Positions 1 to 64,000 of a stretch of DNA of 64,000 bases are shown in pieces. The notes under the pieces are model-generated. The model was given only the letters and a program-made list of their open reading frames with translations, was not told the DNA's origin and made no database searches. This DNA is from Xylophilus rhododendri. GTDB lineage: Bacteria > Pseudomonadota > Gammaproteobacteria > Burkholderiales > Burkholderiaceae_C. Location of the stretch: NCBI RefSeq assembly GCF_009906855.1, contig NZ_CP047650.1, positions 3,224,001 to 3,288,000 of the forward strand. The letters run 5' to 3'. Positions within the stretch are counted from its first letter, which is position 1, and every line of letters starts with the position of its first letter. Both the position numbers and the translations under genes were made by a program.

Positions 1-3000
1 GCTACCGCTACGACGCCCTCGGCCACCAGGTCCAGACCCTGTTCCCCACCATCACCGGCGACACGACGATCGAAGTCGTTCTTGAGGACGGCAGCCCCGG
101 GCGGATCCAGGGCGCATCCAGCACCGTCGCCTACAACCGCTTCGGCGAGGCCATCACCAACACCGACACCGCCGGCAATGTGAGCGCCAAGGCCTACGAC
201 AGCCTGGGCCGTGTGCGCTTCGACATCGATGCCCTGGGCTACGTCAGCGCCTACAGCTACGACACCTTCGGCAACGTGGCGGGCCTCACGCGCTACGCCA
301 ACGGCATCGGCATCGGCGATGGAAGACGCGACGCAACAGCCGTCAGCGCCGCCCTGCAGCACTCGGGCGCCGACCGCACCATCACCACGCAGTACGACCG
401 CAACGGCCGGGCAGTGCAGACCACCCAGCCGCAGGCCTGGGCCAGCACGGGTCTTCCCGGCGTCATCGGCAGCCTGCAAAGCGCCGTCACCCGCACCAGC
501 TACAACGCCTTCGGCGAAGCCGTCCTCACCAGCGCCTTGCTCGATGGCCCCAGCCAGCGCTGGGCCACGACCCGAGCCTTCTTCGACCATGCTGCGCGCC
601 AGACCGCCTCCATCGATGCCATGGGCTACGCCACGGCCACCGCCTACGACAGCTTCGGCAACGTGGTGCGGGTCACCGAATACGCCAGCTTCGGCGCCTC
701 CCAGGATGCCCAGGGCCGCTTCCTGCCGCCCGTCTCCAGCGTGGACGACCGCAGCACCGTCTTCACCTACGACGTCGCCCACCACCTCATCGGCCAGACC
801 CGCCTGGCCGCGCAGATCCACGAAGACGGCAGCCGCTCCGACCTCGCCACCCGCTACACCTATGACCTGCTCGGCCGCCAGACCTCCGTCGCCGACCCGC
901 TCGACCAGGTCACCTTCACCTACTACGACGCCTTCGGCTACATCCGCGCCACCGCCGGCCCCGCCACCGTCGTCAACGGCCGCGCCTTCATCCCCCTCAC
1001 CGAATACACCCGCGACAGCCTCGGCCAGGTCATCCGCCAGATCGAATACGCCGCCGGCGCCGAACAAGCCGACCTGCAGGGCTACCAGCGCCACGCCCCC
1101 GCCACCGGCGCGGACCCAGCCTACTTCGCCTTTCCGCAAACCGCCAACACCTTCGGATCGAGCTTCGACGGCTCCATCGTCGACCACGAGACCCACTACA
1201 CCTACGACCGCCTGGGCCACCTCACCGACCTCACCACCCCCGACGGCCAGCACCAGTACCGCGCCTACGACACCCGCGGCCAGCTCATACTGCAGTGGCA
1301 GAACGACGCTGGCCTGCTGCGCTACACCGAATACCGCTACGACGCCCTCGGCCGCCAGACCGCCGTCATCACCCCGAGTTCGGCCAGCACCATCGGCGGC
1401 GCACCGGGCCGCCAGCTCACCGGCCTGCTCTGGAACGCCTTCGGCGAACTCACCGCCCGCGGCACCTGGGCCGAGGGCAGTGCGGCGTCCTTCAGCGAGT
1501 TCTTCCAGTACGACAACGCCGGCCACCTCTGGCGCAGCAACGCGGGCGACGGCCAGACCACGGTGATGCTGTACGACCTGCTGGGCCGCCAGACCGCGCA
1601 GATCACCAGCGCCGGCAGCCTCGACCTGCTGCGCTCCTTCGGCGATGCGGGAAGCGTCGACGCCCAGGGCCACAACGGCCTGCGCCGCACCGACTTCGAA
1701 CTCGACGCCCTCGGCCGCGCCCTCGTCCAGCGTGAAGCCGCCCGCGCCAACCCCCAGCACACCGAGACCTACCGCCCCACCACCTTCAGAACCTTCGACC
1801 GCTGGGGCAACACCCTCAGCCAGAGCGACCCGCGCGACGCCCGCATCCTCACCCGCTTCGCCTACAACGCCGCCAACCAGCTCGTCCGCCAGGTCCAGCC
1901 CGACGCCGACGGCAACATCTCCGCGGCCAGCCCCCTCACCATCCTCGTCTACGACGCGCTGGGCCGGCAGGTCGCGCTCAACGACGCCAACGGCCACATC
2001 AGCCGCCAGGTCTGGGATGCCACGAACCACCTGCTGGCCGAAGTACACGCCGACGGCGGCGTCGTCCAGCACAGCTACGACGCCTTCGGCGACGAGACCC
2101 GCACCCAGGACGCCGAGAACTTCGTCACCCTCAGCGACTACGACCGCATGGGCCGGCTCACCTACCGCGAACATGTCGGCGACGGCCGCTTCCAGGTCGT
2201 CGTCGACGGTGCCGGCGCCCCCCAGCTCCAGCAGACCGGCAACAGCAGCTGGCAGCTCTTCGCCTACGACGCGGCCGGCCACCGCACGCTGCAGGTCGAC
2301 GGCGAAGGCGCCCTCACCCAGTACCGCTACGACGCCCGCGGCAACCTCGCCGCCACCATCGACGCCGACGGTTTTACGACCCGCAACGCCTACGACCTGC
2401 ACGACCGCCTCGCCGCCACCCAGGACCCCAACGGCGCCATCGCCACCTGGGCCTATGACGACTTCGGCCAGCTGCAGAGCCACACCGACATCGGCGGCGC
2501 CGGCTACTGGTTCCTGTACGACAGCGCAAGAGAACTCATCGCCCAGGGCAGCAGCCGCGGCGAGTCCATCGCCTACACCTACGACGCCGCCGGCCAGCTC
2601 GTGCGCATCGACGACGCTGGCACCGACCGCCACACCTACTACGAATACGACAGCGCCGGCCGCCACACCTACGAACAGGTGATGCAGGGCGGCGGCGGCT
2701 ACCAGGGCCAGGCACTCGCCTACGACAGCCTGGGCCGGCTGTCGCGCGTGAGCAGCTTCGACGGCGTGAACATCGCCATGGCCTACGACGCCGTCGGCAA
2801 CAAGATCTTCCAGTCCACCGGCTACCCCGGCGGCGGCCAGGCCGCCTGGTTCGCCTACGACGCCATGAACCGGCAGATCCTCTCGGACGGCGCAGTCGAC
2901 GGCAACGCGCAGAACCTGGCCAACATCACCGTCAACCGCGGCCACATCCTGGCCTACGACCACAACGGCAACCGCATCCAGGACACCTCCTGGGGCCAGC

Positions 3001-6000
3001 GGGTGGTGGCGCAGTACGCCCAGCATGTGGACGAGTCCGGCACCCCGGTGGGCCCGGTCGGCTTTACCGGCTACCAGGCCTACGCGGGCCCCGTCACCCA
3101 TTACTACGGCTACGACAGCGCCAACCGCCTGTCGGGCGTGGCGGTCGAGGCCTATGCCGATGTGTTCACCACCCTCGACGAGTCCGGCCGGGCGATCTCC
3201 GTCAGCGGCATCGAACCGATCCCGCTGGGCCGTTCGCAGGCCGTCTTCATCGACAGGCGCTACTACGACAACGCCGGCCGCCTGGCGCAGAGCGGCCCCG
3301 GCGGCACCGTGCCGGCCGCCTACCTCGCCGCCCTGGCCATCGCCAACCCCGGCACCGTCGGCACCAGCACCCTGCAGAACCGCTACGACCCCGCCGGCCG
3401 TCTGGAGTGGCAGCGCACCGTCGACGAGACCAGGCCCATCCCCGACGCCGCGCGCACCCGCGACACCTGGTTCGTGCACGCCGTCGACATCACCGAGCAG
3501 GTCCTCACCGGCCACGACGAGTCCGGCGTGCCGACCTACCAGACGGTCACCCGCACCGACAGCAGCACCGGCTACGACCCCGCCGGCAACCTGATCTACA
3601 GCCGCAGCGTGCAGGTCATCCCGGACGAGGGCACCATCGTCACCGACACCGTCACCGGCCTGGAGCGGGCCGAGGGCTACCGGCAGGCCTTCCAGCACAC
3701 CTTCAGCCGCAACGCGAACTCCGGCAACCACCAGGAGGCGCGGGTCAGCCAGTACTACGACGCCGACGGGTTCCTGAGCAGCATCACCGACAGCAGCAGT
3801 GCGCAGGGCAACCGGCAGATCTACACCGATGCCAATGGCGTGGTTCTGCTCAACGTGCAGAACGGCACGTACCTGCGCCAGTTGGTGGTCAACGGCGAGG
3901 TTCTCGGGGTGTATGGCGCAGGCGTCGACCCGCACAACCCGAGCGCGGGCAACGGCAACCTGAACTTCGTCTCGCAAGCCGACTTCAACCTTGGCTACAA
4001 ACCGGTCACGGCAAGCTATCCCGAAACCAGCACCGGGCAGTACACGGTCCGCGGCGGCGACACCCTCCGAAGCATCGCCCAGTCGGCCTACGGAGATGCC
4101 GACCTCTGGTACCAGATCGCCCTGGCCAACGGGCTGGAGGGCGACAGCGATCTAAGGATCGGCGCCAGCCTCACCATCCCGACGCAGATCGCCGGCACGC
4201 ACAACAGCGCCGGCACCTTCAGTCCCTACGACCCGAGCCGTGTGGTGGGCTCGACGAGTCCGGTGAACCTGCCGATCCCGCTGGGCAACCACCCGAGCGG
4301 TGGTGGTGGGTGCGGGGGTGTGGGCAAGATCATCACGGTGGTGGTCGCCGTGGTGGCGACGTACATCACCGTGGGTGCCACCGCGGAATACCTGGCGTTC
4401 ACGCTGGAAACGGGCTTTGCCGCCACAGCCGCAGCCAGCGCCGCCATCGCAGCTGCAGCCGGCTCGATTGCGAGCCAAGTGGTTGGCAATCTCACCGGGG
4501 TACAGGACGGCTTCAGCTGGCAGGCCGTCGCGCTCAGCGCGATCAGTGCCGGGGTGGGGCAGAGCGTAGCCGAGCTGATACCGGCCGCGGGCGGGCCGAT
4601 CACGACGGCGATGGCCCGGCAAGCCGCGGCCAGCATGCTGATCCAGGGCGCCGCAGTAGCCCTGGGTGCGCAGAAGAGCTTCAGCTGGACCCAGGTGGCC
4701 GCATCTGCTGCGGGGGCTGGCGTTGGCGCGGGACTCAACTCAGCCATGAGCAACAACCCAATGACCGACTTCGATTGGGTCAATCGTTCGTTGTCGGCTA
4801 CGGCTGCGTCGGCCACCACGGCTGTGATGCACGGTGGCAGGGTATCGATTACGCAAGTTGCGGTGGATGCGTTTGGAAATGTGCTGGCTAATGGGTTGGC
4901 CGAAGTCAACACCCAGAGTTCCAAAAGTATTGCTCGCGGTGACTCTTTAAGCGCGCTCTTGGTGTTGAACGACAACTTCAGCGGAGAGGACACTACCGGT
5001 AATTTTTCAGTGGTCAACGATCGTTTTTCCGGACTGAAATCTGGGATAACACATGACGTTATTGATTCGCCCAACGTGACCGGCAGCGAGGCGTTTGACT
5101 TTATGTATGATTCTCGCAACGGCAGCGATATCGCCAGCGACAATTACAACGGCAGTCGTCGCACAGCCTTCGTGGGTATGGGGCAGGGGCCACTCGCTGC
5201 GTTGGCGGAAATAGGGCTTGACCAAGCGCAGCGGCTTGCAGCATACGGGTATTTGCTGAGTACTGGGCAGGTTCAACTCAGCCATAAAGGCGTGTCGATG
5301 GTGCAGCCGGGTCAAGAACTCCATATTGATCTTGACAACGCGAACGAAACGAATTTGGCTATGGCCGCAATTGTCCAGGAAAATACTGCTAGAGCAGCAA
5401 GGTCAACTATTTTCGATTTCGAACCGGTTTCTTACTCTAACTCCCAGTTTCCATCCTTAAATAATTTCAATAATATTGATCCGCTATTGAGTACCGGTCA
5501 CAGTGTCCATGCAGGCGTCACTCAGAATTCCAACGACAAGACAGAAAGCCAAAGCATTCACCAGAAATTAATGGAGGAACGCTACGGGTGGATATTTGAC
5601 GGAGGCAGCTTTTATGTGCCCGATCGTTTGTCGCTGAATGCTGCTGCAACCCATTTTATGCAGGGGAACGGCGAGTTGGTTAAAGTTCGTGGCGACACGG
5701 TAAACTTGAACTATATAGAGCCAGAAAAAATTGACGCCGTCCTACAGGCTCAAATTAATACACGTGGCAAACCACAAACGTCACTAACAGCGTCTTGGGG
5801 TGGAGGCATGCGCGGCGCCGCCTTGGAAGATCGTTATGTTTACGGTAGTGTTACAGCGAATCCAGACGGCAAGGGCGGGTTGCTTCTCCGCGACAACTAC
5901 GATTTTGAAAGCCATAGTCAATCAGGGGAGTTTTTGCGTAATGTTGCGACTGCTGGCGGAGACATGATGAATCGATTTATTGGCGGAAAATTTGGCAACG

Positions 6001-6080
6001 GCAGTCCGCTGAATTTTTTCACTCGGGGGACGCCATTTAAAATTGAGTTCATAGGCTCGACGCCAAAACCAGGAAAATAA
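1..6080 (+). CDS. YD/RHS-repeat polymorphic toxin with LysM domain (5' partial)
   Basis: The reading frame is open from base 3 with no start in the window, so the N-terminus lies upstream. More than 1200 residues are YD repeats of the YDxxGR type, which in RHS proteins form a hollow shell around the toxin. They are followed by a LysM domain (about 4038-4185, core YTVRGGDTLRSIA), a Gly/Cys-rich stretch and a hydrophobic segment (4290-4390). Next come alternating Ala/Gly-rich linker sequences, then a tip from about 4890 with much lower GC. I see no canonical DPxG-type RHS end motif before the tip. The tip (about 390 residues) is not recognised. LysM suggests peptidoglycan binding. The next gene is 5 bp downstream and may encode immunity. 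Role in contact-dependent competition is inferred from the family. Confidence 0.9.
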   Translation, partial: YRYDALGHQVQTLFPTITGDTTIEVVLEDGSPGRIQGASSTVAYNRFGEAITNTDTAGNVSAKAYDSLGRVRFDIDALGYVSAYSYDTFGNVAGLTRYANGIGIGDGRRDATAVSAALQHSGADRTITTQYDRNGRAVQTTQPQAWASTGLPGVIGSLQSAVTRTSYNAFGEAVLTSALLDGPSQRWATTRAFFDHAARQTASIDAMGYATATAYDSFGNVVRVTEYASFGASQDAQGRFLPPVSSVDDRSTVFTYDVAHHLIGQTRLAAQIHEDGSRSDLATRYTYDLLGRQTSVADPLDQVTFTYYDAFGYIRATAGPATVVNGRAFIPLTEYTRDSLGQVIRQIEYAAGAEQADLQGYQRHAPATGADPAYFAFPQTANTFGSSFDGSIVDHETHYTYDRLGHLTDLTTPDGQHQYRAYDTRGQLILQWQNDAGLLRYTEYRYDALGRQTAVITPSSASTIGGAPGRQLTGLLWNAFGELTARGTWAEGSAASFSEFFQYDNAGHLWRSNAGDGQTTVMLYDLLGRQTAQITSAGSLDLLRSFGDAGSVDAQGHNGLRRTDFELDALGRALVQREAARANPQHTETYRPTTFRTFDRWGNTLSQSDPRDARILTRFAYNAANQLVRQVQPDADGNISAASPLTILVYDALGRQVALNDANGHISRQVWDATNHLLAEVHADGGVVQHSYDAFGDETRTQDAENFVTLSDYDRMGRLTYREHVGDGRFQVVVDGAGAPQLQQTGNSSWQLFAYDAAGHRTLQVDGEGALTQYRYDARGNLAATIDADGFTTRNAYDLHDRLAATQDPNGAIATWAYDDFGQLQSHTDIGGAGYWFLYDSARELIAQGSSRGESIAYTYDAAGQLVRIDDAGTDRHTYYEYDSAGRHTYEQVMQGGGGYQGQALAYDSLGRLSRVSSFDGVNIAMAYDAVGNKIFQSTGYPGGGQAAWFAYDAMNRQILSDGAVDGNAQNLANITVNRGHILAYDHNGNRIQDTSWGQRVVAQYAQHVDESGTPVGPVGFTGYQAYAGPVTHYYGYDSANRLSGVAVEAYADVFTTLDESGRAISVSGIEPIPLGRSQAVFIDRRYYDNAGRLAQSGPGGTVPAAYLAALAIANPGTVGTSTLQNRYDPAGRLEWQRTVDETRPIPDAARTRDTWFVHAVDITEQVLTGHDESGVPTYQTVTRTDSSTGYDPAGNLIYSRSVQVIPDEGTIVTDTVTGLERAEGYRQAFQHTFSRNANSGNHQEARVSQYYDADGFLSSITDSSSAQGNRQIYTDANGVVLLNVQNGTYLRQLVVNGEVLGVYGAGVDPHNPSAGNGNLNFVSQADFNLGYKPVTASYPETSTGQYTVRGGDTLRSIAQSAYGDADLWYQIALANGLEGDSDLRIGASLTIPTQIAGTHNSAGTFSPYDPSRVVGSTSPVNLPIPLGNHPSGGGGCGGVGKIITVVVAVVATYITVGATAEYLAFTLETGFAATAAASAAIAAAAGSIASQVVGNLTGVQDGFSWQAVALSAISAGVGQSVAELIPAAGGPITTAMARQAAASMLIQGAAVALGAQKSFSWTQVAASAAGAGVGAGLNSAMSNNPMTDFDWVNRSLSATAASATTAVMHGGRVSITQVAVDAFGNVLANGLAEVNTQSSKSIARGDSLSALLVLNDNFSGEDTTGNFSVVNDRFSGLKSGITHDVIDSPNVTGSEAFDFMYDSRNGSDIASDNYNGSRRTAFVGMGQGPLAALAEIGLDQAQRLAAYGYLLSTGQVQLSHKGVSMVQPGQELHIDLDNANETNLAMAAIVQENTARAARSTIFDFEPVSYSNSQFPSLNNFNNIDPLLSTGHSVHAGVTQNSNDKTESQSIHQKLMEERYGWIFDGGSFYVPDRLSLNAAATHFMQGNGELVKVRGDTVNLNYIEPEKIDAVLQAQINTRGKPQTSLTASWGGGMRGAALEDRYVYGSVTANPDGKGGLLLRDNYDFESHSQSGEFLRNVATAGGDMMNRFIGGKFGNGSPLNFFTRGTPFKIEFIGSTPKPGK
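3486..4360 (+). repeat. 875-bp direct repeat, copy A (RHS/LysM region)
   Basis: Near-identical to 6850-7724 at a constant offset of 3364 bp, with no indel at the two ends compared. It encodes the last YD repeats, the LysM domain and the Gly-rich hydrophobic linker. Such a block would allow recombination that swaps the downstream toxin tip. Confidence 0.95.
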
Positions 6081-6085
6081 CGGCA

Positions 6086-6493
6086 ATGATTAAAAAAGAA
6101 ATGTTAATTAAATGTATTTGTTGGGCATGGCGATTGATTGTTGTGATGCCTGTTTTGCTTGTTGTGATGGCTTTTGTCTGGTATTTGCTAGCAGCTTATG
6201 ATCGCCAAGGTCTAAATCGAAAGGTAGCCCATGCGCGCGCAACGAATTTAATGATCAATCTATGTAAGGATAATTGCGAAAAATTAGGGATTCAACCTGT
6301 TGATTTGAAAGAGCGTGCCAGCCCCTCCGGCATGCTGACAGACTACGAGCTAGCATTAAAAGCTGAAGATTTACAAAAAAAATACATGTTCAGCTGGCTA
6401 TCGAAAAATGGAGTCGAACTAAATATTATGGTCTGGGATAACGGGTTGTACGTTGACTCCCAATATTCGTGGGATGTGTCCGCCCAACATTAG
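6086..6493 (+). CDS. Small membrane protein, candidate immunity to the first RHS tip
   Basis: 135 residues, starting 5 bp after the toxin stop. The N-terminus has one hydrophobic segment (about residues 13-35, LIVVMPVLLVVMAFVWYLL), followed by a soluble domain of about 95 residues with Lys-, Asp- and Cys-rich stretches. Base composition is AT-rich, like the toxin tip and unlike the RHS core. No family is recognised. Position directly behind a variable tip is the usual place of a cognate immunity gene; a single membrane anchor would fit protection against a toxin acting at or in the envelope. Function is inferred from context only. Confidence 0.6.
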   Translation: MIKKEMLIKCICWAWRLIVVMPVLLVVMAFVWYLLAAYDRQGLNRKVAHARATNLMINLCKDNCEKLGIQPVDLKERASPSGMLTDYELALKAEDLQKKYMFSWLSKNGVELNIMVWDNGLYVDSQYSWDVSAQH

Positions 6494-6585
6494 GATCAAA
6501 GACTCCTGAATCTTGACCCGCTTCGCCGACACCCAGCTCGCCCAGCAAATCCAGCCCGACACCAACGGCCGTACCAGCCGCCCAG

Positions 6586-9393
6586 GTGTGGAATGCCGGC
6601 GATCACGTCCTCACCGAGATCCACGCCGACGGCGACACCGTCGAACACCGCTACGACGCCTTCGGCGACGAGACCCGCACCCAGGACGCCGAGAACTTCG
6701 TCACCCTCAGCGACTACGACCGCGGCACCAGCACCGCCGACAACATCTACGACCCCGCCGGCCGCCTGCTGTGGCAGCGCACTGTCGATGAAACCAAGGC
6801 CAGGAACGACGCCTTGCGTGTCCGCGACACCGCCTTCTCCCACGGCATAGACACCACCGAGCAGGTCCTCACCGGCCACGACGAGTCCGGCGTGCCGACC
6901 TACCAGACGGTCACCCGCACCGACAGCAGCACCGGCTACGACCCCGCCGGCAACCTGATCTACAGCCGCAGCGTGCAGGTCATCCCGGACGAGGGCACCA
7001 TCGTCACCGACACCGTCACCGGCCTGGAGCGGGCCGAGGGCTACCGGCAGGCCTTCCAGCACACCTTCAGCCGCAACGCGAACTCCGGCAACCACCAGGA
7101 AGCGCGGGTCAGCCAGTACTACGACGCCGACGGCTTCCTCGCCAGCATCAACGACAGCAGCAGTGCGCAGGGCAACCGGCAGATCTACACCGATGCCAAT
7201 GGCGTGGTCCTGCTCAACGTGCAGAACGGCACCTACCTGCGCCAGTTGGTGGTCAATGGCGAGGTCCTCGGGGTGTATGGCGCAGGCGTCGATCCGCACA
7301 ACCCGAGCGCGGGCAACGGCAACCTGAACTTCGTCTCGCAAGCCGACTTCAACCTTGGCTACAAGCCGGTCACGGCGAGTTACCCGGAGGCCAGCACCGT
7401 GCAGTACACGGTCCGCGGCGGCGACACCCTCCGAAGCATCGCCCAGGCGGCCTACGGCGATGCCGACCTCTGGTACCAGATCGCCCTGGCCAACGGGCTG
7501 GAAGGCGACAGCGATCTCAGGATTGGCGCCAGCCTCACCATCCCGACCCAGATCGCGGGCACGCACAACAGCGCCGGCACCTTCAGTCCCTACGACCCGA
7601 GCCGTGTGGTGGGCTCGACGAGTCCGGTGAACCTGCCGATCCCGCTGGGCAACCACCCGAGCGGTGGTGGTGGGTGCGGGGGTGTGGGCAGGATCATCAC
7701 GGTGGTGGTCGCCGTGGTGGCGACGGTGTATCTGGGACCTATTGCAGGCAACCTGATTGGTCAGGTGGTCGGCAACATCACCGGCGTGCAGCATGGAATC
7801 AGCTGGAACAGCGTCGCCATTGCAGACATCACAGCAGGAATAGGCGCGCAGTTCACGCAGGGCGCGGGTGCTGTCATCAACACGGGCAGCACTGCTGCCG
7901 ATGCCTTCATCGCGCAAGCAGCGACCAATACTATCGCGCAGGGCATCTCCGTAGCGCTGGGACTGCAGAAAGACTTCAGCTGGATGCAGGTCGCGGCATC
8001 CGCTGCAGGTGCCGCCGTGGGGGCCGGCGTGAACTCGGCCTTGCACTACAACGCATCGACCAGCTTTGACTGGATCAAGAGTTCCTTGTCTGCAACGGCC
8101 GCGTCCGCCACAACGGCTGTGATGCATGGCGGCAGGGTGTCGATCACGCAAGTCGCTGTGGATGCGTTTGGGAATGTGCTGGGTAGCCGCCTGGCGGCCA
8201 CTGCGAGTAGCGGCTCGGACATGAGCCCGTACAGCCTGGCGAGCGCATCCGATGCATCGGGCCAGGGCATGGGTCTGATGCCTGGCGCGGGCGGATTGGG
8301 TTTGGGTGATGTCAATAGCGGCGTGGCTGGCAGCGGCACGGGACTCAATGGGTCTGACGTACAGGATGACCTGTATGTAGCCCGCAATGGGCTGGGCATC
8401 GTGAGCAATGTGCAGATATCCACTGCTGGGGACGACGCATCTGCAGCCATCAATGACGGCCGAAGCATGTTTGCGGAGGTCCGGAGCGCGATATCCACTC
8501 CGGTTGCAATGGGCAGCGCTGTCGGCACACCGCTGCCGAGCAGCCCGTATCACTGGGTTTCTGCATCGATTGGCTCAGATGGGCAGACGGTTGCCGCGCA
8601 CTGGTCAGACGATGGCAGTAATCCGGCATTCTTGGCCGGGATGATCCCCACTTCTGGGTATCCTGCCGCTCCGCCGCCAACCCCAAGGCTGACGGGTGTG
8701 CTTGGGGCCGCGGCAGACTGGCTGGACTACTCAGAGCCGGGCAAGGCGTTGCAAGGAATCATGCCTGGCGAGTCCTTCGTGGCGGGCGGAGCCAAGGCCA
8801 CCATGTTGTTCCTGGCTGGGCACATCGGTGTTGGCGACGTTGGCAAGGCTGCGCAGGTCGCCGACAATTTGCTGAGAATTGGAAACTCCGAAAAAATAGG
8901 CGCGTTTTACAACGTGTCCTCGGAAGGCTTGCGTGGAGAAGTTCCGCTGATGCTAGAACAGCGGGCGCAAATCCAAAGTTATCTATCCAAATTCAATATG
9001 GACGATGTAACCGTTAGATGGGTTGATGACCGAAATTTGAATACGGCTTATGGAAACATCTTCGGCGAGCGAATACTTAATATCGGTTCAGACGTTGTTC
9101 CGGGGAATCTAGCCGTGGGAACCTTGACAGCAAATTCACGTGTCAGCATCAACGCTACCTTGGCACACGAATTGGTGGGGCACATGGAAGCCGGAATGGC
9201 GGGATATACGCAGGACCTTTTGTATTTAGAAGAAGCGCAAGCCAGTATTCGCGCCGCTCGCTTTGGTCCGGACCTTACTTCGACTGAAAGGTTTACCCTC
9301 TTGCGGGATGCTATTACCCGGCTGCAGAGTGTGCCCGGCGGCCCCGTGAAAATTAGGGATGTCAAGGCCTCACTCTACATTCAGCATCGTTAA
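6586..9393 (+). CDS. Displaced RHS C-terminal cassette with zincin-like (HExxH) toxin tip
   Basis: 935 codons from an ATG with no visible ribosome-binding site. Homology to the main RHS gene begins earlier, at about 6513, but is broken by a one-base insertion near 6570. The YD core is collapsed: the block after SDYDR jumps straight to a later repeat of the main gene. The LysM domain (about 7399-7545) and hydrophobic linker are kept. After a shared pre-toxin linker (to about 8870) the tip is unique, AT-richer, and contains HELVGH (9166-9183) followed by EEAQA (from 9229). This pattern resembles gluzincin-like metallopeptidases, and a secreted protease toxin is plausible. It probably serves as a silent tip donor, or is expressed by recombination or read-through. 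Confidence 0.75.
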   Translation: MWNAGDHVLTEIHADGDTVEHRYDAFGDETRTQDAENFVTLSDYDRGTSTADNIYDPAGRLLWQRTVDETKARNDALRVRDTAFSHGIDTTEQVLTGHDESGVPTYQTVTRTDSSTGYDPAGNLIYSRSVQVIPDEGTIVTDTVTGLERAEGYRQAFQHTFSRNANSGNHQEARVSQYYDADGFLASINDSSSAQGNRQIYTDANGVVLLNVQNGTYLRQLVVNGEVLGVYGAGVDPHNPSAGNGNLNFVSQADFNLGYKPVTASYPEASTVQYTVRGGDTLRSIAQAAYGDADLWYQIALANGLEGDSDLRIGASLTIPTQIAGTHNSAGTFSPYDPSRVVGSTSPVNLPIPLGNHPSGGGGCGGVGRIITVVVAVVATVYLGPIAGNLIGQVVGNITGVQHGISWNSVAIADITAGIGAQFTQGAGAVINTGSTAADAFIAQAATNTIAQGISVALGLQKDFSWMQVAASAAGAAVGAGVNSALHYNASTSFDWIKSSLSATAASATTAVMHGGRVSITQVAVDAFGNVLGSRLAATASSGSDMSPYSLASASDASGQGMGLMPGAGGLGLGDVNSGVAGSGTGLNGSDVQDDLYVARNGLGIVSNVQISTAGDDASAAINDGRSMFAEVRSAISTPVAMGSAVGTPLPSSPYHWVSASIGSDGQTVAAHWSDDGSNPAFLAGMIPTSGYPAAPPPTPRLTGVLGAAADWLDYSEPGKALQGIMPGESFVAGGAKATMLFLAGHIGVGDVGKAAQVADNLLRIGNSEKIGAFYNVSSEGLRGEVPLMLEQRAQIQSYLSKFNMDDVTVRWVDDRNLNTAYGNIFGERILNIGSDVVPGNLAVGTLTANSRVSINATLAHELVGHMEAGMAGYTQDLLYLEEAQASIRAARFGPDLTSTERFTLLRDAITRLQSVPGGPVKIRDVKASLYIQHR
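6850..7724 (+). repeat. 875-bp direct repeat, copy B
   Basis: Second copy of 3486-4360, differing only by scattered substitutions. It places the same LysM and linker coding sequence ahead of a different toxin tip. Confidence 0.95.
8325..8870 (+). repeat. Pre-toxin linker repeat, copy 1 (about 540 bp)
   Basis: Closely matches 11250-11793 (offset 2925, then 2923 after a 2-base deletion in the second copy). It encodes the shared linker immediately before two different toxin tips; similarity stops near the motif AAQVAD. Confidence 0.9.
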
Positions 9394-9404
9394 GGAAGTA
9401 AATT

Positions 9405-9713
9405 ATGGAACTTATGATCGTGAAGGATGTGATGCTCGCTAAAAGTGGTCAAACCATTCTTACAGGGCCTTTGTTATTAAAAACGTTCTCGCGGCGGAGT
9501 GAGATCGAACGCTTCTTCGGATCGAGTGTGAAGGTGTCAAGCATCAGCGGCGAGCATGCGCCCGTGCCGGTACTGGGTTTTTCGATAAGTCAAGCAATGT
9601 CCGGAACTTGGCAGGTTAGCTTGGCAATTGCTTACCCGGGGGGAATTCATGAAATATCTCTCAACAGTTTGGTTGTTAATGATGAGGCGATTCAGAGCGA
9701 AAAAACAGCTTAA
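9405..9713 (+). CDS. Candidate immunity protein for the HExxH toxin
   Basis: 102 residues, soluble, no signal peptide or membrane segment. The ATG lies 11 bp after the toxin stop and has a good ribosome-binding site (AAGGAAG, 9392-9398). Its central part (ISQAMSGTWQVSLAI) recurs as a broken remnant near 10868-10965, so the family has been present more than once at this locus. No named family is recognised. Tight coupling to the tip and low GC support a cognate immunity role, which is inference. Confidence 0.6.
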   Translation: MELMIVKDVMLAKSGQTILTGPLLLKTFSRRSEIERFFGSSVKVSSISGEHAPVPVLGFSISQAMSGTWQVSLAIAYPGGIHEISLNSLVVNDEAIQSEKTA

Positions 9714-9844
9714 AAAACAAACTCATTGAAAACACGTGTGTGCTTGCAGTCCTGCCGAACTGGCATTCGAGTGCCAGCCAATCTGCGTAGTTTTTGGAGT
9801 TCCATATCGGCGGCTCCAAAACTCTCCTATTCAGTGCGATCGCG

Positions 9845-10129
9845 GTGGAAAAGTCTGTACTTGAAAGAACGGCTGCGCTCATTGCCAAGAGCAACCTTAG
9901 CCCACGGGTCGCTGGCGTCTGCGTAGCGTGGGAAGAAGCCTCGGCCAAGTTGGTAGTTTGATACTTTATCGACGGGAAAGTGCATGAAGACGAAAAAGAA
10001 TTTTGTGAGTTAGCCGTAGCTGAACTGATAGCGGAGTTCCCTGAAATACGCGTTGCTGATACAGAGTGCCTTATATATCCCCAAGGCGGTCTATCCATAT
10101 TCGACGGGGTTGTTTTTCAACGCGCATGA
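9845..10129 (+). pseudogene. Immunity-like gene broken by an in-frame TGA
   Basis: From a GTG at 9845 the frame encodes 38 residues ending KLVV, hits TGA at 9959-9961, then continues in the same frame as YFIDGKVHEDEKEF and onward to a natural stop at 10127-10129. The two halves together resemble a small soluble protein family common in RHS/CDI immunity clusters (pattern W-x-hydrophobic-YFxDG followed by an acidic helix and a short strand-rich end). The frame also stays open upstream as far as a TAG near 9790, so the true start is uncertain. Assigned as a decayed orphan immunity gene; family assignment is from memory of the pattern. Confidence 0.5.
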
Positions 10130-10520
10130 TTTGCGCACGAAAATATGAGTAAAGTTGGCGGGGTCTAAAAGACGAACGCCCTCGTCAAGCCGTTGGGAAT
10201 CTCATCGTTGCACAGGACCATCAGCGTGGGCGTCAGCGCCGAGGTCGGCACGCCATTCCGATTAGCATCGGCTCGACCCTCGGCGCCGCAGCGCTCCACC
10301 AAGCTGTGAGTCTGGATGGTGGAGTGCGGCGCTTTGATGCTGACCCTGATATGGTTAATTCCTGGTAGAGCCTGTTTCAACACGAATTTGTCCAAGACCA
10401 CCTTTACTTTTCACAGCACGAACGCTTCGAGGTAAAGTTCGAATCGATCTTTCAGACCAACTATAGAACTGCTTGCGACGCTGCAATCCGGTCGGGCAGG
10501 ACTTCGATATTGGAGTAATC
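10130..10520. other. Degenerate intergenic stretch in the toxin locus
   Basis: No convincing gene. Short open stretches occur (for example around 10190-10300 and 10315-10460 on the + strand), interrupted by stops, and look like decayed coding sequence. Nothing recognisable remains. Confidence 0.4.
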
Positions 10521-10760
10521 ATGACCTTCTATGTAAAGCTCGAAAAGCAGGTTGAAAATGAAGTGTCTGCTGTATATCCGTTTTGGTCAATGGTGGGGAG
10601 TGTTGGCTCCTTAGAGGTTAGCAAAAACTCTGGCGAGATTACGCTGCTAAAGCCGGTGTTGAATGACAACCATGGGCGCCTATTCATTCGTGCCGCCGCC
10701 AAGCTCAAACGCGAATGGCAAGAGGGTCTATTCCCCGAAATTATAGAGTGGGCATCCTGA
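10521..10760 (+). CDS. Small orphan immunity-like protein
   Basis: 79 residues from ATG 10521, chosen because GGAG at 10512-10515 lies at correct spacing; a longer frame starting at 10473 lacks this. It is soluble, with a predicted beta-rich first half (VGSVGSLEVSKNSGEITLL) and a helical end (FIRAAAKLKREWQEG). The pattern resembles small hypothetical proteins next to RHS tips in other proteobacteria. There is no toxin tip directly upstream, so it is a solitary gene, possibly kept to resist a lost or foreign toxin. Function inferred. Confidence 0.55.
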   Translation: MTFYVKLEKQVENEVSAVYPFWSMVGSVGSLEVSKNSGEITLLKPVLNDNHGRLFIRAAAKLKREWQEGLFPEIIEWAS

Positions 10761-10867
10761 GTCGGCTTGATGATCGGCCCACCTATCTTGAAAGAGGTTT
10801 CGCGTCCAAGTGAATTCGAGCTAGCTTGTCCTGATAACGTCATCGATTGGGTGGCGGAAAGCAGCTT

Positions 10868-10965
10868 TTTGTAGCCGTGAAGGGGTATCGATTACCTAAG
10901 CCATGCCGGGAAGTTGGCAGGTGAGCTTGGCCGTCAACCATCGACAAGACCCGAAGCGACAATCG
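10868..10965 (+). pseudogene. Remnant of an immunity gene related to the one at 9405
   Basis: In one frame the sequence reads AMPGSWQVSLAVNHRQD, matching AMSGTWQVSLAIAYPGG of the 9405-9713 protein, and the DNA also matches (TTGGCAGGTgAGCTTGGC). Stops and lack of a start show that it is a fragment. Confidence 0.6.
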
Positions 10966-11023
10966 ACGCATTTGGCTTTAAAAAGCAGGTTCCCACGCTG
11001 CGCAAATCGGAGGTCATCGGACA

Positions 11024-11227
11024 ATGACTGAATTGAAGCAAGACCCGACGCCCTATGTCGCAATGAAGAATGCAGGGGCGTCCGCCGAAGATGTGTTCGT
11101 TAAGGCACTGGTAGATGGCTACAAGAACTTCGAGTGCATCGCCCTAGTTTGTGGAGTGTTCGACCTGTCGCTTCACGAGGCTAGAAACATTGCGCACAAA
11201 CTACACCAGGCGAGTCAGGGCGCATAG
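11024..11227 (+). CDS. Small hypothetical protein (67 aa)
   Basis: 67 residues starting at ATG 11024, mostly helical, with no signal peptide or membrane segment. The core reads SAEDVFVKALVDGYKNFECIALVCGVFDLSLHEARNIAHKLH, a two- or three-helix arrangement with one Cys in each of two hydrophobic helices. It lies between immunity remnants and the third RHS cassette, so it may be another orphan immunity gene. GGAGG at about 11009-11013 could serve as the ribosome-binding site. Family not recognised. Confidence 0.5.
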   Translation: MTELKQDPTPYVAMKNAGASAEDVFVKALVDGYKNFECIALVCGVFDLSLHEARNIAHKLHQASQGA

Positions 11228-11249
11228 CTGCACGAGCAGCCCACGGCGC

Positions 11250-11793
11250 GGCCAGCAGCGGCATGGGGCTCAATGGATTTGACGTGCAGGATGACCTGTA
11301 TGTAGCCCGTAATGAGCAGGGCATCGTGAGCAATGTCCAGATCTCCACTGCTGGGGACTGCGTCTTAAGCCATCCATGACGGCCGAAGCATGTTTGCCGA
11401 GGTTCGGAGCGCTACATCCACTCCGGTTGCGTTGGGAAGCGCTGTCGGCATATCGCTGCCGAGCAGCCCGTATCACTGGGTTTCTGCATCGATTGGTTCA
11501 GATGGGCAGACGGTTGCCGCGCACTGGTCAGACGGTGGCAGTAATCCGGCATTCTTGGCCGGGATGATCCCCACTTCTGGGTATCCTGCCGCTCCGCCGC
11601 CAACCCCAAAGCTGACGGGTGTGCTTGGGGCCCCGGCAGACTGGCTGGACTACTCAGAGCCGGGCAAGGCGTTGCAAGGAATCATGCCTGGCGAGTCCTT
11701 CGTTGCGGGCGGAGCCAAGGCCACCATGTTGTTCCTGGCTGGGCACATCGGTGTTGGCGACGTTGGCAAGGCTGCGCAGGTTGCTGACGATAT
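11250..11793 (+). repeat. Pre-toxin linker repeat, copy 2
   Basis: Counterpart of 8325-8870 with a 2-base deletion near 11360. Similarity ends where the toxin tips diverge. Confidence 0.9.
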
Positions 11794-12275
11794 TTTGAGA
11801 GTTGGCAAGACCGGCCTGAACCCTGCCTCCGATTTGACGCTTGGTCTTCGCACCCTTGACCCCGCTGCGGTCAGCTTCACTCAAAGTTCGGTTTCATTCG
11901 CCAAGGCGGGCGCGGAATACAACTTGGACACCCTGGTAAAAAACATGTCGACGGAAGGCTGGATCGGAAAGCCCATTGACGTTGTGGCGATGCCGGACGG
12001 CACGCTCGCGTCCATTGACAACACGCGTGTTCTTGCAGCCCGCCGAGCTGGCATTGACGTGGAAGCCAATGTGCGCGGTTTTGATGAAGCAATCACCGAT
12101 CCGGCGAGACAGCTATCGCTGATCGAAAGGGGGCAACGTTCCAAATACATGGGGTGACGCGGCACTCCTGCGCATCAACAAGCCCATTCAGAACGCGACG
12201 TTTCCTGGAATGAACCCTGGGTGGTCTGTACGATTTCCCTATGGGTCTATCTATGACCCGGTCGTGAAGTATTGA
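11250..12275 (+). pseudogene. Third displaced RHS cassette with ParB-like tip, frameshifted
   Basis: Begins abruptly inside the pre-toxin linker. A 2-base deletion near 11360 breaks the frame relative to the copy at 8325-8870. The frame is open again from ATG 11390 to 12157 (255 codons) and encodes a new tip after about 11793. The tip contains GKPIDVVAMPDGTLASIDN and TRVLAARRAGI, which resembles ParB-like nuclease toxin domains. A second shift near 12148 gives an early TGA; the other frame continues WGDAALLRINKPIQN to a stop at 12273-12275, a typical C-terminus. So two lesions separate this cassette from a full toxin. The downstream immunity gene is intact. Confidence 0.7.
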
Positions 12276-12286
12276 GGAGGAAGATG

Positions 12287-12643
12287 ATGGCCAAGTTTGA
12301 ACTTTACGCAGCCGAACAATTGCCCCAAGGGTTTGAATTTCCCGCCGAGATCAAAGATTTCGCCGCTACTGGGAAGCATCCTGACTTGGGGCCTTGGTGG
12401 TTCATTGATGCGAATTCCAGGGCTGGCAAGCTTGCCTATTCAGCTAGACAACATGATGGGCGGAACCTGATTCCGTTTGCCAAGGTCGATGACGGCCGTG
12501 GGGATGTGGCCTGTTTTGATGGTGATGACCTCTCTGGTGACCCAAAGGTGTTAATGCTTGTGCTCGATGACTCGGGACGAAGCTATTCCTTCACGAACTT
12601 CTCGCAGTGGAAAGCAGCTGCCCTGAAGGACGCCGCGAACTGA
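12287..12643 (+). CDS. SUKH/SMI1-KNR4-like immunity protein
   Basis: 118 residues. Start ATG 12287 is preferred over 12284 because of spacing from GAGGAGG (12274-12280), which overlaps the stop of the broken toxin. Features typical of SUKH proteins include an acidic surface, the segment IPFAKVDDGRGDVACFDG, a beta strand (KVLMLVLDDSG) and a C-terminal helix ending FSQWKAAALKDA. SUKH proteins are broad immunity proteins for nuclease and other toxin tips. Soluble and cytoplasmic. It follows the ParB-like tip, as expected for a cognate pair, and stays intact although the toxin is broken. Confidence 0.7.
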   Translation: MAKFELYAAEQLPQGFEFPAEIKDFAATGKHPDLGPWWFIDANSRAGKLAYSARQHDGRNLIPFAKVDDGRGDVACFDGDDLSGDPKVLMLVLDDSGRSYSFTNFSQWKAAALKDAAN

Positions 12644-12722
12644 ATGGCGCAGAAATTTTGGAGGTGCCGCCGGCTCGATTGCCAGCCAGCTTTCAAAAGT
12701 GCAGCCATGAGCAGAGATTGAG

Positions 12723-12746
12723 GGCCACTTCGATGGCCTGTTTTTT
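12723..12746 (+). terminator. Rho-independent terminator after the RHS/immunity locus
   Basis: Stem GGCCA (12723-12727), loop CTTCGA, stem TGGCC (12734-12738), then TG and six T. It lies 80 bp after the SUKH gene. The rest of 12644-12954 holds no gene; a 7-bp hairpin GCCTTCG/CGAAGGC (12845-12866) without a T run sits between the convergent units. Confidence 0.7.
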
Positions 12747-12954
12747 GCGGGATGCATCCTCAGCCCTGCGCAGGTGCAATGCCAAAGTGAATCGCGCAGA
12801 TTTCCCTACTTCATGGTGTGGAGCAACGCGCTTTCATAGCTGCTGCCTTCGCTGTTTGCCGAAGGCGCGTTTCAAGAGTTGAGGCCTGTTCAAACCCCTG
12901 AGGGATTCATACCGCAGGCGATGGCCAACAGGCGCGATATGACGGAGCCAAGCG

Positions 12955-14163
12955 TCATGTCTGCCCTTCCTCGGAATCGTCGGACGAGGAGTCGTCATGA
13001 CGGCGATTCGTCTGCTGCCCCATCACCCTCCGCGCCAACTCCCGCAAACGCACCGGATCCCGCATCTCCCCCGACAGCACCGCCTGGGCATACAGCGCCG
13101 ACGGTCCCTGCGGGTCCAGCCCCTGGGCCAGCCGGATGCTGGCCTGCGCCTCGGTCACCTTGCCCTGCAGCGCCTGCGCGGCGGCCAGCCCGCCGTGGCT
13201 TTCGGCGAAGTTGCGGTCCAGCGAAATCGCCGCCGCGAAGGCTGCTTCGGCGGCCGGCAGGCGGCCCTGCGCGATCTCGGTCCATGCCAGGGCGAGCCGG
13301 GTGCCGATGTGCTGCGGCATCAGGGCGACGGCGCGGGTCAGGGCCTGGTGGGCCAGGTCCAGGCGGCCGGCCAGCATATGGGCCAGGCCGGTGGCGGACC
13401 AGCTCCGGCCGTCCTGGTCATGGCGCTGCGTGGCCGGCAGCAGCATCTGCAGGGCGGCGTCGGGCTGTTCCTGCTCGACCAGCAAGGTGCCCTGGGCGAC
13501 GCAGGCTTCCCACTGGGTCGGGTCGCGGGCCAGCGCGCGTGATGCCAGCTCGCCGGCCACCTCGAACTTCTCCAGGTCCAGCGCCAGCAGGCTGGCGGCG
13601 CCCAGGGCGTCGGCGGTCCAGCAGGATGGGTCGGCCTTGCCGATGGCCTGCCAGGCCTCGTCGAGCCGGTGCAGCTGGTGCAGGGCGCGCAGCTGCAGCG
13701 AGAAGGCCTGCGGCAGGCTGCCGCTGCTGCCGGGGCGCAGCGCGGCGATGCGCTCCAGTGCGCCGGCATGGTCGCCCAGCGCATGGTGGGTGTAGGCCAG
13801 GTGGTAGCTGAGGGTGGTGGTGTCCTGGCTGCCCTGGCTGTTCTGGCCGTGGGCCGGTGCATCGGTGACCAGGGCTTGCAGCAGGCTTCGTGCGTCCTCC
13901 CAGTCGCCTTGCTGCATGGCGAGCAAGGCGGTGTTGTGGCGCCAGGCCGGGTCGGCGGCGCAGCGCGGGCGGGACCATTCGATCTGCTCGCGGGCCAGCG
14001 TGGCATTGCCCTCGGCCAGGGCGGCGTGGAAGACCTCCTTGCGCAGGGCCTGGTTGTCCGGGTCGGTGACGAGGAAGCGGCAGAGCAGGGCCAGCCGGGC
14101 GGCCGGGGATGGAGCGGCGGATGGTGCGGGGGATGGGCTGGGGAATGCAGTGTGGGTGTTCAT
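12955..14163 (-). CDS. TPR-repeat protein, last gene of the flagellar operon
   Basis: 402 residues, starting 12 bp after fliA stops. After a Pro/Ser/Ala-rich N-terminus, tandem 34-residue TPR-type helical hairpins fill the protein (for example HNTALLAMQQGDWEDARSLL and ALAWTEIAQGRLPAAEAAFA). No signal peptide or membrane segment. TPR proteins act as scaffolds or, in type III systems, as chaperones for exported substrates. Co-transcription with export and hook genes makes an assembly or chaperone role plausible; the exact function is not known from sequence. Confidence 0.8.
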   Translation of the reverse strand: MNTHTAFPSPSPAPSAAPSPAARLALLCRFLVTDPDNQALRKEVFHAALAEGNATLAREQIEWSRPRCAADPAWRHNTALLAMQQGDWEDARSLLQALVTDAPAHGQNSQGSQDTTTLSYHLAYTHHALGDHAGALERIAALRPGSSGSLPQAFSLQLRALHQLHRLDEAWQAIGKADPSCWTADALGAASLLALDLEKFEVAGELASRALARDPTQWEACVAQGTLLVEQEQPDAALQMLLPATQRHDQDGRSWSATGLAHMLAGRLDLAHQALTRAVALMPQHIGTRLALAWTEIAQGRLPAAEAAFAAAISLDRNFAESHGGLAAAQALQGKVTEAQASIRLAQGLDPQGPSALYAQAVLSGEMRDPVRLRELARRVMGQQTNRRHDDSSSDDSEEGQT

Positions 14164-14175
14164 GGATGGCTTTCT

Positions 14176-14991
14176 TCATGCGCCCAGCAGCAGGCGCAGT
14201 TTGCGCAGGGCCTGTTCATGCAGCTGGCTGATGCGGCCCTTGGTGAGGGCCAGGGAGCGGGCGATGGATTCGAATGGAAGGCCTTGCAGGTAGTGCAGCC
14301 GGATCACGCTTTGCTCGCGCTGCGTGAGCTGGCCGAGCAGGTCCAGCACACGCTGGCGTTCCTGCTTGAAGCACAGCGCCCGGTAGCCGCCGTCGGGTAT
14401 GCCGGCGGTGTCGTCCTGGTACATGCCGGTGCCGTCCAGCATGAATCCCAGCATCAGGCCGACGGCGACTTCGGCCATGTCCTCCATCAGCGCCGGTCCG
14501 TCGTGGAGTTTGCCGGCTGGAAGGGCGGCCTTGGCGGCGGCGATGCGTTCGGCGACGAGGCGGCGTTTGAGCGCGAGCTGCTCCTGCTGCTCGCTGATGT
14601 GTTCCAGGCCGTCGTGGATGGTGCCCTGCATGCGCCGGTGGGCGTAGGTGCGGAACTGGGCGCCGCGGGTGGGGTCGTAGCGGTCCACCGCCTCGATCAG
14701 GCCCAGGGTGGCCAGCTGCAGGTATTCGGCGAATTCGATCCCGTGGTAGCCGTGCCGGCAGAAGAGGCCGGTGGCGATGACCCGGGCGTAGGGCAGGTGC
14801 AGCATGATGATTCTTTCGCGCGCCTCGGCGTCCTGCTGTTCGATGTGGCGGCGCCAGAGTCCGGCTTCGATGTCGCGTTGCAGCTGGCGTTGCTGGGCGG
14901 CGGTTTCCTCGGCGCTGCTGAGGCTCTGCCGAGCCGCGGCCGGGCCGAGTTCGGGTGCGCCGTAGGGCGCTGTCACCAGGGCGCTGACCAT
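14176..14991 (-). CDS. fliA: Flagellar sigma factor sigma-28 (FliA)
   Basis: 271 residues, slightly longer than the usual 240 because of an N-terminal extension. Region 2 (LPYARVIATGLFCRHG, then FAEYLQLATLGLIEAVDRYD and AQFRTYAHRRMQGTI) and region 4 (LTQREQSVIRLHYLQG, then LALTKGRISQLHEQAL) are clear. It directs RNA polymerase to late flagellar promoters. It lies inside the structural operon, 13 bp after fliP, and no flgM (anti-sigma) is seen in the window. A matching promoter lies at 35081-35107. Confidence 0.93.
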   Translation of the reverse strand: MVSALVTAPYGAPELGPAAARQSLSSAEETAAQQRQLQRDIEAGLWRRHIEQQDAEARERIIMLHLPYARVIATGLFCRHGYHGIEFAEYLQLATLGLIEAVDRYDPTRGAQFRTYAHRRMQGTIHDGLEHISEQQEQLALKRRLVAERIAAAKAALPAGKLHDGPALMEDMAEVAVGLMLGFMLDGTGMYQDDTAGIPDGGYRALCFKQERQRVLDLLGQLTQREQSVIRLHYLQGLPFESIARSLALTKGRISQLHEQALRKLRLLLGA

Positions 14992-15004
14992 GGCCGTGCC
15001 GCAT

Positions 15005-15763
15005 TCAGTGGAACGAGCCGACCAGGGCCTTCAGCAGCAGGCCCCAGCCGTCCATCAGGATGAACATCAGGATCTTCAGCGGCAGGCTGATGGTGGCCGG
15101 CGGCATCATCATCATGCCCAGCGCCATGAGGATGCTGGCGACGATCAGGTCGATCAGCAGGAAGGGCAGGAACACTACGAAGCCGATCTGGAAGGCGGCG
15201 CGCAGCTCCGACAGCATGAAGGCGGGGATCAGCTGCAGGTTGCCGATGTCGTCCGGGCTGCGGGGCTGCGGCGCCTTGGAGAGTTCCACCATCAGCGCCA
15301 GGTCCTGCTCGCGGGTCTGGCGGAACATGAAGTCGCGCAGCGGCGCGCTGCCGCGTTCGTAGGCCTGCTCCACCGTCTGCCTGCCGTTCATGAAGGGGGT
15401 GAAGGCGTCCTGGTTGAGCTTCTGCAGCACCGGGGACATGGTGAACAGCGTGAGGAACAGGGCCAGGCCCAGCAGCACGGTGTTGGGCGGCGTCTCCTGC
15501 ATGCCCAGCGCATGGCGCAGCATCGAGAGAACGATGATGGTGCGCAGGAAGGAGGTGACGCAGACCAGCAGCGCCGGCAGCACGGCCAGCAGGGTCAGGC
15601 CGAGCACGATGCGCAGGGCCTGGGTGGTTTCGCCGCTGGCCAGGCCGCCGTGGGGGAAGGCCGATGCGGCCGTGGCGGCGCGGGCGCCGCAGCAGGCGAG
15701 TGCCGCCAGTGCCGTCAGGGCGCCGATGGCTGCGGCGCGATGGGCGAGGGCTGGGCGCTTCAT
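15005..15763 (-). CDS. fliP: Flagellar export gate protein FliP
   Basis: 252 residues from ATG 15763, overlapping fliO by 4 bp; longer upstream frames are rejected because FliP begins with a cleaved signal sequence, here RAAAIGALTALAALACCGA. Four membrane segments follow, with conserved FliP blocks TSFLRTIIVLSMLRHALG, AFMLSELRAAFQIGF and LPFLLIDLIVASILMALGM. FliP forms the export gate core with FliQ and FliR. fliQR are at the opposite end of the same operon. Confidence 0.96.
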   Translation of the reverse strand: MKRPALAHRAAAIGALTALAALACCGARAATAASAFPHGGLASGETTQALRIVLGLTLLAVLPALLVCVTSFLRTIIVLSMLRHALGMQETPPNTVLLGLALFLTLFTMSPVLQKLNQDAFTPFMNGRQTVEQAYERGSAPLRDFMFRQTREQDLALMVELSKAPQPRSPDDIGNLQLIPAFMLSELRAAFQIGFVVFLPFLLIDLIVASILMALGMMMMPPATISLPLKILMFILMDGWGLLLKALVGSFH

Positions 15764-16194
15764 GGCTTGGCCGGCTCCGGGCTGTCGGGTGGGCTGTCGG
15801 GCAGGGCATCCGGCGCGGAGGCGGGCGCGGGCTGGCGGTCCAGCACGGCGATGCCGGCATCGGTGCAGCCCAGCAGCAGCTGGCGGCCGCGCCATTCCAC
15901 CAGGTGCAGGCTGGCGCGCGGCGTGAGGCGTCTGGAGGAACGGACGCTGAACTCCGGCGCGGCGAGCACCGGCGCGAACAGGCGGCGCAGTGTGCCGCCG
16001 TGCGTCGTCTGCGCCCTGGCCGCGGGCGGCGCCTTGCGTTGGCGCAGCCAGTGCCGCTGCAGCGCGACGGCTGCGATCAGCACCAGCACCAGCAGCACCG
16101 CGGCGGCGATGGTGGGTGTGCCCTCGGGCTCCTCGCGGCGCACTGGGATGGAGGAGGGCAGCGGTTCGGCGCTGCCGGTGGATGCGCTGGGCAT
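15760..16194 (-). CDS. fliO: Flagellar export assembly protein FliO
   Basis: 144 residues from ATG 16194. One membrane segment (TIAAAVLLVLVLIAAVAL, about residues 27-45) is followed by a basic linker and a small beta domain (RASLHLVEWRGRQLLLGCTDAGI) typical of FliO, then a Pro-rich tail. FliO helps FliP fold and assemble. Overlaps fliP by 4 bp (ATGA). FliO is poorly conserved in general, so the call rests on topology, the small domain and position between fliN and fliP. Confidence 0.88.
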   Translation of the reverse strand: MPSASTGSAEPLPSSIPVRREEPEGTPTIAAAVLLVLVLIAAVALQRHWLRQRKAPPAARAQTTHGGTLRRLFAPVLAAPEFSVRSSRRLTPRASLHLVEWRGRQLLLGCTDAGIAVLDRQPAPASAPDALPDSPPDSPEPAKP

Positions 16195-16228
16195 GTGGGT
16201 CTGCTCCTGGCGGATGGATGGCCGGTGC

Positions 16229-16597
16229 TCAGACCGCCAGCGGCCGGGGCAGCTCGGTGATGCGCACGCCGAAGCAGTCGTCCACCGCCACCAGCACGCC
16301 GCGCGCGACCAGCTGGCCTTCGAGCAGGACATCGACCGGCTCTTCGATCGGCTGGTCCATGCGCAGCACCTGCTGCTCGCGCGCGGTGATCAGCTCGCCG
16401 ATGGAGATGGCGACCGTGCCCAGCTGCACCGTGAGCTGGGTGCGCACGCCGTGCAGCGGGTTGGCGGGCTGGGCCGCGCCGTGCGCCAGTCCGGGGAAGG
16501 CGGGGCGGGCGTCGGTTTCGGGCTGGTGGTCGATTTCGGTGAAGGCCAGGGGCTGCACCAGATGCGGCGTGTCGGGATGGGTGTCTTCGGAGTGCAT
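16229..16597 (-). CDS. fliN: Flagellar C-ring protein FliN
   Basis: 122 residues. The C-terminal SpoA (surface presentation of antigens) domain is clear: VRTQLTVQLGTVAISIGELI, then VDVLLEGQLVARGVLVAVDD and GVRITEL at the end. The N-terminal 45 residues are variable. FliN forms the base of the cytoplasmic ring and docks the FliH-FliI export ATPase. Follows the FliM-like gene after 45 bp. Confidence 0.93.
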   Translation of the reverse strand: MHSEDTHPDTPHLVQPLAFTEIDHQPETDARPAFPGLAHGAAQPANPLHGVRTQLTVQLGTVAISIGELITAREQQVLRMDQPIEEPVDVLLEGQLVARGVLVAVDDCFGVRITELPRPLAV

Positions 16598-16642
16598 GGT
16601 CTTGTTTTGCGAAAGAGGCGGGGAGCGGATCGGCGCCGGGGT

Positions 16643-17488
16643 TCAGGCCGGCGGCGCGGCGCCCAGGATTTCCACCGCCCGGTGGCCGCGCAGGCGGCCG
16701 AGGAAGGCCTGGCCGACGGCGGCCGCGCCGTGCGGGGTGCAGGGGCGGCCCTGCATCAGCAGCTGCACCGGGGTTTCCAGGGAATGCGTGCTGCGCAGCA
16801 CGTCGCCGGGCTGCAGTGCGCTCAGGGCGCCGATGGCGATTTCCAGCGGCTGCAGCGCCACCTGCAGCTGCAGCGCCGCGCCGCCGGCCGCCTGCAGCAC
16901 GGGCTGCGGCGCGGGCTGCCGGGGGCGATGCCCGGCTGCGGGCGCGGGCAGGCCACGCATGTCCAGCAGCAGCATCAGGCGGCCGCCCAGCCAGTCGGCG
17001 GACAGCACGGCCGCACCCGACCAGGGCCGCAGGGCTTCGGCCGGTGTGCGGAAGCCGGCGAGCCCCGGCACCGCAGCCTGCAATCCGGCGAGGGCGGCGC
17101 ACAGGGCGTCCCAGGCCTGGTGCAGCAGCCCATGGGCGATCGAGTCCTGGGGCGCGCGGACGGCGGCCAGGCCGGGGCTGTCCGGCAAGGTCATGAGCCG
17201 CGCCTGCAGCCGCTCCAGCGGGTCGGCCGTGCGGCCGTCGTGGTCCTGCAGGCACCACCAGAAGCCTTGCTGCGCCTGCCACGCGCACAGGGCCCGGGCC
17301 GGGTGGTGGAAGCCGGCATCCGCGCCCGTCTCGCAGCGCACGCCGCTCGCCGCGGGTGCGCCCGCGGGCAGCCAGTCCGCCGACCATGCAGCCGTCGCGT
17401 CGAGGAAACCCCCGGCCAATGCCGCACGATCGGCGCCGCGCAGGCAGGCCAGCGTGGCGGGCCCATGCTCCGAAGGCGCTGGCATCAC
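16643..17488 (-). CDS. fliM: Divergent FliM-like C-ring protein
   Basis: 281 residues, shorter than classical FliM (about 330). The C-terminal part (ALQLQVALQPLEIAIGALSALQPGDVLRS, about residues 200-230, and the final AFLGRLRGHRAVEIL) is a SpoA domain. The first 190 residues are very Ala-rich and poorly matched. The N-terminal LSQxEIDALL motif that binds phosphorylated CheY in motile flagella is not visible. It therefore looks closer to type III secretion SctQ-type proteins. Overlaps flgE by 4 bp. The symbol is assigned by position and the SpoA domain. Confidence 0.75.
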   Translation of the reverse strand: MMPAPSEHGPATLACLRGADRAALAGGFLDATAAWSADWLPAGAPAASGVRCETGADAGFHHPARALCAWQAQQGFWWCLQDHDGRTADPLERLQARLMTLPDSPGLAAVRAPQDSIAHGLLHQAWDALCAALAGLQAAVPGLAGFRTPAEALRPWSGAAVLSADWLGGRLMLLLDMRGLPAPAAGHRPRQPAPQPVLQAAGGAALQLQVALQPLEIAIGALSALQPGDVLRSTHSLETPVQLLMQGRPCTPHGAAAVGQAFLGRLRGHRAVEILGAAPPA

Positions 17489-18660
17489 GCGCCCATCATC
17501 CCGAACAGCGAGCCGATCATCTCGCCGGCGGTGGAGACGATCTGGGAGCAGGCCTGGTAGCCGCGCTGCATGATCACCAGGTTGCTGAACTCCTGCGACA
17601 GGTCGACGTTGGACATCTCCACCGCGCCCGACTGCACGCTGCCGAAGCCGCCGCCGCCGGCCACGCCCAGCCGCCAGTGCGAGCCCGGCCGGGCGCCGTA
17701 TTCGTTGTTGCCCAGGGCCTCGATGTCATCGACCGAATCGAAGGTGGCCACGGCCAGCTGGCGGCCCTTGACCGTCTGTCCGTTCGAATACACCAGCTGC
17801 AGCACGCCGGCGCTGTCGAAGCTCTCGCCCACCAGGGTGCCCGCGCCGTGGCCGTCCTGGCCGGACACGGCCACTGTGGAGCTGGTGCCGGTGTTGTTGG
17901 AGCTGACGCCGCTGGAGAAGTCCAGCGTGAGCGCCATGGCGCTGGCGCCCGCGGGCGAGTAGGCGTAGGCCAGCCGGGTGGTGCCGCTGGGCAGGCCGTC
18001 GGTGAAGCTCAGGGTGGCGGTGCCGACGGTGTTGCCGCCCTCGCTGAGGGTGGCCGTCCAGCTGCCGGGGCTGCCGGTCTGGGGCGCCAGGGCCAGGCTG
18101 AGGGTGTGGGTGCTACCGGCGCTGTCGATCACCTCGATGGCGGACACGCTGGCGCCGGTGCTGGTGGACAGCAGGTTGCCGGCGAAGGTGACGTTGGCGG
18201 TGGCCTGCGCCGGGCTGGCGCGCAGCGTGGCCAGCGATACCTCGCCCAGCACACCGCTGGCATCGAAGGCCATGACCTTCTCGCCGCTGCCGTTGACCAG
18301 GCTGCCGCTGTCGTCGAAACGGAACTGGCCATCGCGGGTGTAGCGCAGCTGGCCGGCGGCGTCGCGCACCACGAAGAAGCCCTGGCCGTCGACCGCCAGG
18401 TCCAGGCTGTTGCCGGTGCTCTGCAGCTCGCCGGCGCTCAGCTGCAGCCGGGTGCCGACGGTGCGCAGGCCCAGGCCGGCAGTGCTGGCGGTGCTGCCGC
18501 CGGCGGCAGCAGTGCCATGGGGCGCGAGCATGTCGGCGAAGACGGTGGTCGAACTCCGAAAGCCTGGGGTGTTGAGGTTGGCCGTGTTGTGGGAGATGGT
18601 GCGCAGGCCCTGCTCGTAGCCGCGCAGCCCGGTCTGGGCGACGAAGATGGAATCGATCAC
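17485..18660 (-). CDS. flgE: Flagellar hook protein FlgE
   Basis: 391 residues. The N-terminal rod-type block (AQTGLRGYEQGLRTISHN, then TANLNTPGFRSS) and the C-terminal block (MSNVDLSQEFSNLVIMQRG, then YQACSQIV) mark the axial-protein family, and the central region with LAVDGQGFFVV plus a Ser/Thr/Gly-rich variable domain is typical of hook protein. Exported to build the hook. Lies 10 bp after flgD and overlaps the next gene by 4 bp. Confidence 0.95.
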   Translation of the reverse strand: MIDSIFVAQTGLRGYEQGLRTISHNTANLNTPGFRSSTTVFADMLAPHGTAAAGGSTASTAGLGLRTVGTRLQLSAGELQSTGNSLDLAVDGQGFFVVRDAAGQLRYTRDGQFRFDDSGSLVNGSGEKVMAFDASGVLGEVSLATLRASPAQATANVTFAGNLLSTSTGASVSAIEVIDSAGSTHTLSLALAPQTGSPGSWTATLSEGGNTVGTATLSFTDGLPSGTTRLAYAYSPAGASAMALTLDFSSGVSSNNTGTSSTVAVSGQDGHGAGTLVGESFDSAGVLQLVYSNGQTVKGRQLAVATFDSVDDIEALGNNEYGARPGSHWRLGVAGGGGFGSVQSGAVEMSNVDLSQEFSNLVIMQRGYQACSQIVSTAGEMIGSLFGMMGA

Positions 18661-18670
18661 GGTTGGGTCC

Positions 18671-19075
18671 TCATGGCACGGCGGTGGTCACGGTGGTGAT
18701 GCGGGACAGGGCCACGTCCCGCAAGGTGCCGGCGTCGGTGGCGATCGACAGCAGCGGCGCGCTGCCCGCCATGTCGATGCCCTGCACCGTGCCGGTGGCC
18801 GTGCCTTCGGCGGTGGTGACGGTGACGGTGCGGCCCAGCAGGCCGACCGACTGCTGCGCCGCCTGGTTGGCCAGCAGGCTCTGCACATTGGTGTTGACCT
18901 GCTGGGTCTGCTCCAGGGTGGTGAACTGGGCGATCTGCGCCATGAACTCCTGGTTGTCCATGGGCTTGAGCGGATCCTGATAGGTGAGCTGGGTCATCAG
19001 CACCTGCAGGAAGTCCTGCAGGCTGATGGCCGAATTGGCGTGGCTGCTGCTCACGGCCGCGGTGTTGATGCTCAT
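18671..19075 (-). CDS. flgD: Short hook-capping protein FlgD
   Basis: 134 residues from ATG 19075; the longer upstream frame overlaps fliK and is rejected. The conserved N-terminal FlgD block is intact (LQDFLQVLMTQLTYQDPLKP and FMAQIAQFTTLEQ). A small beta region (VGLLGRTVTVTTAEG) follows, but most of the usual 220-residue protein, including the Ig-like domain, is missing. FlgD caps the growing hook. Overlaps fliK by 4 bp. Confidence 0.9.
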   Translation of the reverse strand: MSINTAAVSSSHANSAISLQDFLQVLMTQLTYQDPLKPMDNQEFMAQIAQFTTLEQTQQVNTNVQSLLANQAAQQSVGLLGRTVTVTTAEGTATGTVQGIDMAGSAPLLSIATDAGTLRDVALSRITTVTTAVP

Positions 19076-20115
19076 GGGGTCTCCCTGGGGATGAGGGGCG
19101 GGTGGGAAGAAAACTCGGGAATGGCGCCGTGCATGGCATGCGCCGGCCGGACGGGGCGGCCGTTGCACATCAGGGACAGCAGCTGCTGGCCGTGAAGCCG
19201 CAGCCAGGGGCCGATGGCGGCCTGCACCGAAGGGAGCGAGGGCAGGGCCCGGGCGTCTGCGCCCAGCCAGATGCGGACGCCTTGTGCGGTCCAGTGGGCC
19301 GACAGGCGCAGGGGCTCCGGGGTGCCGGTCGGCGGATCGAAGCGGCGGGCGGTGGCGGGGGGCTCGGCCGCTGCTTCGTCGGTGTCCGGCACCGGCGTGC
19401 GGGCGATGGCTTGGAGGGCAGTGGGCGAGGTTGGCGCGGGTGGGGCTGCGCACGGGGCGGCGTCCGGCGGGAGGCCGGGCTGAGGCGCGATGGCGGCGTC
19501 CACGGATGGGCTTGGCGGCTGCCCTGGCAGGGCTGTGGGTGGCCGGGTTTCGAGTAATGCCTGAGCCGGCATGGGCGCTGGCGGCTGCGCTGGCACGCGC
19601 ACGGGTGCTGCCGTGCCGGTGGCGGCGGGCGTCTCGCTCATGCGGCGGCTCCACCCGGTGTCTTCGGGGGCGTCGCCAGAGGTCCGGGTGGCCGGGGCAT
19701 GGACAGGGCCGTCGTGGTCCGGAGCGGCGCTGGAGGGGCGCCCGGTGGCGGCCGCTCCTGGCGCCGCGTCTCGCGACGGCGGGGCGCGGTCGGCCGGTCG
19801 GGTGACGGCATGCGTCGATGCCGCTGCCTGCATGGCGGGCGGGGGCGCGGGCGGCAGGCCGCTCCGCATCCGCGTTGGCTGCGGCGGCGGCGCGGCAGGC
19901 CCGGGCCGTGGCGGGGCCGGAAAGGGCGCGGCCGCACTGGCGACCGAGGTGGCGAGCCAGCCGGCGTGGTCCTCCCTGCGGGCGCGCTCGAACATGCGGT
20001 GCCAGGCCTGCTCGTCATGGGCGCTCAGGCGGCCGATGGGACCGCTCGCGAGCCGACGGGCCTGCGCGCTCGCGGCCTGTGGACCGGCGTCCGGCAGGAG
20101 CGGCAGCGTGTTCAC
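19072..20115 (-). CDS. fliK: FliK-like hook-length control protein
   Basis: 347 residues from GTG 20115, which overlaps the FliJ stop as GTGA; an ATG 27 bp upstream is possible but lies deeper within fliJ. The long central part is Pro/Ala-rich and unordered, as in FliK rulers. The C-terminal region (LSAHWTAQGVRIWLGADA, then AAIGPWLRLHGQQLLSLMCNGR) may be the substrate-switch domain. FliK measures hook length and switches export specificity through FlhB. The call rests on composition and on position between fliJ and flgD. Confidence 0.75.
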   Translation of the reverse strand: MNTLPLLPDAGPQAASAQARRLASGPIGRLSAHDEQAWHRMFERARREDHAGWLATSVASAAAPFPAPPRPGPAAPPPQPTRMRSGLPPAPPPAMQAAASTHAVTRPADRAPPSRDAAPGAAATGRPSSAAPDHDGPVHAPATRTSGDAPEDTGWSRRMSETPAATGTAAPVRVPAQPPAPMPAQALLETRPPTALPGQPPSPSVDAAIAPQPGLPPDAAPCAAPPAPTSPTALQAIARTPVPDTDEAAAEPPATARRFDPPTGTPEPLRLSAHWTAQGVRIWLGADARALPSLPSVQAAIGPWLRLHGQQLLSLMCNGRPVRPAHAMHGAIPEFSSHPPLIPRETP

Positions 20116-20600
20116 GCCGGGTCTTCCTCGTCCGGCAGGCACAGGCGGGCGAGCCAGTCCTGGTCGGACTGCCGGGCCTCGCCTTGCAGGGCGTTGATCA
20201 GGAACTCGGCCAGGGCTTCGGCGCGGTGCGCATCCAGCACATCGGCCTTCTGCTGATGGCGCAGGCAGTCGACCAGCACCTGCTTGATCTGCTGGCGCAG
20301 CGCGGCGGCCTGGGTCTGCCGCTGGCTGGACTGCTCACGCTCCTGGTCGAACCACTGGCGGGCCTGGAGCTGGCGCGCGGGATCGATCGGCTGGCCGGCG
20401 GCCGGCGTCAGCACCGCCTGCTGCGCGGCGGCTTCCTGCTGCGCCGCCCGCTGGTCCGCTTCGAGGCGCTCGAGTTCGGCGCGCAGCTGCGCCAGGCGCG
20501 ACTGCAGCGTGTTGAGCTCCGCTGCGGTGCAGCCTTGCAGCAGCTCCAGTGCGTAGCGGAAACCGCGGATTTCACCGCTCTTGGGAATGGTGTGGTTCAT
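20112..20600 (-). CDS. fliJ: FliJ-like export chaperone (coiled coil)
   Basis: 162 residues from ATG 20600, overlapping fliI by 4 bp. The middle of the protein is a long antiparallel coiled coil (NTLQSRLAQLRAELERLEAD and SQRQTQAAALRQQIKQVLV), as in FliJ, the stalk that rotates in the FliI hexamer and binds FlhA. The C-terminal part (AHRAEALAEFLINALQGEA) is helical. Sequence identity to FliJ is low, as is usual, so topology and gene order decide. Confidence 0.8.
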   Translation of the reverse strand: MNHTIPKSGEIRGFRYALELLQGCTAAELNTLQSRLAQLRAELERLEADQRAAQQEAAAQQAVLTPAAGQPIDPARQLQARQWFDQEREQSSQRQTQAAALRQQIKQVLVDCLRHQQKADVLDAHRAEALAEFLINALQGEARQSDQDWLARLCLPDEEDPA

Positions 20601-22039
20601 GCTGTTGCTCCTTGTGGGATGGGGGTGGGGGTGGGGCTCCAGGCGGCGTGCCAGTCCTGGAGCCCTTGCATCGCCTGCGCGCGCGGCATGCCGCCTTCGG
20701 TTTGGCGCAGCCATTCGCGCAGGGGTGCTTCGTGGGCCAGGGCGTGATCGAGCTCGGGATTGCTGCCTCTTTCATAGAGGCCGAGCTCCACGGCCTGGCG
20801 GTTGCGTTCCAGCAGGGCCAGCACCCGGACGGCGTGCTGCAGCAGGGCGCGTTCATGCGGCCCGACGATGTCGCCCAGCACCCGGCTGGCGCTCTGCAGC
20901 ACATCGACCGCGGGGTACTGGCCGCGCTGCGCCAGCTGGCGCGACAGCACGATGTGGCCGTCGAGCACGGCGCGCAGCGTGTCCGAGATCGGCTCGTTGA
21001 AATCGTCGCCTTCCACCAGCACGGTGAACAGCGCGGTGATGCTGCCGCCCGATGGCGCGGTGCCGCAGCGCTCGCACAGGGCGGGCAGCTCGGCGAAGAC
21101 CGAGGGGGTGTAGCCGCGTGCGGTGGGCGGCTCGCCGGCGGCCAGGCCCACCTCCCGCCGCGCCATGGCCAGGCGGGTGACCGAGTCCATGGTCAGCACC
21201 ACATGGCGGCCCAGGGCGCGGAAATGCTCGGCGATGGCCACGGCGGCATGCGCCGCGCGGATGCGCGCCAGCGCCGGCTGGTCGGCCGATGCCACCACCA
21301 CCACCGAACGCGCCAGGCCTTCGGGGCCGAGTTGCCGGTCGATGAATTCGCGCACCTCGCGGCCACGCTCGCCGATCAGCGCGATCACGTTCACATCGGC
21401 CTGCACATGGCGGGCGATCATGCCGAGCAGGGTGCTCTTGCCGACACCGGAGCCGGCGAAGATGCCGACCCGCTGGCCGCGGCCCAGGGTGAGCAGGCCG
21501 TCGATGGCGCGCACGCCGGTCTCCAGCACGCTGGCGATGCGCGGGCGCTGCATCGGGTTCTGCGGCGCGGCGTGCAGCGGCACCAGGCGGTCGGTGCGCG
21601 GCGCCGCAAGGCCGTCGAGCGGCGCGCCGAAGGCATCGATCACCCGGCCGAGCAAGCCATCGCCCACCCGCACGCCGCCGCTGGCGCCGAGCGCCTGCAC
21701 GGTGCAGCCCGGCGCCAGGCCCTGCACCGCACCGAAGGGCATCAGCGTGACCAGGCCGGCGCGCACGCCGACGACCTCGGCCAGGGTGGCGGCGCCGTCC
21801 CCGGCGTGCGCGCCCGCGCATGGCGGGCCGGCCGTGTCCCGCCCGTCCGGCCAGGGGGAGCCCAGGGGCCATATCGCGCAGAGTTCACCGACGGCGCAGG
21901 CCGGTCCTTCGGCCTCGATGGCCAGGCCGCGCAGGGTGCGTACCGTGCCGAACTGGCGCAGCAGGGCGGGCGGGGTGAGCCGTGTGCAGCGGTTGCCGGC
22001 CCAGCGGCGCAGGCGGTTTTCAGGCAGGGATGTGGTCAT
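20597..22039 (-). CDS. fliI: Flagellar export ATPase FliI
   Basis: 480 residues. Walker A GSGVGKST at residues 196-203, followed by the F1/type III ATPase pattern VIALIGERGREVREFI, Walker B SVVVVASADQPA/VVLTMDSVTR, and the family block RGYTPSVFAELPALCERCG. Hexameric ATPase that unfolds and releases export substrates from chaperones at the base of the C-ring. Overlaps fliH by 20 bp and fliJ by 4 bp. Confidence 0.97.
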   Translation of the reverse strand: MTTSLPENRLRRWAGNRCTRLTPPALLRQFGTVRTLRGLAIEAEGPACAVGELCAIWPLGSPWPDGRDTAGPPCAGAHAGDGAATLAEVVGVRAGLVTLMPFGAVQGLAPGCTVQALGASGGVRVGDGLLGRVIDAFGAPLDGLAAPRTDRLVPLHAAPQNPMQRPRIASVLETGVRAIDGLLTLGRGQRVGIFAGSGVGKSTLLGMIARHVQADVNVIALIGERGREVREFIDRQLGPEGLARSVVVVASADQPALARIRAAHAAVAIAEHFRALGRHVVLTMDSVTRLAMARREVGLAAGEPPTARGYTPSVFAELPALCERCGTAPSGGSITALFTVLVEGDDFNEPISDTLRAVLDGHIVLSRQLAQRGQYPAVDVLQSASRVLGDIVGPHERALLQHAVRVLALLERNRQAVELGLYERGSNPELDHALAHEAPLREWLRQTEGGMPRAQAMQGLQDWHAAWSPTPTPIPQGATA

Positions 22040-22835
22040 GCGGTGGCGTTCCGTCGGGTGCGGGTTGAGGGGGGTGGTGGTCGGCCTGGCGCAGCAGCTG
22101 CGAGAGGGCGGCGAGCTGGGTTTCCAGGCGCGCGTCCACGGTGCCGGCGGCGCTGCGGATCAGGCAGCCGCCGAGGGCCACACGCGCATCGGCCCGCCAG
22201 GCGATGGCGGCGCTGCCGCGGTCCTGCAGCCAGGCTTGCAGTTCCGGGTCGGCGGCCAGGGCTTCGTGGTCCTGTGGATGCACGAAGACCGTGACGGCGG
22301 TGTTCTCGCGGTCCTGCTGCGCCCAGGTCCGCAGGGCCTGGCGCACGGCGGCCGGGGCGCCGGCGGCGGCGAGTTTGTCGCCCAGCAGCACGCAGACGGC
22401 CTGCTGGACCAGGGCGGCCATCGTTTCCTCCAGGCCGAGCAGGCAGTGTTCGCGGGCTTCGGCCAGGGCCTGGGGCAGGGCTTGCAGCAGGGTCTGCAGG
22501 CGGGTCTTGTGTTGTTCGCAGCTCTGCTGTGCCGCTTGCAGGGCCTGCCCTGCCTGGCGGGCTTGCTGTTCGCCCTGGGCGCGGGCCTCGGCCAGGCCCT
22601 GCCGCAGGCCTTCGGCATGGCCGGCGCGGACCGCTTGTTCGCGGGCTTGTTCAAACAAGGCATGGTGGTGTTCGGACGGCGGGGCGGTCCTCGGATGGGA
22701 CGCTGCATGCAGGGGCGGCGCGGTCTCGCGTGCGGCGGCCGTGCGGATGGCGCGGGCCGCGGCCGGTGTCATCAGCAGGCGTGCTTCGCCGCGCGGCGCG
22801 TGTGTTTTCACGACGGTGGGGGAGCGGCGGTTCAT
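22020..22835 (-). CDS. fliH: Flagellar export ATPase regulator FliH
   Basis: 271 residues from ATG 22835, overlapping the FliG-like gene by 4 bp. The middle is a helical, Gln/Ala-rich stretch (LRQGLAEARAQGEQQARQAG) like the GxxxG-type helix of FliH, and the C-terminal domain (VTVFVHPQDHEAL, then VALGGCLIRSAAGTVDARLE) matches the FliH/SctL/V-ATPase E-subunit fold. FliH dimers hold FliI and link it to FliN. Confidence 0.88.
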   Translation of the reverse strand: MNRRSPTVVKTHAPRGEARLLMTPAAARAIRTAAARETAPPLHAASHPRTAPPSEHHHALFEQAREQAVRAGHAEGLRQGLAEARAQGEQQARQAGQALQAAQQSCEQHKTRLQTLLQALPQALAEAREHCLLGLEETMAALVQQAVCVLLGDKLAAAGAPAAVRQALRTWAQQDRENTAVTVFVHPQDHEALAADPELQAWLQDRGSAAIAWRADARVALGGCLIRSAAGTVDARLETQLAALSQLLRQADHHPPQPAPDGTPPHDHIPA

Positions 22836-23440
22836 GCGTGCTCCCTGCGGCTGACGCTGCGCCGGCCGGCTGGCCACCAGCGGCGCGGACGGGCGGGGGC
22901 CGGGGCAAGCTCCGTTTCCCGTCCAATGCGCAGCACCGCCTGGGCCAGGGTGTCGATGAGGGACCGGGCCAGGGCCGGCGGCAGCGGCGCGGGCATGGGG
23001 TGGCGGGACAGCCAGGCCCTGGCGGCGGCGCCGGCCGCGCTGCAGGTGGCCAGCTGCGCCAGCAATGCATCGCGCCACGGCCAGGGATGCAGCGACAGCA
23101 GATGCACCAGCAGCATGGCGGGCTCGCGCCGCAGCAGCCGCACCAGGGTGGCGGTGTCCGCCGCCTGGAGCACGGCGCGGCTGTCCTGGGGCGGGCTGGC
23201 CGAGCTGTCGGTGATGGCGGGCCGGTCCAGCACGGCCTGGAGCAGGGACGGGTCGCGCGCCAGCCGCAGCTGCCGCAACTCTTGCAGCAGTGCCTGCAGC
23301 CGGGTCTGTTGTGGGGTGTCCAGCCGGGCCAGCAGCCAGCGGCGGTCCGCATCGCCGGCCGCGTGCAGCAGCAGCGCGGCGCGGCGTTCGGCCACCGCAA
23401 CCGCTTCGACTGCGCGGGCGAAGCTGCCGTCCTGCATCAC
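22832..23440 (-). CDS. Reduced FliG-like rotor protein
   Basis: 202 residues, starting at GTG 23440 or ATG 23437, overlapping fliF by 1-4 bp. It sits exactly where fliG is expected between fliF and fliH. The N-terminal block (AERRAALLLHAAGDADRRWL, then LARLDTPQQTRLQALLQEL) aligns with the start of FliG, and LLRREPAMLLVHLLSLHP resembles a middle-domain helix. At about 200 residues, against a usual 330, no convincing charged torque domain is visible. It could be a scaffold linking the MS ring and C-ring without motor function. Call by position and weak similarity. Confidence 0.6.
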   Translation of the reverse strand: MMQDGSFARAVEAVAVAERRAALLLHAAGDADRRWLLARLDTPQQTRLQALLQELRQLRLARDPSLLQAVLDRPAITDSSASPPQDSRAVLQAADTATLVRLLRREPAMLLVHLLSLHPWPWRDALLAQLATCSAAGAAARAWLSRHPMPAPLPPALARSLIDTLAQAVLRIGRETELAPAPARPRRWWPAGRRSVSRREHA

Positions 23441-24915
23441 GGCGCCCCCTCTGCATGGGCCGAAGCCGTGCCGGGCGCCGGGCCCTGTCGCAGCCAGCCG
23501 CGCAGCTGTTCGAGCGCGGCCTGGCGCTGCTCGGGTGTCATGGCGGCTGGTTCGGCGGGCTGCGCTTGCGGCCGCCGCAGCCCCAGCCAGAGCAGCAGGG
23601 CGGCGATCAGCGCGATGGCGGCCACGAGCAGGCGCAGGCCGTAGGGCGGCAGGGCCGGGTCCCGCCGCGGTGGCGCCGCGGCCTCGGCGACCGGGGCCGA
23701 TATCGGTCCGGTCGCCGGGGCGGCGGCCGGCGCTTCGGCGGCGAAGGCGGCCAGGGTCTGCACCACCACCGTGTCGCCGCGTTCGGTGTTGGCGCCCGTG
23801 CTGGCGGCCACGATCTGGCGCAGATGCCCGGCCTGTACCTCGGTCAGCGGCTGGCGCACCACCACGGCCACCTGCAGGCGGCGGATGGAGCCGGGCTGGC
23901 GCACCACCTGTTCCACGCGGCGGCCCACGGCGTATTCCACTTCGCGCTGCGAACTGCCGCCACTGGCGGCGGGATCGGAGCCGGCGGCGGCCAGGGGCGG
24001 CGCGGTGTCGCGGCTGGTCTCGCGTTCGCGCAGCACCACGCCGGTGGCGGCGCCGCCGGGCCTGGCGGGCGCGCCGATGATCTCCTCGGTGCTGCTCTGG
24101 ATGCGGTCCAGGTCCAGGCTCACGTCCACGCTGGCCAGCGCCTGGCCCGCGCCCAGCGCATGCTCCAGCACGGCGGTGGCCTTGCGGGCGAGATAGGCCT
24201 CGGTTTCCTTCTGCAGGTCGAGCCGGCCGCCGCCGCTTTCGGTGTCGCCCTCGCCCGGCGAACGGGTGAGCGCCACGCCGGCCTGGTCCACCAGGGTGAC
24301 GTCGGCGGTGGCGATGCCCGGCACCGCGGCCGCCACCAGGCGCTGGATGCCGGCGATCTGCTGCGGCCGCAGCGCGGCGCCGTTGCGCAGGGTCAGGGTG
24401 ACCGATGCCTTGGCTTTGCTGGCGGCCTGCTTGAACAGGCCCTGCTCCGGCAGCGCCAGCAGCACCCGCGCGTCGCGCACCTCCGCCAGCGACAGGATGG
24501 TGCGGGTGAGTTCACCCTGCAGCGCCCGCTGGTAGTTGATCTTCTGGGTGAACTCGGTCATGCCGATGTCGCCGCCGTTGAAGAGTTCGAAGCCGACCGC
24601 GCCGTGCAGCGGCAGCTCGCGGCCCATCAGCTTCATGCGGGTGCGCAGCACGTCCTGCGCTTCGACCAGGAGGGTGCCGCCGCCCTGCTCGCCGGGCTCC
24701 AGCCGGTAGGGGAGCTTCTGGCGGTCGAGTTCGGCGGCCATGGCGGACATGTCCTGGGCCGTCAGGTCGGCGAACAGCACCTGGTAGTCCGGCCGCAGCA
24801 GCCAGGCGCCCAGGGCGGTGGCGCCGGCCAGGATGAGCACGGTGCCGACCCACAGGCCGGTCCAGGCCCGGGGGCCGAGCTGGCGTGCGACGGATTGACG
24901 CAGACGATCGATCAT
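23437..24915 (-). CDS. fliF: Flagellar MS-ring protein FliF
   Basis: 492 residues. Membrane segment 1 near residues 19-41 (WVGTVLILAGATALGAWLL), then ring-building motifs with the YscJ/FliF block VLFADLTAQDMSAMAAELD and KINYQRALQGELTRTILSL, a low-complexity region, membrane segment 2 (LRLLVAAIALIAALLLWLGL, about 430-450) and a short cytoplasmic tail with a helix (AALEQLRGWLRQG) that may bind FliG. Usual FliF is about 550 residues, so this one is compact. Forms the base of the rod. Confidence 0.95.
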   Translation of the reverse strand: MIDRLRQSVARQLGPRAWTGLWVGTVLILAGATALGAWLLRPDYQVLFADLTAQDMSAMAAELDRQKLPYRLEPGEQGGGTLLVEAQDVLRTRMKLMGRELPLHGAVGFELFNGGDIGMTEFTQKINYQRALQGELTRTILSLAEVRDARVLLALPEQGLFKQAASKAKASVTLTLRNGAALRPQQIAGIQRLVAAAVPGIATADVTLVDQAGVALTRSPGEGDTESGGGRLDLQKETEAYLARKATAVLEHALGAGQALASVDVSLDLDRIQSSTEEIIGAPARPGGAATGVVLRERETSRDTAPPLAAAGSDPAASGGSSQREVEYAVGRRVEQVVRQPGSIRRLQVAVVVRQPLTEVQAGHLRQIVAASTGANTERGDTVVVQTLAAFAAEAPAAAPATGPISAPVAEAAAPPRRDPALPPYGLRLLVAAIALIAALLLWLGLRRPQAQPAEPAAMTPEQRQAALEQLRGWLRQGPAPGTASAHAEGAP

Positions 24916-24993
24916 TTTCTTGAGACGCTTCGGCGGTGCCCGCGGGGCACGAAGGAAAGAAGGGGCGGCGACAGTGGCAGGGGCGTCGGCGGC

Positions 24994-25320
24994 TCAGACC
25001 TGCATCTTCATGACCTCCTGGTAGGCCTCCAGCACCCGGTTGCGCACCTGCATGAAGAGCTGGAAGGACAGCCGGGTCTCCTCCAGCTTCGCCATGGTTC
25101 GGTGCAGGCTGCCCGCCTGGCCGCTGGCCAGGGACTGCAGCTCCGCGGCGGAGGCGGCCAGGTCCTGGTCGACCGACGCGATGCCCTGGGCCACCAGGGC
25201 GCCGAAGCCGGTGCCGCCGGGGCTGGCGGCGGTCGCGGCCGTCCATGCGGGCATCGCGGCCGGGGCAAGCTGCGCGACTGGCGCAACTTCCGCGATCGCC
25301 TGGAGCGCGTCGATGCTCAT
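24994..25320 (-). CDS. fliE: MS-ring/rod junction protein FliE
   Basis: 108 residues. The C-terminal family block SFQLFMQVRNRVLEAYQEVM and the preceding LHRTMAKLEETRL are clear FliE features. FliE joins the MS ring to the proximal rod and is the first exported rod part. Overlaps flgC by 4 bp; 78 bp separate it from fliF, the largest gap in the operon. Confidence 0.93.
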   Translation of the reverse strand: MSIDALQAIAEVAPVAQLAPAAMPAWTAATAASPGGTGFGALVAQGIASVDQDLAASAAELQSLASGQAGSLHRTMAKLEETRLSFQLFMQVRNRVLEAYQEVMKMQV

Positions 25321-25781
25321 GCCGAGCCTCCGATCTCCAGGGCCTTGAGCGCCAGCACCTTGGCGGTGTTCATGGCCACCACATTGGCCTCGTAGGCGCG
25401 CAGGGCGTCCATCATGGTGAGCATTTCGCGGGCGGTGTCCGTGCCCGGATAGCTGACGAAACCCTGGGCGTCGGCGAACGGGTTGGCGGGTTCATGGACA
25501 CGCCGGGGCGCGGTGCCGGCCGGCAGCACGGCGGCTTGCGGCAAGGGGAATGCGGACTGCATCGACGGCCACTCGTCCAGCCCGTCGGCGATCCGGCTGG
25601 CGAAGCCCGGCTGCGGTGCCGGCGCCACGCTGCGTGCCGACACCTGCAGCGGCTCGAAGCGGCTGCCGTCGGGCATCTGGATGGTGTGCAGGTTGGCGAG
25701 GTTCAGGGTCGCGACCTCGATGCGGGTGCGCTCCAGGTCCATGCCGGCGGCGCTGATGGCGAAGGTTTGGGAATAGGGCAT
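25317..25781 (-). CDS. flgC: Flagellar proximal rod protein FlgC
   Basis: 154 residues from ATG 25781; the longer upstream frame overlaps flgB and is rejected. N-terminal axial block FAISAAGMDLERTRIEVATL and C-terminal block MLTMMDALRAYEANVVAMNT are diagnostic. Asn-Leu-Ala-Asn is kept as NLANL. Exported rod subunit, 16 bp after flgB and overlapping fliE by 4 bp. Confidence 0.94.
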   Translation of the reverse strand: MPYSQTFAISAAGMDLERTRIEVATLNLANLHTIQMPDGSRFEPLQVSARSVAPAPQPGFASRIADGLDEWPSMQSAFPLPQAAVLPAGTAPRRVHEPANPFADAQGFVSYPGTDTAREMLTMMDALRAYEANVVAMNTAKVLALKALEIGGSA

Positions 25782-25797
25782 GAAGAGGTCTCCGGCT

Positions 25798-26184
25798 TCA
25801 CTTCCTGCCGTCGCCGACGGCGGTGGAAAGCAGCGCGTAGTGATGGGACAGCGCCTTGACCAGGGCCTGGTAGTGCACGGCGTTCTGCGCCAGGGCGGCG
25901 GCCTCGCGGTCGAGCTGGACCGGGACAGCGCCGGCCAGGCCTGCGATGCCTGCGGGTAGGGCCGGCACCAGGCGCGGGGCGATGCCGGCAAGGTCGGCCG
26001 CGCCGGTGTCGCGCCCGGCCTGCAGGCCGTTGCCGAGCTGGTCCTCGAAGCTCACGGCCAGCGGGCGGTAGCCCGGCGTGCCGGCGTTGGCGATGTTGGC
26101 GGCGATGGCCTGCTGGCGCAGTTCGGCGGCGTCCAGGGCCAGGACCGCGAGGCGGGTGTCCAGGCTTGCGATGGCTTCGTTCAT
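25798..26184 (-). CDS. flgB: Flagellar proximal rod protein FlgB
   Basis: 128 residues. N-terminal block AAELRQQAIAANIANAGTPG with the following YRPLAVSFEDQL is typical of FlgB, and the C-terminal helix (ALAQNAVHYQALVKALSHHY) matches the rod-protein end. Exported rod component. Follows flgI after 39 bp. Confidence 0.94.
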   Translation of the reverse strand: MNEAIASLDTRLAVLALDAAELRQQAIAANIANAGTPGYRPLAVSFEDQLGNGLQAGRDTGAADLAGIAPRLVPALPAGIAGLAGAVPVQLDREAAALAQNAVHYQALVKALSHHYALLSTAVGDGRK

Positions 26185-26223
26185 GGATCGTTTCAGCGGT
26201 TCGGGAAAAGGGGCCGGACAGTG

Positions 26224-27402
26224 CTACTGCACGATCAGGTCGGCATGCAGGGCACCCGCGGCCTTGATGGCGCGCAGGATGGAAATCACGTCGCGGGTGT
26301 TGGTCTTGAGCCGGGCCAGCGACTGCACCAGGTCGGCCACGGTGCTGCTGCCGGGCGGCAGGAATGCGCCGCCGGCTTGTTCGTTGACATCGACGGTGGA
26401 ATTGGCGACGAGGGCGGTGCGCCCGCCGGCGGCCGCGCCCCAGGCCGCGCCCGGCTGCGACACGCTGTTGACGGTGGCGATGGAAATCCGCAGATCCCCC
26501 TGCGACACGGCCACCGGGGAGATGCGCACCTCGCCGCCGGCCACCACCGTGCCGGTGCGTTCGTTGATGACCACCCGGGCATGGCCGTCGGGCTCGACCA
26601 GCAGGCCTTCGATGCGGGCGATGAAGCCGACGGGCTGGGCGCGCTGGTCGGCCGGCACCTCGATGTCGATGGCCTCGGCGTCGCGCGCCCGTGCGCTGCC
26701 CAGGCCGGGCTGGGCATTGATGGCCGAGGCGATGCGGGCGGCGGTGGTGTAGTCGGGGTTGGCCAGCACGAAGGTCAGCCGGCCGTCTTCTGCCAGCACT
26801 GCGGACTGCAGGCCCTTCTCCACCTTGGCGCCGCCGGGGACCGAGCCGACGGTGGGATGGTTCTTCTGCACCACGTTGCCGTTGGCGTCGTAGCGGTAGC
26901 CGCCCACCGACAGCGGCCCTTCCGCCAGCGCATAGGTGTGGCCGTCGGCCGCCTTGAGCGGGGCCAGCAGCAGGCTGCCGCCCAGCAGGCTGCGGGCATC
27001 GCCGGCCGAGGTGACGGTGATGTCCAGCGTGTCGCCCTCGCGGCTGAAGGGCGGCAGGCTGGCGGCGATCATCACCACCGCCACGTTGCGGCTCTGGATC
27101 TGCGCGGCGGGAATCGCGAGATTGAACTGCGAGAACACATTGGCCAGCGCCTGCCGGGTGGCGGCGTTGCCGGGCGAGTCGCCGGTGCCGGCCAAGCCGG
27201 TGACGATGCCCCAGCCGACCAGGGCGTTGTCGCGCCACCCCTGGAGCTTGCCGAGGTCCTTCACACGGGTGGCGCCGGCCGCGGGTGCGGCCAGGGCCGT
27301 GCAGGCGATCAGGCAGGACAGGACGGCGAGTGCCAGGCCTGGCAGCAGGCGCGGTGGATGACGGCGGGTGGCGGGGGTGAAGGGGGAGACGGTGGTGCCC
27401 AT
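26224..27402 (-). CDS. flgI: Flagellar P-ring protein FlgI
   Basis: 392 residues from ATG 27402. A signal peptide (LLPGLALAVLSCLIACTALA, cleavage after AAPA or AGA) leads to the mature periplasmic protein. The family blocks GWRDNALVGWGIVTGLAGTG, VAVVMIAASLPPFSREGDTL and GGSLLLAPLKAADGHTYALA are well conserved. It polymerises as the P ring in the peptidoglycan layer. Eight bp after flgH. Confidence 0.96.
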   Translation of the reverse strand: MGTTVSPFTPATRRHPPRLLPGLALAVLSCLIACTALAAPAAGATRVKDLGKLQGWRDNALVGWGIVTGLAGTGDSPGNAATRQALANVFSQFNLAIPAAQIQSRNVAVVMIAASLPPFSREGDTLDITVTSAGDARSLLGGSLLLAPLKAADGHTYALAEGPLSVGGYRYDANGNVVQKNHPTVGSVPGGAKVEKGLQSAVLAEDGRLTFVLANPDYTTAARIASAINAQPGLGSARARDAEAIDIEVPADQRAQPVGFIARIEGLLVEPDGHARVVINERTGTVVAGGEVRISPVAVSQGDLRISIATVNSVSQPGAAWGAAAGGRTALVANSTVDVNEQAGGAFLPPGSSTVADLVQSLARLKTNTRDVISILRAIKAAGALHADLIVQ

Positions 27403-27410
27403 GGTCCGCC

Positions 27411-27998
27411 TCACAGTCCGAGCCAGTCCAGCGCCGCGCGCCACCAGGACCGGCGCTGGCGTTCGCTCAGATCGCCCTCGCCCAGGTAGTCGATGCGGGC
27501 GTCGGCCAGGCGGGTGGACAGCACCACGTTGTCGCCGGAGATGTCCTGCGGCCGCACCCGGCCGGTGAGGTCGACCATGCGGTGTTCCTGGTTGACGGTG
27601 AGCTGCTGGCGCCCCGAAACCGTCAGGTCGCCGTTGGGCAGCACCTCGCGCACGCTGACACTCAGCGTGGCCAGCAGCTTGCTCGCGCGCTGGGTGGAGC
27701 CGCCGCCGGCGAAATTGCCGCCCTGGGCTATGCTGCCGCCGCGCTGGCGGCCGGAGACGACCGAGGCGATGCCCAGGTTCAGGCCGTTGTTGCGCTCGGT
27801 GCTGGTGTCGGTGCTGCTGGAGGCGGAGGACTGCTCGTAGACCTGCACTGTCAACAGGTCGCCGACACGCCATGCCTTGTGGTCGCCTGCCAGCGCGCGG
27901 TAGCCGTCTTCGCGGAACAGGCTTTCCGCCCAGGCGCCGCCGGGCTGGCAGGCCATGGCGGCCAGCAGCAGGGCGGCTGCGGTGCGCTGCTGTTTCAT
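27411..27998 (-). CDS. flgH: Flagellar L-ring lipoprotein FlgH
   Basis: 195 residues from ATG 27998. The signal sequence ends in AAMAC, which fits the broader lipobox rules although it lacks the usual Leu at -3; Cys17 would be lipidated. Family blocks WRVGDLLTVQVYEQSSASSS, GNLTVSG-type GDLTVSGRQQLTVNQE and VRPQDISGDNVVLSTRLADA are clear. Forms the outer-membrane L ring. Overlaps flgA by 4 bp. Confidence 0.95.
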   Translation of the reverse strand: MKQQRTAAALLLAAMACQPGGAWAESLFREDGYRALAGDHKAWRVGDLLTVQVYEQSSASSSTDTSTERNNGLNLGIASVVSGRQRGGSIAQGGNFAGGGSTQRASKLLATLSVSVREVLPNGDLTVSGRQQLTVNQEHRMVDLTGRVRPQDISGDNVVLSTRLADARIDYLGEGDLSERQRRSWWRAALDWLGL

Positions 27999-29056
27999 TC
28001 GGCCAGCTCCACGGCGCCGGGGCCGGTCACGCGGGCCTTGAGGGAGGTCGCGGCGCCGGGCAGGCGCACCCGCACGGCCTGGCCGGGGGCTGCGTCGTCC
28101 AGCACTTCCGCGCGGCTTTCCAGCGCGACCGGGCCCTGGCCGGTCAGCAGCCGGACGAAGCTGCCCTGGCGGACGGCCGGCACGGCTTCGACGTCCGACT
28201 GGGTGAGGGGGCGGCCGGCGGCCACGGGCCTGCGCAGGCGCAGCGCTGCGGTGTCCGGCCGCAGGGCCGCGGGCAGGGGGGCCGACATGCGGCCGGACCA
28301 CTCCACTTCATGCACGGCTGCCTGGCCGGCGGCGGCGGGATCAGGCGCCAGTTCTTCGCCCGCGCCCAGGTCGCGGGCAGCCAGCAGGCCGGTGCCGTAG
28401 AGATGCACATCGAAGACCACCGGCACCAGGCGCAGGAAACGTTCGTCGGCCCACAGTTCCACCCAGACGGTGCGCCGGGTGGGCATGCCGGCCGCCCTGT
28501 TGCCGCCCTGTGCGGCCAGGGGCAGGCTGAGGGGCAGCTCGGTCGGGCGCGGGCGCAGCTGGATGTCCTGGCCGGGCGCCTGCACATCCCGCGGCGGCTG
28601 GGCGAGTTCGATCTCGGCGCGCAGCGGCTGCTCCTGCAACTGCTGCTGCAGCTGGCCGCGGGCGGCAGCCGCGATGCGGGCGCCGCTGACGGTGTGCAGC
28701 GCCAGGCGTACCTGCACGGCCTCGGGCCCGCTCCAGGCCAGTGCCGTTTGCGCCAGGCCTTGCTGCGAGCGGATCCAGCGGGAGACACGGGCGCGTTCCA
28801 GCACCGAGGCCTCGCCGTTGACCGCCACCTGGCCGATGGGCAGGGCCATGAGTCGCTGCAGCAGCGGCAGCGAGCTGGTGCGGATCAGCGCCACGTCGGT
28901 CAGCCGCACCTCGGCGCGTGTGACGCTGGCTTCGGGGCGCAGCTCCAGGCTGGCCACGGCTTGCGCGGCGCGGCCCGGCGCGGGCCAGGCCGCAAGCAGC
29001 AGCAAGCCGGCCAGGGCTGCCGGCAGGGCGTGGAGGGCACGGTGGTGGCGCAGCAT
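27995..29056 (-). CDS. flgA: P-ring assembly chaperone FlgA (long form)
   Basis: 353 residues from ATG 29056; usual FlgA is about 230, so this is a long form. A signal peptide (ALAGLLLLAAWPAPGRA) is followed by a region of about 150 residues of weak similarity, then the SAF-type domain GTGLLAARDLGAGEELAPDP and the end block TAALRLRRPVAAGRPLTQSD, EVLDDAAPGQAVRVRLPGA. Periplasmic chaperone for FlgI. Lies between flgG and flgH, overlapping the latter. Confidence 0.92.
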   Translation of the reverse strand: MLRHHRALHALPAALAGLLLLAAWPAPGRAAQAVASLELRPEASVTRAEVRLTDVALIRTSSLPLLQRLMALPIGQVAVNGEASVLERARVSRWIRSQQGLAQTALAWSGPEAVQVRLALHTVSGARIAAAARGQLQQQLQEQPLRAEIELAQPPRDVQAPGQDIQLRPRPTELPLSLPLAAQGGNRAAGMPTRRTVWVELWADERFLRLVPVVFDVHLYGTGLLAARDLGAGEELAPDPAAAGQAAVHEVEWSGRMSAPLPAALRPDTAALRLRRPVAAGRPLTQSDVEAVPAVRQGSFVRLLTGQGPVALESRAEVLDDAAPGQAVRVRLPGAATSLKARVTGPGAVELAE

Positions 29057-29069
29057 CGCGGGCCTCCTG

Positions 29070-29885
29070 CTACTTGCGCAGGTTGTTGACCAGGCCGAGC
29101 ATTTCATCGGCCGCCTGCATCACCTTGAGGCTGGCCTCGTAGGCGCGCCTGGCGATCATCAGATCGACCATCTCGTCGCTCATCTTCACGTTCGAGCTTT
29201 CCAGAAAGCCTTGCTGCAGCGTGCCCAGGCCCTCCTGGCCCGGCATGCCGGCGATGGGCTCGCCGGCGCTGTCGCCGGCCTTGTAGAGGCCGTCGCCCAG
29301 AGCCGTCAGGCCGGCAGGGTTGGCGAAACGCACCAGCTCGATCTGGCCGAGCTGGGCTGGGCGGCTCTGGTGGGGCAGCACGGCGCTGACCTGGCCGTCG
29401 GCCGCGATGCTCAGGCTGGTGGCATGCGGCGGGATGGCGATGCCGGGCTTGAGGGCCTGGCCCGACAGTGTTGCCAGTTGGCCGTCGGCATTGGTCTTGA
29501 GGCTGCCGCCGCGCGAATAGGCCAGGCTGCCGTCGGCCAGCAGCACCGGCAGGAAACCGTCGCCCTGGATCGCCAGGTCCCAGGCCGAATCGGTCTGGTT
29601 GAGGGGGCCGGCGTCGAAGAGCTTGGCCAGGGTGGCGATGCCCACGCCGTCGCCCAGCCGGGCCGCGCCGCCGCCGGCCTGCAGGGGCAGGCGGGGATCG
29701 GCCAGCGGATCGGCCATGGCCGCGCGCTGGGCGGCGATCGCATCGGTGGAGACCAGGTCGGTGAAGCTGACCCGCGTCTTCTTGTAGGCCGGCGTGTTGA
29801 GGTTGGCCAGGTTGTTGGCGATGGTGTCGATGGACAGCTGCTGGGCCTGCAGGCCCGTGGCGCTGATGGAGAGTGCGTCCAGCAT
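29070..29885 (-). CDS. flgG: Flagellar distal rod protein FlgG
   Basis: 271 residues. N-terminal axial block SISATGLQAQQLSIDTIANN with LANLNTPAYKKTRVSF, the internal DLAIQGDGFLPVLLADG, and the C-terminal SNVKMSDEMVDLMIARRAYE block identify FlgG. Builds the distal rod that passes through the P and L rings. Follows flgF after 28 bp. Confidence 0.94.
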   Translation of the reverse strand: MLDALSISATGLQAQQLSIDTIANNLANLNTPAYKKTRVSFTDLVSTDAIAAQRAAMADPLADPRLPLQAGGGAARLGDGVGIATLAKLFDAGPLNQTDSAWDLAIQGDGFLPVLLADGSLAYSRGGSLKTNADGQLATLSGQALKPGIAIPPHATSLSIAADGQVSAVLPHQSRPAQLGQIELVRFANPAGLTALGDGLYKAGDSAGEPIAGMPGQEGLGTLQQGFLESSNVKMSDEMVDLMIARRAYEASLKVMQAADEMLGLVNNLRK

Positions 29886-29913
29886 GGGAGGTGGTCGGTA
29901 GGGGTGGGAGAAA

Positions 29914-30660
29914 TCAGGACAGCTCGCCGAGCTTGCGCACCGCCGTGCCCATGGCTTCGTCGTAGCTCTGCACTGCCTTCTGCACCGACTCGAAGTGGCG
30001 CAGGGTGGACATCAGCTCGGTCATCTCGTGCAGCACGTCGACGTTGGATTTCTCCAGCGCGCCCTGGCGCAGGCGCGGCTGCGGCTCCAGGGCGACCGTG
30101 CCGCGGCTCTGCAGCAGGCCGTTGCCGGCGCGCTCCAGGCTGCGCGGGTCGTCGATGTGGACGATCTTGAGTTGCCCGACCGGCTCGGCGGTGGGCGTCT
30201 GGGCATCGGGCTCGCTGACCCGGCCCTGGGCATCGATGACGGGGGTGCGGGTGGACAGGACGATCTCGCCGCCCAGCCCCATCACGGCATCGCCCTGGGC
30301 GGTCACCAGCCGGCCGCGGGCGTCGGTGTGGAAGTCGCCCTGGCGGGTATAGGCCGGACCGGTGGCGGTGGCGATCTCGAAGAAGCCCTCGCCTTCCAGG
30401 GCCAGGTCCAGGCGCTGGCCGGTGCTGGCGAGGGTGCCGGCGCGGGTGTCCAGCCGCACCTGCAACGCCGCGCCGCCGGCGGCCTGCGCCGCATCGAAAG
30501 CATCCACCGTCGCGGCGAATGCCGGCACCAGGGGCGGGGATGCCGGCACGCCGCGCTTGTAGCCGGGGGTGGTGGCATGGGCCAGGCTGGAGGCGATGTG
30601 GGCCAGCCGCTGGCTGTGCTGGTCCAGGCTGGCGAGGGCGATGGCGAGAGTGGCTTGCAT
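29914..30660 (-). CDS. flgF: Flagellar proximal rod protein FlgF
   Basis: 248 residues. N-terminal block ASLDQHSQRLAHIASSLAHA is a divergent axial motif (NxxAN replaced), followed by TPGYKRG, the internal LDLALEGEGFFEIATATGPA and the C-terminal EKSNVDVLHEMTELMSTLRH. Position before flgG and length indicate FlgF, the proximal rod subunit. Follows flhA after 15 bp. Confidence 0.9.
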   Translation of the reverse strand: MQATLAIALASLDQHSQRLAHIASSLAHATTPGYKRGVPASPPLVPAFAATVDAFDAAQAAGGAALQVRLDTRAGTLASTGQRLDLALEGEGFFEIATATGPAYTRQGDFHTDARGRLVTAQGDAVMGLGGEIVLSTRTPVIDAQGRVSEPDAQTPTAEPVGQLKIVHIDDPRSLERAGNGLLQSRGTVALEPQPRLRQGALEKSNVDVLHEMTELMSTLRHFESVQKAVQSYDEAMGTAVRKLGELS

Positions 30661-30675
30661 GGCGATACCGGGTGA

Positions 30676-32739
30676 TCAGAGGCCGACGACGGCCCAGGAC
30701 TTGAGTTCGACGTTCTGCGGCACCTCGGCCATGGAGAGCACCCGCAGATGCGGCATGACCCGTTCGGACATGGCGCGCAGGTGGCGGCGCAGCTCGGGTG
30801 CGCACAGCAGCACCGGCAGGAGGTTGTTCTTCATCATTCGTTCGGCCTGCTGCACCAGGCGCAGCAGCAGTTGCTCGGCCAGCTGGGGCTCGATGGCGAA
30901 CTGCGCCTGGGCCTCCGGGCGCGGCGCGGTGAAGCTGCCCAGCAGGCGGCTTTCGGCGGCCGGGTCCAGCGTCATCACCTGCAGCGCGCCAGGGTCGGCC
31001 GCGTCGCCCGGCAGCAGGCTCTGGCAGATGGCGTGGCCCAGGCGCTGGCGCACCTGCTCGGCCAGCAGCACCGCGTCCCGGGTGTGGCGGCCTGCGTCGG
31101 CCAGGGTTTCCAGGATGGCTTCGAGATTGCGGATCGAGACCTTTTCCCTGAGCAGGGCCTGCAGCACCTTCTGCACGTCGGTCAGCGAGAGCACGGTGGG
31201 CACGATGTCCTCGACCAGGCCGGGCTGGCTGCCGCGCACCCGGGCCAGCAGCTTCTCGACCTCCGCGCGGCTGAGCAGCGTGGCCGCCTCGCGGCGCAGG
31301 ACTTCGCCCAGGTGGGTGAGGAAGACCGTGGGGCCGTCCACCAGCGTGTAGCGGGCGGCCTGGGCCGCCGCCCTCTGGCTTTCCTCGATCCACAGCGCCG
31401 GCAGGTGGTAGGTGGGGTCGCGGGTGAGTTCGCCGGGCACGCTCTTGACGTCGCCGGCCGGGTGGATGGCCAGCAGCCGGTCCTGGCGCACCTCGGCCCG
31501 GGCGCAGGCCACGCCGTCGATCAGGATCTCGTAGCGGTCCGGGGCCAGCCGGGACGATTCGCGCAGGCGGATCGGCGGAAGCACCATGCCGAGTTCGAGG
31601 GCGAAGCCGCGGCGGAACTCCTGGATGCGCGGCAGCAGGGGGCCGGCATCGCCGGCCAGGCCGGTCCAGCGGCTGCCGATGGCGACCTCCACCGGCGGCA
31701 CGCGCAGGCTTTCGTAGGCCTGTGCGGCGGCGCTGTCGGGCGCGCTGTTTTCTTCCTGCGGCGGCGTGTCCTGCGTTTGCAGCGCCGCATTCGCGCGGAC
31801 CCGCATCGACAGGGCGGCCGCGCCCAGCAGGCAGGCGATCAGCAGCGAGGACGGCAGCAGGGGCAGGCCCGGCAGCAAGAGCAGCCCGCCGAGCACGGCG
31901 GCCACCAGCACCAGGGTCTTGGGAAAGGAGGTGATCTGGCGCAGCACCTCGGCGCTGAGGTTCCGGTCCGAGGAAGAGCGGGTGACGATGATGCCGGTGC
32001 CCACCGCGATCACCAGCGCCGGCACCTGGGTGACGATGCCGTCGCCGATGGTCATCAGGGTGTAGGTCTGCAGCGCCTGGCTCCAGCCGTAGCCGTGCTG
32101 CATCACGCCGATCACCAGGCCGCCCACGATGTTGATCAGCATGATGACGATGCCGGCCACGGCATCGCCCTTGACGAACTTGCTGGCGCCGTCCATGGCG
32201 CCGTAGAAGCCGGCCTCCTTCTCCAGGTTGCGGCGGCGTGCCTGGGCCTGCTCCTGGTCGATGAAACCCATGTTGAGGTCGGCATCGATGCTCATCTGCT
32301 GGCCGGGCATGCTGTCGAGCGTGAAGCGGGCCGCGACTTCCGACACCCGCTGGGCGCCGCTGGTGACCACCACGTACTGCACCACGATCAGGATCAGGAA
32401 GACGATCAGGCCGATCACGTAGTTGCCGCCCACCACGAAGGAGCCGATGGCCGAGATGACCCGGCCGGCGCTGGCGTCCGACAGGATGAGGCGGGTGGCC
32501 GACACGTTCAGCGAGAGGCGGAACAGGGTGGCGATCAGCAGCAGCGAGGGGAAGGTGGAGAACTCCACCGGGCGCGCCACGTAGAAGGTCAGCAGCAGGA
32601 TCAGGAAGGCGAAGCTGAAGTTGGTGAGGATGAGGAAATCCAGCAGCGCGGGCGGCACCGGCGCGAACAGCACGATGAGCACACCCAGCACGAGCGCGAT
32701 CAGCAGGACATCGCCATGGCGGGAGAACAGCTGCTTCAT
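30676..32739 (-). CDS. flhA: Flagellar export gate protein FlhA
   Basis: 687 residues from ATG 32739, the family's usual length; a much longer upstream frame is a shadow over flhB and fliR. Eight membrane segments fill the first 320 residues, with the family signatures VEFSTFPSLLLIATLFRLSL, DAMPGQ-type LDSMPGQQMSIDADLNMGFI and DGASKFVKGDAVAGI between them. The rest is the cytoplasmic docking domain for FliI, FliJ and chaperones. Proton-driven export engine. Overlaps flhB by 4 bp. Confidence 0.97.
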   Translation of the reverse strand: MKQLFSRHGDVLLIALVLGVLIVLFAPVPPALLDFLILTNFSFAFLILLLTFYVARPVEFSTFPSLLLIATLFRLSLNVSATRLILSDASAGRVISAIGSFVVGGNYVIGLIVFLILIVVQYVVVTSGAQRVSEVAARFTLDSMPGQQMSIDADLNMGFIDQEQAQARRRNLEKEAGFYGAMDGASKFVKGDAVAGIVIMLINIVGGLVIGVMQHGYGWSQALQTYTLMTIGDGIVTQVPALVIAVGTGIIVTRSSSDRNLSAEVLRQITSFPKTLVLVAAVLGGLLLLPGLPLLPSSLLIACLLGAAALSMRVRANAALQTQDTPPQEENSAPDSAAAQAYESLRVPPVEVAIGSRWTGLAGDAGPLLPRIQEFRRGFALELGMVLPPIRLRESSRLAPDRYEILIDGVACARAEVRQDRLLAIHPAGDVKSVPGELTRDPTYHLPALWIEESQRAAAQAARYTLVDGPTVFLTHLGEVLRREAATLLSRAEVEKLLARVRGSQPGLVEDIVPTVLSLTDVQKVLQALLREKVSIRNLEAILETLADAGRHTRDAVLLAEQVRQRLGHAICQSLLPGDAADPGALQVMTLDPAAESRLLGSFTAPRPEAQAQFAIEPQLAEQLLLRLVQQAERMMKNNLLPVLLCAPELRRHLRAMSERVMPHLRVLSMAEVPQNVELKSWAVVGL

Positions 32740-33824
32740 GAGGGGACGGCTCCGCTGGCGGCGGCTGCCGCGTCCCGGCGCCGGGCCAAGACCCAGACGA
32801 CGATGCGCGCCACCGGGCCGTAGAGATGCGGCGGCACATGGCCATCGACCGGCAGCTCGCGAAACAGCGCGCGTGCGAGCGCGGGGCTGTGCACGACCGG
32901 AATCGCATGGCGCGCGGCGATCTTGCGCATCGCCGCCGCCAGCAGGCCCTGGCCCTTGGCGATCAGCTGGGGCGCGGCCATCTCGCCGTGCACATAACGC
33001 AGGGCGACGCAGAGGTGGGTGGGGTTGGCGATCAGCACGTCGGCCTCGCCCGTGCGGCGCACCGAGCGGCTGCGTTTGAGGGACTCGCGCATCAGCTTGC
33101 GGATACGGGCGCGGATGCGGGGGTCGCCATCGCGGCTCTTGTGCTCGTCGCGCAGCTCGCGGCGGCTCATGCGCATGCGTTGCTGGAAGCTGCGGCGGGT
33201 GTAGGCGTAGTCGAGGAGGGCGACCAGGCCTAGGGTGGCGGCCAGCTTCAGGCCGAGCGAGGACAGGTCTTCGACGATGGCCTGCAGCCAGCCCTGCGCC
33301 GACAGCGTGGCCAGCCCGAAGAACTGCGGCAGCAAGGCCTGGAGCGCCATCCAAGTCACCACCACCAAGATCGCCAGCTTGAGCAGCGAGCGCAGCAGCT
33401 GGAACAGGGTGTGAGTGGAGAACAGGCGCTTGAAGCCGGCGGCCGGATCGAGGCGCTCGAACCGCGGCGACAGGGCTTCGAAGGACAGCACCCAGCCGAA
33501 CTGCAGCACGTTGCCGAGCACCGCCGCGATGGCGATGGCGCCGAGAAAGGGCGCCGACTGCAACAGCGCGGCCTTCAATCCTTGCGAGGCCAGCCCGGCC
33601 AGTTCGATGCCATCGAGCGTCCCGGGCCGGGACAGGAGCCGGCCGCACAGCTGGAAGACCGACTGCCAGTCGTCGAGCCCGCGCCAGGCCATGAAGGCCA
33701 TGGCGACGGCAAAGACCAGCGCCGCGCTCAGGTGCGGACTGCGCGCCACCTGGCCCTGCTCGCGTGCACGCTGGAGCTTGTGGGCAGTGGCCGGCTGGCT
33801 GCGGTCGAGGTCGGACTGCGACAT
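32736..33824 (-). CDS. flhB: Export specificity switch protein FlhB
   Basis: 362 residues with four membrane segments and the conserved self-cleavage site NPTH at residues 267-270 (context DVLIANPTHLCVALRY). Cleavage between Asn and Pro allows the switch from hook to filament-type substrates when FliK signals. The N-terminal Gln-rich segment and the block RSRDGDPRIRARIRKLMRES are also typical. Six bp after fliR and overlapping flhA. An intact NPTH implies a functional switch. Confidence 0.97.
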   Translation of the reverse strand: MSQSDLDRSQPATAHKLQRAREQGQVARSPHLSAALVFAVAMAFMAWRGLDDWQSVFQLCGRLLSRPGTLDGIELAGLASQGLKAALLQSAPFLGAIAIAAVLGNVLQFGWVLSFEALSPRFERLDPAAGFKRLFSTHTLFQLLRSLLKLAILVVVTWMALQALLPQFFGLATLSAQGWLQAIVEDLSSLGLKLAATLGLVALLDYAYTRRSFQQRMRMSRRELRDEHKSRDGDPRIRARIRKLMRESLKRSRSVRRTGEADVLIANPTHLCVALRYVHGEMAAPQLIAKGQGLLAAAMRKIAARHAIPVVHSPALARALFRELPVDGHVPPHLYGPVARIVVWVLARRRDAAAAASGAVPS

Positions 33825-33830
33825 GGGACT

Positions 33831-34622
33831 TCAGCGGAGTGCGGAGCCGCCCGTGGCGAACCACTGGCTCCATGCCGAGAACAGGGCCGCGTACACCGCC
33901 CGCACGGTCGCGCCGCCGACGGCGATCCAGAGCGACAGGGCGCCCAGGCCCACGACGATCTTGGCCGCGATGCCCAGCGCGATTAGGTTCATGCCCGGCA
34001 GGCTGCGCGCCAGCACGCCGAGCGCGAATTCCACCAGCAGGATGCAGACGACCACCGGCGCGGCCATGGCGAAACCCAGCGTGGCCATGGCGCCGACCTG
34101 GCGCAGCACGGTGGGGGCGGCCCCGGCCAGCGGCCAGGGCGCACCCAGGGGGAACTGCTGCAGGCTGGCGCCGAAGCCGCGCAGCAGCGCATGGTGGGCA
34201 TCCGACAGGAAGAAGCAGACGACACCCAGCTGGGTGAAGGCGGCGCTCAGCACCGGCTGGCTGGTGTTGGAGAGCGGATCGAGCACCTGTGCCAGGCCGT
34301 AGCCGATCTGCACATCCAGCAGCCGGCCGGCCAGCGCGAAGGAGGCGAAGGCCAGGTGGATGCCCAGGGCCAGCGTGGCGCCGAACGCCAGCTCCTGCAG
34401 GACGGCCGCCGGGGTGGCCTGGCTCGCGGCCAGGGATGGCGCCGTGCCGCCCACCAGGCAGGCCGCCAGGCCCAGGATGAAGAACACCCGGGCGGTGGCG
34501 GGAATGCCGCTGCTGGCGAAGATGGGTGTCAGCAGCAGGGCGCTGCCCAGTCTTGCCGATGCCAGGAGCACCGGCTGCAGCCCGTGCAGCCACTCCTGGG
34601 CGCCTGCCGCCAGCGTGTTCAT
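33831..34622 (-). CDS. fliR: Flagellar export gate protein FliR
   Basis: 263 residues from ATG 34622; the upstream extension covers fliQ and is rejected. Six membrane segments, with family blocks RLGSALLLTPIFASSGIPAT, GRLLDVQIGYGLAQVLDPLS and PVVVCILLVEFALGVLARSL. Forms the export pore with FliP and FliQ. Twenty bp downstream of fliQ. Confidence 0.95.
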   Translation of the reverse strand: MNTLAAGAQEWLHGLQPVLLASARLGSALLLTPIFASSGIPATARVFFILGLAACLVGGTAPSLAASQATPAAVLQELAFGATLALGIHLAFASFALAGRLLDVQIGYGLAQVLDPLSNTSQPVLSAAFTQLGVVCFFLSDAHHALLRGFGASLQQFPLGAPWPLAGAAPTVLRQVGAMATLGFAMAAPVVVCILLVEFALGVLARSLPGMNLIALGIAAKIVVGLGALSLWIAVGGATVRAVYAALFSAWSQWFATGGSALR

Positions 34623-34642
34623 CGCGATCGGGGGACCGGGGC

Positions 34643-34909
34643 TTAGAAAAGAGCGGGGATGCCGTCCCACAGGCCGGTGGCGAAATGCGTGAGCTTTCGC
34701 ATCATCCAGGGGCCCAGGAGGATGACCGTGAGGCCCGCGGTGAGCAGCTTGGGCACGAAGGTCAGCGAGGCTTCCTGGATCTGGGTCACCACCTGCAGCA
34801 TGCTGACGACCACGCCGACCAGCAGGGTCAGCCCCAGGATTGGGCCGCAGATGACGAGGGCCATCCAGCAAAGCTCGCTGGTCATTTTGAGGGCAAGGTC
34901 GGAATGCAT
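34643..34909 (-). CDS. fliQ: Flagellar export gate protein FliQ, first gene of the operon
   Basis: 88 residues with two membrane segments (MALVICGPILGLTLLVGVVV and LPKLLTAG-type KLLTAGLTVILLGPWMMRKL). The conserved stretch SMLQVVTQIQEASLTFVPK lies between them. First gene of a co-directional run of 26 genes ending at 12955. Its promoter should lie in 34910-35138. Confidence 0.95.
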   Translation of the reverse strand: MHSDLALKMTSELCWMALVICGPILGLTLLVGVVVSMLQVVTQIQEASLTFVPKLLTAGLTVILLGPWMMRKLTHFATGLWDGIPALF

Positions 34910-34974
34910 GGTGAATACGCCGAAGGAAGGGCGCGACGATAACCAAGCGAATCCGCCGGCGGTAATCAGGTGAG

Positions 34975-35010
34975 CGTAATATTAAAATTAAGTTGAGTTC
35001 AAGTATTACG
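34975..35010. promoter_or_regulatory. AT-rich inverted repeat in the divergent flagellar promoter region
   Basis: CGTAATA (34975-34981) and TATTACG (35004-35010) form a perfect 7-bp inverted repeat with a 22-bp AT-rich centre, 66 bp upstream of fliQ. It is the only AT-rich island in this GC-rich intergenic region. It may bind the regulator of the operon or hold its promoter; no known box is identified. Confidence 0.4.
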
Positions 35011-35080
35011 ACCGCCTGGTGTACGCGTATGGTGTTTCATGAGATGTGGCATATGACGCAATGTGTTTTTTGTTTTCTTC

Positions 35081-35107
35081 TAAACTTTCCGCGCGGCACC
35101 GCGATAA
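35081..35107 (+). promoter_or_regulatory. Sigma-28 (FliA) promoter
   Basis: TAAACTTT (35081-35088), 11 bp, CGCGATAA (35100-35107). The established FliA consensus is TAAAGTTT-N11-GCCGATAA, so the match is 7/8 and 6/8 with exact spacing. It would start transcription about 25 bp before the TPR gene at 35139. Confidence 0.8.
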
Positions 35108-35138
35108 CTGCCAGGTATTCACCTTTCAAGGCACCTCC

Positions 35139-35681
35139 ATGACATCTCCGCAGTTCGACGACCTGATGGCCGAGGCCCTCCGGCGCATGGCGCAGGGCGA
35201 TACCGAAAACGCCGATGCGGCGCTGCAGAAGGCGGGCAGCCTGCGAGCGGCGGACGGCCTGCCCCATTTCCTGCTGGGCGCCAACGCGGCCCAGGCCGGC
35301 GACACGGAACGCGCGCAGGAGGAATTCCGCGCGGCCCTGCTGTTGTCGCCCACGCTGGATATCGCCCGCTTCCAGCTGGGCCTGCTGCAGGCGACCGGCG
35401 GGCATTACCACGATGCCCTGCAGACATGGGCGCCATTCCTGAATGCGCAGCCGCAGACTTATCTGGCGCATTTCGCCTGGGCATTACGCGCCTTGTTTCT
35501 GGGCGATGCGGCGCAGGCCGGCCGATATTTGCAGTCAGGCCTGGAAATGAATACGGAAAATGCGCCCTTGAATGCCGACATGGTGAATCTGGCCCGGCGG
35601 CTGGAGGCCTTGGGGCATGGCGAGAGCGGGCAGGCCGAAAGCGCTTCGGCCTTCCTGATCTCGTCCTACCGAAGCGCCTGA
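35139..35681 (+). CDS. Small TPR protein under sigma-28 control
   Basis: 180 residues from ATG 35139 (AAGG at 35128-35131 upstream); an earlier ATG at 35046 lies before the sigma-28 start site and is rejected. Four or five TPR-like helical pairs cover the protein (GDTENADAALQKAGSLRAAD, GDTERAQEEFRAALLLSPTL, FLGDAAQAGRYLQSGLEMNT). No signal peptide. Size and repeats recall class II type III secretion chaperones, but general scaffolds look the same. Its stop overlaps the next gene as TGATG. Late flagellar regulation is supported by the promoter. Confidence 0.8.
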   Translation: MTSPQFDDLMAEALRRMAQGDTENADAALQKAGSLRAADGLPHFLLGANAAQAGDTERAQEEFRAALLLSPTLDIARFQLGLLQATGGHYHDALQTWAPFLNAQPQTYLAHFAWALRALFLGDAAQAGRYLQSGLEMNTENAPLNADMVNLARRLEALGHGESGQAESASAFLISSYRSA

Positions 35682-36124
35682 TGGTGGGCCCGGTGCGGCT
35701 CGGGCCGCTCGATCTTGCGGGGCCGCTGGCGGCCGTGCTGCAGGTGCAGGCCGGGCGGCTGGGGGTGCGGGCCCGGCGCACGGCCGCGGGGGCTGGCAGT
35801 GGCGGCGCAGGAGCGGCCGGTGCCAGGCGGCCCGGTCTGCAGGAGGCGGTGGTCGCTCAGGTGGCGCAGGTCGCGAGCCAGGGGCCGGCTTCGCCGCGCG
35901 CGCTGCTGGATGCTTTCCTGCGCGGCGTGCTGGTGCATGTTTTCGGCGAGCAGGTGGGCGAGCAAGTGATCGAGGACACGGAGTTTCAGAAGATCGTCGT
36001 CGCGACCCGGCAGGCCATCGAGTCGGACCCGCAACTGGCCCGCAAGGCGCACGGATTGACGAGTCATCTGATGGAAGAACTCGCGCGCACCGGGCCGGCG
36101 GCCCGGGCGCCTGACCAGGCCTGA
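35681..36124 (+). CDS. Unknown protein translated with the sigma-28 TPR gene
   Basis: 147 residues, starting within the stop of the TPR gene (TGATG), so translation is probably coupled. The first 55 residues are Ala/Gly/Arg-rich and may be disordered; the second half is helical (LLDAFLRGVLVHVFGEQVGE, then FQKIVVATRQAIESDPQLA). No family recognised. Sharing the sigma-28 transcript implies a late role: an exported substrate, its chaperone partner or an assembly factor. Function unknown. Confidence 0.7.
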   Translation: MVGPVRLGPLDLAGPLAAVLQVQAGRLGVRARRTAAGAGSGGAGAAGARRPGLQEAVVAQVAQVASQGPASPRALLDAFLRGVLVHVFGEQVGEQVIEDTEFQKIVVATRQAIESDPQLARKAHGLTSHLMEELARTGPAARAPDQA

Positions 36125-36129
36125 CGCGC

Positions 36130-36944
36130 TCAGCGGCCGGCCGGCGCGGGCATGTGGCCGGCCAGGGCCGTGCAGGGGTCGTCGCGCGATGCGGCCGGCG
36201 TGGCCCAGGTGGCGTCGAAGCGGCCGGAGGTGCGGTCGCCATCGGCCAGCAGGACGATGCTGCGCACGGTCAGGTGCGTGGGCAGGTGCTGCGGCACGCC
36301 GAGGGCGCTGTCGACATGGCCGGAACCCGCCAGCAGCACGGCGGTACGGCCGCTGACCACCGATTCGGCCATGACATGGGCCATGCTGCGGTCGCGGGCG
36401 ATCTGCACCCGCAGCATGGCGGGGATGCGGCTTTCGGGCAGCAGTCCGCAGTGGCCGTCGCGCAGGGCGACGGCCAGCTGCGCGCGGGCGGGTTCGGCCA
36501 GTTGGGCGTCCAGCGACACATCGGCCATCGCCTTGGCCATGTCGGCCCGCGGCAGGTTGGCGCCCAGCACCGGTACGCCGGCCACGACGGCCGCAGTGAT
36601 GGCGGGGGCGTAACGCTCCCAGGGCCAGGCCTTGTCGTCCCATTGCAGGGCCTGCCGGATGGACAGCGCGGCCGCGCTGCGCGGCAGGGCGGCGGTGCTG
36701 GTGCCGGCGGGGGCCATTTCGATGGCGAATGCGGCCAGGCGATCCCGGGCGGCGAGCTGGCGCAGGGCATCGGCCACCCGATCGATCTGTCCCGGCGCGT
36801 CGTGGCGTTCGCCGAACAGCAGCAGGTCGGGATCCTCGGCACTGGCGGGGCGGGTGCCGGCACTGGCACCGGCGCCGTCGCGGCGCATCCGGCCAGCATC
36901 AGGAAGGAAAAAGCGGCGGTGAGGGCGAGGAGTCGGCGGCGCAT
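36130..36944 (-). pseudogene. ChaN/Tiki-family lipoprotein, signal and body in different frames
   Basis: The body (36130 to about 36888) is a ChaN-like haem-uptake/Tiki-fold domain: DLLLFGERHDAPGQ near its start, FAIEMAPAG, LLAGSGHVDSALGVPQHL near the end. A perfect lipoprotein signal (ATG 36944, MRRRLLALTAAFSFLMLAGC) lies just upstream but in another frame, so a one- or two-base indel in 36830-36888 separates them. Either the gene is broken, or the read is wrong, or a cytoplasmic form starts at ATG 36888. ChaN proteins are outer-membrane lipoproteins; the family's role in iron uptake is only partly established. Confidence 0.8.
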
Positions 36945-36971
36945 GGCCACACTATGCCCGGGTCGCACGCC

Positions 36972-37008
36972 AAAAAGAAACGCGCCGCCGGATCGCTCCG
37001 CGGCGCGT
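36972..37008 (-). terminator. Rho-independent terminator of the DUF3567 gene
   Basis: On the - strand, stem ACGCGCCGC, 11-nt loop, stem GCGGCGCGT, then TTTCTTTTT. Stem arms are at 37000-37008 and 36980-36988. It ends the transcript from 37316. Confidence 0.85.
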
Positions 37009-37037
37009 CTTGCGGCAAAAGCCGAATACGGGTTGGA

Positions 37038-37316
37038 TCAGTGGACGATCACCGGGTTCTGCGCCAGCCCGGCGTAGCCGTCCAGCGTGTCTTCGACCTC
37101 TTCCTGGGTCGGCGTGTTCTTCTGCCAGTCGAGGATCTTCTCCTGGAACATTTCCGCCCAGGAGCCGTCGAGGTAGACCTCCTTGCCGGAGCGCTTGTCG
37201 ACGATCTCGAAACCATGGCGCGCGAGTTGCGGGCCGGCGGTGTCGGGTGTGTCCTCGTCTTCGTCGGGGACCATGTGGACTACGACAAAGCTCTCGGAGT
37301 CATACAGCATCTGCAT
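37038..37316 (-). CDS. DUF3567 family protein
   Basis: 92 residues, matching the betaproteobacterial DUF3567 family over its full length: MQMLYDSESFVVVHMV at the start, HGFEIVDKRSGKEVYLDG in the middle and GYAGLAQNPVIVH at the end. Small, acidic and soluble. Function of the family is not established. Single-gene unit with its own terminator. Confidence 0.88.
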   Translation of the reverse strand: MQMLYDSESFVVVHMVPDEDEDTPDTAGPQLARHGFEIVDKRSGKEVYLDGSWAEMFQEKILDWQKNTPTQEEVEDTLDGYAGLAQNPVIVH

Positions 37317-37444
37317 GGTGCTTGCCTTTCATCGGTCTCTGACAGATAGCAACCTTGATGCCAGTTTCAAGGGCGCCGGACTTTTCAGGAGGTTGCCGAC
37401 AGAGCATAACCGGGTAGGACAAAGTCCTCGCGCGGCCGTTGCTT

Positions 37445-38524
37445 TCAAGGTCTTTCGGCCGATTCCAGGGTCTGCTCGATGTAGTCCCCGGTCTGCTGGG
37501 TGATGCGCATGCGCACCGGCAGATAGCCCAACGCCGGGGCGAACCACACTTCCACGCGGGTGTCGTATTCCTTGCGCGGCGCGCGTTCGAGCTTGATGGT
37601 GGGCTGGCTGCCGAGGCGCAATTGCAGGGTCTCCGGCGCGCCGACGACGAAGGACCAGTCGGCCAGGTCGCGCGGTCCGGCGGTGGGAATGGTGATGGTG
37701 CTGCCCTCCGGGTAGCGCCCGGGATCGCCGGCCAGTTGCGAGGACAGCTGCAGGAACACGCTCAGCCGGTCCTGCACGCCGGGCGGCAGGGGCATCTCCG
37801 GCGTGTTGGCGCTGAAGACGATGCGGTGCTGGTCCCGGTCGAAATGCGTGGCCTGCTCGCGCCTGGCCTTGTCGGCGAAGCGTTCGGGTTCGAGCCCGCC
37901 GGCGCCGATGGCGCCCTCGCTGGTCTGCACACGCGAGCCGATCAGGAAGGCGCTGACTTCCATGCGCGCCGAGTAGCGCGCGCCGTCCTGCTGCCAGAGC
38001 AGTTCGGCGCCGGCGTGGTAGAGCAGCTTCTTGTATTCGCCCTGCATGTCGTACTTCAGGCGCACCGATTGCGGCAGGCCGACCGGTGGTGGCGGGGCGG
38101 TGCTGGCCACTGCCGGCTCGGCGGGTGTTTCGGCGGGCGCGGCGGTTTCGGGCGGTGCGCTGGCGGCTTCGGTGGATGCTGGCGCGGCCATGCTGTCCGT
38201 GCCGGTATCGGCGGCGGTGGTGGTGGCGGTGTCGGTGCTGGTTTCGCTGGCGGCCGGCTCGGCTGCCGGCGCGGGGACGGCCGGCGCCGGCGGCGTGACC
38301 GGCCGGGGGCGCGGGGGCGGCTTGGGCGGTGCCGGAGGCGGCGCGGGCAGCACGCGGGTGACGAGGTGCAGCGTCTTCTCGTCCAGCGCCTGGCCGCGGC
38401 TCGAGCCCATCGGCAGCCAGCCCAGCACCGCCAGATGCGCCAGCAGCACCGCCGCCGCCAGCAGGACCAGGCAGGCGATGGGGCGCCGGGTGGGCGTCAG
38501 GGCGGGCAGGGAGAACAGGCGCAT
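37445..38524 (-). CDS. DUF3108 membrane-anchored periplasmic protein
   Basis: 359 residues. One N-terminal membrane segment (ACLVLLAAAVLLAHLAVLGW, about residues 17-36), then about 100 residues of Pro/Ala/Thr-rich linker of the TonB type, then a DUF3108 domain (LKYDMQGEYKKLLYHAGAEL, then GRYPEGSTITIPTAG and YLPVRMRITQQTGDYIEQ). The domain probably faces the periplasm as a beta-rich lipid- or polymer-related fold; the function is unknown. Divergent from the FAA hydrolase gene. Confidence 0.85.
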   Translation of the reverse strand: MRLFSLPALTPTRRPIACLVLLAAAVLLAHLAVLGWLPMGSSRGQALDEKTLHLVTRVLPAPPPAPPKPPPRPRPVTPPAPAVPAPAAEPAASETSTDTATTTAADTGTDSMAAPASTEAASAPPETAAPAETPAEPAVASTAPPPPVGLPQSVRLKYDMQGEYKKLLYHAGAELLWQQDGARYSARMEVSAFLIGSRVQTSEGAIGAGGLEPERFADKARREQATHFDRDQHRIVFSANTPEMPLPPGVQDRLSVFLQLSSQLAGDPGRYPEGSTITIPTAGPRDLADWSFVVGAPETLQLRLGSQPTIKLERAPRKEYDTRVEVWFAPALGYLPVRMRITQQTGDYIEQTLESAERP

Positions 38525-38587
38525 GGGCGGCGAGGCGGCGTCAGGGGGGCGTCACGGGAGGCCAGAGGCTGCGGCGACAATCGACCG

Positions 38588-39640
38588 ATGAAACTCGCGA
38601 CCTATCAGGACGGATCGCGCGACGGCCAATTGGTGCTCGTGTCGCGCGATCTGGCTTCGGCTCATTATGCGACCGGTGTCGCCAGCCGCCTGCAGGCGGT
38701 GCTGGACGACTGGAACTTCCTCTCGCCGCAGCTGCAGGACCTCTACGACGAACTCAACGCCGGCCGGGCCCGGCATGCATTTCCCTTCGATCCGCGCCAC
38801 TGCATGGCGCCCCTGCCGCGCGCCTACGGCCATTTCGAAGGCGGTGGTTTCGCGCAGGCCCAGGCCATGCTGCAAGCGGCCGCGGGCACCGATGCCGCGG
38901 CGCCGTCCGAACCGCGCATGGCACGCCTGGGCGGCGGCGAACTGCTGGGCGCGACCGAATACCTGCGTTTGCCGCGCGGCGGACTGGAGGCCGACTTCGA
39001 AGCGGGCCTGGCCGTCGTCACCGGCGACATTCCGGCCGGCTGCACGGCCGAGCGCGCCATCGAGGGCATCCGGCTGGTCCTGCTGGCCAACGGCCTGGCC
39101 TTGCGCGGCCCGGGCGAGGAGGCGGCCGCATTCGACGCACGACCGGCGACCGCGTTCAGCCCCGTGGCGGTGACCGTCGATGAGCTGGGCCCGGCCTGGT
39201 CGGGCGGACGCCTGAACGGCACGCTGCAGACGGTGTGGAACGGGCGCAAGGTCGGCCTCAACGAAGCCGGCCCGGAGATGGACTTCCACTTCGGCCAGTT
39301 GATCGCCCGTGTCGCGCGCAACGGCCGGCTGCGCGCCGGCACGCTGGTGGGCTGCGGGCCGGTGAGCAACAAGGCGGTGCCGCGCGAGGGCGCCAGGGAA
39401 GGCCGGCGCGCGGCCAAGGCGGCAGCCGCCGCGGCCGCCTTGGAGTGGCCGCGCGGCTATGCCTGCATCGCCGACAAACGCGCGATGGAGACCTTGCAGG
39501 ACGGCAGCGCCAAGACCGGCTGGCTGCAGCCGCACGACACGATCCGCATCGAGATGAAGGGCCGCGACGGGCTGTCGATCTTCGGTGCCATCGAGCAGGA
39601 AGTGACGGTCGGCGGGAGCACCGCCGTGGCCGCGGGCTGA
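38588..39640 (+). CDS. Fumarylacetoacetate hydrolase family protein
   Basis: 350 residues. N-terminal FAH domain (MKLATYQDGSRDGQLVLVSR) with the C-terminal catalytic core carrying metal-binding carboxylates and the stretch TVWNGRKVGLNEAGPEMDFHFGQLIA. Members cleave or hydrate C-C bonds in aromatic and amino-acid breakdown (fumarylacetoacetase, 2-oxo-hepta-3-ene-1,7-dioate hydratase and similar). The substrate cannot be told from sequence. Cytoplasmic, single-gene unit. Confidence 0.85.
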   Translation: MKLATYQDGSRDGQLVLVSRDLASAHYATGVASRLQAVLDDWNFLSPQLQDLYDELNAGRARHAFPFDPRHCMAPLPRAYGHFEGGGFAQAQAMLQAAAGTDAAAPSEPRMARLGGGELLGATEYLRLPRGGLEADFEAGLAVVTGDIPAGCTAERAIEGIRLVLLANGLALRGPGEEAAAFDARPATAFSPVAVTVDELGPAWSGGRLNGTLQTVWNGRKVGLNEAGPEMDFHFGQLIARVARNGRLRAGTLVGCGPVSNKAVPREGAREGRRAAKAAAAAAALEWPRGYACIADKRAMETLQDGSAKTGWLQPHDTIRIEMKGRDGLSIFGAIEQEVTVGGSTAVAAG

Positions 39641-39645
39641 GGGCT

Positions 39646-40848
39646 TCAGCGCGCCGCGGTGGGCGGACGGCGCGAGCCGTCGTCCTGCAACTCGTCGTCG
39701 CGCAGCACCGTGCCCGACGCATCCCAGATGCGCTCGCGCACCAGCCGGCCGCGCGGGTCGTACACCGTCTCCGACTTGGGCCGGCCCTGCATGTCGAACT
39801 GCCGGTGCGTGCCGACGGGCGTAGGCGCGTAGCGGCCGGTGTCGATGTAGCTGCCCTCGGCCGACAGCACGCCGTTCTCGAAATAGTCCTGCGTTTCCAG
39901 GGTGCGGTTGCTGCCGCTGCTGGTGTAGCGCGCCTTGCTGCGCGGCTGGCCGTTGAGATAGAAGGTCTGTTCGCTGGACAGCTCGCCCTGCAGCCAGCGG
40001 CGCTCGCGGGTCAGCGAGCCGGTGGCGGAAAACTCCTGCTCGCGGTCGCGCTGGCTCACCCCGTCGCGCAGCGCCCAGTGCACTTCGCGGCGGCGCACGC
40101 CGTCGGTGCCGAAGATGCGTTCGATGCGGCCGGCGGCCTGGAGTTCTTCCTGGGTGGCGGGCTGGCCGTTGTCCTGGAAGGTTTCATAGCGCACACGCTT
40201 GCCGTTGAGGAAGGTGGCGCGTGCCCGGAGCGCGCCGTTCTCGGCGACGAAGCTCACCTGCGAGCTGCGCGACGCGAAGCCGCAGAGCCGGGCATCGTCG
40301 ACGGCCGGGCCCAGCAGCGGGCGGTCGGCGCAGCGCAGCGAGCGCAGGTCGCCGCGGCGGGTGAATTCGGCGTAGGCCAGCTCGCCCTCGGGGCCGTAGA
40401 AGCTGGCGCGCTGCAGCCGGCCGTCGGGGTGGAAGCTGCGGCTCAGGCCTGCGAGGTTGCCGTTGTCGAAATTGCTCTCGCGCAGCACCTGGCCGTTGGC
40501 GCCGTACTCGCGGCTGCGGCCCTGCGGATTGCCCTTGTCGTTGAGGACCTGTTCGCGGCTCAGGCGGCCATTGCTGAACTGGCGCACGGTGCCGGCCAGG
40601 CGGCCGTTCTGCACTTCTTCCTCGCGCACGAGCTGCCCGCTGGCCTCGTCGCGGCAGCGCAGCACGCCCGAGCGGCCCTGCAGGCTGCTGCGTTCGGCGG
40701 GCTGGACGGCCACGCCGTTGACTTCGCACAGGGTCGCGCCGCAGGCGCCGTGCATCGCCAGCAGGCCCGCCAATGCCACCGCAGCCGCAGTGCTGCTGCG
40801 GGCGCCTGGCCGCACCGGGCGTCGGGCCGACCGCGTTCTCTTGCGCAT
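39646..40848 (-). CDS. Exported MORN-repeat (YwqK-like) protein
   Basis: 400 residues. A basic N-terminus and hydrophobic stretch (STAAAVALAGLLAMHGACG) form a signal peptide. The rest is a series of short MORN-2-type repeats with the pattern YxxNGxLxxE, for example FSNGRLSREQVLNDKGNPQG, YGANGQVLRESNFDNGNLAG and FYLNGQPRSKARYTSSG. The same fold is seen in YwqK-type proteins, whose role is uncertain. Probably periplasmic. Convergent with the FAA hydrolase gene (5 bp apart). Confidence 0.8.
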   Translation of the reverse strand: MRKRTRSARRPVRPGARSSTAAAVALAGLLAMHGACGATLCEVNGVAVQPAERSSLQGRSGVLRCRDEASGQLVREEEVQNGRLAGTVRQFSNGRLSREQVLNDKGNPQGRSREYGANGQVLRESNFDNGNLAGLSRSFHPDGRLQRASFYGPEGELAYAEFTRRGDLRSLRCADRPLLGPAVDDARLCGFASRSSQVSFVAENGALRARATFLNGKRVRYETFQDNGQPATQEELQAAGRIERIFGTDGVRRREVHWALRDGVSQRDREQEFSATGSLTRERRWLQGELSSEQTFYLNGQPRSKARYTSSGSNRTLETQDYFENGVLSAEGSYIDTGRYAPTPVGTHRQFDMQGRPKSETVYDPRGRLVRERIWDASGTVLRDDELQDDGSRRPPTAAR

Positions 40849-41115
40849 CTCCTGGAATTCGCTTTCGTGTCGATTGCTGCGCAGGTCCCATGCCGGCGAG
40901 CGAATCGAGCTTAGCAGCCACTATCGTGGGAAGCCGCGATACAGCGACACTCGTTACATCACGAGACAGACTCATACAACCTTCTGGGTAATAGAGGAGT
41001 TCTCACGATTGCCGGCCGCGCCGGACTTGGCCCTGCGGCGCGGCCCCGTGCAGGGCTTGGAGTAAGCTGGCGCGACGCCGGCTTCCGAGACAGGCCTGCG
41101 AGTCAGGACACACCC
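40849..41115. other. Divergent intergenic region between MORN gene and phaM
   Basis: 267 bp with no gene. It must hold both promoters. The part near 40920-41010 is AT-richer than its surroundings. A GC-rich stem-loop-forming stretch follows near 41010-41060. No regulator box recognised. Confidence 0.5.
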
Positions 41116-41949
41116 ATGAGCGAAAACAAACCGTTCGGCTTCGGTGCATTCGTGCCCGGTTTCGACTTTCTTCAAGGCCTGGTGCAGTCGGCCGCCCAGG
41201 GCACGACGGGGGGCCGGCCGCCGGGCATGCCGGACTGGTCCAAGTGGGTGGCGCCCACGCTGCAGCCCGAGGAGATCGAAAAGCGCGTCAGCGAGCTCAA
41301 GACCGTGCAGTTCTGGCTGGAGCAGAACGCCAAGGCACTCTCGGCCACCATCCAGGCGCTGGAGGTGCAGAAGATGAGCCTGGCCACCCTGCGCAGCATG
41401 AATGTGCCGATGCAGGATTTCAGCCAGGCATTCGGATTCGGCCAGGGTGGCGCGGCGGCGACGGCGGCTGCGCCGACCGGCGGTCCCGGCCGCTACGACG
41501 ACATGTTCACGCAGCGGCCGGCCGACGCGCCCGCGGCACCTGCGCCAGCCCCGGCGCCCGCGCCAGAGCCCGAAGCCGCCGCGGCGCCCGCGCCGGCCGC
41601 ATCTCCCGCGGCATCCCCCGCCGTCGATCCGCTGCAGTGGTGGAACGCCCTGGCCGGCCAGTTCCAGCAGATCGCCGCCGGTGCCATGCAGGAAGCCGCG
41701 GCGCGGGCCGCCCAGAGCCCGGGCCTGCAGGATGCCGCACGCCAGGCCTTCGACGCGGCCGGCCGCATGGCCGCCGAGGTGGCGTCGGCCGCCGTCAAGC
41801 CAGCCGCCCGGCCGCGCGCCAAGGCCGCGCCCCAAGCGCCGGCCCGCAAGCAGGCGGCCGCCGTCAAGAAGAAAGCCGTGCCCCCACGCAAGCAGGCCGC
41901 CGCGGCGCCCGCGCGCAAGAAGACCGCCGCCCGCAAGACCAGGCCCTGA
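41116..41949 (+). CDS. phaM: PhaM-type polyhydroxyalkanoate granule regulator
   Basis: 277 residues. The N-terminal part (PFGFGAFVPGFDFLQGLVQS, then WVAPTLQPEEIEKRVSELKT and VQFWLEQNAKALSATIQALE) matches PhaM, which activates PHB synthase PhaC and links granules to DNA. The middle is Pro/Ala-rich; the C-terminal 50 residues are Lys/Arg/Ala-rich with PARK-type repeats, like histone H1 or PhaM of Ralstonia, and should bind DNA. No phaC is in the window. 48 bp before the FIST gene. Confidence 0.88.
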   Translation: MSENKPFGFGAFVPGFDFLQGLVQSAAQGTTGGRPPGMPDWSKWVAPTLQPEEIEKRVSELKTVQFWLEQNAKALSATIQALEVQKMSLATLRSMNVPMQDFSQAFGFGQGGAAATAAAPTGGPGRYDDMFTQRPADAPAAPAPAPAPAPEPEAAAAPAPAASPAASPAVDPLQWWNALAGQFQQIAAGAMQEAAARAAQSPGLQDAARQAFDAAGRMAAEVASAAVKPAARPRAKAAPQAPARKQAAAVKKKAVPPRKQAAAAPARKKTAARKTRP

Positions 41950-41996
41950 GCCGTTCACCATCCACCGGTCCAGGCCATCAGCAGAAGCACCCCTCC

Positions 41997-43271
41997 ATGC
42001 AACTTTTTCCTTGCGGGCATGCCACCCACCCCCAGTGGCGGATGGCCGTCGGCCTCGTCGTGGCGCAGCTGCGGGCGCAGCTGGCCCTGCCGGGCCATGC
42101 GCACCATCCCACGCTGGGCCTGATCTACATCACCGACCACTACGCCGATGCCGCCGAGGAGATCCTCGCCACGCTGGGCGCCGAGCTGCCGGAGATCACC
42201 GACTGGTCCGGCACCGTGGGTGTCGGCGTGGCGGTGAACAACGCCGAGTACCTCGACGAGCCGGCGCTGTGCGTGATGCTCTGCGAGCTGCCGGCGGACC
42301 AGTACCGCGTCTTCTCCGGCGTGGCGCCGCTGGGCGCGCTGGCCACCGGCAGTTTCGAGGCCCACACCGCCTTGCTGCATGCCGATGCGCACACGCCCGA
42401 CATCGCCGAACTGGTGGCCGAGCTGGCCGGCCGCACGGCCACCGGGTATCTTTTCGGCGGGCTGGCGTCGAGCCGGCGCAGCGCGGTGCAGTTCGCCATC
42501 GGCGGCGACGGCAACATTCGCGGCCAGGGCGCGGCCAGCGGCGTTTTCATCGGCGGACTATCGGGCGTGGCCTTCGGTGAGGGCGTCTCGGTGATCTCGC
42601 GGGTCTCGCAGGGCTGCCAGCCGCTGGGACCGGTGCATACGGTGACCGAGGCGGACGAGCATGTCATCGTGCGCATCGATCACCGGCCGGCCTTGGAGAT
42701 GCTGCTGTCGGAACTCGACATCACGCTGGAGCAGCCGCAGCAGGCGCTGGCCACGGTGCGCCGCACGCTGGTCGGCATGCTCGATCCCGCGGACGGCGGC
42801 GATCTGGAACTGGTCGGGCGCGCCGGCCATTTCGGTGCCGACACCCGCGTGCGCCACATCATCGGCCTGGACACCACACGCGAAGGCGTGGCGGTGGCCG
42901 AGAAGGTGAAGCTGGGTGAACGCGTGGCCTTCTGCCAGCGCGATGCGGCGGCGGCGCGGGCCGACCTGGTGCGGGTCTGCGCGGAGATCCGGGAAGAGCT
43001 GGAGCCGGAGGAACTGCCGGTGGCGATGGGCGCATCCGGCCCCGCCTATACGCTGCCGAACCAGCCCGGCCGGCACATCATGGGCGGCATCTACGTGAGC
43101 TGCGCCGGCCGTGGCGGGCCGCACTTCGGCGCGCCGAATGCCGAGATGCAGATCATCCGCCACGCCCTGGGCGATGTGCCGCTGGTGGGCTTCTTCGCCG
43201 GCGGCGAGATCGCCCGCCACCACATCTATGGCTACAGCGGCGTGCTCACCGTCTTCGTGTCGAACGGCTGA
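41997..43271 (+). CDS. FIST-domain sensory protein
   Basis: 424 residues from ATG 41997. FIST N domain (residues about 30-230, with YLFGGLASSRRSAVQFAIGG and GVFIGGLSGVAFGEGVSVIS) and FIST C domain (230-400, ending RHIMGGIYVSCAGRGGPHFG and LVGFFAGGEIARHHIYGYSG). FIST proteins are thought to sense small ligands such as amino acids; here there is no attached kinase or cyclase domain, so it stands alone. Cytoplasmic. Lies 48 bp after phaM. Confidence 0.9.
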   Translation: MQLFPCGHATHPQWRMAVGLVVAQLRAQLALPGHAHHPTLGLIYITDHYADAAEEILATLGAELPEITDWSGTVGVGVAVNNAEYLDEPALCVMLCELPADQYRVFSGVAPLGALATGSFEAHTALLHADAHTPDIAELVAELAGRTATGYLFGGLASSRRSAVQFAIGGDGNIRGQGAASGVFIGGLSGVAFGEGVSVISRVSQGCQPLGPVHTVTEADEHVIVRIDHRPALEMLLSELDITLEQPQQALATVRRTLVGMLDPADGGDLELVGRAGHFGADTRVRHIIGLDTTREGVAVAEKVKLGERVAFCQRDAAAARADLVRVCAEIREELEPEELPVAMGASGPAYTLPNQPGRHIMGGIYVSCAGRGGPHFGAPNAEMQIIRHALGDVPLVGFFAGGEIARHHIYGYSGVLTVFVSNG

Positions 43272-43280
43272 GCCGGATTT

Positions 43281-43649
43281 TCAGTAGCGGCGGGGATTGT
43301 TGGGCCGGCGGTCGGCCCGGTTCGGCACGCCGTCGCCGTCGCGGTCCCAGCCGCCGCGCTGCATGGCCCAGCGGTCGCCGCGCTGCTCCCAGGCCGGTGC
43401 GCGGTAGACATAGCCGGGGCGGGCACGCATGTAATTGCCGCGCATCCAGACATGGCGGTTGCCACGCCATTCCCAATGTCCCGGTGCCCAGACATAACCC
43501 GCCCGCGGTGGCGGCACGCGTTCGTAGCGCGGCGGCGGCGGCGCCACCTGCACGACGATCTGCGCCTGCGCGGCGGTCGGCACGGTGGCCAGGGTGCCCA
43601 GCGACAGCAGGGCGATGGCGGCGGCAGTGGCGGTGTTGCGGATGTTCAT
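43281..43649 (-). CDS. Exported YXWGXW-repeat protein
   Basis: 122 residues from ATG 43649. A signal peptide ends AAQAQ. The mature part holds aromatic repeats of the type AGYVWAPGHWEWRGNRHVWM and GYVYRAPAWEQRGDRW, as in the YXWGXW family linked to cell-surface and biofilm functions. The C-terminus (DRDGDGVPNRADRRPNNP) resembles a calcium-binding thrombospondin type 3 repeat. Periplasmic or surface-exposed. Convergent with the FIST gene, 9 bp apart. Confidence 0.85.
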   Translation of the reverse strand: MNIRNTATAAAIALLSLGTLATVPTAAQAQIVVQVAPPPPRYERVPPPRAGYVWAPGHWEWRGNRHVWMRGNYMRARPGYVYRAPAWEQRGDRWAMQRGGWDRDGDGVPNRADRRPNNPRRY

Positions 43650-43815
43650 GGTGTCTCTTTCATGGTGAACACAAGCCCATGCTGGACGCTTTCGGTGAAG
43701 ACCGTGTAGGTCCGCGACGAAGAATTGTGTGTCCATGTATCGCCGCCAAGGCCCTTGGCTGGCGGGCACAATGCCCCGGCCCTTTGACGTCAGCCGCGCA
43801 GGAGACCCCGCCCCC

Positions 43816-45738
43816 ATGACCGCCGCCCCGCCACCCAACCAGTTCGCGCTGCTGCGCCAGCGCCGCTTCGCCCCCTTCTTCTGGACGCAGTTCGCGGGCG
43901 CCGCCAACGACAACCTCTTCAAGTTCGCCTTCACCGTGATGGTGACCTACCAGCTCTCGGTGTCCTGGCTGCCGCCGTCGCTGGCAGGCCTGGCGATCGG
44001 CGCCCTGTTCGTGCTGCCCTTCCTGCTGTTCTCGGCCACCGCCGGCCAGCTGGCCGACAAGCTCGACAAGACCGGCCTGATGCGCATGGTGAAGAACCTG
44101 GAGATCGCCGTCATGCTGCTGGCCGGTTTCGGCTTCTGGATGGGCAACGCGGTGGTGCTGCTGGCCTGCGTGTTCCTGATGGGCCTGCACTCCACCGCCT
44201 TCGGGCCGGTGAAGTACGCCTATCTGCCGCAGGTGCTGCAGCCAAGGGAACTCACCGGCGGCAACGGCATGGTGGAGATGGGCACCTTCGTGGCCATCCT
44301 GCTGGGCAACCTGGCCGGCGGCGTGCTGGTGGCGATTCCCGAGGTCGGCCATGCCACCGTGGCCGTCGCCTGCGTGACGCTGGCGCTGGTCGGACGGGCC
44401 ACGGCGCAGCGCATTCCGCCGCTGGGCGCCACCGATGCGGGGCTGCGCATCAACTGGAATCCGGTCACCGAGACCTGGCGCAACCTCAAGCTCGCGGCGG
44501 GCAACCCGGTGGTGTTCCGCTCGCTGCTGGGCATCAGCTGGATGTGGTTCTTCGGCGCGGTCTTCCTCAGCCAGTTCCCCAGCTTCGCCAAGGAGGTGCT
44601 GCATGGCGATGCGCATGTGGCCTCGCTGCTGCTGGTGGTGTTCTCGGTGGGCATTGGAACGGGCTCGCTGCTGTGCGAGGTGCTGAGCCGGCGCCAGGTG
44701 GAGATCGGCCTGGTGCCGCTGGGCGCCATCGGCATGAGTGTGTTCGCCATCGACCTGTATTTCGCCTCGCGGTCGCTGCCGCCTTCGGGCCTGCTGGGCC
44801 TGGCCGAATTCGTCTCGCGCGCGGCCCATTGGCGGGTGATGGCCGACCTGCTGCTGCTGTCGCTGTTCGCCGGCCTCTACAGCGTGCCGATGTATGCGCT
44901 GATCCAGATGCGCAGCCAGCCCACGCACCGGGCCCGGATCATCGCGGCCAACAACATTCTCAACTCGCTCTTCATGATCGCCAGCGCGCTGCTGGCGGGC
45001 GCCCTGCTGTCGGCGGGCTTCAGCGTGCCGCAGGTGTTCCTGTTCACCGGCATCGCCAATGCGCTGGTGGCGGCCTATGTGTTCTGGCTGGTGCCGGAGT
45101 ACCTGCTGCGTTTCCTGGCCTGGATCGTCTCCAACCTGGTCTACCGCTTCCGGGTGCAGGGCGCCGAACACATTCCCGCCGAGGGCCCGGCGCTGCTCGT
45201 CTGCAACCATGTGAGCCTGGCCGATCCGGTGCTGTTGATGGGAGCCAGCCCGCGGCCCATCCATTTCGTGATGGACCACCGCATCTTCGCCACGCCGGTG
45301 CTGGGCGGCGTGTTCCGGCTGGCCGGGGCCATTCCCGTCGCGCCGCGCAAGGAAGACCCCGCGATCTACGAAGCCGCCTTCGCCAGCGCCGCCGAGGTGC
45401 TGCGCCGTGGCGAGCTGCTGGCGATCTTTCCCGAGGGCGGCCTGACCACCGACGGCGAGCTGCAGGCCTTCCAGCCCGGCCTGATGAAGATCCTGGAGCA
45501 GGCACGCGCGGACGGCATAGCTCCGCCGGTCGTGCCCATGGCCCTGCAGGGCCTGTGGGGCTCCTTCTTCAGCCGCATCGAACGCCGCGAGGGCCGGCCC
45601 AAGGCCATGGCCCGGCCGTTCCGGCGCGGCTTGTTCAACCGGGTGGCGCTGCGCATCGCCGAGCCGCTGGCAGCGGCCGAAGTACAGCCGGAAACGCTGC
45701 GCGCTCGGGTCGCGCAGATGCTGTCGGCTCCCGCATGA
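43816..45738 (+). CDS. MFS lysophospholipid transporter fused to 1-acylglycerol-3-phosphate acyltransferase
   Basis: 640 residues from ATG 43816. Residues 1-425 are a 12-helix MFS transporter of the LplT type (FWTQFAGAANDNLFKFAFTV at the start). Residues 430-640 are a PlsC acyltransferase with the catalytic NHVSLAD (HX4D, about residue 463) and FPEGG (about 538). The arrangement resembles LplT-Aas, in which lysophospholipids are flipped inward and re-acylated; no AMP-ligase part is present here. Inner membrane. Divergent from the YXWGXW gene and 16 bp before the flavin reductase. Confidence 0.93.
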   Translation: MTAAPPPNQFALLRQRRFAPFFWTQFAGAANDNLFKFAFTVMVTYQLSVSWLPPSLAGLAIGALFVLPFLLFSATAGQLADKLDKTGLMRMVKNLEIAVMLLAGFGFWMGNAVVLLACVFLMGLHSTAFGPVKYAYLPQVLQPRELTGGNGMVEMGTFVAILLGNLAGGVLVAIPEVGHATVAVACVTLALVGRATAQRIPPLGATDAGLRINWNPVTETWRNLKLAAGNPVVFRSLLGISWMWFFGAVFLSQFPSFAKEVLHGDAHVASLLLVVFSVGIGTGSLLCEVLSRRQVEIGLVPLGAIGMSVFAIDLYFASRSLPPSGLLGLAEFVSRAAHWRVMADLLLLSLFAGLYSVPMYALIQMRSQPTHRARIIAANNILNSLFMIASALLAGALLSAGFSVPQVFLFTGIANALVAAYVFWLVPEYLLRFLAWIVSNLVYRFRVQGAEHIPAEGPALLVCNHVSLADPVLLMGASPRPIHFVMDHRIFATPVLGGVFRLAGAIPVAPRKEDPAIYEAAFASAAEVLRRGELLAIFPEGGLTTDGELQAFQPGLMKILEQARADGIAPPVVPMALQGLWGSFFSRIERREGRPKAMARPFRRGLFNRVALRIAEPLAAAEVQPETLRARVAQMLSAPA

Positions 45739-45754
45739 CTCCTGCTGCAAGACC

Positions 45755-46315
45755 ATGGCCCGTGTCCCCGCCAAAGCCGACTTCCCCCTCGAACAGGTAC
45801 GCCGCTACCTGGAACCCGGCCCGGTCGTCCTGCTGACCTCGTCCTGGCAGGGCGAGCAGGACGTGATGACCATGGGCTGGCACCTGGTGATGGAGTTCAC
45901 GCCCGCGCTCATCGGCTGCGTCATCGCCCGCGGCAACCACAGCCGAGAGCTGATCGAGCGGAGCGGCGAATGCGCGATCAACCTGCCGACGCGCGAACTG
46001 GCCGACACCGTCGCCCGCATCGGCAATTCCAGCGGTACCGAGATCGACAAGTTCCAGGCCTTCGGACTGACGACCGAGCCAGGCGAGAAGGTCGCCGCCC
46101 CGCTGATCCGCGAATGCCACGCCCAGTTCGAATGCAAGGTGCACGACCGGCGTCTGGTGAAGGACTACGACTTCTTCGTGCTCGAAGTCGTGCGTGCCCG
46201 CGCCGCGAAGACGCCGCGCGATCCGCGCACCCTGCACTACCAGGGCGAAGGCCGCTTCATGGTGGCGGGCGACAGCATCAGCCGCCGGCGGCTCTTCGAC
46301 CAGGGCAAGCTGTAG
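45755..46315 (+). CDS. Flavin reductase-like FMN-binding protein
   Basis: 186 residues. DIM6/NTAB-type split-barrel flavin reductase with the pattern GPVVLLTSSWQGEQDVMTMG, a region of FMN contacts (ARGNHSRELIERSGECAINL) and the end segment GEGRFMVAGDSISRRRLFDQ. Members reduce flavin or bind FMN for oxygenases; no partner oxygenase is in the window. Cytoplasmic. Probably co-transcribed with the MFS-PlsC gene. Confidence 0.88.
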   Translation: MARVPAKADFPLEQVRRYLEPGPVVLLTSSWQGEQDVMTMGWHLVMEFTPALIGCVIARGNHSRELIERSGECAINLPTRELADTVARIGNSSGTEIDKFQAFGLTTEPGEKVAAPLIRECHAQFECKVHDRRLVKDYDFFVLEVVRARAAKTPRDPRTLHYQGEGRFMVAGDSISRRRLFDQGKL

Positions 46316-46404
46316 ACGCTTCGCTGCATTGCTGCGTTTTTCGCTGAACGCTCGTCCGTGCGCCCGCGCCGCTGGTCCGATGGCCGCCTCGCGGAGACCC
46401 ACCC

Positions 46405-47442
46405 ATGCTCGACGAACAGAACGATTGCGTCCGAATCATCCGTGTTTCGCAAAGCCGTCTCGACGGCCCGCTACCGGACGGCTCCTCTGCCGGGCCGACC
46501 GCCAAGGCATGCACAGAGTCGATGCACATCGCCCTCGCGCCGCTCGAAAGCCTTCCACAGGAACTGAAAGCCCACATCTTCCGCCATATCGACTGGCCGG
46601 ACTGGGCCGCCCTGCGCCTGACCAGCCGCGCCCTGCGCGACGGTTCCGACCAGGCCGCGCGCGATGCGGTGGCGGCCCGCCTCCACACCATGACGGCCAC
46701 ACCCGACTCGCTGATGTGGGGGATGCGCCGTGTGCTGACACGGTGGTTCGAATGTCCCGGCAGCAATCTGGGCCAGATCGTGGCCTGGGCGCGCATCGCC
46801 CTGGGACCGCTGGAGCATCTCGACGCGGAGCGGGTCGCGTGCATTCTCGAGGTCGTCGAATCGCGTCTGTTTTTCCTGCTGAATTTCCCGGGGCAGGGAG
46901 GCTCGTCGTGTTCCGAGTGCTACCAGCTGCTGGGCGGTTTCGCACTGGAGCTGGCCGGCCGCTGCGCGGCCATGCTGCCGGCCGATCCGCCACGGCAACT
47001 CCGGGACGGCCTCCACCATCGGACATTGAGCCTGCTGCAGCTTGGGCTGTCCGCCATGCACCGGGATCCCGTGGCGATCCTGCACGCCTCGGCCGAGCAG
47101 TGCGACAGGGTGCCGCGCTGCGCCTTGCACCTGCTCGCCTTTTTGCGCGACTCTGTGCTGGACGTGCGCCAGACGGAGTACCCCGAGCAGATCCTCCTGA
47201 TGGCCTCGCCGGTGCATCTGCAGACGGTGCTGCATGTGCTGCGCAAGGTATTCGACGAATACGGCGATGCCTACGAAAGCGTGGTGTACGACAAGCGCGA
47301 TCTGCTGGATGTCTGCGCGTACTGCCTCCAGGGCCTGACCGACCCGAGATCGCCGGTCGCCAGCGATCCGCAGGTCGTGCAGCTGCAGGCCGAGTGGCGG
47401 GCGCTCGATGCGTTCGATCGTGGCGCGCCCCGGTCGCAGTGA
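46405..47442 (+). CDS. F-box domain protein, effector-like
   Basis: 345 residues from ATG 46405 (GGAGA at 46394-46398); ATG 46522 is a possible second start. Residues about 47-80 match the eukaryotic-type F-box: LPQELKAHIFRHIDWPDWAA followed by LRLTSRALRDGSDQ, with conserved LPxEL, IF, L-R-x-TSR. The rest is helical, with Cys-containing helices and no LRR or WD repeats, so the substrate-binding part is unknown. No signal peptide. F-box proteins in bacteria are almost always effectors delivered into eukaryotic cells to use the host Skp1-ubiquitin machinery. Delivery route and host are not visible here. Confidence 0.85.
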   Translation: MLDEQNDCVRIIRVSQSRLDGPLPDGSSAGPTAKACTESMHIALAPLESLPQELKAHIFRHIDWPDWAALRLTSRALRDGSDQAARDAVAARLHTMTATPDSLMWGMRRVLTRWFECPGSNLGQIVAWARIALGPLEHLDAERVACILEVVESRLFFLLNFPGQGGSSCSECYQLLGGFALELAGRCAAMLPADPPRQLRDGLHHRTLSLLQLGLSAMHRDPVAILHASAEQCDRVPRCALHLLAFLRDSVLDVRQTEYPEQILLMASPVHLQTVLHVLRKVFDEYGDAYESVVYDKRDLLDVCAYCLQGLTDPRSPVASDPQVVQLQAEWRALDAFDRGAPRSQ

Positions 47443-47452
47443 GGCCCGCCCT

Positions 47453-48986
<1,534 letters not shown>

Positions 48987-48990
<4 letters not shown>

Positions 48991-49451
48991 GCCTCGTCCT
49001 CCGCCTGCCAGGCCTGCAGGCCTGAGCGGGCCTTCTGCAGCAGGGCGACCAGCTGCGTGCGCTCGGCGGCGCTGAGTTCGGCCAGGCCGTTCTTCTGGAC
49101 TTCGTCGCTGATCTTCAGGGCCTCGTCGAGCGCGCCATGGGCCTTGTCTTCCAGGTGCACCCAGCGGGTGCGGCGGTCGTTGGGCGGCGTCTCGCGGCGC
49201 AGCCAGCCGGCGGCTTCCATGCGTTCGCACATGGTGGCGACGGACATGGCGCTCAGCCCCATGCGCTGCGCCAGTTCGGCCTGCGACAGCGGCACCTCGC
49301 CGCCATGCATGGCCAGGGTGCCGATCACCTTGCACTGCGCCTTCGACAGGCCGAGCCTGGCGCGCGCCAGGCGGTCGAAGTGTTCGCCGTAGAGCTTGGC
49401 GACCTCGCTGACCAGGAAACTGAAACGGTGGGAGAAGTCTCTTTTTTTCAT
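48987..49451 (-). CDS. MarR-family transcriptional regulator
   Basis: 154 residues. The winged helix is clear: ARLGLSKAQCKVIGTLAMHG, then LSQAELAQRMGLSAMSVATM and ERMEAAGWLRRETPPNDRRT with the wing Asp-Arg-Arg. MarR proteins repress drug-efflux operons and are released by small ligands. It overlaps the pump gene and has a perfect inverted repeat over its start (49450-49478), supporting autoregulation. Confidence 0.93.
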
Positions 49452-49478
49452 AAGCCTGCTGATTGTAAGCAGGCTTAT
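49450..49478. promoter_or_regulatory. Perfect palindrome over the marR start, likely MarR operator
   Basis: ATAAGCCTGCT (49450-49460), 7 bp, AGCAGGCTTAT (49468-49478): an 11-bp perfect inverted repeat. It includes the marR start codon and the stop codon of the ATPase gene upstream. Size and symmetry fit a MarR dimer site. Confidence 0.8.
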
Positions 49479-50641
49479 GAATTCGCGGTCAATTCCCTGC
49501 AGAGTTCGGGCAGGCCCAGTGCGCGGATGTCCTTGCCGAGCGGGAAGGACTCGGTGCCCGGGTACACCACCAGCTTGCGGCTGGGCTTCAGGTCCTCGCA
49601 GGCCGAGTGGAAGCCGCGTTCGACCTTGGGCGAAGTGCTGCGCTTGATCTCGATCGCCCACAGCACGCCGTCGGGCCAGCTCAGCAGCAGGTCGATCTCG
49701 GCGCCGCCGCTGGTGCGGTAGAAAAAGGGCTGGACGGTGGGCGGCACGCAGGCCAGCAGGTTCTCGATCACGAAGCCCTCCCAGCTCGCGCCCACGACGG
49801 GGTGCGAGAGCAGGGCGTCGCGGTTGGGTATGTCGAGCAGGGCGTGCACCAGGCCGCTGTCGCGCACGTAGATCTTGGGCGAGCGGGTCAGGCGCTTGCC
49901 GATGTTGGCGTGCCAGGGCGGCAGGCGGCGCACCAGCAGCAGGTCGCAGAGCAGGTCGATGTAGCGCTCGGCCGTCTTGGCATCGACGCCCAGGTTGCGC
50001 GCCAGCTGCGCCACGTTGAGCAGGCTGCCCTGCAGGTGCGCCAGCATGGTCCAGAAGCGGCGCAGGGTCTGCGGCGGGATGCGCGGGCCGAATTGCGGCA
50101 CGTCGCGTTCGAGATAGGTGCGGATGAAGTCCTGGCGCCACTTCAGGCTGCGGGCATCGCTGGGCGCCTGCAGGCTGTCGGGAAAGCCGCCGCGCGACCA
50201 GAGGCGTTCCAGCGGCTCGGATGCCGCTTCCAGCACGTCGAGCGGATGCAGTTCCAGGAAGGCGATGCGGCCGGCCAGGGTTTCGCCGGACTGCTTGAGC
50301 AGCTCGATCGAGGCCGAGCCCAGCAGCAGGTAGAGACCGTTGCGCCGGCCTTCGCGCCGGCCCCGGTCGATCAGGCCGCGCAGCACGCCGAAGAGGTCGG
50401 GGGCGAGGTGGACCTCGTCCAGGATCACCAGCTTGTCGAGATGCTCGCTCAGGTACAGCTCGGGCTGGGCGAGGCGGGCGCGGTCGCGTTCGGACTCCAG
50501 GTCGAGGTAGATGTTCTGGTCGTTTGGGGCGCAGTCGAGTGCCAGGGTGGTCTTGCCGACCTGGCGCGGCCCCAGCAGCGCCACGGCGGGCGAGTGGGCC
50601 AGTTCCTCGTGCAGGAGCGGGGTCAGGCGGCGGGAAAACAT
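49475..50641 (-). CDS. AAA ATPase with DUF4143 domain
   Basis: 388 residues from ATG 50641. Walker A GPRQVGKT near residue 24, Walker B LVILDEVHLAPDLFGVLRGL, then a DUF4143-type C-terminal part with a winged-helix-like region (LNVAQLARNLGVDAKTAERY, then YVRDSGLVHALLDI) and a PD-(D/E)xK-like end (GAEIDLLLSWPDGVLWAIEI, then K). Family members are widespread ATPases linked with DNA or toxin-antitoxin loci, and the exact role is unknown. Often acquired horizontally. Inverted repeat 50640-50681 lies at its start. Confidence 0.88.
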   Translation of the reverse strand: MFSRRLTPLLHEELAHSPAVALLGPRQVGKTTLALDCAPNDQNIYLDLESERDRARLAQPELYLSEHLDKLVILDEVHLAPDLFGVLRGLIDRGRREGRRNGLYLLLGSASIELLKQSGETLAGRIAFLELHPLDVLEAASEPLERLWSRGGFPDSLQAPSDARSLKWRQDFIRTYLERDVPQFGPRIPPQTLRRFWTMLAHLQGSLLNVAQLARNLGVDAKTAERYIDLLCDLLLVRRLPPWHANIGKRLTRSPKIYVRDSGLVHALLDIPNRDALLSHPVVGASWEGFVIENLLACVPPTVQPFFYRTSGGAEIDLLLSWPDGVLWAIEIKRSTSPKVERGFHSACEDLKPSRKLVVYPGTESFPLGKDIRALGLPELCRELTANS

Positions 50642-50681
50642 CCTTGCAATTCTGGAGTTTGATTCCTGGATTTGCAAGGAT
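50640..50681. promoter_or_regulatory. Inverted repeat at the start of the DUF4143 ATPase gene
   Basis: ATCCTTGCAA (50640-50649) and TTGCAAGGAT (50672-50681) form a perfect 10-bp inverted repeat with a 22-bp centre. It covers the start codon, so it may be an operator or an mRNA hairpin that masks the start. Confidence 0.6.
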
Positions 50682-50696
50682 AAATTTGCGGAGCCT

Positions 50697-53577
<2,881 letters not shown>

Positions 53578-53662
53578 GGCGCTTGAGGACGGGACACGTC
53601 CGTACCAAGGAAAGGAGGGACGCACGGCGAAAACCGGGCGCATGAAAGGGCAGAATTCTCCC

Positions 53663-55822
53663 ATGTCCGTTTCCGCCGCCCGCCCGCCCGAGTCCGCCTT
53701 GCCCGCCGCACCCGCGCGCAAGACCCTCAGCCCGGCCCAGCAGGCGCTGCGCAAGCTCGGCCTGGTGCGCGACATCGACCTGGCCCTGCACCTGCCCCTG
53801 CGCTGGGAGGACCAGACCCGCATCGTGCGCATCGCCGACACCCGCAACGGCGATGTCGCCCAGGTCGAGGGCACGGTGGTGCACAGCGACATCTCGCTGC
53901 AGGGCCGGCGCCAGCTGAAGGTGCTGATCGACGACGGCAGCGACCAGCTGGAACTGCGCTTCTTCACCTTCTATCCATCGCACCGCAAGGCCCTGGCCGA
54001 GGGCCAGCAGGTGCGGGTGCGCGGCGAGGTGCGGGGCGGCTTCATCGGCCGCACCATGCTGCATCCGTCCTTCAGTTCGGTGGAGGCGCCGCTGCCCGAG
54101 GCCCTGAGCCCGATCTACCCGGCCAGCGCGCAACTGCCGCAGGCCTATGTACGCCGCGCGGTGCAGTCGGGCCTGCAGCGGGCCGACCTGTCGGAGACCC
54201 TGCCGCGCAACGCCGATCCCTATCCCCACGGCCCCGGCCCGTACCAGCCGCCCTGGCTGCTGGCGGATGCCCTGCGTTTCCTACACCACCCGACCGCCGA
54301 CGTGGCCCTGGCCACGCTGGAGGACCGCAGCCATCCCGCCTGGCGCCGCCTGAAGGCCGAGGAGCTGCTGGCCCAGCAGCTGTCCCAGCTCGAAGCCCGC
54401 CGCGCTCGCGACGGCTTGCGCGCACCCCTGTTGCCGATCGCGACCGAGGCCGGCGCGCTGCCCATGCAGCTGCTCGCCGCGCTGCCCTTCGACCTGACGG
54501 CCGCCCAGCGCCGGGTGGTGGAGGAAATCGCCGCCGACATGGCCCGGCCGGCTGAGGGCGGCGAGGCCCATCCCATGCACCGCCTGCTGCAGGGCGACGT
54601 CGGTGCCGGCAAGACCGTGGTGGCCGCGCTGGCCGCCTGCATCTGCATCGAGGCCGGCCACCAGTGCGCCTTGATGGCGCCCACCGAGATCCTGGCCTCC
54701 CAGCATTTCGAGAAGCTGGTCGGCTGGCTGCAGCCCCTGCTGGCGGCACGCGGCCGGCAGGTCGCCTGGCTCACCGGCGGGCAGAAGAAGAAGCAGCGCA
54801 GCGAAGCCCTGGCCCTGATCGCCAGCGGCGAGGCCGCGCTGATCGTGGGCACCCATGCGGTGATCCAGGGCCCGGTGGTGTTCGAGAGCCTGGCCCTGGC
54901 GGTGATCGACGAGCAGCACCGTTTCGGCGTGGCCCAGCGACTGGCTTTGCGCGAGAAGGCCGGCGGCCATATCGGCGGCGCGCCGCGCGAGCCGCATCTG
55001 CTGATGATGACGGCCACGCCCATCCCGCGCACCCTGGCGATGAGCTACTACGCCGACCTGGACGTCTCCACCATCGACGAACTGCCGCCCGGCCGCACGC
55101 CGGTGGTCACCAAACTCGTGGCCGACAGCCGGCGCGACGAGGTCGTGGGCCGCATCGCCTCGCAGCTGGCGCAGGGCCGGCAGGTGTACTGGGTGTGCCC
55201 GCTGATCGAGGAGAGCGAGGCGGTCGACCTGGTCAACGCCACCCAGACCCATGCCGACCTGCAGGAGGCGCTGCCCGGCACGACGGTGGGCCTGCTGCAT
55301 TCGCGCATGCCGGCGGCCGAGAAGAAGGCGGTGATGGCCGAGTTCAGCGCTGGCCGCACCGGCGTGCTGGTCAGCACCACGGTGATCGAGGTGGGTGTCG
55401 ATGTGCCCAATGCCTCGCTGATGGTGATCGAGCATGCCGAGCGCTTCGGCCTTTCGCAGCTGCATCAGCTGCGCGGCCGGGTGGGGCGCGGCGCGGCGGC
55501 ATCTGCCTGCGTGCTGCTGTATGCGCCCAACGAGGGCGGCCGGGTCAGCGAAGCGGCGCGCGAGCGGCTGCGGGCCATGGCCGAGACCTCGGACGGCTTC
55601 GAGATCGCCCGGCGCGATCTGGAGATCCGCGGCCCCGGCGAGTTCCTCGGCGCCCGCCAGTCGGGCGCCGCGCTGCTGCGTTTCGCCGACCTGGAGCAGG
55701 ATGCCGACCTGCTGGCCTGGGCGCGCGATCTCGCCCCGAAGATGCTGAAGTTCGATCCGGCGCTGGCGGCGCGCCATGTGGCGCGCTGGCTTGGCACCCG
55801 CTCGGAATTCCTCAAGGCGTGA
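53663..55822 (+). CDS. recG: ATP-dependent DNA helicase RecG
   Basis: 719 residues from ATG 53663; an ATG 21 bp earlier is possible. Wedge/OB domain in the first 250 residues, Walker A GDVGAGKT (about 311-318), DEQH box (about 415), TATPIPRT, then helicase C domain with QLRGRVGRG and the RecG end segment [19 protein letters not shown]. Unwinds stalled forks and Holliday junctions. Divergent from queA. Confidence 0.97.
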
Positions 55823-55877
55823 ACAGGCGGCGCCTCCCATAATCCCTCGCACTGCACCACCACACGGAAATACAAAG

Positions 55878-56345
55878 ATGACGATGCGCCGCCGCCTGCC
55901 CCTGTTCGTCGCCCTGGCCGCCGCCTTCTCGGCCGGCATCTTCAGCGCCCGCTGGATGCCCGCCGCCGAGGCCCAGGCCGATGTCCCGCTGGTGCCCACC
56001 ATCATCCATGTGGGCCAGCTGAGCGACGACGACCTGTCCGCCGCCCGGCCCGGGGTGGATCTGCGCTCGCGCACCTATGTCAACAAGCCGGGCGCCACGG
56101 TGGCGGTGCAGTCGGGCAATGTGTTCAAGCACTATCACCGCGATGCCGACGAGATCCAGTTCATCGTCGAAGGCAGCGGCAGTTTCTGGCTGGGCGACAA
56201 GCAGCAGCAGATCGGCCCGGGCGACCTGATCATCATTCCCAAGGGCACGGCCCATGCGGGCTCCATGGCGACCACCGGCCGCTTCAAGGCGATCGCGATC
56301 AAGACGCCGCCCCAGGCAGCGGACGACACGCATCGGCTCGACTGA
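55878..56345 (+). CDS. Exported cupin-domain protein
   Basis: 155 residues. A signal sequence (RRRLPLFVALAAAFSAGIFS) leads into the periplasm; the three Arg residues hint at, but do not prove, Tat export. A cupin barrel follows with metal-ligand His residues in KHYHRDADEIQFIVEG and the second motif PGDLIIIPKGTAHAG. The enzymatic role is unknown. Lies between recG and oxyR on the same strand. Confidence 0.85.
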   Translation: MTMRRRLPLFVALAAAFSAGIFSARWMPAAEAQADVPLVPTIIHVGQLSDDDLSAARPGVDLRSRTYVNKPGATVAVQSGNVFKHYHRDADEIQFIVEGSGSFWLGDKQQQIGPGDLIIIPKGTAHAGSMATTGRFKAIAIKTPPQAADDTHRLD

Positions 56346-56396
56346 AGGCGGCCGGGTGTCCTTCATGGTCATGGCTGCGTATGATCGCCGCCAATC

Positions 56397-57356
56397 ATGA
56401 CGCTCACCGAACTCAAATACATCGTCGCCGTCGCACGCGAAAAGCACTTCGGCAAGGCGGCTGAGGCCTGCTACGTGTCGCAACCGACGCTGTCGGTCGC
56501 GATCCGCAAGCTGGAGGACGAACTCGAGGTCAAGCTCTTCGAACGCAGCGCCAACGAAGTGGCCGTGACCTCGCTCGGCGAGGAGATCGTGCGCCAGGCG
56601 CAAAGCGTGCTGGAGCAGGCCGCCGGCATCAAGGAGATCGCCAAGCGCGGCAAGGATCCGCTGGCCGGCGCGCTCACGCTGGGCATCATCTACACCATCG
56701 GCCCCTACCTGCTGCCCGACCTGGTGCGCCAGTCGCTCAGCCGCACGCCGCAGATGCCGCTGATGCTGCAGGAGAACTTCACCGTCAAGCTGCTGGAGAT
56801 GCTGCGCACCGGCGAGATCGACTGCGCCATCGTGGCCGAGCCCTTCCCCGACACCGGCCTGGCCACCGCCGCGCTCTACGACGAACCCTTCCTGGCGGCG
56901 GTGCCCAGCACCCATCCGCTGGCGCAGCGCGAGAGCGTCACCGCCGAGGAGATGAAGGGCGAGACCATGCTGCTGCTGGGCACCGGCCACTGCTTTCGCG
57001 ACCATGTGCTGGAGGTCTGCCCGGAGTTCGCGCGTTTCTCCAGCAATGCCGAAGGCATCCGAAAGAGCTTCGAGGGCTCCTCGCTGGAGACCATCAAACA
57101 CATGGTGGCCGCCGGCATGGGCGTGACCCTGGTGCCGCGCCTGTCGGTGCCCAAGAGCGCCTTCTCGCCGCGCGTCAAGGCGCGCCGCGCCGACGACGAC
57201 GCGCCGCATGTGCGCTACATCCCCTTCTCGGGCGCGCCGCCGACGCGCCGTGTCTCCCTGGCCTGGCGCCGCAGCTTCACCCGCTACGAGGCGATCGCCG
57301 CGCTGCGCAACGCGATCTACGCCTGCGAGCTGCCGGGCGTGCAGCGGCTGTCCTGA
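56397..57356 (+). CDS. oxyR: Peroxide-sensing LysR regulator OxyR
   Basis: 319 residues. LysR helix-turn-helix (AREKHFGKAAEACYVSQPTL) at residues 13-31. The redox pair is present at exactly the E. coli positions, Cys199 and Cys208 (GTGHCFRDHVLEVCPEF), with the peroxide-reactive Cys in the GHCF context. Activates peroxide defence genes such as dps and katG. dps follows 111 bp downstream. Confidence 0.96.
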   Translation: MTLTELKYIVAVAREKHFGKAAEACYVSQPTLSVAIRKLEDELEVKLFERSANEVAVTSLGEEIVRQAQSVLEQAAGIKEIAKRGKDPLAGALTLGIIYTIGPYLLPDLVRQSLSRTPQMPLMLQENFTVKLLEMLRTGEIDCAIVAEPFPDTGLATAALYDEPFLAAVPSTHPLAQRESVTAEEMKGETMLLLGTGHCFRDHVLEVCPEFARFSSNAEGIRKSFEGSSLETIKHMVAAGMGVTLVPRLSVPKSAFSPRVKARRADDDAPHVRYIPFSGAPPTRRVSLAWRRSFTRYEAIAALRNAIYACELPGVQRLS

Positions 57357-57376
57357 GCCGGGCGCCAATCGCGGCC

Positions 57377-57420
57377 ATAGGCGCTCGCTGTTGTCTGGTG
57401 GGTGGTGCCTGGCCTAAAGT
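57377..57420 (+). promoter_or_regulatory. Possible dps promoter with a partial OxyR site
   Basis: ATAG-N7-CTGT (57377-57391) fits the first half of the OxyR motif; TTGTCT (57391-57396) and TAAAGT (57415-57420), 18 bp apart, could be -35 and -10. All matches are partial. Confidence 0.35.
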
Positions 57421-57467
57421 CGGGCACATCTGTTTTCTCTCGCAATCCCCGTAGAAGGACGTTCGAC

Positions 57468-58055
57468 ATGGCAAGCAAATCGAAGAGCAGCAAGAAGACC
57501 GGCGGCACCACCCTGCCCGAAGGCACGGTGCCGACCAAGGGCGACGTCGCGGTCGCGCCGGCATCCGGCAGCCGCCGCGCGCCGGCCATCAACATCGGCA
57601 TCGGCGATGCCGACCGGGCTTCCATCGCCGAAGGCCTGTCGCGGGTGCTGGCCGATACCTACACGCTCTACCTGACGACCCACAACTTCCACTGGAACGT
57701 CACCGGACCGCACTTCAACTCGCTGCACGCCATGTTCATGGCCCAGTACACCGAGCTGTGGAACTCCACCGACGTGATCGCCGAACGCATCCGCTCGCTG
57801 GGCCATTACGCGCCGGGCTCGTATGCCGAGTTCAGCAAGATCGCCACCGTGCCCGACGTGCCCGCCACGCCGCCCAAGGCGATGCAGATGGTGGCGATCC
57901 TGGTGCAGGGCCACGAGACCGTCTCGCGCATCGCCCGCAGCTTCATCCCGGTGGCGGCTGCCGCCGGCGACGATCCGACGGCCGACATGCTGACCGCCCG
58001 CTGCACCGTGCACGACCAGACCGCCTGGATGCTGCGTTCGCTGCTGGAAGACTGA
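57468..58055 (+). CDS. dps: Dps ferritin-like DNA-protection protein
   Basis: 195 residues. A Lys/Ser-rich N-terminal tail of about 40 residues ([12 protein letters not shown] at the start), longer than in many Dps proteins and suited to bind DNA. Ferroxidase ligands His75, His87, Asp102 and Glu106 are spaced as in E. coli Dps (motif [20 protein letters not shown], then DVIAERI). Forms a dodecamer that oxidises Fe(II) with peroxide. Placed after oxyR, which likely activates it. Confidence 0.95.
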
Positions 58056-58076
58056 TCCGCGCATTCGTCCCTGGAA

Positions 58077-58108
58077 ACGGAGCGGCACAATGGCCGCTCC
58101 GTTTTTTT
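58077..58108 (+). terminator. Strong Rho-independent terminator after dps
   Basis: Stem ACGGAGCGGC (58077-58086), loop ACAATG, stem GCCGCTCCGT (58093-58102), then T run to 58108. It covers a possible early ATG (58090) of ubiA, so ubiA must start later, at 58123. Confidence 0.93.
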
Positions 58109-58122
58109 ATGCCCGTCTCCCG

Positions 58123-58983
58123 ATGCCCGCTGGCCGCCTTTCGCTCTACCTCGACCTGATCCGATGGAACCGGCCCGCCGGCTGGCTGCTGCTGCTGTGG
58201 CCGACGCTGGTGGCGCTGTGGGTGGCGGCCGATGGCTTTCCGGGCTGGCATCTGCTGCTGGTGTTCGTGGCCGGCACGGTGCTGATGCGCAGCGCCGGCT
58301 GCTGCGTCAACGACGTGGCCGACCGCGACTTCGACCGCCATGTCAAACGCACGGCGCAGCGGCCCATCACCAGCGGGCGCATCTCCACCCGGGAGGCGCT
58401 GCTGCTGGGCGCGGTGCTGGCGCTGGTCGCCTTCGCGTTGGTGCTGACCACCAACACCACCACCGTGCTGTGGTCCTTCGGCGCGCTGGCGGTGACGGTG
58501 TTCTATCCCTATGCCAAGCGCTGGGTGTCCATGCCCCAGGCGGTGCTGGGCCTGGCCTTCAGCTTCGGCATTCCGATGGCCTTCACGGCGGTGCGCGGCG
58601 CCGTGCCGGCGATGGTGTGGCTGCTGGTGGTGGCCAACCTCTGCTGGGTGCTGGCCTACGACACCGAATACGCCATGGTGGACCGCGACGACGACCTGAA
58701 GATCGGCATGAAGACCTCGGCCATCACGCTCGGCCGCCGGGATGTGCCGGCGGTGATGGCCTTCTACGCCGCGGCCATCGTGCTGCAGATCGCGGCGCTG
58801 AAGGACGCGGGACTGGGCTGGCCCTTCTGGCTGGCCATGGCCGCGGCGGCGGCGCAGGCCTTCTGGCATTGGCGCCTGATCCGCGACCGCAGCCGCGATG
58901 GCTGCTTCCGCGCTTTCCGGCTCAACCATTGGCTGGGCGCCACGGTGTTCGCCGGCGTGGCCCTGGGCTACCTGCTGCGCTGA
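58123..58983 (+). CDS. ubiA: 4-hydroxybenzoate polyprenyltransferase UbiA
   Basis: 286 residues from ATG 58123; the ATG at 58090 sits inside the dps terminator. Nine membrane helices with both Asp-rich motifs: NDVADRDFD at residues 63-71 and [11 protein letters not shown] near 185. Attaches the polyprenyl tail in ubiquinone synthesis. Convergent with proC, 1 bp apart. Its promoter must lie within or after the terminator, or it depends on read-through. Confidence 0.95.
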
Positions 58984-58984
58984 A

Positions 58985-59851
58985 TCAGCGGCCGAACTCT
59001 TCGCCGAGTTCGCGCGCGCGCTGCTCGGCCGCGCGGATCGCCTTCACGAAGCTGGGCTTGACGCCGTCCTGCTCCATCGAACTCAGCGCCGCGTAGGTGG
59101 TGCCGCCCTTGGAGGTGACCCGCTGGCGCAGCACCGAGGCCGGCTCGCTCGATTGCGCCGCCAGCGCCGTGGCGCCGGAGAAGGTGGCCACGGCCAGCTG
59201 GTAGGCCTGGGCCTCGTCCATGCCCATGTCCACGCCGGCCTGGGTCATGGCTTCCAGGAAATAGAACACATAGGCCGGGCCGGAGCCCGACAGGGCGGTC
59301 ACCGCATCGAGCTGCGCCTCGGCCTGCATCCAGGCCAGGCGGCCGGTGGCCGACAGCAGCTGCTCGACCAGCTCGCGCTGCGCCTGGCTGACGGCCTCGC
59401 GGGCATAGAGCCCGGTCATGCCCTGGCCGACCAGGGCGGGTGTGTTGGGCATGGCGCGAACCACCCGTTCGGTGCCCAGCCAGGCGGCGATGGTGCCGCT
59501 CTGGATGCCGGCGGCCACACTCAGGTGCAGGGCCTTGGCCGTCAGCGGCGCGACCGGCGCGGCGGCCTCGCCGAAGACCTGGGGCTTGACGGCCCAGACC
59601 ACCACGGCGGCGCGTGCCAGCGCGGGGCCGGGCGTCGGCTGGGCGGTGACGCCGAGTTCGCGCGCCAGGCGCTCGCGGGTTTCTTCGAAAGGTTCGACCA
59701 CGTCGATGCGGGTCGGGTCCATGCCCTGGCGGATCAGGCCGCCCATGATGGCGCTGGCCATGTTGCCGCCGCCGATGAAGGCGATCGGCAGGTCGGGCGC
59801 GATGGTGGAGACGGGAGTGGCGATATCGGTTGGGAGCTGCTTGTCAGTCAT
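58985..59851 (-). CDS. proC: Pyrroline-5-carboxylate reductase ProC
   Basis: 288 residues from ATG 59851; an earlier in-frame start at 59926 adds residues not expected in the family. Rossmann motif GGGNMASA at 27-34, RAMPNTPALVGQGMTG in the middle, and the substrate-binding end block LSGSGPAYVFYFLEAMTQAG with SKGGTTYAALSSME. Last step of proline synthesis. Same strand as glpK, 10 bp after its stop. Confidence 0.96.
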   Translation of the reverse strand: MTDKQLPTDIATPVSTIAPDLPIAFIGGGNMASAIMGGLIRQGMDPTRIDVVEPFEETRERLARELGVTAQPTPGPALARAAVVVWAVKPQVFGEAAAPVAPLTAKALHLSVAAGIQSGTIAAWLGTERVVRAMPNTPALVGQGMTGLYAREAVSQAQRELVEQLLSATGRLAWMQAEAQLDAVTALSGSGPAYVFYFLEAMTQAGVDMGMDEAQAYQLAVATFSGATALAAQSSEPASVLRQRVTSKGGTTYAALSSMEQDGVKPSFVKAIRAAEQRARELGEEFGR

Positions 59852-59861
59852 CCCGCGATTC

Positions 59862-61355
<1,494 letters not shown>

Positions 61356-61368
61356 GGGCGATGCAATC

Positions 61369-62139
61369 TCAGTCGTCTTCGGCGACGTCCAGGCGGACGC
61401 CGGCCTCGGCCAGCAGGGCGGGGAAGGGCTCGGGCGGCGGCTGGTCGGTGAACAGCCGCTGGATCTGCGACAGCGTGGCGGCCTCCACCATCGCCGCGCG
61501 GTTGAACTTGCTGGCATCGGCCGCCAGCCAGACCTCGCGGGCGTGCTGGATGATGGTCTGCGCCACCTTCACCTCGCGGTAGTCGAAGTCGCGCAGGGTG
61601 CCGTCGGCCTCGATGCCGGAGATGCCGATCAGGGCGATGTCGACCTTGAACTGGCGGATGAAATCGACCGCCGCCTCGCCCACGATGCCCAGGTCGCGCG
61701 CACGCACCACGCCGCCGGCCACGATCACCTCGCACTCCGGGTTCTGGCTGAGGATGGTGGCCACGTTGAGGTTGTTGGTGATCACGCGCAGCCCCCGGTG
61801 CTGCAGCAGCGCCTTGGCGATGGCCTCGGTGGTGGTGCCGATGTTGAGCATCAGCGAGCAGTCGTGCGGCACCTGGCGGGCCACGGCGCGGGCGATGCGC
61901 GCCTTGCCCTCGGCGTTGAGCACCTCGCGCTGGCGGTGGCCCAGGTTCTCGATGGTGGAGTGGGGGATGCGCACGCCGCCGTGGAAGCGGGTGAGGGCGC
62001 CGTCGTCGGCCAGGCGCTGCACGTCGCGCCGCACCGTCTGCAGTGTCACGCCGAGCATGTCGGCGAGCTGGTCCACGGACATGGAGCCGCGTTCGCGCAC
62101 GGCGGCCAGCAGTTGGAGTTGTCGGGGGTTGGTGTTCAA
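61369..62139 (-). CDS. glpR: DeoR-family glycerol regulator GlpR
   Basis: 256 residues from TTG 62139 (followed by [17 protein letters not shown]); no ATG is available near the domain, so TTG is chosen. DeoR helix-turn-helix ([20 protein letters not shown]) and C-terminal sugar-phosphate domain ([37 protein letters not shown]). Repressor released by glycerol-3-phosphate. Upstream of glpK and divergent from the transporter genes; operator half-sites may be GCGAAC at 62207 and 62217. Confidence 0.9.
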
Positions 62140-62206
62140 GACGGCGGGTGCGGGCAAGGGCGTAAAGGAACCGTCATTGTGCGCACGGTGGTGCCGGACT
62201 TTAAAA

Positions 62207-62222
62207 GCGAACCGAAGCGAAC
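62207..62222. promoter_or_regulatory. Direct repeat in the glpR-glpS divergent region
   Basis: GCGAAC occurs at 62207-62212 and 62217-62222, one helical turn apart. It sits between divergent glpR and the transporter genes and is a candidate GlpR contact site. The nearby 62260-62290 stretch is AT-rich and could hold promoter elements. Confidence 0.4.
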
Positions 62223-62301
62223 GGATCCAGGGTAAGTACCAGACTTCATCGCGCCAAAAAGAACAAAAATGAAGAAATATGAGCAATAACGAAAGCCGCT
62301 G

Positions 62302-63378
<1,077 letters not shown>

Positions 63379-63382
63379 CCAC

Positions 63383-64000
<618 letters not shown>

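Follow-up and report, generated by a model that had tools for sequence, protein, structure and literature searches.

Several described systems resemble in part the locus that we report here. The non-flagellated Lysobacter enzymogenes keeps a flagellar export apparatus without filament, stator, fliG and fliM, and FlgD is secreted; in the part of the report cited here, this apparatus is a leftover of the organism's own flagellum and is also without flgB and fliE (PMC9927559). The needle-less T3SS* of Myxococcus xanthus, or 'Myxo' NF-T3SS, is presented in the relevant parts of two papers as a non-motile type III offshoot with LcrH-type chaperones, for which protein translocation is proposed (PMC10433427, PMC3459982). 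The flag-3 loci of Enterobacterales, according to the cited part of their description, encode 46 of the 47 flag-1 flagellar and chemotaxis proteins (PMC7526173).

The locus analysed here belongs to Xylophilus rhododendri (contig NZ_CP047650.1, C1 below) and lies in a stretch of 64,000 nucleotides (positions 3,224,001 to 3,288,000) that we call the window. Its likeness to the bacterial flagellum covers the export gate, ATPase, MS, P and L rings, rod, hook and a FliA-like sigma factor, and its FlhA falls beside those of motile flagella. It differs from the flagellum in being without filament, cap, junction and stator genes, in its shortened FliG and FliM, and in having an RHS partner. Compared with L. 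enzymogenes, as far as described in the source above, it forms its own clade, encodes rod and hook in full, mostly stands beside a complete flagellum, and has RHS partners. T3SS* is without outer-membrane parts in the cited accounts, whereas FlgH, FlgI, rod and hook are encoded here. This system and flag-3, going by the cited part, are both supernumerary beside a primary locus, but the present clade is without any filament or motor gene tested. A kinship with flag-3 was considered and dropped, since by that account flag-3 loci are nearly complete. Our search of the literature covered open-access PMC text and found no earlier account of the system, so one may exist elsewhere; the RHS partner of this flagellar-type system is new.

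Operon architecture and flanking genes

A 22-kb, one-direction operon of 26 genes had been proposed in the first-pass annotation, and all 26 were confirmed at 12955-34909 on the minus strand, every member present and in order. Eight of the 4-base overlaps it described are given by the coordinates (flhB/flhA, flgC/fliE, fliF/fliG', fliG'/fliH, fliI/fliJ, fliK/flgD, flgE/fliM and fliO/fliP). Flagellar or type III export Pfam families were assigned to 21 of the genes; sigma-70 domains were recognised in the sigma gene and TPRs in the TPR gene, and the fliG-, fliJ- and fliK-position genes match no Pfam family at cut-off.

The order starts with fliQ (34643..34909; PF01313, 2.6e-24), fliR (33831..34622; PF01311), flhB with an intact NPTH sequence (32736..33824; PF01312) and flhA (30676..32739; PF00771, 3.8e-239). 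These are followed by flgF, named from its position (29914..30660; PF06429, PF22692), flgG (29070..29885; PF22692, PF06429, PF00460), flgA, whose start is uncertain (27995..29107; PF13144), the L-ring gene flgH (27411..27998; PF02107), the P-ring gene flgI (26224..27402; PF02119, 1.2e-115), flgB (25798..26184; PF00460), flgC (25317..25781; PF06429), fliE (24994..25320; PF02049) and the MS-ring gene fliF (23437..24915; PF01514, PF08345). The fliG-position gene (22832..23440, ~201 aa) stands before fliH (22020..22835; PF02108) and the export ATPase gene fliI (20597..22039; PF00006, 2.2e-86; PF18269). The fliJ-position gene (20112..20600) and the fliK-position gene (19072..20115) are named from position, and their clade HMMs match in 65/80 and 54/80 loci, respectively. 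Next come the hook cap gene flgD (18671..19075; PF03963), the hook gene flgE (17485..18660; PF22692, PF06429, PF07559), the fliM-position gene (16643..17488; PF01052, 1.1e-5), fliN (16229..16597; PF01052, 1.6e-16), fliO (15760..16194; PF04347) and fliP (15005..15763; PF00813, 5.1e-76). The operon ends with a FliA/WhiG-like sigma factor gene (14176..14991; PF04545, PF04542; FliA_WhiG under its cut-off) and a gene for a 402-aa TPR protein (12955..14163; TPR families), which is present in 38 of 77 system loci, several of them ending before its position. The export gate FlhAB-FliPQR with FliHI, and the rod, P/L-ring and hook genes, are those of a flagellar type III system.

The neighbouring DNA had been called unrelated, a description that we could not uphold: RHS genes and a pair of TPR and 148-aa genes recur beside the operons of relatives. 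In the window this pair begins with a small TPR protein of 180 aa, divergent from fliQ (35139..35681, plus strand; TPR families), whose match to SycD/LcrH is far under cut-off; 17 of the 23 flank sets show homologues adjoining the operon. The second gene encodes a p145-family helper of ~148 aa (35681..36124, plus strand; family HMM 4e-24; no Pfam or NCBIfam family). The p145 family comprises 39 ORFs across all loci examined, duplicates counted, and its AlphaFold model (pLDDT 75) gave no usable match against the PDB. No NCBIfam name was found for the FliG-like, FliM-like, fliK-position and p145 proteins or for the RHS N-terminus.

C-ring proteins

The earlier claim that all ring genes are present stands for the MS, P and L rings; it was overstated for the C-ring, because FliG and FliM are both represented by shortened or remodelled proteins. 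The fliG-position protein resembles the N-terminal and middle domains of FliG only, and a torque domain was not recognised. Foldseek E-values for this likeness are weak (best 0.37), and 4 of 15 VIA rows extend into the C-terminal repeats of FliG. Helical folds may by chance reach Z values like those seen here. The HMM of the fliG position finds no match in 5 of the 69 loci spanning fliF-fliP; the alignment of 69 rows includes the duplicates G004 and G056. In the fliM-position protein the FliN-like C-terminal domain alone is recognisable, the hhalign match being confined to FliM 252-321. The CheY motif of FliM occurs in 0/77 system rows (73 system loci, the window, the same two duplicates and L112) and in 7/7 canonical ones. 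Judged from these comparisons the C-ring looks motorless, with a FliG' reduced to N-terminal and middle domains and a FliM reduced to a FliN-like end without the CheY motif. The FliG torque domain, CheY-binding FliM and stator of a motility flagellum were not found in the system. The shortened motor proteins, like the RHS partner, had gone unnoticed in the first-pass annotation.

Motility genes and distribution

Searches of window positions 5001-42000 with phmmer at E 1e-3 gave no match to FliC (two), FliD, FliS, FlgJ, FlgK, FlgL, FliG, FliM, FliL, MotA, MotB or FlhF of the primary flagellum. Pfam scans of the main ORFs elsewhere in the window, all but a few small ones, detected no family typical of chemotaxis, flhDC, the stator or the filament, and within this scope the reported absence of filament, stator, flhDC, flhF and che genes is borne out. 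Among 80 examined relatives of 105 confirmed ones, 77 have the system in common, with gene order conserved, as a suggested comparison of relatives revealed; this set excludes L111 and L112, which both carry FliG and MotA, and the short L114, and many of its loci are cut by contig ends. Flagellin, FliD, FliS, FlgL, FlgJ, MotAB and FlhF were found beside the operon in none of the 77, flgE is present in 75, and 13 weak FlgK matches are flgE/flgG ORFs. Distant forms of motility proteins could escape these locus searches, because the queries were single proteins from the primary flagellum of X. rhododendri.

Whole-genome searches with Pfam models covered 49 carrier genomes from 53 chosen loci (L039, L050 and L076 are among those omitted). 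Flagellin and FliG_C are both absent genome-wide in nine of the 49. MotB_plug is also absent in seven of these nine, and in five the system FlhA is the sole FlhA-family place, the fragments of G097 at one place being counted once. The other 40 have flagellin elsewhere, so that only for the nine can a contribution by a primary flagellum be excluded. X. rhododendri itself has the second, complete-looking motile set for which a genome-wide check had been advised (C1:1.755-1.816 Mb). Two flagellins and one MotB belong to this set; the genome also has another FlhA locus, its third, at 4.27 Mb. The separate motile set and the nine carriers support the idea of a self-contained secondary system. The concern that filament and stator genes elsewhere might serve the operon is answered comparatively by its retention in those nine genomes.

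In the FlhA tree the system is one clade (support 100/100) beside motile flagella; 28 system and seven primary FlhA stand together, apart from five other FlhA-family rows that include the third copy of X. rhododendri, and no grouping of FlhA (SctV) with injectisomes is seen. The partner of the window FlhA in this tree is not the protein of its congener; it is the one from Burkholderia paludis (85/85, not starred). The distribution is patchy, with the system in 2/7 genomes of the genus and 19/399 of the family sample, which fits the suggested acquisition as a block. At 1e-60 that sample yields matches in 207 of 399 genomes, and the 19 that exceed 450 bits are taken as carriers (next match 249), so that these counts hold for carriers within the cut-offs and more divergent ones fall outside them.

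RHS partner proteins

Giant RHS-repeat proteins with a distinct 105-residue N-terminus (RHS-N) are usual in carriers of the system. RHS-N is found in 17/19 carriers against 4/380 other genomes of the family sample (table 17/2/4/376, Fisher 3e-24), in 15 of 16 carrier genera when counted by genus (15/1/3/122, 2e-16), and in 11/14 carriers against 3/385 others of the order sample (11/3/3/382, 1.5e-16), although all these p values are too small because genomes are not independent. The two samples, of 399 genomes each, share the genome of X. rhododendri and some of its family. At the threshold used RHS-N is missing in 5 of 33 carriers (2/19 and 3/14; X. rhododendri counts in each), and it occurs in seven genomes where no system was detected. 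Where both occur, they lie 10-37 kb apart in 16 of 27 genomes and on different contigs in 11.

The RHS protein of X. rhododendri has 5490 aa in one open frame with RHS, LysM and Big_3_5; the gene begins outside the window, 10.4 kb ahead of it at C1:3213608, and the C-terminal part of the protein occupies 1..6080 (plus strand). Downstream, an orphan RHS C-terminal module (6586..9393, plus strand) is 72% identical to residues 4585-5178 of this protein and then unrelated, ending in a different tip. A possible SUKH-1 (SMI1/KNR4)-type immunity gene follows (12272..12643, plus strand; PF09346, 4.3e-5, 24.5 bits against a cut-off of 25.4). The orphan tip and this near-cut-off candidate resemble what is found in polymorphic toxins. 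RHS repeats and exchangeable C-terminal tips, together with a possible SUKH-type neighbour gene, are shared with RHS polymorphic toxins as described in the cited part of PMC3482391, and the orphan module agrees with this class. The present RHS proteins differ from those in the distinct N-terminus tied to a flagellar-type system, and in that no PAAR, the N-terminal mark of type VI secreted Rhs proteins, was found at E 0.01 within the first 3630 residues. A narrow test with one sigma-28-like consensus, which carries little weight, found no such promoter upstream of 11 RHS genes.

Proposed function and alternatives

A hook-basal body without motor and filament, found in numerous bacteria from the environment, keeps company with giant toxin-like proteins, and so it probably exports those and does not serve swimming. 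We therefore regard a non-rotary, flagellum-derived type III apparatus exporting RHS polymorphic toxins as the probable explanation. The shortened FliG/FliM/FliN ring would act as a static sorting platform, and the TPR proteins and the 148-aa protein may serve as chaperones or in regulation. The export signal could be the conserved N-terminus of the RHS proteins. On completion of the hook, FlhB would switch the gate to RHS export, the unfolded chain would use the hook as its passage, ending up at the surface or inside an adjacent cell, and the variable tip would act at the destination. A wider proposal, for which we see about even chances, is that of a distinct secretion class: an old monophyletic flagellar branch with dismantled motor, whose hook is the conduit by which giant RHS polymorphic toxins reach other cells unfolded. 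This branch would have a sigma factor of its own, chaperones of the TPR type and a novel helper family, and would be spread mainly among Betaproteobacteria, with outlying members whose titles name Gammaproteobacteria and Verrucomicrobia.

If this is true, a flagellum would once more have been turned into a non-motile protein exporter, as in the parallel case of the injectisome, but here with rod, LP rings and hook kept, and in most carriers the converted system would coexist with a flagellin-bearing flagellum. It would bear on how flagellar exaptation begins, with the motor going and the export core staying, and would provide an exit route for an RHS protein family of several thousand residues. 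It would also be a warning that an automatic 'flagellar' annotation need not imply swimming. Flagellin-free carriers occur in Ramlibacter and Variovorax, and in these the system is directly testable without a motile flagellum interfering.

Export of RHS proteins is what we infer, and the apparatus might instead be a non-motility exporter of other substrates, with RHS merely sharing its islands or lifestyle. RHS loci frequently sit on mobile islands, and the seven genomes with RHS-N alone and the five carriers without it agree with this reading. We nevertheless think it rather unlikely: the association holds across nearly all carrier genera of the family sample, the second RHS-N gene of X. rhododendri lies 2.2 Mb away, and simple hitchhiking is insufficient because RHS-N and the operon are not on the same contig in 11 of the genomes having both. 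The near-universal flgE and the lack of linked filament genes would also suit a surface organelle that serves attachment and is finished with the hook, nothing further being exported, but the RHS association and the TPR and helper genes would then be left unexplained, and we judge this improbable.

Toxin export is also preferred to the idea that the operon builds another swimming flagellum, with filament, FliG and stator lent by the primary set. Flagellin and FliG_C are at hand elsewhere in 40 of 49 carriers, X. rhododendri included, but the nine carriers with neither, and a FliG' and FliM without recognisable motor parts throughout, make such borrowing very improbable. We give equally little credence to a flagellar locus in decay. 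Motility genes are lacking, R. terrae has a fragmented copy and the FlhA of one relative has an inner TAG, yet the frames in the window are open, the order is conserved in the 77 loci and the losses are common to the whole clade. Moreover, all 28 gene pairs compared have dN lower than dS, although one pair is saturated and carries no information; as judged from substitution rates, the system clade is under purifying selection.

Flagellar genes of the window and the genome

Most of the 26 minus-strand genes of the operon, read from 34909 down to 12955, belong to flagellar or type III export families in Pfam (21 genes), and the remaining five are the fliG-, fliJ- and fliK-position genes plus two that encode a sigma-70 family protein and a TPR protein. 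The FlhB of the system retains the NPTH motif. Twelve kinds of protein from the primary flagellum of the same genome, covering filament, cap, junction, stator, FliG, FliM, FliL, FlgJ and FlhF, gave zero matches in window positions 5001-42000. The main ORFs elsewhere in the window, scanned with Pfam, contain no chemotaxis or flhDC families. These searches bear out the first-pass annotation, which had described filament, stator and chemotaxis genes as absent from the window.

It had also proposed looking in the genome (5.87 Mb, two contigs) for a second complete flagellar set and free fliC and motAB. Such a complete-looking set, as read from N-termini and gene order, lies at 1.755-1.835 Mb of contig C1 and includes two flagellins (1.774-1.775 Mb); a third Flagellin_N match, at 1.814 Mb, is FlgL by position. 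The only FliG_C and the only MotB_plug of the genome both fall within this 1.77-1.79-Mb set, and one of seven MotA/ExbB-family matches is at 1.791 Mb. FlhA-family genes are found at three places, the third in two pieces. This third locus, near 4.27 Mb (C1:4255001-4295000), has export genes (fliI-, fliP- and flhB-like), but rod, P/L-ring and hook matches, and flg genes generally, are absent from the 40 kb read; it is probably an injectisome.

A conserved family of loci

Gene order proved to be conserved in relatives, a comparison also proposed at first pass. FliF matches far above any primary FliF were found in 2 of 59 relatives, both with the same operon order, although the TPR gene is inverted in one. 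Scanning with three FliF proteins gave 80 loci, and the operon is common to 77 of them as far as the contigs extend. The titles of their records include Variovorax, Ramlibacter, Paracidovorax, Undibacterium, Collimonas, Paraburkholderia, Trinickia, Pandoraea, Ralstonia, Achromobacter, Roseateles and Andreprevotia, with Gammaproteobacteria, Nevskia, Legionella, Verrucomicrobia and Caulobacter as outliers. In none of the 77 loci does flagellin, FliD, FliS, FlgL, FlgJ, MotA, MotB, FliL, FlhF or canonical FliM adjoin the operon; thirteen weak FlgK matches are flgE or flgG ORFs, and the sole FliG match (L035, 1e-4) is at the fliG-position gene. The FlhA sequences of 28 members of this family group in a single clade (100/100) next to seven primary FlhA, and five further FlhA-family rows, among them the genome's own third copy, stand apart. 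dN was lower than dS in 28 of 28 gene comparisons (three species pairs, stop-to-stop frames, one saturated pair being uninformative).

Association with RHS proteins

The DNA on both sides had been considered unrelated to the operon, but a survey of the flanks of 23 genomes contradicts this. A TPR gene of ~390 aa recurs in 20, a smaller TPR gene in 17 and a 145-aa family in 16, its window member having come from an HMM search; an RHS-repeat protein recurs in 14, counting the window. The 145-aa family (35681-36124, plus strand, and homologues) is a helical helper family without likeness in Pfam, NCBIfam or PDB, and accompanies the operon even in gammaproteobacterial outliers. Past the upstream edge of the system, a ChaN-like gene (36130-36888) and a DUF3567 gene (37038-37316) mark the chromosome.

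The RHS gene that runs into the window starts 10.4 kb before it and is a single open frame (5490 codons); its product has fifteen Big_3_5 stretches and one LysM in addition to the RHS repeats. An orphan RHS module (6586-9393) is 72% identical to residues 4585-5178 of this protein and then continues into another tip; this module and a possible SUKH-1 immunity gene (12272-12643), near but below the family cut-off, are both marks of polymorphic toxins. Apart from that gene, the small ORFs of the low-GC stretch 9400-12950, which separates the RHS modules from the operon, are unnamed.

A 105-residue N-terminus (RHS-N) is common to eleven RHS proteins encoded close to the operon and is partly DUF6531-like, below the DUF6531 cut-off. 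In two samples of 399 genomes each, whose tables are approximate given the non-independence of genomes and the loss of divergent carriers below the cut-off, system and RHS-N were both present in 17 and both absent in 376 genomes of the family (Fisher 3e-24), and in 11 and 382 of the order (p 1.5e-16, or 3e-15 without our own genome). The family sample held 19 genomes with system FliF and 21 with RHS-N, the exceptions being G144 and G328 (system only) and G035, G175, G252 and G264 (RHS-N only); by genus the counts were 15 both, 1 system only, 3 RHS-N only and 122 neither (p 2e-16). The order exceptions were G473, G521 and G776 (system only) and G621, G691 and G738 (RHS-N only). Both occur in 27 distinct genomes; they share a contig in 16 of these, at a distance of 10-37 kb, and lie on separate contigs in the other 11. 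A second RHS-N gene of the genome (C1:1018518-1018820, open frame 4371 aa), 2.2 Mb from the operon, possibly encodes unlinked cargo.

Carriers without flagellin

Whole-genome searches covered 49 genomes behind system loci. Flagellin is found elsewhere in 40 of these, and was not found in nine (four Variovorax, five Ramlibacter), the same nine from which FliG_C is missing; the operon therefore persists where a flagellin filament cannot be made. MotB_plug had no match in seven of the nine and weak partial matches (8e-6 and 1e-4) in the other two. System FlhA is the only FlhA-family gene in four, and in R. terrae every FlhA fragment is at one place. Flanks were fetched for five flagellin-free genomes; RHS adjoins the operon in three of them (G062, G066 and G067) but not in G077 and G081.

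Proposed mechanism and known relatives

We suggest that the system probably works by assembling a hook-basal body and then exporting RHS proteins. Gate, ATPase, rings, rod and hook would be assembled flagellum-style, and the switched gate would export RHS proteins, recognised by their N-terminus, in place of flagellin. The TPR proteins, which resemble SycD/LcrH chaperones but far below cut-off, may assist. We infer the export step from linkage and co-occurrence.

Passages of earlier papers describe export of FlgD via a leftover flagellar apparatus without FliG in Lysobacter enzymogenes (PMC9927559), and a survey of polymorphic toxins mentions a type III route in general terms, as well as an RNase of a flagellar operon in Firmicutes (PMC3482391). 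As presented in the passages concerned, the Myxococcales system differs in being without outer-membrane parts (PMC3459982, PMC10433427) and the Enterobacterales flag-3 loci in being nearly complete (PMC7526173). A passage of the R. tataouinensis genome paper reports flagellar genes to be absent from its strain (PMC3164672). The present system is not described in the passages of any of these papers.

Three loci deserve separate mention. L110, titled Caulobacter vibrioides strain T5M6, an alphaproteobacterium, has both system and RHS-N; its FlhA groups with Trinickia and Paraburkholderia rows, and therefore the title may be wrong. The system FlhA has one inner TAG in Paracidovorax konjaci (L064, G079) and is in fragments in Ramlibacter terrae (L093, G097); these could be pseudogenes or sequencing errors.
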